54,806 nt of DNA from Lachnospiraceae bacterium (GTDB lineage: Bacteria; Bacillota; Clostridia; Lachnospirales; Lachnospiraceae): assembly GCA_024403455.1 (NCBI GenBank), contig JAKSRR010000020.1:1-54806 (forward strand), written 5' to 3'. Both the position numbers and the translations under genes were made by a program. Shown piece after piece: positions 1-54,806 of this stretch. Every line of letters begins with the position of its first letter. Position 1 is the first letter of the stretch. Below the pieces are notes generated by a model. That model worked only from the letters and a program-made list of their open reading frames with translations, searched no databases and was not told the DNA's origin.

Positions 1-444
1 AATATCTGCCGTTCCACCATGGCGGAGTCGGTTTTTGCATATCTTGTGAAGCAAAATCATTTAGAATCTCATTTTGAAATTGATTCCGCGGCGACTAGTC
101 GTGAGGAGATTGGAAATACGCCCCATTATGGCACAGTTGGAAAGCTTCGTCAGGAAGGAATTCCGGTAATCCCACACAGAGCCAGACAGATGACTAAAGA
201 AGATTATGAATATTTTGATTATCTCATTGGCATGGACACCTACAATATTCGAAACATGCAGCGGATTGCTGGTGGGGATCCAAAAGGGAAAATCTATAAG
301 ATGATGACCTTTGCGGGAAGTGGCAGAGATGTGGCGGATCCCTGGTATACGGGAGATTTCGAGGCGACCTACAGGGATGTGCGGGAAGGCTGTGAAGCAC
401 TATTAGACGAGTGCCGACGGAAGATGAAAGAAGCAGTAAATTAA
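1..444 (+). CDS. Low-molecular-weight protein-tyrosine phosphatase, 5'-truncated
   Basis: The frame is open from base 1 and begins inside the phosphatase P-loop: the first residues read N-I-C-R-S-T, the second half of the family signature C-x-G-N-x-C-R-S. The nucleophilic Cys and the true start therefore lie upstream of the window, and the internal ATG at 19 is not the start. The C-terminal part carries the D-P-W motif (in ADPWYTG) that supplies the general-acid Asp in this family. The visible 147 residues are nearly full length for a family of about 150. Cytosolic enzymes of this family dephosphorylate protein tyrosines, in Firmicutes sometimes of capsule or stress proteins. No partner kinase is visible, so the substrate is unknown. 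Confidence 0.92.
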   Translation, partial: NICRSTMAESVFAYLVKQNHLESHFEIDSAATSREEIGNTPHYGTVGKLRQEGIPVIPHRARQMTKEDYEYFDYLIGMDTYNIRNMQRIAGGDPKGKIYKMMTFAGSGRDVADPWYTGDFEATYRDVREGCEALLDECRRKMKEAVN

Positions 445-505
445 TATTATAGAAGAGAAAGGCTCTAAATAGGCAAATTCAGGTGCCAGCGGGATGGAAT
501 CTGAG

Positions 506-534
506 TGACCGGTGACCGAAAAATGTGGTAAAAT
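506..534 (+). promoter_or_regulatory. Extended -10 promoter of the symporter gene
   Basis: TGG-TAAAAT lies at 526-534, with a weak -35-like GTGACC/TGACCG about 17 bases upstream. The predicted start is near 541, 57 bases before the symporter ATG. The same TGG-TAAAAT box recurs upstream of the genes at 25389 and 39812. Confidence 0.5.
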
Positions 535-542
535 AGAAATAG

Positions 543-573
543 ATGGCGTCGTGCTATGCGACGCTATTTTTAT
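543..573 (+). terminator. Stem-loop with T-run immediately after the promoter
   Basis: GCGTCG (546-551) pairs with CGACGC (559-564), extended by A-T and G-T pairs to about 9 bp, and a T-rich run follows to 571. It could terminate the upstream phosphatase transcript. It also sits at +3 of the symporter transcript predicted from the box at 529-534, so it could act as an attenuator or a protective 5' hairpin. Confidence 0.6.
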
Positions 574-597
574 AAGTGGTATTTATGAGGTGAAAGT

Positions 598-2196
598 ATG
601 GAGAAAAAGGAAAGAGCAAGTTGGGGCTCTAGATCAACATTTATTCTGGCGGCGATAGGTTCCGCAGTAGGTCTTGGAAATGCGTGGAGATTTCCTGGGC
701 TGGCAGCAAAATTCGGTGGTGGAGCATTCCTTCTTGTTTATGTGATTGCGATGTTGGTTATCGGTGTGCCGTTACTTGCCATGGAAGTATCCCTTGGACG
801 ACACGCCCACAAGGGTGCGCCGGGAGCAATGAAGTCGATGCGTAAAGGTGCAGAGTGGGTTGGCTGGGCAGCTACCAGCAATGCATTCTTTATTGCGACC
901 TATTATGCAGTTGTATTTGCATGGGTTCTTTTGATGTTTGGTCTGAGCTTTAAGTTTGCTGGTATGACTGGCAACTCAGCTGCAGCAAGTACCCTGTTTA
1001 CCGATACTATTCAGACAACAGGGGAAGTGAAGGATTTCGGAATTCCACCCATTTTAATTGGGGTTCTTGTGATTGCGTGGATTTTGATTTACTTATGTAT
1101 TCGTAATGGTGCGCATTCTGTAGGAAAGGTAGTTAAGTATACTGTATTTGCACCAGTAATCTGTCTGCTTATTATGGCAATTAAGGGTGTTACCATGCCT
1201 GGGGCGATGGCTGGTATGGCAAAACTGTTTATCCCGGACTTTGAAGCGCTTAAAAATCCAAGCCTTTGGGTAGCTGCCATCAGTCAGGTATTCTATAGTA
1301 TGTCCATAATGATGGCGATTATGATAGCGTATGGTTCCTATCTGGATGATACATCCTCCATTGCTTCGGACGTTATGATTATTGCTTTCTCTGATTTGGC
1401 GGTTAGCGTACTTTCCGGTATTGTAATGTTCACCACCATGTACGGTGTTGGTATGACTACCGATAATATGTCAGAATCCGGTATCGGTACGGCATTCATG
1501 ATTTATCCTACAGCCATTGTTAATCTGACTGGCACGGGATGGATTAATGCGTTGTTTGGCGGTATCTTCTATCTTTGCTTGATTACCCTTGCCATTGACT
1601 CGGCATTTTCCATTGTTGAGGGTGTTTCTACGGCTATATCGGATAAGTTTAAGTTGAATCCGAAGCGCACGACGCTTGTGGTTTGTCTGATTGCAGCAGC
1701 AATCTCTGTGCTTTATATTACCAGAGCAGGTCTTGCGATTTTGGATATCGTAGATCATTGGTGCAATGACTTCTCCATGATTCTCATCGGTGTACTAGAA
1801 TGTATTGTGGTTGGCTGGTTGTTTAAGCCGAAGAAGGTGTTAGAAGAAGCGAATTTAAACAATAAGAAGTTTAAGATGCCGACCTGGTGGTTTGTTACCA
1901 GCATCAAGTTCATCGCACCCCTTTCGCTAGCTGGATTCTTTGTGTGGAACTTCATTAATTATGCAAAAGAAAATATAGAAAAGGGTAAGCTGGCATTTGT
2001 TTATGGATACAACACAAAGGTAGAGGTTATCTTTGGTTGGAGTGTAACCCTGATTTGCTTCCTGAGTGGCTTGGTAGTTTTCCTCATTGATAGGGCTCGT
2101 AAGAAGAAGGGCAAGGTGGACGATGTAAAGACTTGGGATGAGTATACGGCCATCAACGATGCTAATAGAGAACGCTTACTAAAGGAAGAAAAATAA
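598..2196 (+). CDS. Sodium-dependent transporter, neurotransmitter:sodium symporter (SNF) family
   Basis: The 532-residue polytopic membrane protein has the NSS/SNF N-terminus: a short basic leader, W-G-S-R, then a first membrane segment with A-A-I-G-S-A-V-G-L-G-N-A-W-R-F-P, the unwound Na+/substrate-binding region of LeuT-like proteins. About 11-12 hydrophobic segments follow and the C-terminal tail is Lys/Glu-rich. Length and start fit bacterial family members, and GAGGTG precedes the ATG. Family members import amino acids or related small molecules with Na+; the substrate cannot be read from sequence. The gene is monocistronic, with its own promoter and a terminator directly after the stop. 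Confidence 0.92.
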   Translation: MEKKERASWGSRSTFILAAIGSAVGLGNAWRFPGLAAKFGGGAFLLVYVIAMLVIGVPLLAMEVSLGRHAHKGAPGAMKSMRKGAEWVGWAATSNAFFIATYYAVVFAWVLLMFGLSFKFAGMTGNSAAASTLFTDTIQTTGEVKDFGIPPILIGVLVIAWILIYLCIRNGAHSVGKVVKYTVFAPVICLLIMAIKGVTMPGAMAGMAKLFIPDFEALKNPSLWVAAISQVFYSMSIMMAIMIAYGSYLDDTSSIASDVMIIAFSDLAVSVLSGIVMFTTMYGVGMTTDNMSESGIGTAFMIYPTAIVNLTGTGWINALFGGIFYLCLITLAIDSAFSIVEGVSTAISDKFKLNPKRTTLVVCLIAAAISVLYITRAGLAILDIVDHWCNDFSMILIGVLECIVVGWLFKPKKVLEEANLNNKKFKMPTWWFVTSIKFIAPLSLAGFFVWNFINYAKENIEKGKLAFVYGYNTKVEVIFGWSVTLICFLSGLVVFLIDRARKKKGKVDDVKTWDEYTAINDANRERLLKEEK

Positions 2197-2202
2197 TGGA
2201 GA

Positions 2203-2226
2203 GGGGGCATTATGCCCCTTCTTTTG
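2203..2226 (+). terminator. Intrinsic terminator after the symporter gene
   Basis: GGGGC (2204-2208) pairs with GCCCC (2214-2218) around a 5-base loop, followed by TTCTTTTG. It starts 8 bases after the symporter stop codon. Confidence 0.8.
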
Positions 2227-2266
2227 TATTAGAGAAGGTTTAGTGCTATATGGTTGGGAGGCAGAC

Positions 2267-2515
2267 ATGGGATTATTTGGCGTGAAACATAAGGAGTTGG
2301 AACTGGTAGTAAAGCGAATGCAGGCCAATCTGGAAAACAATTATAAAGATAATGCCCAGGATAATCTGAAGGAGTTCATAGAACGTTTTGAGGCTCTGCA
2401 GCAGGCGGGCAAATTGTCCAAAAAGCAGGTGGCTTATTATAGCGAGGTGATGGAAGAATATAAGGGCAAATTAAAGGGCTATAGTCACAAAGACCAGACG
2501 CCCTACTGGACATAA
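2267..2515 (+). CDS. Small hypothetical protein, 82 aa
   Basis: I do not recognise a named family. The ATG at 2267 has a clear GGGAGG ribosome site 7 bases upstream and is preferred over an upstream GTG at 2243 that lacks one. The product starts M-G-L-F-G, then is charged and apparently all-helical, rich in Lys, Glu and Gln (residues 10-70), with no Cys, signal peptide or membrane segment. The Q-A-G-K-L-S-K-K-Q turn suggests a short helical hairpin. It sits between the symporter terminator and the promoter of the DUF402 gene, so it is probably a short transcript of its own. It is probably cytosolic, with function unknown. Confidence 0.7.
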   Translation: MGLFGVKHKELELVVKRMQANLENNYKDNAQDNLKEFIERFEALQQAGKLSKKQVAYYSEVMEEYKGKLKGYSHKDQTPYWT

Positions 2516-2518
2516 ATA

Positions 2519-2527
2519 TGCTATAAT
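2519..2527 (+). promoter_or_regulatory. Extended -10 promoter of the DUF402 gene
   Basis: TGC-TATAAT at 2519-2527, with no convincing -35 box. An ATG at 2526 overlaps this box and so cannot be the translation start, which supports the ATG at 2556. Confidence 0.55.
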
Positions 2528-2555
2528 GAGACAAAAGGGTTACGGTGAAAAAAAT

Positions 2556-3041
2556 ATGAGAGACAATCCAGTATTATATAGGAAAAGACTATTGCCACAG
2601 GAGTGCGTGCTTCTTAAGGATGACGTGATTCTTGCTTGTGATGAGGAACGAATCGTTACAAAATGGAATGCGCTCAAGCCTAAGAAAGATTTACATCACG
2701 GATACTCCTGTTATTTTTTTAAGGAAGGCTATAAAGTATCCAAATTTTATAAAGCGGATGGCAGTCTTCTCTACTGGTACTGTGACATTATTGACAGCGA
2801 GTACTCGGAAGAAGAGAACACGTTAGTTGTGCGGGATCTTTTGGCGGATGTTATTATTTACCCGGATGGATTTGTGAAGGTGGTGGATCTGGCGGAACTT
2901 GCTGATATGTGTGAGGACGGGGTATTAAGCCCGGCGGAAGCAGGGAAGGCGATTCGGAGTTTGGACGCACTGCTAGCAATCATCTATGATGGCAGATTTT
3001 CGGAATTGACAAAGTATATTGAAGAACTGGAAACAAATTAG
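2556..3041 (+). CDS. DUF402 family protein
   Basis: The 161-residue protein carries the DUF402 signature: Y-W-Y-C-D-I-I followed by D-L-L-A-D-V-I-I-Y-P-D-G-F-V-K-V-V-D in the middle, then an acidic helical C-terminus with the typical D-E/D-G-x-L-S-P sequence. DUF402 is the fold seen in nucleoside-diphosphate phosphatases (Ntdp of B. subtilis/S. aureus) and in FAU-1-type RNA-binding proteins, where the conserved Tyr and Asp residues bind a metal and phosphate. A phosphatase role is possible but not shown here. The start is set by the overlapping promoter; the ribosome site (GGTGA) is weak. Probably cytosolic. Confidence 0.8.
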   Translation: MRDNPVLYRKRLLPQECVLLKDDVILACDEERIVTKWNALKPKKDLHHGYSCYFFKEGYKVSKFYKADGSLLYWYCDIIDSEYSEEENTLVVRDLLADVIIYPDGFVKVVDLAELADMCEDGVLSPAEAGKAIRSLDALLAIIYDGRFSELTKYIEELETN

Positions 3042-3079
3042 CGTACTATAAAGAGGACTGGAGAAGAACTCTTTGAGAA

Positions 3080-3085
3080 TATAAT
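3080..3085 (+). promoter_or_regulatory. Possible -10 box upstream of GH3
   Basis: TATAAT at 3080-3085 places a start near 3092, about 38 bases before the GH3 ATG. The -35 match is weak. The GAAAGG ribosome site at 3111-3116 is unusually far (13 bases) from the ATG at 3130. Confidence 0.35.
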
Positions 3086-3129
3086 AAGAACAATAAAAGT
3101 CGAAATATCTAGAAAGGTATGGTTATTGT

Positions 3130-5877
3130 ATGAAGAAGACCCTTGATTGGCAGGCATACATTGATAAGGCGGTTGAGGCCACTGCAGAAGGACAGATTCT
3201 GGTAGTAAATGAGAATCATGCGCTTCCCTTAGCAAAAGAGGAGAAGGTGGCTGTATTTGGTCATATCCAGACCCATTATTTAAAGAGCGGTACCGGTTCT
3301 GGCGGTATGGTTAATGTAGTTAAGGTGATTGGAATTACAGATGCATTAATCGAGCGTGGTGCAACCATCGACCAGAAGGTATATGACAGATATAAGAAAT
3401 TCGAAGAGGAGCAGCCTTATGATCCCGGTGCTGGTTGGGGACTTGAGCCTATTTCACAGCCGGAATTAGTTCTGACGGAAGAAGAATGTAAGACCTACGC
3501 AGCAGAGAATGATACAGCTATTTATATTGTTGGACGTATCTGCGGTGAAGATTATGACAATAAGGCTGAGAAGGGTGCTTACTATTTATCTGATGATGAG
3601 ACGACGATTCTCAAGAACCTTCGTAAGACATTCAAGAAGGTTGTTGTTGTGCTCAATGTTTCTTCCATTATGGATATGAACTTTGTAGAAGAGATTGGAC
3701 CTGACGCTGTTTTATACGCATGGCATGGCGGTATGGTAGGTGCTCTTGGTACAGCAGATGTACTTCTTGGAAACATCTGTCCTTCCGGCTCCTTTACAGA
3801 TACATTAGCAAAGTCTCTTGATGATTATCCATCTACAAAGTACTTTGGAGAAAAGGACAGCCAGGTATATGGCGAAGATATCTTTGTGGGTTATAGATAT
3901 TTTGAGACCTTTGCAAAAGATAAAGTTTTATATCCCTTCGGATATGGTCTGTCCTATACTTCCTTTGCAAGAACCTTAAAAGCATTTGAGGATGGCGTGG
4001 ATGGTGTAAAGGTCACCATGACCGTAAAGAATACTGGCTCTATGGCTGGTAAGGATACCGTACAGCTTTATGTGTGCCCTCCGGATGGAAAGTTAGGAAC
4101 GCCCAATCGTGTGTTGGTTGCTTTTGAAAAGACAAAATTGTTAGCACCCGGTGAGGAAGTGGATGTTGTTCTGGTGGCAGAAGGGAAGACCTATGCATCC
4201 TTTGATGATAAGGGTGTGACAGGACATGATCATTGCTTTGTATTAGAGGAAGGTGAGTACCAGTTCTTCGCTGGTAGAAATGTAAGAGCAGCTTTCCCGG
4301 TAGGTTCTACGACGTTAGCACAGTGCGTTGTATTAGAACAGTGCAGCAAAGCTTGTGCGCCTGTAGAAGATTATGACCGCATGGTGAAGGTTGGCGATGG
4401 CATTGCCTATGAAAAGGCGCCTAAGATGGACTATGATGAGGAAGCAAGAAGAGTAGAGAATCTTCCTAAAGAGATTCCTCATGTGGATAGAAAGATTTCC
4501 TTTAAGGAAGTTTCTAGGGGCGATGTTAGCTTGGAGGAGTTCATTGGTTCTCTCTGTGATGCTGATTTAAGAGGTATCTGCCGCGGCGAAGGTATGGGTA
4601 GCCCGAAGGTTACTGCTGGTACGGCAGCAGCATTTGGTGGTGTAACTGCTTCTTTGGCAGCACTGGATGTACCTTGTGGATGTTGTGATGACGGCCCTTC
4701 TGGTATGCGTTTAGATAGTGGTGCGACAGCATTTGCAATTCCCGGAGGTAACTGTCTTGCATCTACCATGAACAGACAGCTGCAGGTAGAATTATTCACC
4801 CTTCTTGGAAGAGAGATGACGGAAAATCGTGTTGACTGTCTTTTAGGACCTGGTATTAATATCCGTAGGAATCCATTAAATGGACGTAACTTCGAGTATT
4901 TCTCTGAAGATCCTTATCTAACTGGTGAGATTGCAGTAGCGCAGTTAAAGGGACTTCACAGCGAAGGCGTTACGGGAACCATTAAGCATTTCTGCGCAAA
5001 CAATAAAGAGAAGAACAGACATTTTATTAATTCTGTAGTATCGGAGAGAGCACTTCGTGAGATTTATCTGAAGGGATTCGAGATCGCCGTTAAGAAGGGC
5101 GGAGCAAAGACCATTATGACCACTTATGGTTCTTTGAACGGCATCTGGACTAGCTCAAACTACGATCTAAATACTGTGATTTTAAGACAGGACTGGAAGT
5201 ATGATGGTCTTACCATGACGGACTGGTGGGCACACACCCACAGACGTGGACAGAAGCCGGATATGAATGACTTAGCTGCTATGGTAAAAGCACAGAACGA
5301 TTTATATATGACTCGCCAGAATGCAGAAGATGAGTCTAAAGACAATCTGATTGCAATGATGGAAAGTGGCGATGTTACTAGAGCAGAGCTGCAGCGCATT
5401 GCAAAGAATGTACTAGGATTTTTATTAACAACCCATGCGATGGATCGCATTATGGGTACGGAGCCGGAGATTGAGATTGTTGGTAAGCCTAAGGAAGGTG
5501 ATGTAGATACCAAGAATGCACCGGTATTTAACATCAGTAAGAATCCTCACGTAGAGCTGACTGGCGTAGATACGAACAAGGGCGCTAGCTTTGCGTTTAC
5601 TCTTGAAGCTGAGGATATGGGTGACTATGAGTACACCATTACGGCATCTTCCGAAGTAGGAGAGCTTGCACAGATGGCGGTTTCCTTCTTTAGCTTAGGG
5701 GCTATTCGTGGCGTACATACTTTCAATGGCAGCGGTGGAAAGGCTGTATCTTTAACGGGAACCTTTGATATTATTTCCAGATTCTCCCCCAGCCGTCTGT
5801 TCTTTGCAGAAAGTGGTCTGAACTTAATTTCCATGGATTTTAAGTACACTGGTAAAGAAAGAAAGTTTGGAATGTAG
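3130..5877 (+). CDS. Glycoside hydrolase family 3 beta-glucosidase with reversed domain order
   Basis: The 915-residue protein has no signal peptide, so it is probably cytoplasmic. Domain order is reversed from most GH3 enzymes. The alpha/beta sandwich (GH3 C-type) comes first, about 30-265, ending in V-L-Y-P-F-G-Y-G-L-S-Y-T. A fibronectin-III-like domain follows, about 275-400. The TIM barrel comes last, about 460-790, with G-P-G-I-N-I-R-R-N, K-H-F (619-621) and the catalytic nucleophile Asp698 in T-M-T-D-W-W. This order is known for rumen bacterial beta-glucosidases such as Butyrivibrio fibrisolvens BglA. It should remove non-reducing beta-glucosyl residues from imported oligosaccharides. 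A further beta-rich domain of about 100 residues closes the protein. It stands alone but near the GH130 locus, which may be functionally linked. Confidence 0.93.
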   Translation: MKKTLDWQAYIDKAVEATAEGQILVVNENHALPLAKEEKVAVFGHIQTHYLKSGTGSGGMVNVVKVIGITDALIERGATIDQKVYDRYKKFEEEQPYDPGAGWGLEPISQPELVLTEEECKTYAAENDTAIYIVGRICGEDYDNKAEKGAYYLSDDETTILKNLRKTFKKVVVVLNVSSIMDMNFVEEIGPDAVLYAWHGGMVGALGTADVLLGNICPSGSFTDTLAKSLDDYPSTKYFGEKDSQVYGEDIFVGYRYFETFAKDKVLYPFGYGLSYTSFARTLKAFEDGVDGVKVTMTVKNTGSMAGKDTVQLYVCPPDGKLGTPNRVLVAFEKTKLLAPGEEVDVVLVAEGKTYASFDDKGVTGHDHCFVLEEGEYQFFAGRNVRAAFPVGSTTLAQCVVLEQCSKACAPVEDYDRMVKVGDGIAYEKAPKMDYDEEARRVENLPKEIPHVDRKISFKEVSRGDVSLEEFIGSLCDADLRGICRGEGMGSPKVTAGTAAAFGGVTASLAALDVPCGCCDDGPSGMRLDSGATAFAIPGGNCLASTMNRQLQVELFTLLGREMTENRVDCLLGPGINIRRNPLNGRNFEYFSEDPYLTGEIAVAQLKGLHSEGVTGTIKHFCANNKEKNRHFINSVVSERALREIYLKGFEIAVKKGGAKTIMTTYGSLNGIWTSSNYDLNTVILRQDWKYDGLTMTDWWAHTHRRGQKPDMNDLAAMVKAQNDLYMTRQNAEDESKDNLIAMMESGDVTRAELQRIAKNVLGFLLTTHAMDRIMGTEPEIEIVGKPKEGDVDTKNAPVFNISKNPHVELTGVDTNKGASFAFTLEAEDMGDYEYTITASSEVGELAQMAVSFFSLGAIRGVHTFNGSGGKAVSLTGTFDIISRFSPSRLFFAESGLNLISMDFKYTGKERKFGM

Positions 5878-5884
5878 GATATTT

Positions 5885-5907
5885 CCACTTTTTCGTGAGA
5901 AAAGTGG
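5885..5907 (+). terminator. Stem-loop after GH3
   Basis: CCACTTTT (5885-5892) pairs with AAAAGTGG (5900-5907). There is no downstream T-run, so it may be a weak terminator or an mRNA 3' end rather than a classical terminator. Confidence 0.4.
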
Positions 5908-5939
5908 TGAAAACAAGGTGGATATGCCCTAAAAGAGAA

Positions 5940-5948
5940 TGATAGAAT
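5940..5948 (+). promoter_or_regulatory. Extended -10 promoter of the NfeD/SPFH operon
   Basis: TGA-TAGAAT at 5940-5948, with no clear -35. The identical TGATAGAAT box occurs at 49363-49371 upstream of the PrsA-like gene. Confidence 0.45.
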
Positions 5949-5998
5949 GACATTGTCTAGAAGAGAACGTGTCTGCCTTTTCTTCGAAAGGAGGGAAT

Positions 5999-6478
5999 AT
6001 GCTCATAAATATTGAAGAAGCAACAAACACAGGTGGCTTAAGTCGATTTGCCATTTTAATCATCATTTGGTTGGCGGTGCTAGTGATTTCCCTGATTGCA
6101 GAATTAATGACCCAGGGACTGACCACCATCTGGATGTGCGGTGGTGCTTTAGTAGCACTCATTGTAACAATCTGCCACGGACCGGTATGGTTGCAGGCAA
6201 CGCTATTCGTTATAGTTACTGTAGCTTTACTGATAGTAACGAGGCCCATTGCACAGAAACACTATAACAATCGTCTAATAAAGACCAATGCAGAAAATCT
6301 GATTGGGCAGCAGGCTCTAGTTATAGAGACTGTCAGTAACATCGGCGAAAAAGGTGCTGTAAAGCTGGCTGGATTGGAATGGACAGCAAGAACGGTTGAT
6401 GGCAGTGTCATTGAAGCCGGAGAGAATGTAGTTGTTGAAAGCATTGAAGGTGTAAAATTAATTGTAAAGAAGCTATAA
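5999..6478 (+). CDS. NfeD-like membrane protein
   Basis: The 159-residue protein has two or three adjacent hydrophobic segments (about 15-85) followed by a small C-terminal beta-barrel (about 100-159, G-x-x-A-L-V-I-E ... G-E-N-V-V-V-E-S-I-E-G-V-K-L) typical of the NfeD OB-fold domain. The start is the ATG at 5999, directly behind AAAGGAGG; a GTG at 5969 lies upstream of that site. NfeD proteins pair with stomatin/flotillin-type SPFH proteins in membrane microdomains, and the next gene encodes one. The two are very probably co-transcribed (38-base gap). This is the short NfeD type, without the N-terminal ClpP-like protease domain. Confidence 0.85.
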   Translation: MLINIEEATNTGGLSRFAILIIIWLAVLVISLIAELMTQGLTTIWMCGGALVALIVTICHGPVWLQATLFVIVTVALLIVTRPIAQKHYNNRLIKTNAENLIGQQALVIETVSNIGEKGAVKLAGLEWTARTVDGSVIEAGENVVVESIEGVKLIVKKL

Positions 6479-6516
6479 CTTCTTTATATATATTATGAAA
6501 GAGAGAGGAGATACTT

Positions 6517-7443
6517 ATGAATCCCGCAATTGTAGCACTCATTATTGTTCTGGTGATTGTATTCTTCATTATCATCAGCTGTATCAAGATTGTTCCTCAG
6601 GCGCATGCGTTCGTTGTTGAGCGTCTTGGCGCATACCAGGGAACCTGGTCGGTAGGTCTTCACATGAAAGCACCTTTCTTCGACCGTATTGCAAAGAAGG
6701 TAATCTTAAAGGAGCAGGTTGCAGACTTCCCGCCCCAGCCCGTAATTACCAAAGATAACGTTACTATGCGTATCGATACCGTCGTTTTCTATCAGATTAC
6801 TGATCCGAAGCTTTACTGCTACGGTGTAGAAAACCCCATCAACGCTATTGCAAACTTAACTGCAACGACTCTTCGTAACGTCATCGGTGAGATGGAACTT
6901 GACCAGACCTTAACCAGCCGTGAAATCATCAACGCAAAGATGAGACAGTCCCTAGATGCAGCAACAGATCCTTGGGGTATTAAGGTTAACCGTGTGGAAC
7001 TTAAGAACATCATCCCGCCCCCGGCTATTAATGATGCCATGGAGAAGCAGATGAAGGCAGAGCGTGAAAGACGTGAGGCTGTTACCCGTGCAGAAGGTGA
7101 GAAGAAGTCCGCAATCTTAGTTGCAGAAGGTAATAAGCAGTCTGCTATCTTAAATGCAGAAGCTGAGAAGCAGTCCGCAATTCTTCGTGCAGAAGCACAG
7201 AAGGAAAAGATGATTCGCGAGGCAGAAGGTCAGGCAGAAGCAATCATGCGCGTACAGCAGGCTACCGCTGATGGTATCCGTATGATTAAAGAGGCTGGTG
7301 CAGATGATGTAGTTCTGCAACTGAAGTCCTTAGAAGCATTAAAGGAAATGAGCAATGGTCAGGCAACCAAGATTATTGTTCCTTCCGACCTACAGGGTAT
7401 TGCCACCTTAGCAACGACCTTTAAGGAAGTATCTGCAAAGTAA
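6517..7443 (+). CDS. SPFH/band-7 (stomatin-like) membrane protein
   Basis: The 308-residue protein has one N-terminal membrane segment (about 5-25) and an SPFH domain (about 27-180) with V-P-Q-A-H-A-F-V-V-E-R-L-G-A-Y. A long Ala/Glu/Lys helical repeat region (about 185-250) built on A-E-G/A-E-K-Q-S-A-I-L units would form the coiled coil of the oligomer. It resembles the QmcA/paraslipin branch. These proteins form large membrane-bound rings or scaffolds and pair with NfeD, encoded immediately upstream. GAGAGGAG lies at good distance before the ATG. A strong terminator follows, closing a two-gene operon. Role inferred: membrane organisation or protease modulation. Confidence 0.92.
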   Translation: MNPAIVALIIVLVIVFFIIISCIKIVPQAHAFVVERLGAYQGTWSVGLHMKAPFFDRIAKKVILKEQVADFPPQPVITKDNVTMRIDTVVFYQITDPKLYCYGVENPINAIANLTATTLRNVIGEMELDQTLTSREIINAKMRQSLDAATDPWGIKVNRVELKNIIPPPAINDAMEKQMKAERERREAVTRAEGEKKSAILVAEGNKQSAILNAEAEKQSAILRAEAQKEKMIREAEGQAEAIMRVQQATADGIRMIKEAGADDVVLQLKSLEALKEMSNGQATKIIVPSDLQGIATLATTFKEVSAK

Positions 7444-7474
7444 GATTGCCCGTAAAATAAGTCTTATAAAGTAG

Positions 7475-7506
7475 TAGTCCATCCTGGCCTGGGATGGACT
7501 ATTTTT
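7475..7506 (+). terminator. Intrinsic terminator after the SPFH gene
   Basis: A perfect 10-bp stem, TAGTCCATCC (7475-7484) with GGATGGACTA (7492-7501), has a 7-base loop and is followed by five T. Confidence 0.9.
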
Positions 7507-7782
7507 ATGGATATTTTTGTACGAATTATAGAGGTAGTGGGGGTGTATTTCTTTTGGGTACAATGATACTAGGGTAAAGAGCGCTGTATTTTCGGAATGC
7601 AAAAAGGATTTACTTAATGGATAAATTAAATTTGCATAAATCGGAAATGCCTGTTTTACACATATTTCACAAAAATGTATAAATAAACGGATTTATAGTG
7701 TACAGACTTTAGTAAAATTATATAATTAAATTAACTTAATCGTTAACCTAAATTAACTAGCAAAGAATAAAGGAGATGGCAA
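7507..7782. other. AT-rich intergenic region upstream of the glycan locus
   Basis: No gene is seen. Candidate -10 boxes are TAAAAT (7713-7718) and TATAAT (7721-7726). TACAAT near 7559 could be an earlier start. Between the -10 boxes and the GH130 ribosome site (GGAGATGG) are closely spaced TTAA motifs, including TTAA-TCG-TTAA at 7736-7746, a small dyad that could be an operator for the locus. The base composition makes chance symmetry likely. Confidence 0.35.
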
Positions 7783-8802
7783 ATGGCAAAGTTTATAAAT
7801 GTTGATTCATTACCTAATATTCCTTGGCAGGAGAGACCCGAGGGAATCAAAGGTGCGCCTGTTTGGAGATATACGGAAAATCCGATTATCGATCGCAATC
7901 CGGTAGAAGGCGTTGCCAGGATTTTCAACTCTGCCGTTATGCCCTATGAAGGAAAGTTTATTGGTGTGTTCCGTGGGGAGCAGACCAATGGTGTTCCTTA
8001 CATCTATCTTGGCAGATCAGAAGATGCTATCCACTGGGAATTTGATAAGGAAAAGATTCCCTTTGTAGATGAAGAAGGAAAGCCCTTCATGCCTGTTTAT
8101 GCTTATGATCCTCGTCTTGTTAAGGTGGAGGATACCTACTATATTATCTGGTGCGGAGATTTCTACGGTGCAGCCATTGGTATGGCGAAGACCACAGATT
8201 TCAAGACCTTCACCAGAATTGAGAATCCATTCCTTCCCTTCAATAGAAATGCGGTTCTGTTCCCTCGTAAGATTAACGGAAACTTTGTGCTGTTTAGCCG
8301 TCCTTCCGATTCTGGTCATACACCTTTTGGTGATGTTTTTATCTCTGAAAGCCCTGATCTTACCTATTGGGGTAAGCACAGACACGTTATGAGTCGTGGC
8401 TCTGAGTGGTGGGAGTCTGTGAAGATTGGTGGTGGCGCTGCGCCTATTGAAACGGATGAAGGCTGGCTTTTGTTCTATCATGGTGTATCTGGTACCTGCA
8501 ACGGTTTCGTTTACTCCATTGGTGGTGCAATTTTAGATATTGATAATCCTTCTATTGTGAAGTACCGTTGCACCAACTTCCTTTTAACACCGGAGCAATG
8601 GTATGAGGAAAGAGGCTTTGTGCCGAATGTATGCTTCCCTTGCGCAACGCTGCAGGATAAGGATACTGGACGTATTGCTATTTACTATGGTGCAGCAGAT
8701 AGTTACGTAGGACTTGCTTTTACACAGCTCGACGATATTGTAAAATATATCAAGGAGAACAGTGTTCTGACAGACACTGACACCGAAATCGGTAAAAGAT
8801 AA
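7783..8802 (+). CDS. GH130 glycoside phosphorylase, probable beta-mannoside phosphorylase
   Basis: The 339-residue protein has no signal peptide and is therefore cytoplasmic. It has the five-bladed propeller features of GH130: R-I-F-N-S-A near the start, the catalytic proton donor Asp109 in Y-D-P-R-L, and phosphate-binding-region motifs N-R-N-A-V-L-F-P-R and L-F-S-R-P-S-D. Length and motifs resemble GH130_2 beta-1,4-mannooligosaccharide phosphorylases, though beta-1,2-mannoside or other mannosyl/glucosyl linkages cannot be excluded. It would use inorganic phosphate to release mannose 1-phosphate from imported oligosaccharides. It is the first gene of the twelve-gene transport locus, which suggests it processes what that locus imports. 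Confidence 0.88.
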   Translation: MAKFINVDSLPNIPWQERPEGIKGAPVWRYTENPIIDRNPVEGVARIFNSAVMPYEGKFIGVFRGEQTNGVPYIYLGRSEDAIHWEFDKEKIPFVDEEGKPFMPVYAYDPRLVKVEDTYYIIWCGDFYGAAIGMAKTTDFKTFTRIENPFLPFNRNAVLFPRKINGNFVLFSRPSDSGHTPFGDVFISESPDLTYWGKHRHVMSRGSEWWESVKIGGGAAPIETDEGWLLFYHGVSGTCNGFVYSIGGAILDIDNPSIVKYRCTNFLLTPEQWYEERGFVPNVCFPCATLQDKDTGRIAIYYGAADSYVGLAFTQLDDIVKYIKENSVLTDTDTEIGKR

Positions 8803-8817
8803 GTAAGGAATTGTAAA

Positions 8818-9504
8818 GTGCAGGATATTTTCGGAAGTGAAGGACCCGTTATGGAGTTCTTTAGAAAAACAGGACTCCTTATATTCGCCTCCCTATTGTG
8901 GCTTCTGGGCTCGCTGCCGGTGGTAACACTTGGCGGCAGCTCTGCAGCCCTTTACTATACCGTGGTTAAGAGCATTCGCCATGAAAGAAGTCATGTGCAT
9001 ATTGAGTTCTGGCGGGCTTACAAGCGGAATTTTAAAAATGGAATTTTACTAACTATTATTTATGCATTCCTCGGGTTTATGATATACTTAAACAGAGGGT
9101 TAATTTTAGCAGCATCGGAAGGTAACGCTGAAGTGCTGCAGTCGTATTTTTTGGGGAAAGTTGGGGGAAGTTCTGTAACAGTATTTGTGGTATTGAATGG
9201 TCTAGCCATTGTTCTTCTTGTACTGCTACTCTATTTACTTCCTGTTATGACCAGATTTGAGATGAAACTGTCAGGTTTATTAAAACTGGCATTCTATCTG
9301 GCGATTCGTTATTTTTATTTCACCATTGCAATGTTACTCGGACTAGCTGTGCTGATGTACGGTTTTGTCCGATTTATGCCATTTCCGTGTCTCTTCTTTG
9401 TGCCGGGTATATGGACCTATGCTACTTCCTATTTGGTGGAAAAAGCGATGCGTCCTTATATGGGTGAGCCTAAGGAAGGCGAAGATGCATGGTGGCTTGA
9501 ATAA
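8818..9504 (+). CDS. YesL-like (DUF624) membrane protein
   Basis: The 228-residue polytopic protein has about five hydrophobic segments. Its N-terminal S-L-P-V-V-T-L-G-G-S-S-A-A-L-Y-Y matches the DUF624/YesL signature (L-P-V-x-T-x-G-x-x-x-x-A-L). YesL family genes are regularly found beside carbohydrate ABC importers in Firmicutes; their function is not established. The start is GTG 8818, preceded by AAGGAAT; the gap to GH130 is only 15 bases, so the two are co-transcribed. A paralogue lies at 50520 beside the second importer of this window, which supports a transport-associated role. Confidence 0.85.
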   Translation: MQDIFGSEGPVMEFFRKTGLLIFASLLWLLGSLPVVTLGGSSAALYYTVVKSIRHERSHVHIEFWRAYKRNFKNGILLTIIYAFLGFMIYLNRGLILAASEGNAEVLQSYFLGKVGGSSVTVFVVLNGLAIVLLVLLLYLLPVMTRFEMKLSGLLKLAFYLAIRYFYFTIAMLLGLAVLMYGFVRFMPFPCLFFVPGIWTYATSYLVEKAMRPYMGEPKEGEDAWWLE

Positions 9505-9558
9505 AACATATATCGTATGTGAGTACGTACCTATAAAGTTTTCGGAAGGTGATACTGT

Positions 9559-12500
9559 ATGAGAAAAAGAAACAGGAAAGTAGGAAAGCGTTTCGTAGCT
9601 ACTGCGCTATGCCTGAGCTTAATGAATTCCGTATTTACGGGATCCACAATGCTTGCTTCTGCAGCAGACAGAGAAAGCATGGCGGAAGCATACGAAGAGT
9701 TTATGATGGATCTGACTAGCGATGATTATAGAGATCTCGTCAGCACCTATTCCATTGATTCTTCTATTCCTGATTATAAGGATTATATTAAGACATATCC
9801 TCAGGTATTCCCCACGGATGAGATTGTTATTGGGGGAACGGAGTATAGCCGTTATGAGGATGATGGTCAGGCAGTAACTCCTGTGACCTACAGTGACTTC
9901 GAAGGTGTGGCTGGAGACAGCCTTTTGATGACAGAGTACGCTATGGTAGAGTATGATTTCGATGTAGCAACCTCTGGATATTATGATCTTTCTTTACTAT
10001 ATTATCCTATCGCTGGTAAGAGCAGTACCATCCAGCGTTCTTTCTTTATCGACGGAAAACTTCCCTATGGTGAGATGGCACTTGTTGAGTTTGCCCGTGT
10101 GTGGACCAATGATGTTACTAACACCTATTTAAATGCAGATGGTGTTGTTGTAAAGCAGTGGATGCAGGATAACCAGGGCAATGACTTAAAGCCAGCTTCC
10201 GTTGAAATTCCTGAATGGCAGACTTCTTACTGCCATGATTCCAATGGTTATGTTGTTGATGATTTGAAGATTTATCTTGAGGCAGGGGAGCATACCCTTA
10301 CCTTATTAAGCCAGCGTGAGCCCATGCTGCTTCGTGAGATTAAGTTCTCTAACAGAGAAAAGGCACTTAGCTATGCAGACCAGAAAGCACAGTGGGATGC
10401 AAAGGGATATCAGAATACGGTTGGTCAGGAAGTTCGTATTGAGGCAGAAAATGCAACAAAGACTTCCTCACAGATGCTTTATCCGAAGCAGGATCAGTCT
10501 TCTCCCGCAGTTTACCCCAGCAGCCCTAAGGCGTTATTAAATAATAGTATCGGTGGTACCTCCTGGCAGGAAGCTGGACAGTGGATTGAGTGGGAGTTTG
10601 AGGCACCGAAGGATGGTTACTACAATATTGCTTTCTACGATAAGCAGAACTTCGTTCGTGGTATTTATGTCTCCAGAAAGATTTATATTGATGGAGAGGT
10701 TCCTTTCAGTGAATTAGAGCAGTATGGCTTTAACTATAAGCAGAGCTGGCGTAAGGATGTTCTTTCCGATGAGGAAGGCAATCCTTACAGTTTCTATCTT
10801 GCACAGGGTACTCACACCATTCGTATGGAAGTGGTTCTTGGTGATTTCTCCGAAATCATTGCGACCGTACAGTCTGCGGTACAGGATCTGAACAGCATCT
10901 ATCGTCAGATTATTCGTATCACTGGTGTAGCACCAGATGAATTCCGTGATTATCAGTTAACAACCTCTCTTCCTGGCCTAGAACAGGAATTAATTGATGT
11001 TCGTGCGAAGATTGATTCCGCGATCGTTGCATTACAGACCATCGCTGGAAACAATACCGATAAGACGACAACATTAATCACCATGCGTGACCAGTTAGAC
11101 GAGTTGATTAAAGACCAGGAGCGCTTTACGGAAGTCATCAGCTCTTATAAGGTAAATGTGCGTGCTTGCGGTAACTGGATTACCCAGGTTGTACAGCAGC
11201 CTCTACAGGTGGATAGAATTTATGTATATTCTCCTGAAAATGAGCCTACCATCAAGGGCGCTGGCTGGTGGAGTCGTTTTGTATACGAATTAAAGAGATT
11301 GTTCTACTCTTTCATCGTAGACTATAACCAGATTGGTAACATTGCAGATGAGAATGATGACAATCCTACCATTACTTTATGGATTGGTACCGGTCGTGAC
11401 CAGGCGAATGTTGTAAAGGCTCTGATTGATGAGAACTTTACTCCTAATACGAATATTAACGTCAATGTGCAGTTAGTAGATATGTCGACGCTATTAAAGG
11501 CCGAACTGGCAGGGGAAGGTCCCGACGTGGCCATTCAGGTTGGACCCACCCAGACGGCAACAGGACAGGTTGCGGCCAACATGATTGCAGCGGGAAATGA
11601 TACTCCTGTTAACTATGGTATTCGACATGCCGTTCTGGATCTTACCCAGTTTGCAGATTATGAGCAGGTAGCTACCAGATTTAGCGATAGTGCAACCTTG
11701 CAGTTTACCTATGATGGCTCCACCTATGCACTTCCGGATACCCAGACCTTCTTAATGATGTTCTACAGAAAGGACATTTTAAAGGAAATCGGTATGGAAA
11801 TCCCTAGAACCTGGGATGAAGTAAAGGTTGCCATGACCGTATTAAGTAAGAACCAGATGGAATTTGGTATGTTCCCTGGTGAGCAGATTTTCGCAATGCT
11901 TCTGTTCCAGCAGGGCGGCGATTACTATAAGTATGATGGTAAGGCATCAGATCTTGATTCCGATATTGCAGTAAATGCATTTAAGGATTACTGCGAGTTC
12001 TACACAGACTACAAGCTGGAAAAAGAAACCTCTGTAGAAGAACGATTCAGAACAGGTGAGTGTCCCATCATCATTGCAGATTACACGGTGTTCAATAACT
12101 TAGCAGTATCTGCACCAGATATTGAAGGACTTTGGGATTTCACCGTTGTTCCCGGTATTGAGAATCCTGACGGAAGCATCAACCACGCAACCGGAAGTAC
12201 CGGTCTGGCAGATATGATTATGGCTAGTACCGAATATCCTGATGAAAGCTGGGAGTTCCTGAAGTGGTGGACCAGCGCAGAGACCCAGACATTATTTGGT
12301 CGTGAGATGGAAAGCCTTATGGGCTCTGCAGGACGTGTTGCTACAGCGAACCTAGAGGCTCTTGGCAATCTCTCCTGGAAGGTGGAAGATTACAAGGCGC
12401 TCATGCAGCAGTTTGAGCAGGTACAGGGAATTCCTCAGGTGCCTGGTGGATATTACTCCTGGCGAAACGTAAACAACGCATTCTATACCGTAACTACAGA

Positions 12501-12615
12501 TGCGACCGCAGCAACGCCGAGAGAAGAGCTCATGGAAAAGGTGGAATACATCAACGATGAGATCAACTACAAGCGTGAAGAATTAGGACTTCCATTATTG
12601 GAAGAGGGCGAATAA
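9559..12615 (+). CDS. Secreted CBM-like / family 1 solute-binding fusion protein
   Basis: The 1018-residue protein has a Sec signal peptide (about 1-36, ending A-S-A-A-D) with no lipobox Cys. Two consecutive beta-sandwich modules follow, at about 95-265 and 290-430. Both contain G-Y-Y-D/N-(L/I), a F/Y-I-D-G-(K/E)-(L/V)-P-(Y/F) strand and G-(E/T)-H-T-(L/I) near the end, like CBM6/35-type carbohydrate-binding domains. A helical linker (about 435-545) leads to a complete extracellular solute-binding domain (about 600-1018, L-W-I-G-T-G-R-D ... G-E-G-P-D-V-A ... Y-A-L-P-D-T-Q-T ... T-W-D-E-V). The usual solute-binding protein is about 400-550 residues and lipid-anchored, so both size and anchoring are unusual. 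It lies directly upstream of two permease genes and presumably delivers the bound glycan to them. Confidence 0.85.
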   Translation: MRKRNRKVGKRFVATALCLSLMNSVFTGSTMLASAADRESMAEAYEEFMMDLTSDDYRDLVSTYSIDSSIPDYKDYIKTYPQVFPTDEIVIGGTEYSRYEDDGQAVTPVTYSDFEGVAGDSLLMTEYAMVEYDFDVATSGYYDLSLLYYPIAGKSSTIQRSFFIDGKLPYGEMALVEFARVWTNDVTNTYLNADGVVVKQWMQDNQGNDLKPASVEIPEWQTSYCHDSNGYVVDDLKIYLEAGEHTLTLLSQREPMLLREIKFSNREKALSYADQKAQWDAKGYQNTVGQEVRIEAENATKTSSQMLYPKQDQSSPAVYPSSPKALLNNSIGGTSWQEAGQWIEWEFEAPKDGYYNIAFYDKQNFVRGIYVSRKIYIDGEVPFSELEQYGFNYKQSWRKDVLSDEEGNPYSFYLAQGTHTIRMEVVLGDFSEIIATVQSAVQDLNSIYRQIIRITGVAPDEFRDYQLTTSLPGLEQELIDVRAKIDSAIVALQTIAGNNTDKTTTLITMRDQLDELIKDQERFTEVISSYKVNVRACGNWITQVVQQPLQVDRIYVYSPENEPTIKGAGWWSRFVYELKRLFYSFIVDYNQIGNIADENDDNPTITLWIGTGRDQANVVKALIDENFTPNTNINVNVQLVDMSTLLKAELAGEGPDVAIQVGPTQTATGQVAANMIAAGNDTPVNYGIRHAVLDLTQFADYEQVATRFSDSATLQFTYDGSTYALPDTQTFLMMFYRKDILKEIGMEIPRTWDEVKVAMTVLSKNQMEFGMFPGEQIFAMLLFQQGGDYYKYDGKASDLDSDIAVNAFKDYCEFYTDYKLEKETSVEERFRTGECPIIIADYTVFNNLAVSAPDIEGLWDFTVVPGIENPDGSINHATGSTGLADMIMASTEYPDESWEFLKWWTSAETQTLFGREMESLMGSAGRVATANLEALGNLSWKVEDYKALMQQFEQVQGIPQVPGGYYSWRNVNNAFYTVTTDATAATPREELMEKVEYINDEINYKREELGLPLLEEGE

Positions 12616-12650
12616 AAAACTGGGTGACAGTGGAAAGGAGGAAGTAACTC

Positions 12651-13781
12651 GTGGCAAAAGATGAGAAGAACATCAAAGCGGAAGAAGTAGAGAAGGATAC
12701 GAAGGCTATATTAGAAGAGAAGACCGAAAAGCAGTCTGCTCTTTTAGACCGAGCAGGCGTAGATGCTTTGGAAGCGATGGAGTACTCTGAGAAAACAAAG
12801 AAAGCGATTGCGAAGCTCTCTGAAAAAGAAATTGCAATGGCTAATGAAAAGGGAATGAGCTTAGAAGCTTATGCAGTAGCAAAGAAGCAGGGAACCCTTG
12901 GATACAGATTAAAGAGATCCAGCTGGTCCTATGGAATGATTGCCCCTTACTTCATTCTGTTTTTCTTCTTTACGGTACTTCCTGTAATTATGAGTATCGT
13001 ACTTTCCTTCACATACTTTAATATGTTGGAGTTTCCTACTTGGGTAGGTTGGAGAAACTATATAAAACTGTTCCTGGAAGATGACGTATTCATGGTGGCC
13101 TTAAAGAATACCTTGATTTTCGCCGTTATCACTGGACCAATCAGTTACTTCCTGTGCTTATTATTCGCTTGGATTATCAACGAATTTAAGGGCTGGACCA
13201 GAGCCTTCCTTACCCTGATCTTCTATGCGCCCTCTATCTGTGGTAACGCATACCTGGTATGGAACCTCATTCTTACTGGTGACCGCTATGGTTACTTAAA
13301 TGGTATTTTGCTGAAACTTGGCGTCGTTAATGAAGCCGTTGCATGGTTAAAGACAGAAAAGTTCATTCTTCCCTGTCTGATTGTGGTGCAGCTATGGTTA
13401 TCGCTAGGTACAGGTTTCCTTTCCTTTATTGCAGGACTACAAACGGTGGACAAGAGTCTCTACGAGGCAGCGGCCCTAGATGGGGTTAAGAACCGCTGGC
13501 AGGAATTATGGTATGTCACTTTACCTGCCATGAAGCCCCAGTTGATGTTCGGTGCGGTTATGCAGATTACCCAGTCCTTCGCTGTAGCAGATATTTCGAT
13601 TCAGTTGGCAGGAAATCCTTCTGTTAACTATGCCGGTGCAACGGTTGTAACGCATTTGCTTGACTATGGTTCTACCCGATTTGAAATGGGTTACGCGTCG
13701 GCCATAGCGACAGTGCTGTTCCTCCTCATGATTGGTACCAATAAATTGGTACAGAAAATCTTAAGAAGGGTGGGTGAATAA
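12651..13781 (+). CDS. Carbohydrate ABC transporter permease (MalF type), set A
   Basis: The 376-residue protein has six hydrophobic segments after residue about 95 and the EAA loop (Y-E-A-A-A-L-D-G-V-K-N-R-W) that docks the ATPase. The first 80-90 residues are an unusually long, highly charged, probably helical cytoplasmic extension rich in Glu and Lys. Start GTG 12651 is set by AAAGGAGG. It overlaps the next permease by one base (TAATG). It should form the membrane channel with the 13781 product and receive substrate from the CBM/solute-binding fusion. No ATPase is encoded nearby, so a shared MsmK/UgpC-type ATPase is inferred. Confidence 0.92.
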   Translation: MAKDEKNIKAEEVEKDTKAILEEKTEKQSALLDRAGVDALEAMEYSEKTKKAIAKLSEKEIAMANEKGMSLEAYAVAKKQGTLGYRLKRSSWSYGMIAPYFILFFFFTVLPVIMSIVLSFTYFNMLEFPTWVGWRNYIKLFLEDDVFMVALKNTLIFAVITGPISYFLCLLFAWIINEFKGWTRAFLTLIFYAPSICGNAYLVWNLILTGDRYGYLNGILLKLGVVNEAVAWLKTEKFILPCLIVVQLWLSLGTGFLSFIAGLQTVDKSLYEAAALDGVKNRWQELWYVTLPAMKPQLMFGAVMQITQSFAVADISIQLAGNPSVNYAGATVVTHLLDYGSTRFEMGYASAIATVLFLLMIGTNKLVQKILRRVGE

Positions 13782-14665
13782 TGGCTGAGCAACCTAAGAA
13801 GAAAAAAATTAAACGCGGCAAGCAGAAGCAGTTAAACCGCTCCATGGCTGGTAACGCCCTGCTCTTTGCCTTAATGATTTTCTGCGGTATCTTCATGGTT
13901 TTGCCTCTGGTAATGATCGTGAACAACTGCTTAAAGCCTCTTGATGAGCTTTATCAGTTCCCGCCAAAGATTTTCGTTAGAAACCCAACCCTGGAGAACT
14001 TCTCAGACTTGTTCGTATTAATGAATGATTCCTGGGTACCTTTCTCCAGATATATCTTAAATACCATCATTATTACCGTAGGTGGTATGGTTGGACACGT
14101 TGTGCTTGCTTCCATGGCGGCATATCCTCTGGCAAAGCATAAGTTCCCTGGTAAGAATGTACTGTTCTCCATGGTAGTGCTTTCCATGATGTTCTCCTGG
14201 ACAGTAACCCAGATTCCTCAGTACTTAATCATTTCCTGGCTGGGAATCAACAACACCTATTTGGCACTGGTGCTTCCGGCATGGAGTTTCGGTATGGGTC
14301 TATACCTGATGAAACAGTTCATGGAGCAGCTACCAGATTCGCTTATGGAATCGGCAAGACTAGACGGTGCGGATGAAATGACAATTTTCTGGCGTATCGT
14401 TATGCCGAACGTAAAGCCTGCATGGCTTACCTTGGCAATCTTCCAGTTCCAGCAGATGTGGGCCAACACAGGTTCCCTCTTCCTGCGTGATGAACAGTTA
14501 AAGCCTCTGCAGTTCGCACTGCAGCAGATCACGGCCGGTGGTGTAGCCCGTGCCGGTGCGGCAGCCGCTGTTACCTTCATTATTGCGGCAGTGCCCATTA
14601 CATTCTTCATTATTTGTCAGAAGAATGTCTTAGAGACAATGACCACTTCTGGTATGAAGGATTGA
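13781..14665 (+). CDS. Carbohydrate ABC transporter permease (MalG type), set A
   Basis: The 294-residue protein has six membrane segments and the MalG-type EAA loop (E-S-A-R-L-D-G-A-D-E-M-T-I-F-W-R-I-V-M-P). Its N-terminus is short and basic (K-K-K-K-I-K-R-G-K). It is translationally coupled to the preceding permease through a one-base overlap. Together they form the first of two permease pairs in this locus. Confidence 0.92.
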   Translation: MAEQPKKKKIKRGKQKQLNRSMAGNALLFALMIFCGIFMVLPLVMIVNNCLKPLDELYQFPPKIFVRNPTLENFSDLFVLMNDSWVPFSRYILNTIIITVGGMVGHVVLASMAAYPLAKHKFPGKNVLFSMVVLSMMFSWTVTQIPQYLIISWLGINNTYLALVLPAWSFGMGLYLMKQFMEQLPDSLMESARLDGADEMTIFWRIVMPNVKPAWLTLAIFQFQQMWANTGSLFLRDEQLKPLQFALQQITAGGVARAGAAAAVTFIIAAVPITFFIICQKNVLETMTTSGMKD

Positions 14666-14708
14666 TGATTTTTCGAAAGATATTGAGTAAGAATTTGGAA
14701 GGATGCTT

Positions 14709-16232
14709 ATGAAGAAAAGAAGCTTTCTAAACAAATGCACAAGAGTATTAGCAGCTGTGATGGCAGCAGGAACGGTATTCGTTTCTGTGCCCCAGATGGT
14801 AAATGCTGAGGACGAAGAGCCTTTTGATACCTATAACTACGATTATTGGGAGGATGTTGTTTATACGCCTACCCCTTATCAGACCGATGGGCTTGTCAAT
14901 GGTATTGGACTGACCTTCCAGGGAGAAGAGATTGGTGCCTTCAACAATCCTCAGGATTTATGCAAGGATGAACTCGGAAATGTCTATGTGGCAGATACCG
15001 GACGCCAGCGTGTTGTAAAGTTAGATCCTACCCTCACAAAGGTTTTGATGATTTATGAGACCTTTACCAGAGATGGGGAAGAGGATGGATTCAATAACCC
15101 TACAGGTGTATGCGTATCCCAGGAGAACAAGCTATATATTGCGGACTCCATGAACAGACGTGTCGTGATTCTCGATGTAGAAACGGGAGAATACCTTGGA
15201 ATGGTAGACAATCCCCAGTCGGATATTCTGGAAGCTGGTTATGTATTCACACCGCTGAAGGTAACTGTCGACTATGCAAACCGTGTATACTGTGTAGCGC
15301 AGAATATGTTCCAGGGTATTATGGTTTTTGAAGCAGATGGTCAGTTTACTGGATTCTTCGGAACCATCGATGTAACGATTACCTTGTGGGAAAAATTCTG
15401 GAAGAAGATTGCTTCCAAGGAAGAACGTAATAAATCTCAGCTCTTTATTCCTACAGAGTTTACGGGTATCGATGTTGATGAAGATGGTTTCGTATACGCA
15501 ACCAACATTGATGAAAATGGTGAGCAGGGCGTTCGAAGACTGAACCCTAAGGGCGAAGATGTTATCAAAAAGGGTGAGAACAGCAATGTAGGCGGTGATC
15601 TTTGGATTAACGGTAGCTCCGATTATTCCGGTCCTTCCCAGATTGCAGACGTTGTTTATAGAGGTAAAGGTATTTACTCTGTACTCGACCGTAAGAGAGG
15701 AAGAATCTTTACCTACGATCATGAAGGCAATCTCCTTTACATTTTCGGCGGTCGTGGAACCCAGGAAGGAACCTTTGCTTCTCCGGTTGCTATTGAGACC
15801 ATAGGAGAGGATATCGTAGTTTTAGATGCACTGCGAAACTCCATTATTTTATTTAGAGCTACTGAGTATGGAAGTTTGATTAATGAAGCCGTTGCTCTTC
15901 GTTATGACGGTGATGAGACGCTGGCAGTTGAGAAGTGGCGCCAAGTCCTTAAACTGAATGAGAACTTCGAACTTGCAAACGTTGGTATTGGAAAGGCATA
16001 CCTTACTGCAAAGGATAATGAGAGTGCAATGCATTATCTGAAGCTGGGTATGGATAAAGAGTATTACTCCATTGCCTTCAAGCGTTATAGAAATGAGATC
16101 TTAAAGAGTAACTTAAGCGGTATCATGACCGGTGTAATCATTATCATTGTGGGATTCGTTGTGTATTCCAAGTGGAGAGCAAAGCATCCCAAGGGTGATA
16201 AGAAAGTGAAAGAGAAGCAGAGCGACTTTTAA
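14709..16232 (+). CDS. Secreted NHL-propeller / TPR-like protein with C-terminal membrane anchor
   Basis: The 507-residue protein has a signal peptide (about 1-33, V-N-A-E-D), then an extracellular beta-propeller. NHL units are recognisable as F-N-N-P-Q-D-L ... V-Y-V-A-D-T-G-R-Q-R-V-V, F-N-N-P-T-G-V ... L-Y-I-A-D-S-M-N-R-R-V-V, a G-I-D-V-D-E-D-G unit and F-A-S-P-V-A-I-E. A short TPR-like helical stretch (about 385-460) follows, then one membrane helix (about 468-490) and a Lys-rich cytoplasmic tail. ATG 14709 is chosen over 14703 because GGAAGG sits 6-7 bases before it. The topology suggests an outside sensor or scaffold tied to the neighbouring permeases. No catalytic motif is visible and I know of no assigned function. 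Confidence 0.75.
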   Translation: MKKRSFLNKCTRVLAAVMAAGTVFVSVPQMVNAEDEEPFDTYNYDYWEDVVYTPTPYQTDGLVNGIGLTFQGEEIGAFNNPQDLCKDELGNVYVADTGRQRVVKLDPTLTKVLMIYETFTRDGEEDGFNNPTGVCVSQENKLYIADSMNRRVVILDVETGEYLGMVDNPQSDILEAGYVFTPLKVTVDYANRVYCVAQNMFQGIMVFEADGQFTGFFGTIDVTITLWEKFWKKIASKEERNKSQLFIPTEFTGIDVDEDGFVYATNIDENGEQGVRRLNPKGEDVIKKGENSNVGGDLWINGSSDYSGPSQIADVVYRGKGIYSVLDRKRGRIFTYDHEGNLLYIFGGRGTQEGTFASPVAIETIGEDIVVLDALRNSIILFRATEYGSLINEAVALRYDGDETLAVEKWRQVLKLNENFELANVGIGKAYLTAKDNESAMHYLKLGMDKEYYSIAFKRYRNEILKSNLSGIMTGVIIIIVGFVVYSKWRAKHPKGDKKVKEKQSDF

Positions 16233-16250
16233 GTAAAAGGAAAATGATCT

Positions 16251-16883
16251 ATGAAGAAGTACTTTTCTAAAGAAAAATGGAAATATCTCTGGTACACCCT
16301 GTCTCATCCCATGGATGGGTACTACTGGATCAGAAGAAAAGATAAGGGTTCCGTTCCCATTGCATTATTACTGGTGCTGGGATTCTCCCTATGCTTTTCT
16401 TTAAACCGCTATGGTGCCAGCTTTGTAGTAAATGACGTCAACCCTCGTAACGTTAACTCCCTGACAGAGTTATTAGGTGTTGCCCTTCTGTACTTTTTGT
16501 TCTGTGTAGGCAACTGGTCTGTAACCTGTTTGATGAATGGAGAAGGGCGACTAAAGGATATCTGTACGGCGGTGGGGTATGCACTGCTTCCCTTGATTCT
16601 GTGCTATATCCCGGCAACCATCCTAAGCCAGGGCGTGGCGGCAGACGAAGAAGCCTTTTACTTCATTGTCATGGGTGTCGGCATAGCCTGGGGTGCACTG
16701 ATGCTCTTAATGGGCATTATGCAGGTACATAACTACAGTCTAGGAAAGACGATTATTACGTTATTCCTGACATTGCTAGCTGTGTTCATCATTATTTTCT
16801 TAATGTTACTTTTATTAAACCTTATTACACAGGTTTATAACTTCTTCTACAGTATTTATACAGAATTGGTATTTAGAAACTAG
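16251..16883 (+). CDS. YIP1-family-like integral membrane protein
   Basis: The 210-residue protein has a soluble N-terminus containing Y-Y-W-I-R-R-K-D-K-G-S-V and five hydrophobic segments (from about 38 to 205), including a C-D/G-x-x-x-x-Y-A-L-L-P-L-I-L pattern typical of Yip1-domain proteins. Bacterial members have no settled function. It lies 18 bases behind the NHL gene and just ahead of the DUF5696-type gene, so the three are co-expressed and may form one membrane complex. No catalytic residues are evident. Confidence 0.7.
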   Translation: MKKYFSKEKWKYLWYTLSHPMDGYYWIRRKDKGSVPIALLLVLGFSLCFSLNRYGASFVVNDVNPRNVNSLTELLGVALLYFLFCVGNWSVTCLMNGEGRLKDICTAVGYALLPLILCYIPATILSQGVAADEEAFYFIVMGVGIAWGALMLLMGIMQVHNYSLGKTIITLFLTLLAVFIIIFLMLLLLNLITQVYNFFYSIYTELVFRN

Positions 16884-16901
16884 AAAGGCTTGGACTTAAC
16901 A

Positions 16902-19577
16902 TTGAAGAATCCATTTGCGAAAAAGAAGGCAAAAGCATATGTGGATCCCTACAAGGATCGCTATGTGGATGTTCCTAAAAAACAGAAAAAGAAAATGACT
17001 CGCATGGGAAAAATTATTCTCTTTGCGGTGCTTGCTATAGTACTGATTGTGGGCATTTCCTTTGCATATATGACCATTCACTACCGTGGATATAAAGGAT
17101 ACGAGGAGTATCTTTCTTCCTATGGTTATGAGGAGGGAACCACCTTCAAGGCAATTTCTGAAGCATCTGCAGATGTAGAGGGCTTTGTTCTTGCAGCTGA
17201 AAATGAATACCTTAAGTTATATACCAAGCAGGCAACGGCAGAGGTTGCTATCTATGATAAGAGAACAGGTGAAACGACTTACTCTAATCCTCAGGGATGG
17301 GATGAGGACCCTGTAGCGAATCCGACCAACAAGGCACTTCTTCGCAGCCAGTTCGTCATCAAGTATTACAATAGTGCCAGAAATGAATCTACCTTTGATT
17401 CCTATAATGATGCTGTAGCTAAAGGACAGGTTTCAGCAGAGGCAATCAAGGATGGTATTCGTTATAGCTATCGTGTAGGTAATGTTACCAACTCCACTGG
17501 TATCGTTCCTCGTTATATTACGAAGGGTAAGCTTTCTGATGTAACCAGCGAGTTGGAGGATGCGATTGCAGAAAAGGTTGAAGCAAACTTCCAGGAGAGC
17601 GCATCTGTAAAGGGATTCCTCGAACTGGTTCCTGCGGTTATGTATTCTGAAAATGCCATGGCAGATATGAATGTGTGGTTTGAGCAGGCAGGATTTACCG
17701 TAGATGATTATGTAGAGTCTATGACGGATGCAGGTAAGGAGTCCATGCTGCTTCCCAGCTTCAATATTGATGTGGAGTATAGACTGAAAGGGGACAAGCT
17801 AGTTGTTAGCGTTCCTATGTGCTCTTTAGTAGAAGGTGGCGGTGCAAAGATTTATCGTATCCAGCTTCTTACCTACTTTGGTGCGACCACTACAGAAGAT
17901 GAAGGTTATATGCTGGTACCGAATGGTTCCGGTTCCTTGATTACACTGAATAATGGAAAGACAAATGGTGTAGCAGATTACTCCCAGTTCGTTTATGGAC
18001 TGGATCCTGTAGTACAGGACTACACCAAGTTAGAGAATTCTCAGGATGCTAGACTTCCTATCTATGGTGTTCATACCCAGGATAAGGATATGTTTGTGGA
18101 AATCACAGACTCCTCCTCATTAGCGCTCATCACTGCAGCGGTATCTGGAAGATTGAATAGTTACAATTATGCATATCCTACTTTCCTGTTACGAGGCTTT
18201 GATAGACTTGCAATGTTCGGAACCACTGGTAATGAAGCAGATATCCCCATTGTTGAATCCGCCTTCTATGATGTAAATCTGGAGGTGAGCTACAGCTTCC
18301 TTACCAAGGAGAATGCCGGTTATGCAGGTATGGCAAATTACTATAGAGATGAACTCATTGCTAGAGGCGATCTTAACGGAGAACTTCTTCCTGCATCTAC
18401 AGTAGTTCCTTTCTACTATGATGTTATCGGCGCTTACAAAGAGTCCAAGTATTTCCTTGGTGCACAGTATCTTGGTGTAAGCACAGCAACCACCTTCGAT
18501 GAAGCAGCGCAGATGGCAAAGGAATTAGATGCTCTTGGTGTTAAGGGCCAGGTTATGAATTTCCAGGGCTGGATGAACGGCGGTTGGTATCATGATGTTC
18601 CAAACCAGATTCATGTGGTTGGAAAGTTAGGCGGCAGAGGCGGTCTGGCAGATTTAAATGCAACGCTGCAGGAGTTACATGGTAAGTTCTATGGTGATGT
18701 GGCATTCCAGAATGTAACCACCATTTCCAAGAGATATCAGGAAAACTACGAGACCTCCAGATACTATGGTGCAGGCTATGTGGTGAAGCTTGGACAGGTA
18801 AATCCTTCCACCCTTCGTCAGACTGCTTCTCTTGGCTATAAGGAAACAGTACATTATCTTCTTTCTCCGAAGTTCCTAGACAGATATGTAGAGGCTTATG
18901 CAAAGAAGATTGGCAATTATGAGATGGATGGTATTTCTCTTAGAGATTTAGGTGCGCAGCTCCAGTCCGATAAGCGTCGTACCTGTATCATCAACAGAGA
19001 GGAAGCATTGGATATTGTTGAGGCACAGCTTGCTACATTAGAGGAAACTGGCAAGAATCTGATGATTAATAATGCCAATATGTATGCCTTTGCCTATGCA
19101 GATGATTTATTAAATGTACCTACCGAGGATAACAACTTCTATTTAGTGGATATGGAAGTTCCCTTCTATGAAATGCTGGTTCATGGCTACATCAATTACG
19201 GTGGTAAGCTGATGAACACCAATTCTACTGCAGACTTCGCAGTAGATGTACTGCAGCTTATTGAGTGTGGTGCAGCACCTCATTATATCTTTACTTGGGA
19301 AAGTGCAACTGCATTAAAGTACACAGGATTAAATCGTTACTTTGCAACCAAGTTTGAGAACTGGAAGCAGGATGCAGCAGACACCTATCAGACGGTTAGT
19401 GGTGCATTAAATGATGTTACCGGTGCGGCTATGGTGGACCACGAAATCTTAGAGAATAATGTGCGCAAGGTTACGTATAGTAACGGCGTTGTAATTTATA
19501 TTAACTACTCTGAGGAGGCTGTGACAGTGAATGGTATCGTGGTTCCCGCAAAGAGTTATGCGAAAGGAGGTAACTAA
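16902..19577 (+). CDS. Membrane-anchored DUF5696-type protein, glycosidase-like fold suspected
   Basis: The protein of about 891 residues has a basic cytoplasmic N-terminus (K-K-K-A-K ... K-K-Q-K-K-K), one membrane helix (about 35-57) and a large extracellular part. The region about 60-490 is beta-rich. About 495-780 alternates strand and helix like a TIM barrel (V-P-F-Y-Y-D-V-I-G, V-M-N-F-Q-G-W-M-N-G-G-W, D-G-I-S-L-R-D-L-G). The last about 60 residues look like the small beta domain that often closes glycosidases (V-T-Y-S-N-G-V-V-I-Y-I-N-Y). I recognise it as DUF5696-like; a glycoside hydrolase activity is inference. No ATG precedes the membrane helix except inside the basic tail. TTG 16902 is preferred to TTG 16890, which is too close to AAAGG. 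It is followed by permease genes after 2 bases. Confidence 0.7.
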   Translation: MKNPFAKKKAKAYVDPYKDRYVDVPKKQKKKMTRMGKIILFAVLAIVLIVGISFAYMTIHYRGYKGYEEYLSSYGYEEGTTFKAISEASADVEGFVLAAENEYLKLYTKQATAEVAIYDKRTGETTYSNPQGWDEDPVANPTNKALLRSQFVIKYYNSARNESTFDSYNDAVAKGQVSAEAIKDGIRYSYRVGNVTNSTGIVPRYITKGKLSDVTSELEDAIAEKVEANFQESASVKGFLELVPAVMYSENAMADMNVWFEQAGFTVDDYVESMTDAGKESMLLPSFNIDVEYRLKGDKLVVSVPMCSLVEGGGAKIYRIQLLTYFGATTTEDEGYMLVPNGSGSLITLNNGKTNGVADYSQFVYGLDPVVQDYTKLENSQDARLPIYGVHTQDKDMFVEITDSSSLALITAAVSGRLNSYNYAYPTFLLRGFDRLAMFGTTGNEADIPIVESAFYDVNLEVSYSFLTKENAGYAGMANYYRDELIARGDLNGELLPASTVVPFYYDVIGAYKESKYFLGAQYLGVSTATTFDEAAQMAKELDALGVKGQVMNFQGWMNGGWYHDVPNQIHVVGKLGGRGGLADLNATLQELHGKFYGDVAFQNVTTISKRYQENYETSRYYGAGYVVKLGQVNPSTLRQTASLGYKETVHYLLSPKFLDRYVEAYAKKIGNYEMDGISLRDLGAQLQSDKRRTCIINREEALDIVEAQLATLEETGKNLMINNANMYAFAYADDLLNVPTEDNNFYLVDMEVPFYEMLVHGYINYGGKLMNTNSTADFAVDVLQLIECGAAPHYIFTWESATALKYTGLNRYFATKFENWKQDAADTYQTVSGALNDVTGAAMVDHEILENNVRKVTYSNGVVIYINYSEEAVTVNGIVVPAKSYAKGGN

Positions 19578-19579
19578 GC

Positions 19580-20680
19580 ATGTCTAAGGAAAAGACCTCC
19601 GAAGAATTAAAGGTTGAGATGCTGTCCCAGATGGGTACAAAGGCAGATGAACTGGAGATTAAGGAAGAAGAACTGACCGAAAAGCAGAAGGCAAAGAAAG
19701 CTGCACGCTATGAAAGAGAAAAGAAGCGCGAACTAAAGTTTGCTGCAAAGTCTGAAAAGCGTATGGCAAGCGGTCATGGTGGAAAGTCTTCCTTAAATAC
19801 CAAGCGTATGCGTCATGGTTACCTGTTTATCCTTCCCTGGCTGATTGGTTTTGTATTGTTCTACGTAAAGAGTCTTGTACAGACGGTACAGTTCTCCCTG
19901 TCAGATTTGTCTGTGCAGCCTACGGGTGGATATAAGTTAAAGTTTGTTGGTTTTGACAACTTTCTGTATGCATTCCGCGTGGATCCACAGTTTAAGCAGG
20001 TGTTAACATCTTCCATCGGAAACATGTTAATCGACGTTCCGCTGATTATTTTCTTCAGCTTGTTTATGGCACTTTTGTTAAACAAGAAGTTTAAGGGACG
20101 TACCTTAGTAAGAGCGATCTTCTTCCTGCCGGTTATTTTAAATGCGGATGCTATCACTTCTGCAATGGAAATGAGCCGTGCCATGATGACGGGTGGTATC
20201 TCCAGTAGTGCAGCCGAAACTGCTAATGCAGCATCCGGTATTGGCGTGGATTACTACATGAAGCTGCTTTCTGATTTGGCACTTCCCAACAAAGTGCTGG
20301 AATATCTCGCAGGGGCAGTTGAGCGAATTTCGGATATTATTACAGCGTCTGGTGTACAGATCATTATCTTCATTGCAGCGCTACAGTCCATTCCCAGCTC
20401 TATGTATGAGGTAGCAAAGATTGAAGGTGCGACCGGCTATGAAACTTTCTGGAAAGTAACCTTCCCTATGGTAACCCCCCACATCATTACCAACGTGGTT
20501 TATACCGTAGTAGATAGCTTTACGGATAGTAAGGTTGTGGATCTTGCTTATAAGACAGCATTTGATCAGATGAACTATGGTTTATCAGCGGCATTCTCCC
20601 TGATTTCCATGATTATAACGATTCTGATACTTCTCCTGGTGGTGAAGATTATTCAGAAGCGAACCTTCTACTATAACTAA
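19580..20680 (+). CDS. Carbohydrate ABC transporter permease (MalF type), set B
   Basis: The 366-residue protein has membrane segments from about residue 80, an R-H-G-Y-L-F-I-L-P-W start of TM1 and the EAA loop (Y-E-V-A-K-I-E-G-A-T-G-Y-E-T-F-W). An extension of about 78 charged residues precedes TM1 (E-K-Q-K-A-K-K-A-A-R-Y-E-R-E-K-K-R-E). An extra hydrophilic, partly amphipathic stretch lies before the EAA loop (about 195-255). A strong AGGAGG lies before ATG 19580, inside the end of the preceding gene. It would pair with the 20724 product as the second importer of the locus. Confidence 0.9.
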   Translation: MSKEKTSEELKVEMLSQMGTKADELEIKEEELTEKQKAKKAARYEREKKRELKFAAKSEKRMASGHGGKSSLNTKRMRHGYLFILPWLIGFVLFYVKSLVQTVQFSLSDLSVQPTGGYKLKFVGFDNFLYAFRVDPQFKQVLTSSIGNMLIDVPLIIFFSLFMALLLNKKFKGRTLVRAIFFLPVILNADAITSAMEMSRAMMTGGISSSAAETANAASGIGVDYYMKLLSDLALPNKVLEYLAGAVERISDIITASGVQIIIFIAALQSIPSSMYEVAKIEGATGYETFWKVTFPMVTPHIITNVVYTVVDSFTDSKVVDLAYKTAFDQMNYGLSAAFSLISMIITILILLLVVKIIQKRTFYYN

Positions 20681-20723
20681 GCATTTTGAGAAACTCGTGG
20701 CTGATGGCCAGAGAGGACAGTGT

Positions 20724-21737
20724 ATGGCAAAAGAAGTTGTGAAAGAAAAAGAAAAGAAATCTCCCATGAAGAGATGGAAAGAGTATAAAAGCAGTGCTCA
20801 TTATAACAACGATATGAAGGGCCTTGCATCTGGTTCCAAGAATTTCATCGTGAACCTGTTTAAGTTTGCAACGATTATCGGTATCTGCTATGTCATTTTG
20901 GCGCCAGTACTAGGTATCATTGCCAGCTCTTTCTTCAGCAATGCGGATCAGTACAATCCCATGGTTTACATGATTCCACAAAATCCTACCTTCGAGCGTT
21001 ATACCCTTGCTGCAAAGCGTATGTACTACTTTAAGACCTGTGGACTTACCTTGCTGTATTCGTTAACCCTCATGGTGATCCAGGTAGTTATCTGCTCCAT
21101 GGTTGGTTATGGCTTTGCGAGATTCAATTTCCCAGGAAAGAAATTCCTCTTTGCATGTGTCATTATCATGATTGTAGTTCCTACGGACTCCATCATGCTT
21201 CCCCTGTACATGTCATTCAAGAATTTCGACATTTTTGGTATAATTAAAGGAATCAACGGACATGCCATTAACATGATGTCCACCACCACACCAATGTATA
21301 TTTTGACCTTCTTTGCCTGTGGTCTTCGATCTGGCTTGTATATCTATATTTTCAACCAGTTCTTCCGTGGATTACCTAAGGAAATCGAAGAAGCAGCCTT
21401 CGTAGATGGCGCTGGTGTATGGTATACCTACTTTAGAATCATGTTAATCAATGCACTGCCTTCCGTTGTTACTGTAGCAGTATTCTCTATGGTATGGCAG
21501 TACAATGATACCTTCTATTCCAGCTTATTCTTAATGAAGTCGGATGTGATTGTATCGAAGCAGTTGGCAACCCTACAGGCCAACATCGCTAACTTCGATA
21601 AGATTATGGATCCTAGTATCCAGCAGCTGTACGTATCGGCAGGTATTGTATTAATTATGCTTCCCGTAGTACTGATTTACGTATTCCTGCAGAAGTACTT
21701 CATCGAAGGTGTGGAGAGGTCAGGTATTGTAGGTTGA
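20724..21737 (+). CDS. Carbohydrate ABC transporter permease (MalG type), set B
   Basis: The 337-residue protein has six membrane segments and the MalG-type loop (E-E-A-A-F-V-D-G-A-G-V-W-Y-T-Y-F-R-I). A charged N-terminal region of about 50 residues is longer than usual. ATG 20724 has GAGAGGAC upstream and is preferred to GTG 20697. It completes the second permease pair of the locus. The 133 bases that follow lack a terminator-like hairpin. Confidence 0.9.
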   Translation: MAKEVVKEKEKKSPMKRWKEYKSSAHYNNDMKGLASGSKNFIVNLFKFATIIGICYVILAPVLGIIASSFFSNADQYNPMVYMIPQNPTFERYTLAAKRMYYFKTCGLTLLYSLTLMVIQVVICSMVGYGFARFNFPGKKFLFACVIIMIVVPTDSIMLPLYMSFKNFDIFGIIKGINGHAINMMSTTTPMYILTFFACGLRSGLYIYIFNQFFRGLPKEIEEAAFVDGAGVWYTYFRIMLINALPSVVTVAVFSMVWQYNDTFYSSLFLMKSDVIVSKQLATLQANIANFDKIMDPSIQQLYVSAGIVLIMLPVVLIYVFLQKYFIEGVERSGIVG

Positions 21738-21870
21738 GTCGTACGGATTTTTGAGGTAATTATAAGACGAGGGTGGGAGTACAATGATTATGGATGACCT
21801 ACGCTTATAGTTCCTCTGAATCATAAAGGTAAATCCAATTTAAAAAATATAAAAGGAGGAAGAAAAAGAA

Positions 21871-23745
21871 GTGAAAGCAAAGAAATTAGCAGCAGTACTT
21901 CTTTCCGGAGCAATGGTTGTTGGTTCCTTAGCAGGTTGTGGTGCTACTGAGAATACAACACCTGAAACTGACGGTGAGGGTACAGAAACAACTGGTACAG
22001 AAGAAGCTGGTACTGGTGAAACTGAGGTTACTGCACCTGAAGTAGAAGAAGGGGCTAGTATTGATTTTGAAGATGGTTCCTGCAGCTTCGTAGGCAATGA
22101 TATCACCAGTGTTGGTGGTACCAAGAACGCCGCAATTGCAGTAGCTGACTACAACGGATCCAAGGCCTTACAGGTAACTCCCGAAGGCAAGAGTGATGTA
22201 GCATTCCAGATGGACGCACTTCTTGGTGACAACGCAGATAAGGTAGCAAGCATCGATGTTACTATCGGTCTTGAAAGCGCTGATGGAGCATTCCATGCAG
22301 CATCTGGTTCCTTAAATGTTGTTGCTGACGGTGGACAGGTACAGAGCCAGTCTTGGTCTATTTATCTTGAGAATGCTAATCCCAGAACCTTTACCTTAAA
22401 GGTTGATGATGCATCTGTATTCGCAAATGGTGGTAACTTCACCGTTGCACTTTTGGATGATAACCAGGCAAATGATGGTGGTGCTTTTGCTACCTATTAC
22501 ATTGACAATGTAGTATTTAGAGATGCTGATGGCAAGATCTTAGAGGCTGATACCTCTGCAGAGTATGTTAATGCAGCAACCGGTAAGGACATCTCCAACC
22601 TCTTCATGCTTGAGAACGCACAGGAAGTTGGTCAGGGTAACTCCGGTGGCGGTTGGTCACAGGCAGATATCTTCAGTGATGCTGAACTTATCTCCGCAAT
22701 GCAGCCTGGTGATGTACTTGAGATTTCTTACGCATCCGAGACTGGCAACCTCTGGGTTGTTATGAACGCATCAGCCGCAGGCTGGATGCGTGTTGGTGTA
22801 GGTGATTGCGATGGCTCTGGTCAGCAGTATGCATACTACAATAATTCCAGAAATATTATTCAGATTACCTATGAGCAGATTGCAGCAGTATGCGGCGAAG
22901 ATGCTTCTACTTGGGGTGGCAACATCCAGGCTGAGTCTGATGGTGCATGGGAAGTATTCTCTGTAACTCTTGGACAGCAGGGTCAGTATGGTGCATTTAG
23001 CCCCGCAGTTACCTTAGAAGGAAGCTTCTCTGGTGGTGGCTGGTCACAGAGCGGTCCTGATATGAGCGAAGAATTCCTCGCAGCTCTTGTTCCTGGTACA
23101 GCAATTGAAGTAACTTATACTTCTGAGACAGGTGAAATCTGGTTAGTATTCCCTGATTCAGCAGCAGGCTGGATGCGTGTTGGTGTAGGCGACTTTGATG
23201 GTTCCGGTCAGGGTTATGCATCCTTCGATGGAAGCAAGGCTTATATTACCTATGAAACCATCGCTGAGATTCTTGGTGATGATGTAAGTACCTGGGGTGG
23301 CCGCGTACAGTTAGAAGCAACCTCTAATTGGGAAGCATATACTGTAAGTGTTGGAACTATGGCTCCTCTTTATGCAAACAATCATCAGGTTGTTATTGAA
23401 GGAAGCTTCTCTGGTGGTGGTTGGTCACAGGATGGTCCTGAAATGAGTGAGGAGTTCCTTGCAGCACTTGTTCCTGGTAGCGTAATCAACATTTCCTATG
23501 CATCTGAAACAGGTGAAATCTGGTTAGTATTCCCTGATTCAGCAGCAGGCTGGATGCGTGTTGGTGTAGGCGACTTTGATGGTTCCGGTCAGGGTTATGC
23601 AACCTGCACTGGCAACTATGCACAGATTACCTATGAAACCATCGCTGAAATTCTTGGTGATGATGTAAGCGCTTGGGGTGGCCGCGTACAGTTCGAGGCA
23701 ACTTCTAACTGGGAAGCTTACAGCATTTCTGTAGGACAGAGATAA
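21871..23745 (+). CDS. Lipoprotein with CBM-like domain and three tandem repeat modules
   Basis: The 624-residue protein has a lipoprotein signal peptide (lipobox L-A-G-C, Cys23) and a Thr/Glu/Gly-rich linker (about 25-60). A beta-sandwich module follows (about 62-215; D-F-E-D-G, Y-Y-I-D-N-V-V-F), as in CBM4/9/22-type domains. Then come three copies of a module of about 125 residues, beginning near 255, 383 and 510. Each carries S-G-G-G-W-S-Q, Y-A/T-S-E-T-G, A-A-G-W-M-R-V-G-V-G-D and a closing W-G-G. Copies 2 and 3 are spaced exactly 381 bases apart and are largely identical in DNA. GTG 21871 follows AAAGGAGGA. It is likely a surface glycan-binding protein serving the adjacent importer; ligand unknown. 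Confidence 0.75.
   Translation: MKAKKLAAVLLSGAMVVGSLAGCGATENTTPETDGEGTETTGTEEAGTGETEVTAPEVEEGASIDFEDGSCSFVGNDITSVGGTKNAAIAVADYNGSKALQVTPEGKSDVAFQMDALLGDNADKVASIDVTIGLESADGAFHAASGSLNVVADGGQVQSQSWSIYLENANPRTFTLKVDDASVFANGGNFTVALLDDNQANDGGAFATYYIDNVVFRDADGKILEADTSAEYVNAATGKDISNLFMLENAQEVGQGNSGGGWSQADIFSDAELISAMQPGDVLEISYASETGNLWVVMNASAAGWMRVGVGDCDGSGQQYAYYNNSRNIIQITYEQIAAVCGEDASTWGGNIQAESDGAWEVFSVTLGQQGQYGAFSPAVTLEGSFSGGGWSQSGPDMSEEFLAALVPGTAIEVTYTSETGEIWLVFPDSAAGWMRVGVGDFDGSGQGYASFDGSKAYITYETIAEILGDDVSTWGGRVQLEATSNWEAYTVSVGTMAPLYANNHQVVIEGSFSGGGWSQDGPEMSEEFLAALVPGSVINISYASETGEIWLVFPDSAAGWMRVGVGDFDGSGQGYATCTGNYAQITYETIAEILGDDVSAWGGRVQFEATSNWEAYSISVGQR
23017..23745 (+). repeat. Tandem intragenic repeat, 381-base unit
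   Basis: The second copy begins at 23398, exactly 381 bases (127 codons) after the first at 23017; both open with GAAGGAAGCTTCTC. Long stretches are identical, for example the two copies coding for E-I-W-L-V-F-P-D-S-A-A-G-W-M-R. An older, more diverged copy precedes them (from about 22630). The identity at silent positions points to a recent duplication or gene conversion. Confidence 0.85.
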
Positions 23746-23758
23746 TTAAAAAACAAAT

Positions 23759-23782
23759 CGTCAGAGCCTGCGGGCTCTGACG
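23759..23782 (+). promoter_or_regulatory. Strong intercistronic stem-loop without T-run
   Basis: A perfect 10-bp stem, CGTCAGAGCC (23759-23768) with GGCTCTGACG (23773-23782), closes a TGCG loop and is followed by TAAATAAAAAAT. It lies between the repeat lipoprotein and solute-binding genes. It is more likely an mRNA-stabilising or processing element than a terminator. Confidence 0.7.
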
Positions 23783-23810
23783 TAAATAAAAAATCTAATG
23801 GAGGAAAATC

Positions 23811-25298
23811 ATGAAAGCAAAAAGAATTGCAGCTTTTGGTTTAGCAGCAGTAACTGCAATGTCCATGGTAGCTTGTGGTGGTAATGGTGATGGAAACAGC
23901 ACCTCCGGTAACGGTGGCGATACCGCAGCAAATCAGGGACACAACGACGTTATTAATATTGGTACTTGGTGGGAACAGCACTATGATAGTGGAGATACCA
24001 GCTTAGAAGATTCTGATGACTACGCAGTAGCACAGAACAGTGCAGCAAGCGATGATCCTGCAAAGAAGGCAGAAGGTGAGTTCAACCTTATGGTTGCTCA
24101 GAAGAAGTGGGACGCATTAAAGGCTGTTGAAGAAACTTACAACACCAAGATTTATTGGCAGAACTTAACCTATGAAGGTGTTAAGGATTCCATCAATACC
24201 TCCATTCTTGCAGGTGCTCCTGACTGCCAGATCTATCTTGCTGATACCAGCATGGCAGTACCCGCACAGATGAATGGTCTTGCAGTAGACTTAAAGACCA
24301 TCCTTCCTGCAGATCACGATATCTTTACCTCCAAGATTAACGTAGGTTATCTTGATCTTGGCGATGGTAAGGCTTGCATCTTCTACAGAAATGGTGGTGA
24401 AGGCACCGTTGCAGGTACCTATCCTTTAGGCTTCAACTTACAGATGCTTGAGGCAAACAACCTTGAAGATCCTCGTGATCTTTGGGAAAAGGGCGAGTGG
24501 ACTTGGGATAAGTTCAATGAGTATTGCCAGATTCTTACCCAGGATACCGATGGTGATGGTGTTATCGATCAGTATGGTTATACTGGTTTCAAGAACGAAA
24601 CACTTGGCGAGCTTATGATGTCCAATGGTGCTACCATTGCAGTTCCTGGTTCTCCCGAGGGACTTTCCTCTGCAGCAACTGGTGAAGCTCTTCAGGAAAT
24701 GTATGATCTTTACAATACCTACAATGTTTGCGCTCCTTATGATAATGAGGCTGATGCAAACGCAACCAGAACTGAGTATGCAAACGGTAATATCGGTTTC
24801 TTCCCTTGCGCAGCATGGATTCAGGATACCTCTGGAGACTATGACTGGATGGGACAGAACGGCGGTCCTAAGCTTGATTGGGATGTTTGCTACGTAAGAT
24901 GGCCAGTTGGTCCTTCCGGTAACAAGGATACCAACGCTGGTAAGAACGCAACTACTTCCAGTGAGTTCTATATCATTCCTGTTGGTGTACAGAACCCTGC
25001 TGAAATCTTCAATGCAATCTACGATATGTGGAACTGGTATGATCTTGATACCACCGTTCGTGATGACAAGAGTGCTCTTAACTGGTGGTATTCCGTTACC
25101 TCCGCTAAGCCTGAGCTTCAGCAGAAGAACTTCGACGTAATGAACGATTGCGGTACCAAGACTGTACTTGACTTCTGGCAGAGTGTTGGTGTTGAATATG
25201 ACCTTTATGACATCATTACTGGTGAGAAGACTCCTGCACAGTTCCAGGAGACCTACAAGAATCCTTTCCAGGATGGTCTTGATGCATACTTCAACTAA
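23811..25298 (+). CDS. Family 1 extracellular solute-binding lipoprotein
   Basis: The 495-residue protein has a lipoprotein signal peptide (M-V-A-C-G, Cys22), a Gly/Asn/Ser-rich linker and a solute-binding fold with I-N-I-G-T-W-W at the first strand. A Ca2+-loop-like D-T-D-G-D-G-V-I-D occurs near residue 245, as in many large sugar-binding proteins. Many Trp/Tyr residues in the C-terminal half suit oligosaccharide stacking. GGAGG precedes the ATG. It is the last gene of the locus and most likely serves permease set B. The hairpin upstream and terminator downstream could let it accumulate above the permeases. Confidence 0.9.
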   Translation: MKAKRIAAFGLAAVTAMSMVACGGNGDGNSTSGNGGDTAANQGHNDVINIGTWWEQHYDSGDTSLEDSDDYAVAQNSAASDDPAKKAEGEFNLMVAQKKWDALKAVEETYNTKIYWQNLTYEGVKDSINTSILAGAPDCQIYLADTSMAVPAQMNGLAVDLKTILPADHDIFTSKINVGYLDLGDGKACIFYRNGGEGTVAGTYPLGFNLQMLEANNLEDPRDLWEKGEWTWDKFNEYCQILTQDTDGDGVIDQYGYTGFKNETLGELMMSNGATIAVPGSPEGLSSAATGEALQEMYDLYNTYNVCAPYDNEADANATRTEYANGNIGFFPCAAWIQDTSGDYDWMGQNGGPKLDWDVCYVRWPVGPSGNKDTNAGKNATTSSEFYIIPVGVQNPAEIFNAIYDMWNWYDLDTTVRDDKSALNWWYSVTSAKPELQQKNFDVMNDCGTKTVLDFWQSVGVEYDLYDIITGEKTPAQFQETYKNPFQDGLDAYFN

Positions 25299-25332
25299 TT
25301 ATTGTTGAAAAGCAAATTAAATCACTAGATTG

Positions 25333-25363
25333 GCCCCATGCCCGAAAGGGTATGGGGCTTTTT
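25333..25363 (+). terminator. Intrinsic terminator closing the glycan locus
   Basis: GCCCCATGCCC (25333-25343) pairs with GGGTATGGGGC (25348-25358) through 11 bp with one G-T pair and a GAAA tetraloop, followed by five T. Confidence 0.95.
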
Positions 25364-25373
25364 GCATAAAATA

Positions 25374-25382
25374 TGGTAAAAT
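25374..25382 (+). promoter_or_regulatory. Extended -10 promoter giving a probable leaderless mRNA
   Basis: TGG-TAAAAT at 25374-25382. With the usual 6-base discriminator the first transcribed base is 25389, the A of the ATG of the next gene, and no ribosome-binding site exists upstream of that ATG. Confidence 0.5.
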
Positions 25383-25388
25383 AGTATT

Positions 25389-26525
25389 ATGCGAGAAAAG
25401 GCGAAAAATCTATTTTTTTATATAGGAATTATATGCGAGCTGGTGGTGTCATTTACCGGTTATGCATTTACTGACTATGGGGAGAATATCATTATTCTGG
25501 CAGCCATGGCATTCTTTGGATTATCCATCTGTATGGATTTGGAACTAAAGAAGATGTGGCCCTGGTATGTGGGATTAGGAGCACTTGGGGTGCTGTTCTA
25601 TTACTTCCAGAAGCAGGCGCTTATTCTACGCATTGTATTGGCGATTTTAGCTGGACGGAAGAAGGATTCCAGGGAAGTTGTGAAGGTTTTCTTCTGGGGA
25701 ACGTTAGGCGTTACTTTTGTGACAGCAGTGTTGTCTTTCTTCGGTGTAGGTAGGGACTTCTACGTGATAGATACCTTTCGCCATGTGGATGAAATTAGAT
25801 ACCAGTTTGGTTTCCTGCATCCTAATTCTTTTGCACTGTTTTGGTTTAAAGTACTTGTGTTTGGATTGTATGCCTACGTGGTACCAGGAGAGAAGGGAAA
25901 GCTTCCTAAGCCGGTATTGTATGGAATTGCCATTCTATTCCTGGCGCCGCTATATTTTGCAAAGTCCAAGACGGCATTTGCATTAGGTGGTGCTGCGATT
26001 GTTGGCTTTTTGGCCTGCGACCTGATTCGATGGAAGGGTTTCCGAACCATGTTGTATATCTTTGGAAATGCTCTTATGGCATTTGAGGTGTGGGCGCTAT
26101 TTAGCTGTATGACCTGGCTTTGGCCGGTAGAAGGAAAAGCAAATAAATTCTGGTGGTTCTTAAACTATCTGACCACAGGAAGAACGCATCTTATCCATAC
26201 CTTACACGAGAACGTCAAGCCCACCTGGATGGGTGTTTCCCTAGGAAGTGACGCTACAGAGGTAGGATTTGTAAATGCGCTATATAACCAGGGAAAATTG
26301 TTTATTATTCTTTATTTAATCGTTCTGTTCGGACTGTTTTTCTGGCTGTACCGCAGGAAAAATGCCGCTGGGATGATACTTGTTTTAGCATTTACCGCCT
26401 ATGCTTCTGCGGAAGCATTCTTGCCATATTTTAATAAAAATGGTGTGTGGTTTATGTTACTTGGGGTAGGAACATATTTTTCTCAAAAGGAGAAGAAAGA
26501 AAATGAAAATCGTTGTAGCAATTGA
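25389..26525 (+). CDS. Polytopic membrane protein, O-antigen polymerase/ligase (Wzy)-like
   Basis: The 378-residue protein has about ten hydrophobic segments and a larger extracytoplasmic loop late in the sequence (about 245-300, with T-G-R-T-H-L-I-H). R-Y-Q-F-G-F-L-H-P-N-S-F-A-L before a membrane helix also recurs in Wzy/oligosaccharide repeat-unit polymerases. Such proteins join surface polysaccharide repeat units outside the membrane; the assignment here is by general resemblance. No glycosyltransferase genes adjoin it. The ATG appears to coincide with the transcription start. Its end overlaps the glycerate kinase start by 23 bases, so the two are coupled. Confidence 0.6.
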   Translation: MREKAKNLFFYIGIICELVVSFTGYAFTDYGENIIILAAMAFFGLSICMDLELKKMWPWYVGLGALGVLFYYFQKQALILRIVLAILAGRKKDSREVVKVFFWGTLGVTFVTAVLSFFGVGRDFYVIDTFRHVDEIRYQFGFLHPNSFALFWFKVLVFGLYAYVVPGEKGKLPKPVLYGIAILFLAPLYFAKSKTAFALGGAAIVGFLACDLIRWKGFRTMLYIFGNALMAFEVWALFSCMTWLWPVEGKANKFWWFLNYLTTGRTHLIHTLHENVKPTWMGVSLGSDATEVGFVNALYNQGKLFIILYLIVLFGLFFWLYRRKNAAGMILVLAFTAYASAEAFLPYFNKNGVWFMLLGVGTYFSQKEKKENENRCSN

Positions 26526-27639
26526 TTCTTTTAAGGGATGCTTAACCAGCTATGAGGCAGGCATGTGTGTGAAAGATGCCATATTGGAAGAGATGGATGC
26601 CGATGTAACGGTTGCCCCCATTGCGGATGGTGGTGAAGGAACGGTAGAAGCTCTGATGCGCTGTATGCATGGAGAAGAGGTGCCTGTAGAAGTAACAGGG
26701 CCTTTGGGAGAAAAAATTGATACATACTATGGCGTGCTTAAGGATCGTAAAGTGGCCGTTATGGAGATGGCCAATGTGGCGGGAATTACCATGGTACATG
26801 GAACCAGTAAGAATCCCATGAATACCACAACCTATGGTGTTGGTGAAATGATTCTGCACGCAGCCCAGGCAGGCTATAGAGAGTTCATTATGGGTATTGG
26901 CGGAAGCGCGACCAACGATGGTGGTATGGGTATGCTGACAGCGTTAGGTGTAAAATTCTACAATGCCGAAGGAAAGCCAGCCGGTATTTTTGGCCGCGAT
27001 GTACTCAGAGTAGCTAAGGTTGATATCAGTGAGATGAATCCCGTATTAAAGGAATGTCATTTCACTATTATGAGTGATGTAAAGAATCCTCTCTGCGGAG
27101 AGATGGGAAGTTCTGTTATCTTTGGACCCCAGAAGGGTGGAACCGAAAAGACGATTCCTCAGATGGATGAAGGACTTCGAAAGTATGCAGAGATTATTAA
27201 GGCAGCCACAGGAAAGGATTGCAGCGAGATGGAAGGTGCTGGTGCAGCCGGTGGACTTGGCTTTGCTTTCCTGACCTTCTTAAATACCACATTAAAGCCA
27301 GGCATTTCCTTTATGTTAGATCAGATTCATATGGAAGATATGCTAGGGGATGCTGATCTTGTGATTACCGGAGAAGGATGTTTAGATGCCCAGACCGCTA
27401 TGGGAAAAACGCCCATTGGTGTAGCGCATCTTGCGAAAAAGCATGGGGCAAAGGTTATTGCATTTGCAGGTACTTTAGGTCGAGGCGTATTAGATTGTAA
27501 TCGTGATGGCATTGATGCTTTCTTCAGCATTTGCACAAAGCCTATGAGTATTGAAGAAGCGATGGAAAAAGAAACGGCACTGCACAACCTGAAGAGAACC
27601 GTTGGACAGGTATGCCGTCTCATGCAGCTTGTAAAGTAG
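26503..27639 (+). CDS. Glycerate kinase
   Basis: The 378-residue cytosolic enzyme of the GlxK/GarK family begins K-I-V-V-A-I-D-S-F-K-G-C-L-T-S and has P-I-A-D-G-G-E-G-T-V, G-I-G-G-S-A-T-N-D-G-G-M-G and V-I-T-G-E-G-C-L-D-A-Q-T, all characteristic of the family. It phosphorylates D-glycerate with ATP to 2-phosphoglycerate, feeding lower glycolysis. Length is normal. AAAAGGAGAAG lies 7 bases before ATG, within the end of the upstream gene. No glyoxylate, tartronate or serine pathway gene is next to it. Confidence 0.95.
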   Translation: MKIVVAIDSFKGCLTSYEAGMCVKDAILEEMDADVTVAPIADGGEGTVEALMRCMHGEEVPVEVTGPLGEKIDTYYGVLKDRKVAVMEMANVAGITMVHGTSKNPMNTTTYGVGEMILHAAQAGYREFIMGIGGSATNDGGMGMLTALGVKFYNAEGKPAGIFGRDVLRVAKVDISEMNPVLKECHFTIMSDVKNPLCGEMGSSVIFGPQKGGTEKTIPQMDEGLRKYAEIIKAATGKDCSEMEGAGAAGGLGFAFLTFLNTTLKPGISFMLDQIHMEDMLGDADLVITGEGCLDAQTAMGKTPIGVAHLAKKHGAKVIAFAGTLGRGVLDCNRDGIDAFFSICTKPMSIEEAMEKETALHNLKRTVGQVCRLMQLVK

Positions 27640-27656
27640 AAATAGACGAGGGTAGT

Positions 27657-27842
27657 ATGGCAAACCAGGGAGCAAACTGCGATAGCTGCAGTAATTACGT
27701 ATATGATGAAGAGATGGAATACTATGTCTGCGACTGTGATTTAGACGAGGATGACATGGTACATTTCTTGCAGGGGCATACCTTTGAGTGTCCCTTCTAT
27801 CAGTTAGATAATGAGTATCTGATTGTCAGAAAGCAGATGTAA
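27657..27842 (+). CDS. Small Cys-rich acidic protein, DUF6472-like
   Basis: The 61-residue protein contains C-D-S-C-S-N-Y-V-Y-D, then Y-Y-V-C-D-C-D-L-D-E-D-D-M and a C-P-F-Y element, giving five Cys that could bind a metal. It resembles small Lachnospiraceae proteins annotated as DUF6472; I am not certain of the number. ATG 27657 has GAGGG before it; an in-frame ATG at 27612 lies inside the kinase gene. It ends 2 bases before the decarboxylase homologue. Function unknown. Confidence 0.75.
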   Translation: MANQGANCDSCSNYVYDEEMEYYVCDCDLDEDDMVHFLQGHTFECPFYQLDNEYLIVRKQM

Positions 27843-27844
27843 TT

Positions 27845-29248
27845 ATGGGAAAGCTGTTTGATGAAATCAGTAAGGTAGCAGAAGAGACGCAGCCTCTTCA
27901 TATGCCGGGGCATAAACGAAATACAGAGATTTTCACAGGTAGGGAGAGCCGTCTTTTACAGCCTTTTTACCAGTATGATATGACGGAGATTGCTGGAACA
28001 GATGACTTGCATCATGCGGAAGGAATCCTAAAGGAAGCACAGCAGCGGGCAGCCGATTTGTATGGCGCTGGGGAAACCTTCTTTCTGGTGGGAGGAAGTA
28101 CTTTGGGTGTACTGGCTGGAATCTCTGCAGTGGTTCCTTTTGGCGGAACACTGCTCATGCCAAGGTGCAGTCATAAAAGCGTGTATCATGTTTGCGGATT
28201 ACGACATATCACACCGCTTTATATGGAGGGTGAGAAACATCCCCTTTTAGGATTTGATGAAGGGATTACTCCGCAGGACGTGGAGAAGGTTCTTTTGGAA
28301 GGCAACAAGGTAGATGCGGTATGTATCACTTCGCCGACCTATGAAGGTAGGATATTAGATGTTGCAGGAATTGCAAAGGTGGTTCATCGGTACAAGCTGC
28401 CGCTTTTGGTAGATAGCGCCCATGGTGCACATTTAGGAGTGCTTTCCAAGGAGAGCTTTCCCAATGCTACAGCCTGTGGGGCAGATGTTGTGATTCATTC
28501 TCTGCATAAGACCTTACCGGCACCTACCCAGACAGCCCTCTTACATATTTGTTCAGACAAGGTGGACAGGCAGAAAGTTGCTTACTATCTTGGAGTGTAT
28601 GAGACCTCGTCGCCCTCCTACCCACTTCTTATTGGCATTGACAGTTGTCTTTCCTGGGTAGAGCAAAGTGGAAAAAAAGCCTGGGAAAACTTTTGCGAGA
28701 AACGTATAGAGCTTGCGAAGAAGCTCTCTTCTTTGCAGAAGATAAAGGTCATAGATTTCTTTGGCGGGGATGGGCTGGATCCTTGTAAGATGGTCCTTTT
28801 TGATGCATCCGGCAGCCATGGAATGGAAATTGCCGCAGCGCTTCGGGACGCAGGACTGGAGCCGGAGCTAACGGCACCGGGATATGTACTTCTCATATTA
28901 ACACCCTGTGATGGGGAGGAATGCTATGAGAGGCTAGCCAAAGTAGTTCTTACACTGGATGAAAAGAAGTGGAATCAGAGCCAGATTAAATTCTCACCTT
29001 ATCGGTTACCGGAAAGAGCCCTTTCTCTTTTTGAGGGGATTGAAAGGGAAATGGAGATGGTTCCCCTCATGGAAGCGGCAGGAAGAATCAGCGGTGCCAT
29101 GGTGATGCTGTATCCACCGGGACAGCCTATGATTGTGCCGGGAGAGATTTTCTCTAAGGAACTTTTGCAGCAAATCTTGGGGTATGAACAGGCCGGATTA
29201 AATATTACTGGTCTGCAGAATGGATTGGTACAGGTAGTAAAAGAATGA
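27845..29248 (+). CDS. Orn/Lys/Arg decarboxylase family PLP enzyme (YaaO-like)
   Basis: The 467-residue PLP fold-type I protein has L-H-M-P-G-H-K-R-N at the N-terminus, D-D-L-H-H-A-E-G, G-G-S-T-L-G-V-L-A-G, V-D-S-A-H-G-A-H-L-G and the cofactor Lys222 in S-L-H-K-T. This is the compact type of about 470 residues without the N-terminal wing domain, as in B. subtilis YaaO. YaaO also lies next to the tmk-holB cluster, as here. It may decarboxylate arginine, lysine or ornithine; the substrate is not readable. It overlaps the next gene by 4 bases (ATGA). Confidence 0.92.
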   Translation: MGKLFDEISKVAEETQPLHMPGHKRNTEIFTGRESRLLQPFYQYDMTEIAGTDDLHHAEGILKEAQQRAADLYGAGETFFLVGGSTLGVLAGISAVVPFGGTLLMPRCSHKSVYHVCGLRHITPLYMEGEKHPLLGFDEGITPQDVEKVLLEGNKVDAVCITSPTYEGRILDVAGIAKVVHRYKLPLLVDSAHGAHLGVLSKESFPNATACGADVVIHSLHKTLPAPTQTALLHICSDKVDRQKVAYYLGVYETSSPSYPLLIGIDSCLSWVEQSGKKAWENFCEKRIELAKKLSSLQKIKVIDFFGGDGLDPCKMVLFDASGSHGMEIAAALRDAGLEPELTAPGYVLLILTPCDGEECYERLAKVVLTLDEKKWNQSQIKFSPYRLPERALSLFEGIEREMEMVPLMEAAGRISGAMVMLYPPGQPMIVPGEIFSKELLQQILGYEQAGLNITGLQNGLVQVVKE

Positions 29249-29835
29249 AACTGTTTTATCTGATGGGCAAAAGTGCCAGCGGAAAAGATACTATTTATAA
29301 GAAGTTGATGGAGCGAGAGGGACTTTCATTAAAGGCGTTGGTTCCCTATACCACCCGTCCGATTCGAAGTGGGGAAGTAGATGGCAAGGACTATCATTTT
29401 TCCACCGTGGAGGAGCTGGAAAGTTTAAAAGAAGCAGGACGCGTCATTGAGCATCGCACCTATCACACGGTACATGGAGATTGGCATTATTTTACTGTGG
29501 CTGAGATTTCCAGGGAAGAAGCAGTAAAGAATGCCGAGCAGTATATTGCGATTGGAACACCGGAATCTTATGGAAAGATTTTGGAATATTATGGGAAAGA
29601 AATTTGTCGTCCTATATATATTTGTTTAGATGATGGGGAGCGACTGAGTCGCGCGCTTACCAGGGAGCGATCTCAGAAAGAACCAAAGTATAAAGAGCTT
29701 TGTCGTCGTTTTTTGGCGGATGATGAGGACTTCCGGGAGGAGGTTCTGAAAGAACTACAGATTGACAGACAGTTTGAAAATAATGATTTAAAGGAAACGG
29801 TAGAGAATATCGCGTCCTATATAATGCAGGAATAG
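29245..29835 (+). CDS. Guanylate kinase-like nucleotide kinase
   Basis: The 196-residue protein has a P-loop G-K-S-A-S-G-K-D-T and the guanylate-kinase signature Y-T-T-R-P-I-R-S-G-E-V-D-G-K-D-Y-H-F, with the downstream segment diverged (E-H-R-T-Y-H-T-V-H-G-D-W-H-Y). Canonical Gmk has G-P-S-G-V/A-G-K and N-Y-Y-G-T, so this may be a paralogue rather than the main enzyme. It occupies the place where B. subtilis has thymidylate kinase (tmk), between yaaO and yaaR. It should transfer phosphate from ATP to GMP or a related nucleotide. Confidence 0.82.
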   Translation: MKLFYLMGKSASGKDTIYKKLMEREGLSLKALVPYTTRPIRSGEVDGKDYHFSTVEELESLKEAGRVIEHRTYHTVHGDWHYFTVAEISREEAVKNAEQYIAIGTPESYGKILEYYGKEICRPIYICLDDGERLSRALTRERSQKEPKYKELCRRFLADDEDFREEVLKELQIDRQFENNDLKETVENIASYIMQE

Positions 29836-29836
29836 T

Positions 29837-30280
29837 ATGGATGATTTAAGAATCTCACAAATTATGCAGGCTCATAAAGCGGAGGTGGCAAAGGCGCCCC
29901 AGGCTTCCGATGAGAATTTTCGGTTCATGCTGACCAGCAGGATTGGAGAGAGTGAGCTGCAGGAAAAAATCGTTAGTCTAATGGAACAGATTAACGAGGA
30001 GGGGGAGAAAATCTCCAAGAAAAAAGACATTCGGGATATGCGAAAGTATCGTAACCTGATTAAGGAATTTCTCAATGAAGTAGTAAATCGTTCCCACGCA
30101 TTTTCCAGAGAGAACTTTCTGGATAAGAGAGGACGTCATCGTGTCTATGGAATCATTCGACTAGTAGATGAGAATCTGGACGCTCTAGCAAAGGAACTGA
30201 TGAAGGAAGAAAAGGACAACATGGAAGTGCTTTCTAAGATTGGGGAGATTAGAGGGTTGCTTCTGGATTTGTTTACGTAA
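29837..30280 (+). CDS. YaaR family protein (DUF327)
   Basis: The 147-residue, mostly helical protein matches the YaaR/DUF327 family by length, by F-x-x-x-L-x-x-R-I-G-E near residue 30, and by the core K-D-I-R-D-M-R-K-Y-R-N-L-I-K-E-F-L ... R-H-R-V-Y-G-I-I-R-L-V-D-E. In B. subtilis yaaR is also directly upstream of holB. Its function is unknown. It starts one base after the stop of the kinase gene. Confidence 0.88.
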   Translation: MDDLRISQIMQAHKAEVAKAPQASDENFRFMLTSRIGESELQEKIVSLMEQINEEGEKISKKKDIRDMRKYRNLIKEFLNEVVNRSHAFSRENFLDKRGRHRVYGIIRLVDENLDALAKELMKEEKDNMEVLSKIGEIRGLLLDLFT

Positions 30281-30323
30281 GAGAAATTGTTTTCTATGAA
30301 AAGGGCGGAAAGGGGGATACCAT

Positions 30324-31313
30324 ATGGCAGATTTTAGTACCATTATTGGACAGGATTTACTGAAAAATCAATTAAAGACAGCCGCCGGAAATGATACGCC
30401 GTCTCATGCTTATTTACTGCAAGGTGAGCCAAGAAGCGGAAAAGAATATGTGGCAAAGGTTTTTGCGAAAGCGTTGCTTTGTGAAAGCGAAGGTGAAAAG
30501 CCCTGCTGCAGCTGTGCATCCTGCAAGCATGTGGATGCAGGTACCCATCCCGATTTGTTGTATCTGCATACGGCAAAGCCAAACACCATTGGTGTGGATG
30601 ATATTAGAGAGGGGATCACGGGCACCGTCAGTGTGAAGCCCATGAATAACCGGCGAAAAGTGTATATCATTATGGAGGCGGAAACCATGACGCCTCAGGC
30701 ACAGAATGCGCTCTTAAAAACCTTAGAGGAGCCGCCGGCATATGTCACGATGCTGTTACTAACAGCTTCCATGGAAATGATGCTTCCCACCATTAAAAGC
30801 CGCTGCGTGCAGCTGCATATGACACCGGTGGAAGATGGACAGATGGCAAAGTACCTGCGGGAAGAGTTAGAGATTCCGTCTACCAGAGCAGAGTTCTGTA
30901 TTGCTTTTGCCAGAGGGAATATCGGAAGAGCAAAGTCGCTAGCTTCCAGTGAGGACTTTGATGTTATTCGGGAAAAAGCCCTTAGCCTGTTAAAAGGCAT
31001 CTATGAAATGGATATCGCGGATATTTTAGCGGCCATTAAACAAATCCGGGAGTATGGATTTGATGTAAAAGATTATTTGGATATTATGGCAGTCTGGTAC
31101 AGAGATGTGTTACTCTTTAAGGCGACAGGCGATGCCAACCATCTAATCTTTAAAGATGAATTAGCTGCCATTACGAAGGTGGCAAAACGGTCTTCCTATG
31201 AGGGCATTGAGGAAATTATTAAAGCCTTAGAGAAAGCGAAAGGAAGACTTCGCAATAACGTCAAGTACGAGCTTGCGATGGAACTGCTGCTTCTGACAAT
31301 CAGAGAGCAGTAG
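30324..31313 (+). CDS. holB: DNA polymerase III subunit delta' (HolB)
   Basis: The 329-residue clamp-loader AAA+ protein begins F-S-T-I-I-G-Q-D. It has P-loop G-E-P-R-S-G-K-E, the Zn finger C-C-S-C-A-S-C, V-D-D-I-R-E near residue 95 and the A-Q-N-A-L-L-K-T-L-E-E-P-P sensor segment. It works with DnaX and HolA to load the sliding clamp at the replication fork. Length and gene position (YaaR-HolB-RicT) are those of Firmicutes. GGAAAGGGGG precedes the ATG. Confidence 0.95.
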   Translation: MADFSTIIGQDLLKNQLKTAAGNDTPSHAYLLQGEPRSGKEYVAKVFAKALLCESEGEKPCCSCASCKHVDAGTHPDLLYLHTAKPNTIGVDDIREGITGTVSVKPMNNRRKVYIIMEAETMTPQAQNALLKTLEEPPAYVTMLLLTASMEMMLPTIKSRCVQLHMTPVEDGQMAKYLREELEIPSTRAEFCIAFARGNIGRAKSLASSEDFDVIREKALSLLKGIYEMDIADILAAIKQIREYGFDVKDYLDIMAVWYRDVLLFKATGDANHLIFKDELAAITKVAKRSSYEGIEEIIKALEKAKGRLRNNVKYELAMELLLLTIREQ

Positions 31314-31321
31314 ATGTAGAA

Positions 31322-31346
31322 TGTGGTTATAAATTGTGGTTATAAA
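31322..31346 (+). repeat. Short direct repeat upstream of RicT
   Basis: TGTGGTTATAAA occurs at 31322-31333 and again at 31335-31346, a 13-base period, directly before the AAAGGAG ribosome site. Each copy holds a TATAAA-like element, so it may be a duplicated minor promoter or a chance tandem duplication. Confidence 0.6.
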
Positions 31347-31355
31347 GGAGTAAAT

Positions 31356-32630
31356 ATGCAAAACGTTGTCGGTGTGCGTTTCCGCACAGCAGGAAAAATC
31401 TATTATTTTGATCCATTAAATTTTGAACTTGGCAGAGATTCTCATGTTATTGTGGAGACTGCCAGAGGTATAGAATATGGTACTGTGGTAGGGGATGTTA
31501 GAGAGATTCCCGAGGAACAGATTCCGCAGCCATTAAAGCCCGTCTTACGTGTGGCAACGCCAGAAGATGATGCAAAGGATGCTGCGAACAAAGAAAAAGA
31601 AAAGGATGCTTACAGAACTTGTCAGATTAAGATCGCTATTCATGCACTGGATATGAAGCTGATTGACTGTGAGTATACCTTTGATAACAATAAGATTTTA
31701 TTCTATTTTACTTCCGATGGAAGAGTCGATTTCAGAGAACTGGTAAAAGATCTTGCCAGCGAATTCCATACCCGTATTGAACTTCGTCAGGTTGGTGTAC
31801 GTGATGAGACAAAGATGTTAGGCGGTTACGGTTCTTGTGGCCGCGTGCTTTGCTGTCATGGACATCTGTCTGACTTTATTCCTGTATCTATTAAGATGGC
31901 AAAGGAGCAGGGACTTTCCCTAAATCCTACAAAAATTTCCGGTGTCTGCGGAAGACTGATGTGCTGCTTAAAGCATGAACAGGAAACTTATGAAGAGTTA
32001 AATAAGCGTCTTCCCAGAGTAGGCGATTTTGTTACAGCAGAAGATGGCACCAAAGGTGTGGTACATTCCATGAGTATTCTCCGTGAGATTGTTCACGTGA
32101 TGGTAGATAACAATGGCACAAAGGAAATTAAGGATTATCCTGCCAGCGAACTTACCTATAAGCGTGGTATGAAGCACGAAGAGGTGAAAGAGGAAGAGAT
32201 AGATGAAGAAGCACTTGCTGCATTAGAGGATAGACCGGAAGATGTGACAAATGCAGAGAATGACTATAAACCGAAGCAGCAGAACCGAAACCGCGACAAT
32301 AACAAGAACTTTAAAGAGCAGCGCCGTGAGTTTCATAAGGATGGTCCTCGGGAGGGTGGAAAAGAGCCTAAGGAAGGTGGCCGGGAAGGCAATAATAATT
32401 TCCACGGTAAGGATCACAATAAGTTTAATAAAAATGGTGGACAGGGAAAGAATAAGAATTTCCACAAGGATAATCATGAGCGCGGTCACGAGAACCAGGA
32501 GCGCGGACATGAAATTCATGACCATAATCATGACGTGAATCGTGAGATGAATAGAAACTATCATAAGCGTCCAAATCACAACAATCATCATGGCAGAAAC
32601 AATAACCATGGTGGAAACCAGGGAGAATAG
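31356..32630 (+). CDS. ricT: PSP1-domain protein RicT (YaaT) with long His/Asn-rich tail
   Basis: The 424-residue protein has a typical RicT/YaaT core in residues 1-280: N-V-V-G-V-R-F-R-T-A-G-K-I-Y-Y-F, then Y-G-S-C-G-R-V-L-C-C and G-V-C-G-R-L-M-C-C-L-K-H-E, the cysteines that in the RicA-RicF-RicT complex bind an Fe-S cluster. That complex guides RNase Y processing of mRNAs. The last 110-120 residues are a disordered extension rich in Asn, His, Lys, Arg and Gly; B. subtilis YaaT is about 275 residues and lacks it. ATG 31356 is behind AAAGGAG; upstream GTG codons are not used. The gene lies between holB and the methyltransferase, as in Bacillus. Confidence 0.9.
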   Translation: MQNVVGVRFRTAGKIYYFDPLNFELGRDSHVIVETARGIEYGTVVGDVREIPEEQIPQPLKPVLRVATPEDDAKDAANKEKEKDAYRTCQIKIAIHALDMKLIDCEYTFDNNKILFYFTSDGRVDFRELVKDLASEFHTRIELRQVGVRDETKMLGGYGSCGRVLCCHGHLSDFIPVSIKMAKEQGLSLNPTKISGVCGRLMCCLKHEQETYEELNKRLPRVGDFVTAEDGTKGVVHSMSILREIVHVMVDNNGTKEIKDYPASELTYKRGMKHEEVKEEEIDEEALAALEDRPEDVTNAENDYKPKQQNRNRDNNKNFKEQRREFHKDGPREGGKEPKEGGREGNNNFHGKDHNKFNKNGGQGKNKNFHKDNHERGHENQERGHEIHDHNHDVNREMNRNYHKRPNHNNHHGRNNNHGGNQGE

Positions 32631-32640
32631 GAGAGTTGCT

Positions 32641-33381
32641 GTGGCAGAGGTGGAGTTACGGGATGGAGAGCGCATTGATGATTTGGAGTGCTCTGGACTA
32701 AAAATCATTCAGGATCCCAAACGATTTTGCTTTGGGATGGATGCAGTGCTTCTATCTGGTTTTGCCAAAGTGCCGGAAGGCGGGGAAGTAGTAGACTACT
32801 GTACGGGAACCGGAATCATTCCTATCCTAATGAGTGCCAAGACAAAGGCAAAGCATTTTACCTGTGTGGAGCTGCAGCCAGAGAGTGCTGATATGGCAAA
32901 CCGCAGTATTTTGTTAAATGATTTGCAAGAGCGGCTTACCTTAGTGGAAGCAAATTTGCTGGATGCAGCGTCATTTATTCCGGCAGGCTCTATGGACGTG
33001 GTGACGGTGAATCCACCTTATTTGAAGGAAGGCAGTGGGATTGTGAATCCGTCCTCGGCAAAGGCAATTGCAAGACACGAGCTTTCCTGTAGTTTGATGG
33101 ATATTTTGCAGGAAAGTGCCAGAGCATTAAAGTCTGGCGGACATTTCTATATGGTACACAGGCCATTTCGTTTGGCGGAGATTTTATCTTCGATGCAAAA
33201 GGTGCATCTGGAACCCAAGCGTATTCGGTTCGTTTATCCCCGTGTGGATGCAGAACCTGTCATGCTTCTTGTAGAAGGCATGAAGGGTGCTGGGAGCGGA
33301 ATGGTAGTAGAAAAGCCACTCATTATCTATGATGAAAATGGTCAGTATACCAAAGAACTGAAAGAGGATTATAAGTATTAA
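32641..33381 (+). CDS. tRNA1(Val) A37 N6-methyltransferase-like protein (TrmN6/YabB)
   Basis: The 246-residue SAM-dependent methyltransferase has motif I as V-V-D-Y-C-T-G-T-G-I-I-P and catalytic motif IV as V-N-P-P-Y, typical of adenine-N6 methyltransferases of the TrmN6 group. The start is read as GTG 32641, behind AGGAGAG at the end of ricT; an in-frame ATG at 32590 lies inside ricT. In Bacillus the corresponding gene yabB also sits between yaaT and rsmI; yabA, normally between them, is absent. It likely methylates a tRNA or rRNA adenine. Confidence 0.88.
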   Translation: MAEVELRDGERIDDLECSGLKIIQDPKRFCFGMDAVLLSGFAKVPEGGEVVDYCTGTGIIPILMSAKTKAKHFTCVELQPESADMANRSILLNDLQERLTLVEANLLDAASFIPAGSMDVVTVNPPYLKEGSGIVNPSSAKAIARHELSCSLMDILQESARALKSGGHFYMVHRPFRLAEILSSMQKVHLEPKRIRFVYPRVDAEPVMLLVEGMKGAGSGMVVEKPLIIYDENGQYTKELKEDYKY

Positions 33382-33424
33382 CAAAGTTTGCTTTTCGCAA
33401 AAGCAAATAGGCAGGAATAGAGCG

Positions 33425-34285
33425 ATGCAGGAAAAGGCAGCGAGCGGAATTTTATATTTATGCGCAACCCCCATTGGAAATCTAGGTGATATTACAGCCA
33501 GAGTGCTAGAAACCCTAGCGCAAGTGGATTTGATTGCGGCAGAGGATACCAGAAATAGTATTCATTTGCTGACTCATTTTGGAATCAAGACTCCCATGAC
33601 CAGCTATCATGAGTATAACAAGGTCGATAAGGCTTATACACTGATTGCTAAAATGAAGGCTGGAGAAAATATTGCGCTTATCACAGACGCGGGAACGCCA
33701 GCGATTTCGGATCCCGGAGAAGTTCTTGTGAAGATGTGTCACGAGGAAGGGATTCGCGTGACCAGTTTGCCAGGGCCGGCTGCTTGTATTACGGCATTAA
33801 CGATGTCGGGACTTCCTACAACCCGTTTCTGCTTTGAGGGATTTATGCCCCAGGAAAAGAAGGAAAGGAAACGTCGTCTGGCGCCACTCGAGAAAGAAAC
33901 CAGAACGATGATTTTATACGAAGCGCCCCATCATTTGAAGGGAACGCTGGCTGATCTCTATGCTCTTTTGGGGGATAGAGAGATTGCACTTTGCAGAGAG
34001 TTAACCAAGCGCTTTGAGGAAGTGCAGCATTTTACCATCCAGGAAGCCATCAGACATTATGAAACCACAGATCCCCGTGGGGAGTATGTGCTTGTGATTG
34101 CTGGGGCAGATGAGCAGACCCTTATAGAAGAAGAACAGAAAAAATGGGAAGAAATGCCTGTGGCAGAGCATGTGGCCATGTATGAGGCAAAGGGGCTAGA
34201 CCGTAAGGAAGCTATGAAAGCGGCTGCCAAAGACAGGGGTGTATCCAAGAGGGATATTTATGATGCCCTACTGAAAGAAGAATAA
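33425..34285 (+). CDS. rsmI: 16S rRNA (cytidine-1402-2'-O)-methyltransferase RsmI
   Basis: The 286-residue tetrapyrrole-methylase-fold protein has L-Y-L-C-A-T-P-I-G-N-L-G-D-I, A-A-E-D-T-R and A-L-I-T-D-A-G-T-P-A-I-S-D-P-G, all RsmI hallmarks. It methylates the 2'-OH of C1402 in the decoding centre of 16S rRNA with SAM. Length is standard. It ends one base before the start of the cca gene, so the two are coupled. Confidence 0.96.
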   Translation: MQEKAASGILYLCATPIGNLGDITARVLETLAQVDLIAAEDTRNSIHLLTHFGIKTPMTSYHEYNKVDKAYTLIAKMKAGENIALITDAGTPAISDPGEVLVKMCHEEGIRVTSLPGPAACITALTMSGLPTTRFCFEGFMPQEKKERKRRLAPLEKETRTMILYEAPHHLKGTLADLYALLGDREIALCRELTKRFEEVQHFTIQEAIRHYETTDPRGEYVLVIAGADEQTLIEEEQKKWEEMPVAEHVAMYEAKGLDRKEAMKAAAKDRGVSKRDIYDALLKEE

Positions 34286-34286
34286 T

Positions 34287-35639
34287 ATGAATCTTACCAT
34301 TCCCTCCGGGGCAGAAAAAATTATAAAGACGTTAAACGATGCTGGCTATGAAGCTTATGTGGTAGGTGGCTGTGTTCGTGATGCGCTGCTGGGGAAGAAT
34401 CCTGCGGACTGGGATATTACCACTTCTGCAGAACCTATGATAGTGAAATCCTTGTTTAGACGTACCGTCGATACAGGCCTGCAGCACGGCACTGTGACGG
34501 TTCTTATGGATCATGATTCCTACGAGGTGACGACTTACCGTGTAGACGGGCTTTATGAAGATGGACGTCATCCCAAACAGGTCAGCTTTACGCCGGATTT
34601 GAGGGAAGATTTAAAGCGTAGAGATTTTACGATTAATGCTATGGCTTACCACCCTACGGAAGGGCTGGTGGATGCCTTTGAGGGCCAGGAAGATTTAAAA
34701 CGTAAAATCATTCGTGCGGTAGGGAATGCCACAGAGCGTTTTTCGGAGGATGCCCTGCGTATGATGCGGGCTATCCGGTTTTCAGCGCAGCTTGATTTTG
34801 CCATTGAAGAAGAGACACTGACAGCGATTCGTGCACTTTCCGGCAATCTTGCCAAGGTGAGCGCAGAAAGAATTCAGGTGGAACTTTGCAAGTGTCTGGG
34901 AAGTGATCATCCGGAGAAGTTTAGACTCTTCTATGAGACAGGACTTACAAAGATATTTTTGCCGGAATTTGATGTATGTATGGAGACACCGCAGAATAAT
35001 CCACACCATGCATATTCTGTAGGAGAACATATATTAAAGGCGGTAGAGGGGATTCGAAGTGACGGAACGCTTCGTCTGGCGATGCTTTTACATGATATTG
35101 CAAAACCCCTTACGAAAACGACGGATGAAAAGGGGATTGATCATTTCTGGGGACATCAGGAAAAGGGTGCCCAGATGGCGGTGGAGATTTTGCGCCGGCT
35201 TCATTTTGACAACGAGACCATTCGCCGTGTCAAAGCACTGGTGGAACATCATGATGCGTTAATCGTACCAGAACCGAAACCGATGCGCAGAGCAATTCAT
35301 AAAATAGGGGAAGATTTTTTCCCAGATCTTTTTGATGTTGCTCAGGCGGATTTACTTGCGCAAAGCATGTACCAGAGAGAAGAAAAACTGGCATTAAACG
35401 AGGGCAGAAGAAAAGTATATAAAGAGATTATGGATGCTAGGGACTGCGTTTCCTTAAAGACACTTGCGGTGAACGGTGGTGATTTAATCAAAGCAGGCTG
35501 CAGGCCGGGGAAGGGCATTGGACAGATTTTGCAGACGATGTTAGCGGATGTATTGGAAGAACCCTCCCATAATGATAAGACCTATCTTCTTGCGCAGTAT
35601 GGTACAATGATTGCAGAATATGCAGGGGAAGAACAATGA
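34287..35639 (+). CDS. cca: CCA tRNA nucleotidyltransferase
   Basis: The 450-residue class II nucleotidyltransferase has an N-terminal head with V-V-G-G-C-V-R-D-A-L-L-G and the metal-binding D-W-D-I-T, R-R-D-F-T-I-N-A-M, and an R-A-I-R-F-S-A-Q segment. A C-terminal HD domain (L-L-H-D-I-A-K-P) follows. It adds or repairs the 3' CCA end of tRNAs; poly(A) polymerase I paralogues share these motifs, but this head-plus-HD form is the Firmicutes CCA enzyme. Its stop overlaps the next start by 4 bases (ATGA). Confidence 0.9.
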   Translation: MNLTIPSGAEKIIKTLNDAGYEAYVVGGCVRDALLGKNPADWDITTSAEPMIVKSLFRRTVDTGLQHGTVTVLMDHDSYEVTTYRVDGLYEDGRHPKQVSFTPDLREDLKRRDFTINAMAYHPTEGLVDAFEGQEDLKRKIIRAVGNATERFSEDALRMMRAIRFSAQLDFAIEEETLTAIRALSGNLAKVSAERIQVELCKCLGSDHPEKFRLFYETGLTKIFLPEFDVCMETPQNNPHHAYSVGEHILKAVEGIRSDGTLRLAMLLHDIAKPLTKTTDEKGIDHFWGHQEKGAQMAVEILRRLHFDNETIRRVKALVEHHDALIVPEPKPMRRAIHKIGEDFFPDLFDVAQADLLAQSMYQREEKLALNEGRRKVYKEIMDARDCVSLKTLAVNGGDLIKAGCRPGKGIGQILQTMLADVLEEPSHNDKTYLLAQYGTMIAEYAGEEQ

Positions 35640-36952
35640 AAAAGATTCTATCGGGGATATTTAAAATAGCAAAAAAGAAAATGGCGCCGAAGAAACCGAC
35701 TAAGGTGAAGAAAACGAAGGCAGAGAAGGGGATGAAACGTCCCGCATGGCCTATGGTGTTTACCATCTTATTCTGGTTGGTGGAAAATCTTCTGACAGGA
35801 TGTAGTGCACCTAGTACATCCCAGGCACAGTCAGAACCGGAGACAAGATATGAAACCGGCTTTATGATGGCAACACCTGGAAACTATGACAGTGCCGATT
35901 ATGCAGTGCTTACGAAGGTGGATCTTGTAAATGGCACCATGCAGTTTGAGAATATGGCAACGGGATTGTTCTATACACTTGATTATGATGGGGCTACCAG
36001 TTATGAGGATGCCCATGGTGTAGGGATGGCAGCGGCACAGCTTTCTCCAGGGATGATTACCTACATAACCTTTATGAAGACACAGAAAAGATTGAATTCT
36101 CTGGCACTCCTGCCAGAGAGTTTTCATTATGATGAAGTGACGAACTATGTACTGGATGGACATAATCTCTGGATTGGGGATAATTATTATTCTCTCAGCG
36201 ATCATGTGGTAGTGTTGTCGGAAAATGGTCCCCGCAATCTGGAGGATTTGGCAGCAGTCGATGTGCTTACTTTTTATGGTACGGATAAATCCATTAAAAG
36301 CATTTATGTAAATAGAAGCCATAGCTATTTGGAGTTAACAGGGGATTCTTTTTTCGAGGGCGGATTCTTAGAAGTCTCCAACAGGCAGATTGTTAAAATC
36401 GAACCGGATATGCGTATTGCAGTGCCTGCAGGCGAGTATGAAGTAACGGTGTCTGCCAAAGGATGCAGTGGTACGGAGAAACTGACCTTTGTGGAAGGGC
36501 AAACGACGAAGTGGGATGTTTCTGGTTATGAAGCGGAAGTAAAGGAAACTACGGTTTCCTTTAAGCTCAGACCGGAAGAAGCAAGAATCTATATTGATGG
36601 AGATTACGTGGACTCCTTGGAGAAGGTGACGTTAACCTATGGTCTGCATCACATTATTGCGGTTTGTGATGGATATGCCACCATTAGTGATTATATTAAG
36701 GTGCAGCAGGAGAACCAGGAATTTGAGATTATTATGGAGAAGAAGGGCAGCGATGGTACTGGAGAGGATGGCAGTGGAAGCAGTCTCTCTGAGAATTCCG
36801 TTTCTGATAATTCTATTTCAGGAAATAGTATTTCCGAAAATACCATCTCTGGAAATAACACAGAAAAGTCTCCTTCTGAAAATGAGGCAGAACGACTTAA
36901 GGAGGCAGCAGAAGAAGCTGCCAGAGAACATGGAGATGGCTCTGGGAAGTAA
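35636..36952 (+). CDS. PEGA-domain envelope protein with Ser/Asn repeat tail
   Basis: The 438-residue protein has a Lys-rich cytoplasmic N-terminus (about 1-38) and one hydrophobic segment (about 39-54) ending L-L-T-G-C, which could be a lipobox (Cys56), although such a long basic n-region is atypical. An extracellular beta-rich region follows, with a PEGA-type domain at about 300-370 (V-S-F-K-L-R-P-E-E-A-R-I-Y-I-D-G-D-Y-V). The C-terminal linker is built from five-residue S-x-S-x-N units (about 383-408), then a charged end. PEGA domains are found in surface proteins and may bind cell wall or glycan. It is the last gene of the operon starting at 25389, coupled to cca. Confidence 0.75.
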   Translation: MKKILSGIFKIAKKKMAPKKPTKVKKTKAEKGMKRPAWPMVFTILFWLVENLLTGCSAPSTSQAQSEPETRYETGFMMATPGNYDSADYAVLTKVDLVNGTMQFENMATGLFYTLDYDGATSYEDAHGVGMAAAQLSPGMITYITFMKTQKRLNSLALLPESFHYDEVTNYVLDGHNLWIGDNYYSLSDHVVVLSENGPRNLEDLAAVDVLTFYGTDKSIKSIYVNRSHSYLELTGDSFFEGGFLEVSNRQIVKIEPDMRIAVPAGEYEVTVSAKGCSGTEKLTFVEGQTTKWDVSGYEAEVKETTVSFKLRPEEARIYIDGDYVDSLEKVTLTYGLHHIIAVCDGYATISDYIKVQQENQEFEIIMEKKGSDGTGEDGSGSSLSENSVSDNSISGNSISENTISGNNTEKSPSENEAERLKEAAEEAAREHGDGSGK

Positions 36953-37098
36953 AATCTTATGTTATCTAAATGTGCTAATAGAAAAATAAAAAAAGTCAAT
37001 AGAAATGCGTAAAATTCGGCTTTTTTGAAGAAAAATGCCCATTTTACGGGAAAAATTTCATAAAAAACCACGAAAAGTGCCTAGAATAGGGAAATTCA

Positions 37099-37126
37099 TT
37101 GACAAAAAGTGCATATTCAATATAAT
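37099..37126 (+). promoter_or_regulatory. Consensus sigma-A promoter of the HU gene
   Basis: TTGACA (37099-37104), a 16-base spacer, TATAAT (37121-37126). The predicted start is near 37133. It is strong, as expected for an abundant nucleoid protein. Confidence 0.85.
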
Positions 37127-37131
37127 AATTT

Positions 37132-37167
37132 ATGTGTTAACGTAAAGACGTTACATAAATAACACAT
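37132..37167 (+). promoter_or_regulatory. Nested palindromes in the HU leader
   Basis: ATGTGTTA (37132-37139) is the exact inverse of TAACACAT (37160-37167). Inside and overlapping it, TAACGT (37138-37143) pairs with ACGTTA (37148-37153). The two stems share bases, so the leader could alternate between folds, or the DNA dyad could be an operator. It begins at the predicted transcription start. Confidence 0.6.
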
Positions 37168-37194
37168 GAGATATCTTGTAGGAGGAGAATTTCA

Positions 37195-37467
37195 ATGAAC
37201 AAGACCGAATTAATCGATGCAATTGCAGCTAAGGCTGATCTTTCCAAGAAGGATGCAGCTGCAGTAGTAGCAGCTTTCACTGACACTGTTACCAAGGAAC
37301 TTAAGAAGGGCGAGAAGGTTCAGCTCGTTGGCTTTGGTACCTTCGAAGTAGCTAAGAGAGAAGCTAGAATGGGTCTTAACCCTAAGACCAAGGAGAAGAT
37401 GAAGATTAAGGCTTCCAAGGCTCCTAAGTTCAAGCCTGGTAAGGCATTCAAGGATGCTATCAAGTAA
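37195..37467 (+). CDS. hup: DNA-binding protein HU
   Basis: The 90-residue histone-like protein begins M-N-K-T-E-L-I-D-A-I-A, with G-F-G-T-F-E-V-A-K-R-E-A-R-M-G and N-P-K-T-K-E, the HU arm and signature. It binds and bends DNA as a dimer and compacts the nucleoid. AGGAGGAG precedes the ATG. It has its own strong promoter and terminator. In other Clostridia HU is also placed just upstream of rqcP. Confidence 0.97.
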   Translation: MNKTELIDAIAAKADLSKKDAAAVVAAFTDTVTKELKKGEKVQLVGFGTFEVAKREARMGLNPKTKEKMKIKASKAPKFKPGKAFKDAIK

Positions 37468-37491
37468 TTCGATTACGAATAAACAAGAAAG

Positions 37492-37518
37492 GCGGACGCT
37501 TAGGCGCCCGCTTTTTTT
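37492..37518 (+). terminator. Intrinsic terminator after HU
   Basis: GCGGACGC (37492-37499) pairs with GCGCCCGC (37504-37511), with one A-C mismatch and a TTAG loop, followed by seven T. Confidence 0.9.
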
Positions 37519-37558
37519 ACAGGTGAGATAGCCGCCTGTAAGAAAGGGAGGAAGGACG

Positions 37559-37798
37559 ATGCGATTAGATAAATATTTAAAGGTCTCCAGACTGATTAAA
37601 CGCAGAACGGTAGCCAACGAAGCTTGTGACGCGGGACGTGTGCAGTTGAATGACAAAGTTGCGAGAGCTTCTGCGGAAGTGAAGGTGGGAGATACCATCA
37701 CCATTGCTTTTGGGGATAAAGAAACCAAGGTACGTGTCCTTATGGTGAAGGAAACGGTTCGAAAAGAAGAAACAGAGAATATGTTTGAGTACATATAA
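37559..37798 (+). CDS. rqcP: RNA-binding S4 protein RqcP (YabO/Hsp15-like)
   Basis: The 79-residue protein is a single S4 domain: M-R-L-D-K-Y-L-K-V-S-R-L-I-K-R-R-T-V-A, then G-R-V-Q-L-N-D-K. In Firmicutes RqcP works with RqcH on obstructed 50S subunits, supporting addition of C-terminal alanine tails to stalled nascent chains. GGGAGGA lies before the ATG. The position after HU and before the divIC-like gene is the usual one, but YabP and YabQ, which normally follow, are missing. Confidence 0.93.
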   Translation: MRLDKYLKVSRLIKRRTVANEACDAGRVQLNDKVARASAEVKVGDTITIAFGDKETKVRVLMVKETVRKEETENMFEYI

Positions 37799-37843
37799 GG
37801 TAAAGTACGAAAATTTTGCTATAAAACTACGATATTTTTTATT

Positions 37844-37879
37844 AAATATGACAAAAAGATGTATTTATGTGTCATATTT
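37844..37879. repeat. 10-bp inverted repeat between rqcP and divIC
   Basis: AAATATGACA (37844-37853) is the exact inverse of TGTCATATTT (37870-37879), with a 16-base loop. There is no T-run matching a terminator. It may be a regulatory dyad or a weak transcription end for rqcP. Confidence 0.5.
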
Positions 37880-37944
37880 AGTGTTTGGGAAGAAAAACAG
37901 GCACAATAAATAGTAGTTGTCATACATTTGCCAGGAGAATAAAA

Positions 37945-37992
37945 TATAATTAGTGTTTTATGTAAACAAGTTGTTACAAAATGTTAAAACAC
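37945..37992 (+). promoter_or_regulatory. Promoter and dyad upstream of the DivIC-like gene
   Basis: TATAAT at 37945-37950 with no good -35. An interrupted dyad follows: GTGTTTTA (37953-37960) with TAAAACAC (37985-37992), and inside it TGTAA (37961-37965) with TTACA (37974-37978). The dyad spans the expected start site and ends just before the ribosome site. Confidence 0.45.
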
Positions 37993-38008
37993 GGGGCAAA
38001 AGGTTTCC

Positions 38009-38335
38009 ATGGCAAAGCAAACTTCTAGAAAACGCATTCCTGCGTATAAGAGACAAAAAAAGAGATATCTTCTGAAACTTGGCATCTTTCTTCTTGTGAT
38101 TTTTGCCTTTACTTTTTATATCTCTCTGATTTCCAGATCTCTTGTGAAGGAGCGAAGCAGACTAAGCGGTGAGATTGCAACAATGCAGGATAAGCTCACG
38201 GCAGAAGAAGATAGAACCCAGTCATTAAGAGAGTATGAGGCCTATACGCAGACCAAGGCGTTTGCGGAAGAGATGGCCAGCGAAAAACTGGGGTTTGTGC
38301 ATGAAGGTGAGATTATTTTCAGAGCAAATGACTAA
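38009..38335 (+). CDS. DivIC/FtsB-like septum formation initiator
   Basis: The 108-residue protein has a basic cytoplasmic N-terminus (K-R-Q-K-K-R), one membrane helix (about 25-45) and an extracellular coiled coil (about 48-85). A short C-terminal segment, A-S-E-K-L-G-F-V-H-E-G-E-I-I-F, is shared with DivIC/FtsB. It should join the FtsQ/DivIB-FtsL complex at the division septum. Its position upstream of tilS is the Firmicutes order, except that yabR and spoIIE are absent. AAAGG lies before the ATG. Confidence 0.85.
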   Translation: MAKQTSRKRIPAYKRQKKRYLLKLGIFLLVIFAFTFYISLISRSLVKERSRLSGEIATMQDKLTAEEDRTQSLREYEAYTQTKAFAEEMASEKLGFVHEGEIIFRAND

Positions 38336-38347
38336 TGTACAGAACAG

Positions 38348-38377
38348 ACTGCCGTGAACCGGCAGTTTTTGTTTTTT
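38348..38377 (+). terminator. Intrinsic terminator after the DivIC-like gene
   Basis: ACTGCCG (38348-38354) pairs with CGGCAGT (38360-38366) around TGAAC, followed by TTTTGTTTTTT. Confidence 0.85.
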
Positions 38378-38398
38378 GAAAATTCGGGTGTGTGAAGC

Positions 38399-39766
38399 AT
38401 GGAACGAATCAAAAATGCCGTAAAAGAATATTTGAAGCAGCATGCCATCAGCGATGATGCGAAAATCCTCTGTGCCCTTTCTGGCGGAGCGGACTCGGTA
38501 GCTTTATTCCTAGCGCTAGTTAGCCTGCGGGAAGAAGGAAAGTATACCTTGACGGCCTGTCATGTGCATCATGGGCTTCGGGAAAATGCAGAGGGGGATG
38601 CCATTTTTGTGCAGGAACTTTGTGCGCGCTATGGGGTTCCTTGTGAAATAGTGCACGTGGATGTAAAGAAGCGGGTGGCGGAAACGGGGATGTCCGTAGA
38701 GGAAGCTGCCAGGGAACTTCGTTATCACGCATTTGCAGAAACTATGGATGCATCCACCTATGTGGCGTTAGCACATCATGCAAATGACCAGGCGGAAACC
38801 ATGCTCCTTAATATGAGCCGGGGGACGGGCATCAAAGGGGCAGCCGGTATGCCTGATAGAAGAGAATATTTTATTCGTCCACTATTAAAGGTTACGAAGA
38901 AAACCATCTGTGATGCCTTACGAGGAGCAGGGCAGAGCTGGCGGGAGGATGAAAGTAATGAAGATGTGCGGTATGCCCGGAACCGTATTCGGAAGGAAGT
39001 TCTGCCGGCCCTTGAAAAGGTGAATGGAGCAGCTGTCAGTCATTTGCTGTCGTTGTCAGAGGAACTGACAGAAACGGAAGAATATCTGCAGGAGGAAACG
39101 GACAGAATCTATGCTGCCTGTATGCAGGGACAGATCTTACGTACGGAATTTTTAAAGAAGTATCCAAAATTGTTTTGGAAACGGGTCTGCCGAAAGGCTT
39201 TATGTGAAAGTGCAGGGAAAAGTAAGGATCTGGGACGAGAGCACATTGTAGCCATTATGGGGCTCATGGAACTGCAGGTGGGAAAGGAACTTTCCCTTCC
39301 CTATGGCGTGACAGTGAAACGGGTGTATGAAGGACTTTCTTTTGAAAAAGATGTAAAGGAAGAAAAGAAGCCCTCGTATTGTCTGCCCCTCAAAGAGGGA
39401 GTCAATATTTTTCCTGGGGGGAAGTGCTTGCTTCGTAGAATCGAAGACTTTTCCTGGGAGAATCGGGAGTCTATTCTTGGTAAGACGAGCATATCGCAGT
39501 GTCAGTATTTTGATGGAGATATAGTCTCAGGAAGCTTAGTACTCCGGCAGATGCAGGAGGGAGATAAGATAGAGATTGCGAAAGAAAAGCACCAGAGCCT
39601 AGCGCAGTTATTCATTAACGAAAAGGTATCTTCTAACAGGCGTGGAAGTCTTCCGTTATTGTGTACGGGAGGGCTTGTACTTTGGGCTGTAGGTGTGCGC
39701 CGCAGCGTGACAGGATATCTTTCGGAAAAGACGAAAACGGTGCTAGAAATTCAATTTTTAGAATAA
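38399..39766 (+). CDS. tilS: tRNA(Ile)-lysidine synthase TilS
   Basis: The 455-residue protein has the PP-loop S-G-G-A-D-S at residues 28-33, H-V-H-H-G-L-R, A-H-H-A-N-D-Q-A-E-T and R-N-R-I-R-K-E-V-L-P, all TilS motifs, followed by the TilS C-terminal substrate-binding domains. It converts C34 of tRNA-Ile(CAU) to lysidine using ATP and lysine, which is essential for AUA decoding. Length is standard for Firmicutes. It is followed by hpt, with a separate promoter between them. Confidence 0.96.
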   Translation: MERIKNAVKEYLKQHAISDDAKILCALSGGADSVALFLALVSLREEGKYTLTACHVHHGLRENAEGDAIFVQELCARYGVPCEIVHVDVKKRVAETGMSVEEAARELRYHAFAETMDASTYVALAHHANDQAETMLLNMSRGTGIKGAAGMPDRREYFIRPLLKVTKKTICDALRGAGQSWREDESNEDVRYARNRIRKEVLPALEKVNGAAVSHLLSLSEELTETEEYLQEETDRIYAACMQGQILRTEFLKKYPKLFWKRVCRKALCESAGKSKDLGREHIVAIMGLMELQVGKELSLPYGVTVKRVYEGLSFEKDVKEEKKPSYCLPLKEGVNIFPGGKCLLRRIEDFSWENRESILGKTSISQCQYFDGDIVSGSLVLRQMQEGDKIEIAKEKHQSLAQLFINEKVSSNRRGSLPLLCTGGLVLWAVGVRRSVTGYLSEKTKTVLEIQFLE

Positions 39767-39770
39767 TCTA

Positions 39771-39779
39771 TGGTAAAAT
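39771..39779 (+). promoter_or_regulatory. Extended -10 promoter of hpt
   Basis: TGG-TAAAAT at 39771-39779, start near 39786, 26 bases before the hpt ATG. No strong -35 (TCAATT about 17 bases upstream). Confidence 0.5.
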
Positions 39780-39811
39780 AGGGCATTATGCACAGATAAA
39801 GGAGTATTTCC

Positions 39812-40339
39812 ATGGCAGATAAGATCAGAGTGATGCTTTCGGAAGAGGAAGTGGATAAAAGAATTCGTGAGATGGCAAGTCAGATTAGCGCAGACTATGA
39901 AGGTAAGGAAGTTCATGTCATCTGTATTCTGAAGGGAAGTGTGTACTTTTGCAGTGAGCTGACTAAGCGAATGACTGTGCCTGTGACGGTAGATTTCATG
40001 TCCTGCTCCTCCTATGGGAATGACACCATCTCCAGCGGTAATGTAAAAATCGTAAAGGATTTGGATGAGTCTATTGAAGGGAAGGATGTTCTGGTGATTG
40101 AGGATATCATTGATACAGGACGAACCCTTAGCTGTTTAATGGAACTACTAAAGGATAGACACCCTTCATCGTTAGCATTATGCACCCTTCTTGATAAGCC
40201 GGATAGACGACTGAATGAGGTGGAGGTGGATTATACTGGTTTCCAGATTCCTGACGAATTTGTTGTGGGATATGGATTAGATTATGCACAGAAATATAGA
40301 AATCTCCCTTATATTGGAGTGGTAGAAAAAGAAGACTAA
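39812..40339 (+). CDS. hpt: Hypoxanthine phosphoribosyltransferase
   Basis: The 175-residue enzyme has the PRPP-binding loop V-L-V-I-E-D-I-I-D-T-G-R-T-L, an N-terminal E-E-V-D-K-R-I-R-E-M-A and L-K-G-S-V-Y-F. It salvages hypoxanthine (and guanine) to IMP/GMP with PRPP. The tilS-hpt-ftsH order is conserved in Firmicutes. AAAGGAG precedes the ATG. Confidence 0.95.
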   Translation: MADKIRVMLSEEEVDKRIREMASQISADYEGKEVHVICILKGSVYFCSELTKRMTVPVTVDFMSCSSYGNDTISSGNVKIVKDLDESIEGKDVLVIEDIIDTGRTLSCLMELLKDRHPSSLALCTLLDKPDRRLNEVEVDYTGFQIPDEFVVGYGLDYAQKYRNLPYIGVVEKED

Positions 40340-40369
40340 TTTGTAGTATAGAAAGGTCTGGAAAAGAAG

Positions 40370-42181
40370 TTGAAAAAATTATTATTGTATATTGCAATCA
40401 TTGTGCTGGTGTTTGTAGGAATCTACTACTATAGACACCGTAACGACGGCCTGTACGAGAGAACGCCGAATCAGTTTCAAACAGCAGTTGCTTCCAATCA
40501 GGTAACCTTCGTAGACGTTTATCAGAATGCTGAAGTGCCAACAGGTACTATTTGCTATACCAGTGTGGATGGAAATGTTTACACTGTATATACCGCTGAT
40601 GTGAAGGATGTAACGGGCATGCTTTTGGCAGCTCATGTAGACTATAATCTGCATGATATTGAGCGTCCCGGCTGGTTTGAAGAGAATGGTCTGGAAATTA
40701 TTCTTATTATTGTACTTGCCATGTTCCTCATGTTTACTATGGTAGGTGGTGTCGCTGGCGGCGGTGGCGGTGGTGGCAATGCCAAGATGATGAATTTTGG
40801 TAAAAGCCGTGCCCAGATGATTAGTGACGTAACGACCAATTTTTCCAATGTAGCCGGTCTGCATGAAGAGAAGGAAGATCTTGAGGAGATTGTTGATTTC
40901 TTAAGAAACCCTGAGAAGTACACTTCCTTAGGTGCGCGTATTCCTAAGGGTATCTTACTGGAAGGCCGTCCTGGTACTGGTAAAACCCTACTTGCAAAAG
41001 CGATTGCTGGTGAAGCACAGGTACCATTCTTTAGTATCTCTGGTTCTGACTTTGTAGAAATGTTTGTAGGTGTGGGAGCTTCCCGTGTCCGTGACCTTTT
41101 TGAAAATGCGAAGAAGAATGCTCCCTGTATCGTATTTATCGATGAGATTGATGCGGTAGCAAGAAAACGAGGCAGCGGTTTAGGCGGTGGTCATGATGAG
41201 CGTGAGCAGACCTTAAACCAGCTTCTGGTGGAGATGGATGGTTTCTCTGTGAATGAAGGCATCATCGTTATGGCAGCAACTAACCGTGTAGATATCTTAG
41301 ATCCTGCTATTTTGCGCCCAGGTCGTTTTGACCGAAAGATTACGGTGGGTGCACCGGATGTTAAGGGACGAGAAGAGATTCTGAATATTCATGCAAAGAA
41401 TAAGCCTCTTGGAGAGGACGTAAACTTAAATAGTGTAGCCAAGACGACGGCCGGCTTTACGGGAGCTGATCTTGAGAACCTGTTAAATGAATCAGCCATC
41501 CGTGCGGCAAAGAACAACCGTCCATTCATTATGGATGAGGACATCCAGGCAAGCTTCATTAAGGTTGGTATTGGCGCAGAGAAAAAGAGCCGCGTTGTTT
41601 CAGAGGAAGAAAAGAAAATTACGGCATACCATGAATCCGGTCATGCGATTCTGTTCCATGTTTTGCCAGATATGGATCCTGTCTATACGGTATCCATTAT
41701 TCCTACTGGCCCCGGAGCGGCAGGTTATACCATGCCCTTGCCGCAGAAGGATGAGATGTTCTTAACCCGCGGAAAGATGCGTCATGACATTATGGTATCT
41801 TTAGGTGGACGTATTGCAGAGGAATTAATTTTGGACGATATTACCACCGGTGCTTCTGCTGATATTAGAAGGGCAACGGAAGCTGCGAGAGCGATGGTAA
41901 CCCGCTATGGATTTAGTGAGAGTCTGGGAACGATCAATTATGAGGAAGGCCATGATGAGGTATTTATTGGTCGTGACCTTGCCCATGCCAAGTCTTTCTC
42001 AGAACAGAAGACTAGCGAAATTGATGCAGAAGTAAAACGTATCATTGATGGATGCTACGCGGAAGCAAAAGAGATTATTACGAAATATATGGATGTGTTA
42101 CATGCATCTGCAGCCCTTCTTCTGGAAAAGGAAAGAATTACCCAGGAAGAATTTGAGGCATTATTCCCTACGGAAGCATAA
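40370..42181 (+). CDS. ftsH: ATP-dependent zinc metalloprotease FtsH
   Basis: The 603-residue protein has membrane helices at about 4-21 and 108-128 flanking an extracytoplasmic segment of about 85 residues. The AAA domain has Walker A G-R-P-G-T-G-K-T (usually G-P-P), Walker [10 protein letters not shown] and the SRH ending I-L-R-P-G-R-F-D-R. The protease domain has H-E-S-G-H and [10 protein letters not shown]. It degrades membrane and short-lived cytosolic proteins as a hexamer. A Gly-rich linker ([11 protein letters not shown]) follows the second helix. The start is TTG 40370 with only a weak GGAAAAG site, which may limit expression. Confidence 0.96.
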
Positions 42182-42306
42182 AAAAACAGGATATTGGGGG
42201 CGTCCTCATAAGGATTTTTGTGGTTTTGTGTAAAAATGCACAAAAAGAAGCCTAATCGGTTATAAAATTTGTAAATCCTTTGCATAGACGTAAAAAGTAC
42301 GGGTGC
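42182..42306. other. Intergenic region after ftsH
   Basis: A short stem TCCT-CATA-AGGA near 42202-42213, followed by five T, may be a weak terminator for ftsH. TTTTGTG/CACAAAA (about 42223-42246) is another short inverted repeat. No gene is seen. Confidence 0.35.
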
Positions 42307-42408
42307 TATAATATGCTTGTAACCCCCAATACATTATAGTTTTTTGCTATAACCCCATAAGAAAGAAATACCTTCTCTGAAAATGACAGCTTCGCTGTCA
42401 TTTTTACT
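42307..42408 (+). ncRNA. Candidate small RNA or attenuated leader, about 90 nt
   Basis: A TGC-TATAAT box (42304-42312) with TAGACG 16 bases upstream predicts a start near 42319. The transcript would contain a stem TTATAG (42334-42339) with CTATAA (42347-42352). It would end at a strong terminator, AAATGACAGC (42381-42390) with GCTGTCATTT (42394-42403) plus T. No open frame with a ribosome site lies inside. It may be an independent small RNA or a terminated leader of the GH13 gene, whose own promoter lies 100 bases further on. Confidence 0.45.
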
Positions 42409-42485
42409 TTGTAGAGATCTTCTCATTCTGCAAATATTCTGTATAAATACCCCATTATTTAGAAATGCATGTACGAAGTCGGTGT

Positions 42486-42520
42486 TTCGCTTGCGAACAA
42501 ATTGTGAACTATAGTAAAAT
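42486..42520 (+). promoter_or_regulatory. GH13 promoter with dyad overlapping the -35
   Basis: TTCGC-TT-GCGAA, a 12-base dyad (42486-42497), overlaps a -35-like TTGCGA (42491-42496); TAAAAT lies at 42515-42520. The position and shape suit a LacI/MalR-type repressor. No regulator gene is in the window. The transcript would begin near 42527, and TGTCTGA (42530-42536) could pair with TCAGACA (42578-42584) in its leader. Confidence 0.45.
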
Positions 42521-42609
42521 ATTATTTGGTGTCTGAGATATGCACGCGGGACTATTGTGAAGAGAGATCTGAAGGCATCAGACAAAGAAGGCAGAGACGA
42601 GGTTTGAGT

Positions 42610-44706
42610 ATGGACTATAGTATTTCCAATATTGGAAGGGCTTACATTGCAGGCATGCGGCCTGTACTTAACAAACGTGCACTGTTTTCCGATACAACCA
42701 GCAACTTTGTAACGCCGGCAGAGCCTACGGCGTACGATATTGTCACTATTTCTTTTAGAACTGCAAAATATAATGCAGATCAGGTCATCCTGCATGAGAA
42801 GAATGCGAAATACACCATGACAAAGGCGCGTAGCGATGCAGAATTCGACTACTATGAAACCCAGATTCAGTTAGATAATGAAGTAATATCCTATTATTTT
42901 GAGATCCACGTTGGAAACGTAAAGATTTATTACGACAACCGCGGCGTGGTTCGTAATCTGAATGAATATTATAATTTCCGGATCATCCCTGGATTCAGAA
43001 CCCCTGACTGGTGCAAGGGTGCTGTTATGTACCAAATCTATACGGACAGATTTTGCAATGGAGATACCTCCAATGACGTAGAATCCGGAGAGTACATGTA
43101 TATAGGAGAGCCGGTACAGAAGATTGATGACTGGTACCAGAATCCTTCCTCTATGGACGTACGTAATTTCTATGGCGGTGATTTGCAGGGCGTTATCAAT
43201 AAATTAGATTATCTGCAGAATCTTGGCGTAGAGGTGATTTATTTTAATCCATTATTTGTGTCCCCCAGTAATCATGGCTATGATGCGCAGGATTATGACA
43301 ATATTGATCCTCATCTAGGAAAGATTGTGGAGGATGGCGGGGAAGTACTTCGTCCTGATCAGAGAGAGAATAAGTATGCTTCTAAATATCTGGCAAGGGT
43401 AACGAACCAGAAGAATCTAGATGCGTCCAATGCGCTTTTTGCGGAACTTGTTGAGAAAGCCCATGCCAGAGGTATGAAGGTTATTTTGGATGGTGTATTT
43501 AACCATTGTGGTTCCTTTAATAAGTGGCTGGATCGTGAGCAGATTTATGAGAATGCAGACGGCTACGCGAAGGGTGCATACATTGAAAAGGAAAGCCCTT
43601 ACCATAATTGGTTCAAATTCTATGATGAGAATAAGTGGCCCTATAACTATACCTACGATGGCTGGTGGGGCAACGACACGCTTCCGAAGCTCAACTATGA
43701 AGGTTCCAGAGAACTTTATGATTATATCTTGCGCGTAGGTGCAAAATGGGTATCCCCTCCGTATAATGCAGATGGTTGGAGACTGGATGTGGCAGCGGAT
43801 TTGGGACATTCCCCAGAATTTAACCATCAGTTCTGGAAAGACTTTAGACGCGCTGTGAAGCAGGCAAATCCTAATGCAGTTATTTTAGCTGAACACTACG
43901 GCTCACCCTACGATTGGCTGCGTGGGGATGAATGGGATACGGTTATGAACTATGATGCGTTTATGGAGCCCGTGACCTGGTTCTTAACCGGTATGCAGAA
44001 GCACAGCGATGACTTTAGAAATGATCAGCTAAACAATGCTTCCAACTTCTGGGGAGCAATGAAGCATCACAATAGTGCATTTACCATGCCAAGCTTGTTC
44101 ACTAGTATGAATGAGCTGTCTAATCACGATCATTCTAGGTTCTTAACCAGAACCAATCATAAGGTAGGACGTGTGGCAAATCTTGGATCTCATGCAGCGG
44201 AGGAAGGCATCGATAAAGCGGTTATGCGCGAGGCGGTGCTTTTGCAGATGACCTGGACGGGGGCACCTACCATTTATTATGGAGATGAAGCCGGTCTTTG
44301 CGGCTTTACAGATCCGGATGATCGAAGAACCTATCCTTGGGGAAGAGAAGATCAGGAACTCATCGACTTCCATAGAAAGATGATTGGATATCGTAAGGCG
44401 TTCTCTGAGTTAAAGACTGGTTCCATTAAGGATTTAGGCGAAGATTATGGCTATATTGCCTATGGCCGCTTTGATAAGAATGGGCAATCCATTATTGCTA
44501 TTAACAATACGGATAATGAGATTACAAAGGATATTCGCTCCTGGGGTCTGGGTGTTCCGAAAAATGGTGCAGAGATGAAAGGCGTCATCAGAACTACCAG
44601 AGATGGTTTCGAGGATTATAATGAAACCTTTACCACCAACATGGGTGTGATTGTGGTAACTCTGCCGCCTAAGAGCGCAGTGCTGATTCGAAGAGAGATT
44701 CCGTAA
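42610..44706 (+). CDS. GH13 alpha-glucan hydrolase (neopullulanase/cyclomaltodextrinase type)
   Basis: The 698-residue protein has no signal peptide, so it is probably cytoplasmic. The N-terminal beta-sandwich (about 1-125) resembles CBM34-like domains of cyclomaltodextrinases. The GH13 barrel has Y-Q-I-Y-T-D-R-F, V-I-L-D-G-V-F-N-H and nucleophile Asp393 in G-W-R-L-D-V-A. Acid/base Glu428 is in I-L-A-E-H-Y-G and the third carboxylate Asp507 in N-H-D. It should hydrolyse imported maltodextrins, pullulan fragments or cyclodextrins. ATG 42610 follows GAGG; an in-frame TTG at 42526 coincides with the predicted transcription start. It ends at a convergent terminator and lies beside a maltose-type importer. 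Confidence 0.92.
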   Translation: MDYSISNIGRAYIAGMRPVLNKRALFSDTTSNFVTPAEPTAYDIVTISFRTAKYNADQVILHEKNAKYTMTKARSDAEFDYYETQIQLDNEVISYYFEIHVGNVKIYYDNRGVVRNLNEYYNFRIIPGFRTPDWCKGAVMYQIYTDRFCNGDTSNDVESGEYMYIGEPVQKIDDWYQNPSSMDVRNFYGGDLQGVINKLDYLQNLGVEVIYFNPLFVSPSNHGYDAQDYDNIDPHLGKIVEDGGEVLRPDQRENKYASKYLARVTNQKNLDASNALFAELVEKAHARGMKVILDGVFNHCGSFNKWLDREQIYENADGYAKGAYIEKESPYHNWFKFYDENKWPYNYTYDGWWGNDTLPKLNYEGSRELYDYILRVGAKWVSPPYNADGWRLDVAADLGHSPEFNHQFWKDFRRAVKQANPNAVILAEHYGSPYDWLRGDEWDTVMNYDAFMEPVTWFLTGMQKHSDDFRNDQLNNASNFWGAMKHHNSAFTMPSLFTSMNELSNHDHSRFLTRTNHKVGRVANLGSHAAEEGIDKAVMREAVLLQMTWTGAPTIYYGDEAGLCGFTDPDDRRTYPWGREDQELIDFHRKMIGYRKAFSELKTGSIKDLGEDYGYIAYGRFDKNGQSIIAINNTDNEITKDIRSWGLGVPKNGAEMKGVIRTTRDGFEDYNETFTTNMGVIVVTLPPKSAVLIRREIP

Positions 44707-44708
44707 AT

Positions 44709-44755
44709 AAAAAAAGGACGTATGAAAAACTTTTGTTTTGCCATACGTCTTTTTT
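44709..44755. terminator. Bidirectional terminator between convergent genes
   Basis: A-rich plus GGACGTATG (to 44724) pairs with CATACGTC plus six T (44742-44755), with one bulged G. A-tract and T-tract flanks allow it to work on both strands, between the GH13 gene and the minus-strand gene at 44758. Confidence 0.85.
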
Positions 44756-44757
44756 AC

Positions 44758-45480
44758 TTACTGTGCAATGTATTTTAAGAAGGTAATCATATTATCGTAG
44801 TGCTGGCCATTTGGAATGGGAAGGAGCACATAAGGGGTGTCTTCGAAGAACATGTCGGTTTCCTTTAATATTGCATTATCCTCTATATAAAATCCTGGGG
44901 TAATCTCGTGATAATCCGCAGGGGTCATGGTGTAGAGATGATCTTCATATAATGTATATACGTACTCAGGAAGGAAACTAGCCACATCCTCACAGATATC
45001 AATAAATTCACAGAAATAATCAGCGGTCACTTTATCCATAATAAGGATGTCATAATCACCGGATGCGACATTGGTCCTTAGTGCAAGGGTTGTAGCCTGG
45101 GATGATTCGCTGCCATCGTTGGTAAAGAAGGCACTGGTCTCGAAGTTGATAACCTCTTTGTTTCTATTGTAGTCATATACTGTGGATAGGCCATCAATGA
45201 GTGGCGCTAGGTAAGTGGCGGAGGAAGCATTTACCACAGACACGGAAAGTATGCGTGGCTTGTTGGCCTGAATAATATCGATAATCAATATGGTAGCAAG
45301 CGTTACCCCCAGAACACCTACAAGAACTTTGATCCAGTTATAGTACCAAAAGTTCTTGAACTTCTTGGCGGCGGGACTAAGTTCTTTTTTGTTTTCCTCT
45401 TCTTCAGGATGTTCTTCTTTATCCTTTAATAGGGTGGGAGATTCATTAGATTCTTCATAATCTTCTGCGGTAAGTCTCAT
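44758..45480 (-). CDS. Single-pass membrane protein of unknown function
   Basis: The 240-residue protein is not from a family I recognise. It has an acidic cytoplasmic N-terminus (E-E-H-P-E-E-E-E-N-K-K-E), one membrane helix (about 48-70) and an extracellular domain of about 165 residues. Segments D-Y-D-I-L-I-M-D-K-V-T-A-D-Y and Y-V-L-L-P-I-P-N-G recall pieces of solute-binding proteins, but the length is only half. The start at 45480 has a perfect GGAGG, itself inside the palindrome GGAGGCCTCC. It is the only gene on the minus strand in the window and lies between the GH13 and solute-binding genes, so a link to alpha-glucan uptake is plausible. Confidence 0.75.
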   Translation of the reverse strand: MRLTAEDYEESNESPTLLKDKEEHPEEEENKKELSPAAKKFKNFWYYNWIKVLVGVLGVTLATILIIDIIQANKPRILSVSVVNASSATYLAPLIDGLSTVYDYNRNKEVINFETSAFFTNDGSESSQATTLALRTNVASGDYDILIMDKVTADYFCEFIDICEDVASFLPEYVYTLYEDHLYTMTPADYHEITPGFYIEDNAILKETDMFFEDTPYVLLPIPNGQHYDNMITFLKYIAQ

Positions 45481-45633
45481 GGAGGCCTCCTTGTACACAA
45501 TTTGTTTGCAATTTATGCTGGTTAGACCCAAATTACAGTAAAATATTGAGAAAACTGACCCCTAAATTAGAGATATTTGTCAATTTCCACAAAAATATAA
45601 CATAATTTTATGAATAAAAAATGAACAAAAGTG

Positions 45634-45693
45634 TTGCAAATTGCTTTCGGACTATGATAAACTCACAAATAGCAGGTGGAATAGGTTCACCTG
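45634..45693 (+). promoter_or_regulatory. Promoter and 5' hairpin of the maltose-type importer operon
   Basis: TTGCAA (45634-45639), 18 bases, then TGA-TAAACT (-10 at 45658-45663), start near 45670. GCAA-A-TTGC (45636-45644) is a small dyad over the -35. In the leader CAGGTG (45673-45678) pairs with CACCTG (45688-45693), starting at about +4. Confidence 0.5.
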
Positions 45694-45725
45694 ACTGCAA
45701 ATTTTTACGGGAGGTAAAAAACAAA

Positions 45726-47231
45726 ATGAAAAAGAGAATTTTAGCTCTTACCATGGCTATGGTTATGGTTGCTGGTTCTATGGTCGCTTGCGGCAAAGAA
45801 ACCACTCCTGAAACCACACCTGATGGTGGTGACGCTACCGTTGTTGATGACGGCGAAACCACTACCCCTGACGGCGGTGACACTACCGTTGTTGAGAAGC
45901 CTGAAGAGGACCTTACTGCTGTTGACGCAGCAAAGATGGAAGTACCTGATACTTCCGCATGGACCGATGCAGACAAGATCTATGTTTACTCTTGGAACGA
46001 TGAGTTCGGTAACAGACTTGCTCGTGTAACCGGTTCTGAAATCTACGGCGTAAACCCTGGTGACAAGGATGATAACGGAAACGACATCTATGTTGAAGGT
46101 GCTTATCCTGAACTTGCACAGTTCGTTGAGTACATCAACCTTGGTTGCTCTGGTACCGATGGTACCTATCAGCAGAAGCTTGATGCTGCTTGGGGAACCG
46201 CTGAGCATCCTTCTCTTATCGCTTGCGATAACGACGTAGCTAAGTACTTCACCGAGAGTGATATGACCCTTAATCTTTATGATTTAGGTATCACTGATGA
46301 CATGTACGCTAACTCCTATGATTTCGCTGTTCAGTACGCTAAGTACGGCGACGAACTCAAGGCTCTTACTTGGCAGGCACCTGCAGGTAACATCTCTTAC
46401 CGTGCAGACATCGCTGAGGAAGTTCTTGGCGTAAGTGAACCCGATGATGTTCAGGCATTTGTTAAGGATTGGGATACCTTCTTTGACACTGCTGACAAGA
46501 TGAAGGAAGCTGGTTATGCTATGGTTTCTTCTTACGATGAAATCAAGTATGCTTGCTGGGATCAGCAGACTCAGCCTTGGGTAAAGGTTGATGCTGACGG
46601 AAGCGAAACTCTTCAGCTTGACTCTGCTGTAGAAATGTACTTCGAGTATGCTAAGAAGCTTGCTGATGGTGGTTACATCCAGAACGTTGATGCTACTATG
46701 TGGTCCGATGGTTGGAACGCTAACTACGATGGTGATGTATTCTGCTACTTCGGATGTACTTGGGCAGTTTACTGGTGCTTAAAGGCTGACGCTACCTACG
46801 GTGACTGGAGAGTAACCGAAGGTCCTGTTGGTTATCACTGGGGTGGTACCTACGTAGCAGTTACCGATGGTTGCCCTAACACCGAACTTGCTGCATTCCT
46901 TGCTTACAGCCTCTGCTGCGATGAAGATATCATGTACAGAATCGCTGTTGAAACCAAGGACTTCGTAAACAACAAGGCTGCTATCGCTAAGGAAGTTGCA
47001 AATGGTGATGGTGCTGACGCTCTTCTTGGTGGTCAGAACCCTGTTGCTACTTGGGCTGAATCTGCAAAGAAGATCAACCTTTCCAACGCTTGCTACCTTG
47101 ATTCCGAAATCAAGACCATGATCGACTCCGCTGCTAAGCTTCTTATCGCTGGTGACGTAGACGTAGCTGGTGCTATTGAGAACGTTAAGTCTCAGGTAGC
47201 TGAGAAGTATGACTACATCACTGTAGAATAA
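45726..47231 (+). CDS. Sugar-binding lipoprotein of a maltose-type ABC importer
   Basis: The 501-residue protein has a lipoprotein signal peptide (M-V-A-C-G, Cys21), then a linker with two T-P-D-G-G-D-x-T-V-V repeats (about 30-55), then a family 1 solute-binding fold. Many Trp residues occur (W-Q-A-P-A-G, Q-P-W-V-K, C-T-W-A-V-Y-W), suiting oligosaccharide binding. Codon choice is strongly biased (GCT, GAC, AAC, CTT), as in highly expressed genes. GGGAGG sets ATG 45726; in-frame codons back to 45621 lie in the leader. Two permeases follow. Context with the GH13 enzyme suggests maltodextrins. Confidence 0.9.
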   Translation: MKKRILALTMAMVMVAGSMVACGKETTPETTPDGGDATVVDDGETTTPDGGDTTVVEKPEEDLTAVDAAKMEVPDTSAWTDADKIYVYSWNDEFGNRLARVTGSEIYGVNPGDKDDNGNDIYVEGAYPELAQFVEYINLGCSGTDGTYQQKLDAAWGTAEHPSLIACDNDVAKYFTESDMTLNLYDLGITDDMYANSYDFAVQYAKYGDELKALTWQAPAGNISYRADIAEEVLGVSEPDDVQAFVKDWDTFFDTADKMKEAGYAMVSSYDEIKYACWDQQTQPWVKVDADGSETLQLDSAVEMYFEYAKKLADGGYIQNVDATMWSDGWNANYDGDVFCYFGCTWAVYWCLKADATYGDWRVTEGPVGYHWGGTYVAVTDGCPNTELAAFLAYSLCCDEDIMYRIAVETKDFVNNKAAIAKEVANGDGADALLGGQNPVATWAESAKKINLSNACYLDSEIKTMIDSAAKLLIAGDVDVAGAIENVKSQVAEKYDYITVE

Positions 47232-47257
47232 TTCATACCTTCTTTAGCAAAAGAATG

Positions 47258-47307
47258 ATTTGATGCTGTGCATCGGTACTTCTGTGCCGGTGCACAGTTT
47301 ATCAAAT
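47258..47307 (+). promoter_or_regulatory. Long intercistronic stem-loop without T-run
   Basis: CTGTGCATCGGTAC (47266-47279) pairs with GTGCCGGTGCACAG (47284-47297), 14 bp with two G-T pairs and a TTCT loop. ATTTGAT (47258-47264) with ATCAAAT (47301-47307) extends it. A-rich sequence follows. It is placed between the binding-protein and permease genes, where such hairpins protect the upstream mRNA and reduce read-through. Confidence 0.75.
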
Positions 47308-47354
47308 AAAAAAGGTTGTAGTAAAAAAATAAAACGAATGGGGATGACGCTGTA

Positions 47355-48266
47355 ATGCAAAAGAGAAAAACCGTTGAGTATGGTAAATATGGCTATTTCT
47401 TTATCCTGCCTTTCTTTATCATATTCTTAATCTTTCAATTTTATCCGTTAATCAGCACGTTCTGGACTTCCTTTGATGTTATCGAGAAGACTGGACGTAA
47501 CAACGAAACCCTCGTTAGAGGCTTCGGTAACTTTAGTAAATTCGTCTTTACAAAAGACAGTGAAATTTGGAAATCTCTCGGTGTTACTGTACTGCTGTGG
47601 CTTAGTAACTTTGCACCTCAGATTCTCTTCTCTTTACTTTTAGCAGCATGGTTTACCAACCAGCACGCAAAGTTAAAGGGACAGGGTGCATATAAGGTTA
47701 TTATGTACATGCCTAACATTATTACAGCAGCAACAATCGCCGTATTATTCTTTAACTTGTTTGCACAGACTGGTCCTTTAGGACAGATCTTTACCAAAAT
47801 TAACCTGAACAAAGGTTGGTGGTCATTCGCAATCATCGCTTTCATCCAGTTCTGGATGTGGTATGGTAACACCATGATCGTGTTAATCGCAGGTATCATG
47901 GGTATCAGCCCTTCCTTATACGAAGCAGCCATGGTAGATGGTGCAAATGGATGGCAGCAGTTCAGAATGATTACTATCCCCTTGCTTAAGCCTATCTTAC
48001 AGTTCACCATGGTTACCTCCGCAATCGGTGGTCTCCAGATGTATGATATTCCTCAGCTGTTCAACAAGGGTGACCCGCAGATTGTTACCGCTTCTGGTGC
48101 ATCTTTCTTCTCCACGAAGACGGTCGTTATGGTTATTAAGCAGTACATTATCGGTACTTCTGCTAACCTTGGACGTGCATCTGCATACTCCGTAATGTTG
48201 TTCTTTGTAACCTTGGTAGTTAGTATGATCTTCTACAAAGCTACTTCTGAAAAGAAATCTAAATAA
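47355..48266 (+). CDS. Maltose-type ABC transporter permease (MalF type)
   Basis: The 303-residue protein has six membrane segments, beginning Y-G-Y-F-F-I-L-P-F-F, and the EAA loop Y-E-A-A-M-V-D-G-A-N-G-W-Q-Q-F. It has the usual short N-terminus, unlike the permeases of the first locus. It should form the channel with the 48285 product. No ATPase gene is present here either. Confidence 0.93.
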   Translation: MQKRKTVEYGKYGYFFILPFFIIFLIFQFYPLISTFWTSFDVIEKTGRNNETLVRGFGNFSKFVFTKDSEIWKSLGVTVLLWLSNFAPQILFSLLLAAWFTNQHAKLKGQGAYKVIMYMPNIITAATIAVLFFNLFAQTGPLGQIFTKINLNKGWWSFAIIAFIQFWMWYGNTMIVLIAGIMGISPSLYEAAMVDGANGWQQFRMITIPLLKPILQFTMVTSAIGGLQMYDIPQLFNKGDPQIVTASGASFFSTKTVVMVIKQYIIGTSANLGRASAYSVMLFFVTLVVSMIFYKATSEKKSK

Positions 48267-48284
48267 GAAGGAGGGTGTAGAAAA

Positions 48285-49166
48285 ATGGCTAATTTTCAGG
48301 TAAATATGACAGAAGAGAAAAAGGCATTCCATGTTGGAATCATCTTCAAATACATCATTTGTATTTTTCTCTGCTTATTAAGTTTGTTTCCATTCTGGGT
48401 ACTGTTTGTAAACTCTACACTTCAGTCTGATACAATTATTAAGGGACTTCATATGCTCCCTGGTGGAAACTTCTTTACAAACTATAAGGGACTTCTTGCG
48501 AAATCCCAGTTGACCAACACTGTATCTTTAGGACAGGGTATGTTGAACTCCATTATCATCACCGTACCTTCCACGATCCTTCAGGTATACTTCGCTTGCT
48601 TAACCGCATACGGTGTAACCGTATACGATTTCAAACTTAAGAAGTTTGCTTGGGCATTCATCTATGCAATCATGATGATTCCTACCCAGGTATCTATCGT
48701 AGGTTTGATTAATGTATGTAAGCTTACTGGTATGTATGGTACCAGACTTCCTCTGATTCTTCCTGCAATCGCTGCTCCTACTACTGTTTACTTCATGAAG
48801 CAGTACATGGAAGCAAGCTTCCCTGTAGAAATCGTTTCTGCAGCGCGAATTGATGGTGCTGGTGAATTTAGAACCTTTAACAGCATTGCGCTTCCTATTA
48901 TGAAGCCCGCAATGGCAACCCAGGCAATCTTCGGTTTCGTAGCTTCCTGGAACAACTTGTATACCCCTTCCATTATCCTTGCAACCAAGGCTAATAAGGG
49001 AACCATGCCTATGTTCGTTGAGGCATTAAAGTCCAATGATAAGCAGAGAGACTTTGGTCAGATCTACTGTGGTCTGTTTATTTCTGTATTGCCTATCATG
49101 GTTGCATACTTTATCTTATCCAAGTACATCGTAGCCGGTGTAGCACTTGGTGGTGTAAAGGAATAA
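48285..49166 (+). CDS. Maltose-type ABC transporter permease (MalG type)
   Basis: The 293-residue protein has six membrane segments and the loop V-S-A-A-R-I-D-G-A-G-E-F-R-T-F. AAGGAGG lies before the ATG, 18 bases after the MalF-type gene. It completes the importer and is followed by a strong terminator. Confidence 0.93.
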   Translation: MANFQVNMTEEKKAFHVGIIFKYIICIFLCLLSLFPFWVLFVNSTLQSDTIIKGLHMLPGGNFFTNYKGLLAKSQLTNTVSLGQGMLNSIIITVPSTILQVYFACLTAYGVTVYDFKLKKFAWAFIYAIMMIPTQVSIVGLINVCKLTGMYGTRLPLILPAIAAPTTVYFMKQYMEASFPVEIVSAARIDGAGEFRTFNSIALPIMKPAMATQAIFGFVASWNNLYTPSIILATKANKGTMPMFVEALKSNDKQRDFGQIYCGLFISVLPIMVAYFILSKYIVAGVALGGVKE

Positions 49167-49204
49167 TTTTTATAAGAACCATTCGTTTATAGGTTATCTA
49201 GAGA

Positions 49205-49244
49205 TTCCCTTCTATCAGGAAACTGGTAGAAGGGAATTTTTTTG
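49205..49244 (+). terminator. Intrinsic terminator after the maltose-type permeases
   Basis: ATTCCCTTCTATCAG (49205-49219) pairs with CTGGTAGAAGGGAAT (49224-49238), 15 bp with one G-T pair and a GAAA loop, followed by seven T. Confidence 0.95.
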
Positions 49245-49343
49245 TTCGTTAAGTCGAAATATGCAGGTGAAAAGGGAGAAGGATTGCTTTTTTAGAAATA
49301 CAAATTCTCTATATTGCAAATGAGAATAAAATGTGAAAAACAT

Positions 49344-49413
49344 TTGCGAAAAGTAGGTCCTGTGATAGAATATAAATGTTTTGTGGCAGAGGCTTAGGAT
49401 TTATTTGTGCCAC
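49344..49413 (+). promoter_or_regulatory. Promoter and leader stem of the PrsA-like gene
   Basis: TTGCGA (49344-49349), 16 bases, TGA-TAGAAT (-10 at 49366-49371), start near 49378. In the leader GTGGCA (49383-49388) can pair with TGCCAC (49408-49413), with a 19-base loop, just before the GAGGAG ribosome site. Confidence 0.5.
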
Positions 49414-49428
49414 GGAAATGAGGAGATT

Positions 49429-50520
49429 ATGAAAAAGAAAATTGTTGCGATTATGCTCAGTTTATGTGTGTCAGTAACAGCTATGGCATGCGGTAAAAGT
49501 GGGTCTGTATCAAACAATAGCGCGTCTGGTAATGAGGTTGCAGTAGAAGATGCAATTACACCACAGAGTGTTATGCAGATTGGCGACTATACGATTGATA
49601 CAAGTGATTTATACCTGTATTTAATCATGTATACCAGTATGAATGGTATTCGTAATGACCAGACACCGGAGGGTATTAAATCATTAATGACTATCGTGCT
49701 GAACCAGGTTATGATGGAGAAACTGCAGTATCAGCTATCCCTGGAAGAGAATTGTACGATTACAGACGAAGAAAAGGAAAAAGCAGCACAGAGTGCTGAG
49801 AATTTCGTTGGATTCTTTGGCGAGGGATTTTTGAAGCATTATGGTGTAACGAAGGAAAAGGTGGAGGAAATGTTCACCCAGTCCGCATATTCCGGTGCTT
49901 TAGAAACGATGACAAAGCAGAATTTCTATAATGATTTTTATGCGGATATTGAAGCAGAGTATGCTGCGAAAAAACTTCACAGTGTAACCTATGCGCTGTT
50001 CCCGACCATTGTATATGACGAAAGCGGCAGACAGGTCAAAGATGAGAACGGAGCAACTGTTTATCTTGGTGAGGAAGAGAAAGCCGCAGAACTTGCCAGA
50101 GCGACTGAACTTATGCAGCGGGCAAAAGCGGGTGAAGAAATGGAAGCGCTTATCGAAGAGTATGGTATCAAGGACTTTTCTGGTCAGGAACACGAATTTG
50201 ATGGCGCATACGTTGATGAACTGAATGATATTATTGCTAGCCTGTCAAATGGTGACATTAGCGACGTTTACGAGTCTGTAGCAGGATATATGGTTGTCCG
50301 TATGGACAATACCGATGATACTGACTATAAGGCATATCTTGTTGGCTATGCGGCAAAACAGCAGGCAGAACAGGCCTACTACAACATTAAGGATGTATGG
50401 GCACAGGGTAGTGGTATTTCCATGGATTCTGCAGATATGGCAGTAATTGATGCAATGGAAGTTTCTGATTTGTTGAAGCGTATGTATAACAGCGGTTTAG
50501 CTGTGTATGGAGATGATTGA
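49429..50520 (+). CDS. PrsA/SurA-like foldase lipoprotein
   Basis: The 363-residue protein has a lipoprotein signal peptide (A-M-A-C-G, Cys21) and a Ser/Asn linker (S-G-S-V-S-N-N-S-A-S-G-N). A helical N-terminal chaperone-like region (about 50-180) follows. A probable parvulin-type segment (about 190-310) has A-x-E-L-M-Q-R-A-K-A-G-E-E-M-E-A-L-I and G-D-I-S-D-V-Y-E-S-V-A-G-Y-M-V-V-R. PrsA proteins help exported proteins fold at the membrane-wall interface. ATG 49429 follows GAGGAG. It is translationally coupled to the YesL-like gene (TGATG). Confidence 0.75.
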   Translation: MKKKIVAIMLSLCVSVTAMACGKSGSVSNNSASGNEVAVEDAITPQSVMQIGDYTIDTSDLYLYLIMYTSMNGIRNDQTPEGIKSLMTIVLNQVMMEKLQYQLSLEENCTITDEEKEKAAQSAENFVGFFGEGFLKHYGVTKEKVEEMFTQSAYSGALETMTKQNFYNDFYADIEAEYAAKKLHSVTYALFPTIVYDESGRQVKDENGATVYLGEEEKAAELARATELMQRAKAGEEMEALIEEYGIKDFSGQEHEFDGAYVDELNDIIASLSNGDISDVYESVAGYMVVRMDNTDDTDYKAYLVGYAAKQQAEQAYYNIKDVWAQGSGISMDSADMAVIDAMEVSDLLKRMYNSGLAVYGDD

Positions 50521-51341
50521 TGTCGCAGGAGTTAAAGAAAAATAAGCTTGCCAAAGGACTGGATGTTTTTGGTAACTTGTTCATTCTAAATATTGTATTT
50601 GTACTGTTTTCTCTTCCGGTTGTTACCATTGGAGCCTCTGTTACCGCACTTTATAGCGTAACATTAAAGATGGTGCGTGGCGAGGAAGGTGGAATCTTTA
50701 AAAGTTTTGTTGCGGGATTTAAGGCGAACTTTAAAAAGGCAACCATTGTGTGGATGATCACGTTGGTCTTTGGTGGAATCATCTATGTGGAAATGCTTCT
50801 TTGCATGAACAATTCTACCCTTTTAGAGGCCATTCCTGTATTAAAGCAGATGTCCAATGGCATTTCATGGTTCTATCTGGTACTGGTTGTTATTGAACTA
50901 GCAGTGATAGGACTAGGTTCACCATTTTTGTATCCGTTGATTGCGAGATATGATAATGGATTAAAGAATACGATAAAGAACTCTTTTCTAGTGGCAATCA
51001 GCAATTTTGGTAGCTGGATTAAGATCTTTATCGCGTGGTTTGCCCCTATATTTTTCACGTTGAAAATAGAGGTATTGTTCCTGTTTACCTGGTATATGTG
51101 GATATTCCTTTTCCCTGCACTAATTGCTTATGGGACAAGTTTTACCTGCAGAAGGGTATTTGATAAGATTAGTAAGACACAAGAAGAGAATGCGGAGAAA
51201 GCTGCGGAAGAAGAACGAAGAAAAGCGGAGCAGCAAGAAAAAAGTCACAGAGAGCCGATTGACAAGAATGTGGCCAGTATTCGTGAACAGATGTCCCTAG
51301 TACATAAAGGCAGAGAACGGGATAAAAAGAAAAAGAAGTAA
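50520..51341 (+). CDS. YesL-like (DUF624) membrane protein with charged tail
   Basis: The 273-residue protein has about five membrane segments and the DUF624 signature S-L-P-V-V-T-I-G-A-S-V-T-A-L-Y. After the last helix a cytoplasmic tail of about 70 residues is rich in Glu, Lys and Arg (E-E-N-A-E-K-A-A-E-E-E-R-R-K) and probably coiled. The paralogue at 8818 lacks this tail. ATG 50520 overlaps the preceding stop by one base. It follows the maltose-type importer, matching the link of this family with sugar transport. Confidence 0.85.
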   Translation: MSQELKKNKLAKGLDVFGNLFILNIVFVLFSLPVVTIGASVTALYSVTLKMVRGEEGGIFKSFVAGFKANFKKATIVWMITLVFGGIIYVEMLLCMNNSTLLEAIPVLKQMSNGISWFYLVLVVIELAVIGLGSPFLYPLIARYDNGLKNTIKNSFLVAISNFGSWIKIFIAWFAPIFFTLKIEVLFLFTWYMWIFLFPALIAYGTSFTCRRVFDKISKTQEENAEKAAEEERRKAEQQEKSHREPIDKNVASIREQMSLVHKGRERDKKKKK

Positions 51342-51352
51342 GACAGTATAAA

Positions 51353-51381
51353 GGCAGAGCGAGTGGGCTCTGTCTTTTTTT
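51353..51381 (+). terminator. Intrinsic terminator after the YesL-like gene
   Basis: GGCAGAGC (51353-51360) pairs with GCTCTGTC (51367-51374), one G-T pair, followed by seven T. Confidence 0.9.
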
Positions 51382-51426
51382 GAGGTTTTGAGGGTTGATT
51401 AGGAAGATATATAAAGATATATAATA

Positions 51427-51588
51427 CAGGATTTCTTCGCTCTGCGAGCTCTCGAAATCCTGCAAAATATTCGAATTCCGCTTATTTTTCTGCGAAAAAT
51501 AGCTACATTCTCATATTTTTGCGGGTCAATCAGATAACAATAGACTCTTACATGCAAGCATGACGAGTCTATTGTTATCTGTTGACCC
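51427..51588. repeat. Cluster of three inverted repeats in a non-coding region
   Basis: First: CAGGATTTC (51427-51435) with GAAATCCTG (51454-51462). Second: GCT(T)ATTTTT (51480-51489) with AAAAATAGC (51495-51503). Third and longest: a 25-base arm (51523-51547) with a 24-base arm (51565-51588), perfect except for one bulged T, running GGGTCAA...AGACTC. Its 17-base loop contains CATGCAAGCATG. None is followed by a T-run. There is no gene between 51342 and 51780. It could be a MITE- or REP-like element or a structured RNA. Confidence 0.7.
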
Positions 51589-51707
51589 TTGTATTATATA
51601 TAGAAGAAACAGGTTAACATAATACATAAAAAAGTGAGAATTACCAAAAAAGATATATGAATTTTTACAAAAACGCAGGCAAAAAACTCTGTTTGTTTGT
51701 GAAAATG

Positions 51708-51716
51708 TGTTATAAT
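51708..51716 (+). promoter_or_regulatory. Extended -10 promoter of the DUF4177-like gene
   Basis: TGT-TATAAT at 51708-51716, start near 51723, leaving a leader of about 55 bases. No clear -35. Confidence 0.55.
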
Positions 51717-51780
51717 CTTAAAAGATATTGAGGGATTACACGCGAAGATTAGATATTTCGGAGAAGGATGGTGTAGAGTG

Positions 51781-52389
51781 ATGGTAGATGTAAATCAGCT
51801 TTTGGGAGAAACTATAAGACGATGCGATTGCGTTCAGACAAAGAGCGTAAATGAGATTGAAGAGTTAATTGATACTGGTCTCGAGAAGAACGAGGAGAAT
51901 ATCCAAAAGGTTGCTATGGAGTATCTTCAGGAAAAAGGCTATATGCTCCGTGAAGATAACTTAGTAAGAGCAAAGCAGCACATTGAAGAGAGCTCTCTGT
52001 ATTCTGACACAGTTAAGGTTCGTAAGCGTCGTGTCATGGAAGAAGACCTTTTAGCTGAGGCTGAGTCTGAAGATTTGTCTACTTTGAAAGACATTTGCAT
52101 GATTGATCAGATGCTTAAGCTAAATGCAAAGCTTGATGTGGTTGCAGCACCGAGATTCCAGTATGCTGTAGAAGTATTAACAGACATCGTGTTAGAGTCA
52201 GATCGTCCTGCACAGGGCTCCTTAACAGAGTTTGAGTCATTCCAGATGTTATTAAACAGATATGCAGCAGCTGGATGGAGAGTAGTAAGCATTACTTCCA
52301 GAGAAGCACAGAACAACCAGAAGCTTAGCATGGCAGGCTTCAACAAGACGACCAAACAGGTTATCGTAGTATTTGAACACGCAGTATAA
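51781..52389 (+). CDS. Hypothetical protein with DUF4177-like C-terminus
   Basis: The 202-residue soluble protein has an acidic helical N-terminal part (about 1-115). The C-terminal segment (about 120-202) has R-Y-A-A-A-G-W-R-V-V-S-I-T-S and a last strand K-Q-V-I-V-V-F-E, resembling DUF4177 domains. There is no membrane segment or known catalytic motif. The start is uncertain: GTG 51778 and ATG 51781 are adjacent in frame and the nearest GGAGAAGG is about 14-17 bases away, so initiation may be weak. A terminator-like hairpin follows at 52420. Function unknown. Confidence 0.7.
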   Translation: MVDVNQLLGETIRRCDCVQTKSVNEIEELIDTGLEKNEENIQKVAMEYLQEKGYMLREDNLVRAKQHIEESSLYSDTVKVRKRRVMEEDLLAEAESEDLSTLKDICMIDQMLKLNAKLDVVAAPRFQYAVEVLTDIVLESDRPAQGSLTEFESFQMLLNRYAAAGWRVVSITSREAQNNQKLSMAGFNKTTKQVIVVFEHAV

Positions 52390-52419
52390 ATTGCAGTTAA
52401 ATAAATAGTTATTCGATGT

Positions 52420-52453
52420 AAAGAGAGCATGCAAATGTTCTCTTTACTTGTTT
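52420..52453 (+). terminator. Terminator-like hairpin
   Basis: AAAGAGAGCAT (52420-52430) pairs with ATGTTCTCTTT (52435-52445), one G-T pair, GCAA loop, followed by ACTTGTTTT. Confidence 0.7.
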
Positions 52454-52468
52454 TATGAGGAGAGAAGA

Positions 52469-53134
52469 ATGGGCGACATAACAGCATTATTCGCCGTCGT
52501 TTTCTGGTTTGCCATTGTCATCACGGTGATTGCTAATGGAATCAAAAATAGCAAAAAGAGACCAGGAAACAATGGGACGAATCAGATAGATGGCCAACCT
52601 CAGCAAACTGCGGCGCAGCGGCCGATGCAACAAAATAATATGGCTACTTATCTGTTTGGGCAGCCGCCAGTAATGCAGCAGAATTATGGACAGCCAGTGC
52701 AGCAGACGCAGCCTGGTGGAGTGATTCGTAATTACAGTGGAACGGGCAACACGACAGCAAGAGCAGCAACTGCAGGAAGTGTACAGAAACAGCCACAACC
52801 AGGTAGCGCAAAGTCTGGGACAGCGCAGAATACGGCGAAACAAACAGTCGTGTCCACTAAGACGACGATTGAACGAGCACCGGGACAGTCAACGACTGAG
52901 TACTTAAAACAAAAAGCGCAACGCGATGCTGCAGAGCATAGAAAAGAAGAGGCGGCAGAATTAAAACGAAGAAGGATGGAGTCAGATATTCCTCTAGCGC
53001 TTCGTTATACAGGATTTGAAGTGGTTGCTCCATCAGACAGGATTGTTGTTTGTGGATACTGCCGTGCAGAAAATATGGTTCCGAAATACGCAAGAAGTAA
53101 GTATCGCTGCTACTTCTGCAGAGAGACCATATAA
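52469..53134 (+). CDS. Membrane-anchored Gln-rich protein with C-terminal zinc ribbon
   Basis: The 221-residue protein has an N-terminal membrane helix (about 4-24) and a low-complexity region rich in Gln, Pro, Thr, Ala and Asn (about 35-135). A charged helix follows (about 140-180; K-A-Q-R-D-A-A-E-H-R-K-E-E-A-A). A C-terminal zinc ribbon, C-G-Y-C ... C-Y-F-C (about 200-219), ends the protein. ATG 52469 has GGAGAG upstream. I do not recognise the family. The zinc ribbon is probably cytoplasmic given basic residues after the helix. It is followed by fumarase genes after 23 bases. Confidence 0.75.
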   Translation: MGDITALFAVVFWFAIVITVIANGIKNSKKRPGNNGTNQIDGQPQQTAAQRPMQQNNMATYLFGQPPVMQQNYGQPVQQTQPGGVIRNYSGTGNTTARAATAGSVQKQPQPGSAKSGTAQNTAKQTVVSTKTTIERAPGQSTTEYLKQKAQRDAAEHRKEEAAELKRRRMESDIPLALRYTGFEVVAPSDRIVVCGYCRAENMVPKYARSKYRCYFCRETI

Positions 53135-53157
53135 AGAATACATGAGAAGGATAGGAT

Positions 53158-54000
53158 ATGAAAAACATTCACGTAAATGAAATTATCGATACGATTAAGG
53201 AAATGTGTATTGAAGCTACGCACTATCTGTCTGCAGATATGGAATCTGCCTTGCATACAGGAAAAGAGAAGGAAGAATCCCCTCTTGGGAAACAGGTACT
53301 TGCTCAGTTAGAAGAAAATTTAGAAATCGCTGGAAAAGATATGATTCCTATTTGCCAAGATACGGGTATGGCGGTTCTATTTGTAGAAGTAGGACAGGAC
53401 GTGCACATTGAAGGCGGGAACCTTACGGATGCGATTAATGAAGGTGTGCGTAGGGGATATGTAGATGGATTTTTACGTAAGTCTGTGGTTTCGGATCCAT
53501 TAGAAAGAGTCAATACAAAAGATAATACACCTGCTGTTATCCATTATGATATCGTGCCGGGCGATCAGATGAAAATCACATTGGCCCCGAAGGGATTCGG
53601 TAGCGAAAATATGAGCCGTGTGTTTATGTTAAAGCCTGCAGATGGTAGAGAAGGTGTTATTAATGCAGTGGTACAGGCAGCGCTTGATGCAGGACCGAAT
53701 GCGTGCCCTCCCATGGTTGTTGGTGTCGGCATTGGAGGTACCTTTGAGAAGTGTGCCATTCTTGCGAAAAAAGCATTGACGCGTCCAGTGAATAAGCATT
53801 CTGAAATTGCTTATGTCGCAGAGATGGAAGAAGAAATCCTTGCAAAGATCAATGCATCAGGTATTGGACCTGGAGGACTAGGTGGAAGAACGACTGCATT
53901 TGCGGTGAATATTAATACATACGCAACGCATATTGCAGGACTTCCCGTTGCAGTGAATATCTGTTGCCATGTAAACAGACATGCTGTTAGAACGCTTTAA
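53158..54000 (+). CDS. Class I fumarate hydratase, alpha subunit
   Basis: The 280-residue Fe-S subunit has P-I-C-Q-D-T-G-M-A (first cluster Cys), G-P-N-A-C-P-P-M-V-V-G-V-G-I-G-G and G-I-G-P-G-G-L-G-G-R-T-T-A, with a late Cys in I-C-C-H-V-N-R-H. Two-subunit class I fumarases (or L(+)-tartrate dehydratases, the same family) hydrate fumarate to malate with a [4Fe-4S] cluster. The beta subunit gene is directly downstream. The active-site cluster is oxygen-sensitive, fitting an anaerobe. Confidence 0.92.
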   Translation: MKNIHVNEIIDTIKEMCIEATHYLSADMESALHTGKEKEESPLGKQVLAQLEENLEIAGKDMIPICQDTGMAVLFVEVGQDVHIEGGNLTDAINEGVRRGYVDGFLRKSVVSDPLERVNTKDNTPAVIHYDIVPGDQMKITLAPKGFGSENMSRVFMLKPADGREGVINAVVQAALDAGPNACPPMVVGVGIGGTFEKCAILAKKALTRPVNKHSEIAYVAEMEEEILAKINASGIGPGGLGGRTTAFAVNINTYATHIAGLPVAVNICCHVNRHAVRTL

Positions 54001-54047
54001 ATTTGCACCGCAGGAATATACATTACAAAAGTAAAGTGAGAAAAGAT

Positions 54048-54602
54048 ATGGAAAAACATATTACTGCCCCCCTTGTGGAAGAAGAAATCAAAGATTTAAA
54101 AGCAGGGGATTATGTCTATATTACCGGAACTGTTTATACAGCAAGAGATGCAGCGCACAAGCGTATGTGGGAAGCTCTTGAAAAGAATGAAGAATTACCG
54201 CTTGCAATGGAGAACAATGTAATTTATTACATGGGACCCTCTCCTGCAAGAGAAGGACGCCCCATTGGTTCTGCTGGACCTACGACAGCTAGCCGTATGG
54301 ATAAGTATGCACCGAAGTTATTGGACCTTGGCTTAAAGGGGATGATTGGTAAGGGCAAAAGAGCGCAGGCAGTTTTGGATGCAGTGGTTCGCAATAATGC
54401 AGTGTATTTTGCGGCAGTTGGCGGTGCCGGTGCGTTATTGTCTAAAGCTATTGTGGCATCAGAAGTGATTGCTTATGATGATCTTGGAACAGAGGCGATT
54501 CGTAAACTTACCGTGGAGAATTTTCCAGTTATTGTAGTTGCGGATCGATTTGGAAATAACCTGTATGAAACAGCAGTAGAAGCTTATCGTACAAAAGAAT
54601 AA
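54048..54602 (+). CDS. Class I fumarate hydratase, beta subunit
   Basis: The 184-residue subunit has L-K-A-G-D-Y-V-Y-I-T-G-T-V-Y-T-A-R-D-A-A-H-K-R, G-P-T-T-A-S-R-M-D and the C-terminal E-A-I-R-K-L-T-V-E-N-F-P, all typical of the fumarase beta domain. ATG 54048 is chosen because upstream in-frame codons to 54003 lack a ribosome site; the gap to the alpha gene is 47 bases. It pairs with the alpha subunit to form the active enzyme. Confidence 0.92.
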   Translation: MEKHITAPLVEEEIKDLKAGDYVYITGTVYTARDAAHKRMWEALEKNEELPLAMENNVIYYMGPSPAREGRPIGSAGPTTASRMDKYAPKLLDLGLKGMIGKGKRAQAVLDAVVRNNAVYFAAVGGAGALLSKAIVASEVIAYDDLGTEAIRKLTVENFPVIVVADRFGNNLYETAVEAYRTKE

Positions 54603-54646
54603 AGCACAGGGGATTTTTTGAATTTTAAAGAATTTGAGAAATTCCC

Positions 54647-54675
54647 TTGACAATCAAATAGGAGTCTATTATAAT
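54647..54675 (+). promoter_or_regulatory. Perfect consensus promoter of the tRNA-Ser gene
   Basis: TTGACA (54647-54652), 17-base spacer, TATAAT (54670-54675). The predicted start is near 54682. It is the best match to the sigma-A consensus I found in the window. Confidence 0.85.
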
Positions 54676-54680
54676 TCACA

Positions 54681-54706
54681 ATGCACGCGTTAGAACGTGC
54701 ATTTTT
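54681..54706 (+). terminator. Hairpin with T-run at the tRNA promoter start site
   Basis: ATGCACG (54681-54687) pairs with CGTGCAT (54696-54702), followed by TTTTC. It may terminate fumarase mRNA. It also forms the very 5' end of the tRNA precursor made from the promoter above. Confidence 0.6.
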
Positions 54707-54735
54707 CTTGAATAAAGATGTTCATTGAAAAGCTT

Positions 54736-54806
54736 GGAGAAATACTCAAGAGGCCGAAGAGGTGCCCCTGCTAAGGGTATAGGTCGGGAAACCGGCGCGA
54801 GGGTTC
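54736..54806 (+). tRNA. tRNA-Ser (GCU), 3'-truncated by window end
   Basis: The acceptor strand GGAGAAA begins at 54736. The D arm lies around 54745-54761. The anticodon stem TGCCC (54763-54767) and GGGTA (54775-54779) encloses the loop CTGCTAA with anticodon GCT (54770-54772). A long variable arm with CGG...CCG follows, as in class II serine tRNAs, then the start of the T arm (GAGGGTTC). The 3' acceptor half is outside the window. Confidence 0.93.

Follow-up and report, generated by a model that had tools for sequence, protein, structure and literature searches.

Gene content of the locus

The window, the 54,806-nucleotide stretch of gut-bacterial DNA analyzed here, carries twelve open reading frames on the + strand between positions 7783 and 25298, arranged in the order that the original prediction had given. 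Gaps of 15, 54, 35, −1, 37, 18, 6, 2, 16, 133, and 65 bases separate them. The locus opens with a β-1,4-mannooligosaccharide-phosphorylase-like GH130 gene (7783–8802; PF04041, 5e-71), a locus-specific cargo gene outside the conserved core, followed by an accessory DUF624/YesL-MusI-like membrane protein (8818–9504; PF04854, 3e-17) that scores under the cut-off of NF052431 (MusI_fam). Module A comprises a 1018-aa secreted large solute-binding protein (SBP; 9559–12615; PF01547 (SBP_bac_1), 1.5e-20 at residues 619–910) and the permeases MalF1 (12651–13781; PF00528) and MalG1 (13781–14665; PF00528). Module B comprises an NHL β-propeller protein with a TPR-like region and a predicted C-terminal membrane helix (14703–16232; PF01436, 2e-12), a YIP1 membrane protein (16251–16883; PF04893, 8e-14), a DUF5696 protein with a putative N-terminal membrane anchor and a GH129/GH101-like domain (16890–19577; PF18952, 4e-185), and the permeases MalF2 (19580–20680; PF00528, 6e-10) and MalG2 (20697–21737; PF00528, 1e-12). 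A lipoprotein with three CBM65_1 modules (21871–23745; PF18259, 2e-54), which accounts for the triple repeat seen earlier and is an accessory present in part of the loci, and a solute-binding lipoprotein with a lipobox, SBP2 (23811–25298), complete the set.

Pfam bears out the proposed identities of the GH130, DUF624, SBP_bac_1, NHL, Yip1, and DUF5696 genes and of the four permeases (BPD_transp_1), while the TPR assignment is weak (0.016). The proposed CBM/solute-binding fusion stands for its second half, with SBP_bac_1 at the C terminus of the 1018-aa protein; the CBM part has no Pfam identification.

An intrinsic terminator (25332–25359, + strand; 12 pairs, −25.5 kcal/mol, z −4.6), the strongest in the scan of the region, lies where one had been placed near 25333; terminator-like sites across the whole region number 15, against 15.1 in shuffles. 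A 10-pair intercistronic hairpin lacking a T tract on the + strand (23759–23782; −20.3 kcal/mol, z −5.2) precedes SBP2. The 133-base gap ahead of the CBM65 gene could accommodate an additional promoter, so a single transcript for the twelve genes stays putative. By eye, a further hairpin with a TTTTT tract after it on the + strand is visible just upstream of the locus, at about 7475–7506, a site that the terminator scan listed on the − strand only.

Permeases, binding proteins, and ATPase

All four permeases match BPD_transp_1 (E 3e-9 to 1e-14), and each family consensus contains a readable EAA-type coupling loop. The true start of MalF1 may be internal to this 376-aa frame, as many homologues measure 300–340 aa. 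In the AlphaFold2 model of the large SBP (pLDDT 69, pTM 0.50), two β-sandwich regions and a helical stalk accompany a C-terminal part for which Foldseek finds MalE-type matches; the N-terminal half is likewise conserved in relatives. SBP2 has no Pfam match at E 1 and resembles, by phmmer, an arabino-oligosaccharide-binding protein (6rjy, 6e-13). CBM65 modules are β-glucan/xyloglucan binders; the CBM65 protein here carries the lipobox LAGC and has no match among solved structures at 0.01.

Among the twelve locus genes, Pfam finds no ATPase. CUT1 importers of Gram-positive bacteria often lack a dedicated ATPase in the locus, and one MalK-type ATPase (OB_MalK) is encoded elsewhere, on contig C12, in this 82% complete genome.

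Conservation of an eight-gene block

The 94 DUF5696 loci compared include no pair as much as 99.5% alike in DUF5696 and fall into 42 clusters at 70% DUF5696 identity. Comparing them revealed a conserved core in the order large SBP-MalF1-MalG1-NHL-YIP1-DUF5696-MalF2-MalG2. The block is uninterrupted in 72 loci; another 17 lie near the edge of the stretch read (two truly without the first half) and five differ. It ranges from Lachnospiraceae to Paenibacillus, with matches in 11 families of the phylum, and its order is kept though DUF5696 identity to the window copy drops to 21%. Adjacency was counted over core families only, from searches of all ORFs, so that a small unlabelled ORF may intervene. 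On this count, all 91 testable loci have MalF2 as the first core gene downstream of DUF5696, no more than 60 bases away in 87 (median gap −1), and MalG2 follows within two core genes in 89/89 testable loci. The core gene preceding DUF5696 is YIP1 or an NHL~YIP1 fusion in 89 of the 90 loci testable for it; the gap there has a median of 13 bases and stays within 60 in 80 loci.

Near-full-length DUF5696 is present in 30 of 98 relatives, with YIP1 and full-length NHL in exactly those 30 and no others. One genus accounts for 23 of these genomes, and hence for most of the co-occurrence. The large SBP occurs in those 30 genomes and in G024, whose contig breaks off after MalG1. The original prediction held that NHL, YIP1, and DUF5696 are not passengers, and the adjacency counts and shared genomes agree; the homologues lie mostly beside ABC importers, the opposite of the outcome named beforehand as counting against it. 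Judged from gene neighborhoods, the three constantly accompany the second permease pair. Among the open-access PMC papers listed by our searches, no title or abstract opening described this block, no paper on DUF5696 turned up, and none treated the YIP1 family together with a carbohydrate ABC transporter permease.

Distance correlation at first seemed to separate core from accessory genes. With matched loci, the median was 0.91 both for core-core and for core-SBP2 pairs, core-YesL was 0.83 versus 0.84, and only CBM65 was lower (0.45 versus 0.66). Because the correlations of SBP2 and YesL equal those within the core, this measure was dropped as evidence. YIP1 was also considered as the most conserved core protein and rejected, the lowest median distances in the broad set belonging to MalF1 (0.67) and MalG1 (0.74), against 1.51 for YIP1.

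NHL, YIP1, and DUF5696 proteins

The NHL protein profile matches solved NHL and TPR structures, including the PknD domain, and 58 of 59 unfused homologues of 450–640 aa possess a C-terminal TM-like segment. YIP1 shows five hydrophobic segments by hydropathy and gave nothing informative against solved structures, the best match being a designed protein (0.0042). The two are joined in a single polypeptide in 14 of the 94 loci, spread over 13 of the 42 clusters (Pfam-checked in two).

An N-terminal TM-like segment is present in 87/91 DUF5696 homologues. Foldseek searches with the DUF5696 model (pLDDT 75) retrieved 5opq (6e-28, TMt 0.68) and 5wzn (1e-20, TMt 0.69), the modeled fold resembling that of GH129-type glycosidases. 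At the profile level, a broad DUF5696 profile matches DagB (8rzg, 7.6e-14) and NagBb (5wzn, 2.9e-11) in the PDB, and hhalign with the bridge protein L135 gave 5e-6 at probability 86. The narrow profile reached only 0.42, direct comparison with GH101 (L131) fell below significance (0.099), and tblastn of a DagB fragment against plasmids returned no match. By sequence, DUF5696 is a membrane-anchored remote homologue of GH129-type glycosidases.

Neighboring genes and cargo

By phmmer, the GH130 protein matches TM1225 ("conserved hypothetical"; 8e-144), 5ayd (5e-118), and UhgbMP (4udg; 1e-114); after TM1225, the nearest characterized solved relatives, 5ayd and 4udg, are β-1,4-mannooligosaccharide phosphorylases, and the GH130 protein scores under all NCBIfam equivalog cut-offs. 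A GH3 gene lies about 1.9 kb upstream of the locus; no endo-mannanase adjoins the locus in the window, and no regulator gene was found among the neighboring ORFs scanned.

Beside relatives of the locus, the most frequent matches of same-strand neighbors of 200 aa or more include GH26 (10/47 in one group, 4/79 in another), GH5, GH43, alginate lyase, and LacI, and GH10 (xylanase), pectate lyase, and esterase families occur as well. Luciferase-like monooxygenases adjoin some Paenibacillus loci, and FtsX and Biotin_lipoyl_2 proteins (4/28 each) also lie beside loci, none with a clear glycan link. Such variety among the neighboring enzymes suggests that the eight-gene block serves glycan import in general, standing here next to a β-1,4-mannooligosaccharide-phosphorylase-like GH130. 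The β-mannoside tie proposed originally finds no support for the machine, since GH10 and GH43 enzymes and both kinds of lyase also adjoin it; a mannan-only role is rejected for the block and kept as likely for the window copy. The cargo of that copy is most likely β-1,4-manno- or glucomanno-oligosaccharides.

Discussion

CUT1-type ABC sugar importers are built as MalEFGK2, or MusEFGK2I with a DUF624 partner, and draw on a shared MsmX-type ATPase. The block resembles them in its MalF/MalG permeases with EAA-type loops, its solute-binding proteins, a DUF624 partner gene, and the lack of its own ATPase; it differs by two permease pairs, constant NHL-TPR-TM, YIP1, and DUF5696 genes, and a 1000-aa stalked binding protein. 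DUF5696 shares a β-rich region, a TIM barrel, a C-terminal β domain, and detectable profile similarity with GH129 and GH129-like enzymes (NagBb, 5wzn; DagB/ZGAL_3152, 5opq) and GH101, from which its N-terminal membrane anchor, constant permease neighbor, and absence of a constant GH101/129 catalytic pair, in a weakly aligned part, set it apart. Gram-positive β-glucan and β-mannan loci, as far as described in the available text on Blautia producta (PMC10318527) and on Bacillota mannan use (PMC13278490), have an importer with a phosphorylase or GH130 in common with the block, and GH26, GH5, esterase, and LacI in common with its relatives. The Blautia producta locus holds one ABC transporter, versus two permease pairs here, and NHL and YIP1 have no occurrence in the main texts of the two studies as available.

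The physical assembly, catalysis, and substrate proposed below for the block are inferred. We give about an even chance to a dedicated oligosaccharide importer composed of two MalFG-type pairs, an NHL-YIP1 scaffold, and DUF5696 as a glycan holder. The propeller-TPR ectodomain and the YIP1 membrane domain would form the scaffold beside MalF2-MalG2, on which DUF5696 would hold, and perhaps trim, glycan chains released by secreted endo-enzymes. MalF1-MalG1 would receive its cargo from the large stalked SBP and MalF2-MalG2 from the lipoprotein SBP2, both pairs sharing an MsmX-type ATPase encoded elsewhere; cargo of the window copy would be cleaved intracellularly by GH130. Weighing against this reading are the dominance of one genus in the co-occurrence, the separate loci of modules A and B, a distance correlation that does not set the core apart, neighbors with no evident link to glycans, the lack of an endo-mannanase beside the locus, GH130 scores under the equivalog cut-offs, and CBM65 modules, which are β-glucan/xyloglucan binders. 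A further version, which we consider decidedly unlikely, makes the block a distinct class of Gram-positive glycan importer, a single-membrane SusCD counterpart in which a membrane-tethered pseudo-glycosidase, DUF5696, on the propeller-TPR-YIP1 scaffold would take long glycan chains from the wall and pass the same chain to both permease pairs.

The single assembly of both permease pairs envisaged originally finds no support in that form, as the modules also occur as separate loci: A stands alone at L138, L141, L146, and L148, B alone at L110, L114, and L115, and genome G097 contains split halves (L127/L095) besides a complete copy (L099). Such loci indicate that NHL, YIP1, and DUF5696 belong most tightly to the second permease pair and that the two pairs may be only loosely coupled. 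They also speak, as does the tightest association of DUF5696 being with MalF2, for two ordinary importers of related sugars lying side by side, the first a separate transporter kept close through shared regulation and the three proteins accessory subunits of the second only. We regard this as possible, if on the unlikely side; against it, the joint order is retained in 72/94 loci and, among 98 relatives, the large SBP is confined to the 30 DUF5696 genomes and the contig-broken G024. That genes without a shared function merely keep this order by chance, or owe it to recent transfer, is scarcely credible: nothing found speaks for it, comparison across the 94 loci places it above chance, and the adjacency counts, its persistence down to 21% DUF5696 identity over 42 clusters, and the NHL~YIP1 fusions all contradict it.

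Catalytic residues bear on whether DUF5696 might instead be an active exo-glycosidase trimming chains at the membrane before import, with NHL-YIP1 merely an anchor. The GH129/GH101/GH36-like fold of the model and the remote homology to DagB and NagBb speak for this, as does retention of Asp686 (71/93), Asp694 (82/93), and Asp754 (85/93). According to the accessible text of PMC5698469, Asp435 of NagBb is the sole catalytic residue conserved in DagB, as Asp486, and DagB is inactivated by changes at Asp202, Asp486, Glu517, or Glu531. Against an active enzyme, Asn730 (85/93) lies near the strand end bearing the acid/base Glu in GH101/129 relatives, with no conserved Glu/Asp there, and the nucleophile-equivalent region varies; no constant GH101/129 Asp/Glu pair is seen in the 93 sequences, though the alignment is weak there and not decisive. 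We consider an active enzyme unlikely. That the three proteins sense glycans and gate the importer, or send it signals, while handling no cargo is less plausible still, a long shot to which the PknD domain among solved NHL relatives and the union of an extracellular propeller with a polytopic membrane protein lend some appeal; against it, Pfam detects no kinase, sigma, or anti-sigma domain in NHL, YIP1, or DUF5696, and LacI-type regulators adjoin some loci.

In the usual view, an ABC sugar importer consists of a binding protein, two permeases, and an ATPase. Two permease pairs with three further constant proteins, retained across many families of a phylum and combined with varying fiber-degrading enzymes, would amount to a new architecture for uptake in gut and soil bacteria. 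DUF5696, along with bacterial NHL and YIP1 proteins of this kind, would thereby gain a function, and the block could serve annotation pipelines in marking polysaccharide loci.

Architecture of the glycan locus

The twelve genes that the original prediction read as a glycan locus with two importers occupy window positions 7783–25298 on the + strand, and ORF reading recovers them in the expected order: GH130, DUF624/YesL-like, large solute-binding protein (SBP), MalF1, MalG1, NHL, YIP1, DUF5696, MalF2, MalG2, CBM65 lipoprotein and SBP2. Pfam backs 11 of the twelve, the exception being the last gene, and the predicted terminator 3' of the locus (25332–25359) is sound. An intercistronic hairpin of 10 pairs between the CBM65 and SBP2 genes (23759–23782, + strand, without a T tract; −20.3 kcal/mol, z −5.2) may stabilize or process the mRNA, altering SBP2 dosage. 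A promoter-like site with 10/12 matches lies at 7699–7726; such matches are not enriched in the region (33 vs. 41.0 in shuffles, sd 7.1), and terminator-like sites are at shuffle level (15 vs. 15.1).

Immediately upstream lies a Band 7/SPFH (stomatin-like) gene (6517–7443), followed by a hairpin and T run at about 7475–7506. A GH3 gene upstream of GH130 (3130–5877) encodes its C-terminal domain ahead of its N-terminal domain, with an Fn3-like domain in between. A second sugar locus (42526–49166) comprises a maltodextrin-glucosidase-like GH13, a MalF/UgpA-like permease, one protein without an NCBIfam match and a further ORF at the MalG position. The host genome measures 2.23 Mb (82% complete, 35 contigs).

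An eight-gene block is conserved around DUF5696

DUF5696 loci were drawn from a named-genome scan (38 loci), genomes of the host's relatives, plasmids of Butyrivibrio fibrisolvens and Paenibacillus cellulosilyticus, and a phylum-wide sample of 299 genomes, from which 20 places were fetched; in that sample, DUF5696 exceeds the cut-off in 26 genomes spread over 11 families. The named records nearest to the host by DUF5696 are mostly from Lachnospiraceae. The 94 DUF5696 proteins include no pair at 99.5% identity and fall into 90 clusters when grouped at 98% and 42 when grouped at 70%.

The block is real and conserved. The order large SBP-MalF1-MalG1-NHL-YIP1-DUF5696-MalF2-MalG2 is unbroken in 72 of the 94 loci. 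Another 17 lie near the edge of the stretch read, 15 being edge-limited and two (L110 and L114) truly lacking an adjoining first half. The remaining five deviate: L095 is split, L098 is irregular without a recognized large SBP, L115 is the second half alone, and L123 and L124 carry the two halves in swapped order. MalF2 is the next core gene 3' of DUF5696 in all 91 testable loci (no more than 60 bases away in 87; median gap −1 bases), and MalG2 follows in 89/89. On the 5' side, YIP1 or an NHL-YIP1 fusion precedes DUF5696 in 89/90 (within 60 bases in 80; median gap 13 bases). NHL and YIP1 form a single polypeptide in 14 loci, confirmed by Pfam for two, and these fusions are spread over 13 of the 42 clusters at 70% DUF5696 identity. 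NHL proteins of 911–919 residues (L057:6433–9168 and L059:6461–9220) and a large SBP of 1482 residues (L054:1137–5585) indicate that some loci have gained extra sequence.

Among 98 relatives, which share kinship and are not 98 independent tests, near-full-length DUF5696, YIP1 and full-length NHL occur in an identical set of 30 genomes and no other. Of these, 23 fall in the window's own genus, represented by 35 genomes. The large SBP occurs in the same 30 plus G024, whose contig stops after MalG1. Further genomes contain shorter or lower-scoring matches to DUF5696 and NHL/TPR stretches; the sole such DUF5696 match examined, in genome G000, is an alpha-amylase. The genus of G000 harbors two divergent block versions (large-SBP scores about 1700 vs. 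about 1020), at loci L079–L084, L086, L087 and L089–L092 versus L072–L077, L085, L088, L093 and L094. By large-SBP search, fragments aside, each block-bearing genome there has one copy and none has both versions.

The block comprises two modules, A (large SBP, MalF1, MalG1) and B (the other five genes), which in most cases occur together. Module A stands by itself at L138, L141, L146 and L148 in phylum genomes, and module B at L110, L114 and L115; a lone A and a lone B share one genome in two cases (L141 and L110 in G159; L138 and L115 in G137). Within the window's order, one genome has a complete copy (L099) as well as a copy split between L127 and L095. Because the modules also occur as separate loci, the closest tie of NHL, YIP1 and DUF5696 is to the second permease pair.

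DUF5696 resembles GH129 enzymes

The DUF5696 AlphaFold2 model (pLDDT 75, pTM 0.75) combines a membrane helix with a beta-rich region, a TIM barrel and a beta domain at the C-terminus; a TM-like segment is present at the N-terminus in 87/91 members. Its top Foldseek match is the GH129-like 3,6-anhydrogalactosidase DagB (5opq; 6e-28, TMt 0.68), followed by the GH129 enzyme NagBb (5wzn; 1e-20, TMt 0.69) and, lower, by GH101, GH36, GH13 and GH31 enzymes. By sequence, a profile of 41 diverse members detects DagB (7.6e-14) and NagBb (2.9e-11), and a narrower profile does not (0.42). The family also aligns with the GH101-related protein of L135 (hhalign 5e-6, probability 86), and gives no significant alignment with a plain GH101 protein (0.099). 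Genome G179, the source of the L135 protein (40–2688; 883 residues), encodes several DUF5696 copies as well.

Across 93 members, Gly348 (93), Asp372 (91), Arg703 (91), Asn730 (85), Asp754 (85), Asp694 (82) and Asp686 (71) are kept, and no conserved Glu occupies the GH101/129 Glu position, where the alignment is weak. On so weak an alignment, a loss of catalysis in DUF5696 is likely rather than established; the protein may handle glycans.

Binding proteins, permeases and cargo

The 1018-residue large SBP carries, by eye, an AxA-type signal peptide without a lipobox, and its model (pLDDT 69, pTM 0.50) shows two beta-sandwich regions and a helical stalk in addition to a MalE-like part. By a crude motif that misses some evident lipoboxes, lipobox-like sequences occur in 5/80 large-SBP homologues, 42/67 SBP2 and 25/40 CBM65 proteins. 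In the broad set, median distances among the eight core proteins are lowest for MalF1 (0.67) and MalG1 (0.74) and highest for DUF5696 (1.76). An EAA-type loop is visible in the consensus sequences of all four permeases, and one MalK-type ATPase, encoded on a different contig of the host genome, may be shared. The large SBP would serve MalF1-MalG1 and SBP2 would serve MalF2-MalG2, and the block may build one physical assembly.

The closest characterized solved relatives of the window GH130 are beta-1,4-mannooligosaccharide phosphorylases, and no GH26 lies beside it. A neighbor cluster found in 33 loci by single-linkage BLAST includes GH26 with CBM35 (one member Pfam-checked). Around 18 window-type loci, the 47 neighbors include GH26 (10), GDSL esterase (7), GH5 (5), LacI (5) and mannose-6-phosphate isomerase (2), which suggests acetylated beta-mannan use. 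The second in-genus version (28 neighbors) has FtsX (4), Biotin_lipoyl_2 (4), GH5 (2) and GH10 (2). For distant loci, 79 neighbors, out of 107 listed, include GH26 (4), alginate lyase (3), GH43 (3), luciferase-like monooxygenase (3), GH10 (2), pectate lyase (1) and chondroitinase B (1). The family lists behind these counts cover the first 25 of 42 and of 109 families. On the P. cellulosilyticus plasmid (L071), the block has several annotated luciferase-like monooxygenases as neighbors, along with a reductase and additional binding proteins, hinting at non-glycan or modified-sugar cargo.

So far as an open-access search reaches, the block is undescribed: that literature yields no mention of DUF5696 and none of "YIP1 family" together with "carbohydrate ABC transporter permease". 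NHL and YIP1 have 0 occurrences in the main texts of a Gram-positive mannan study (PMC13278490) and a Blautia producta beta-glucan study (PMC10318527), the latter's locus differing in having one ABC transporter.
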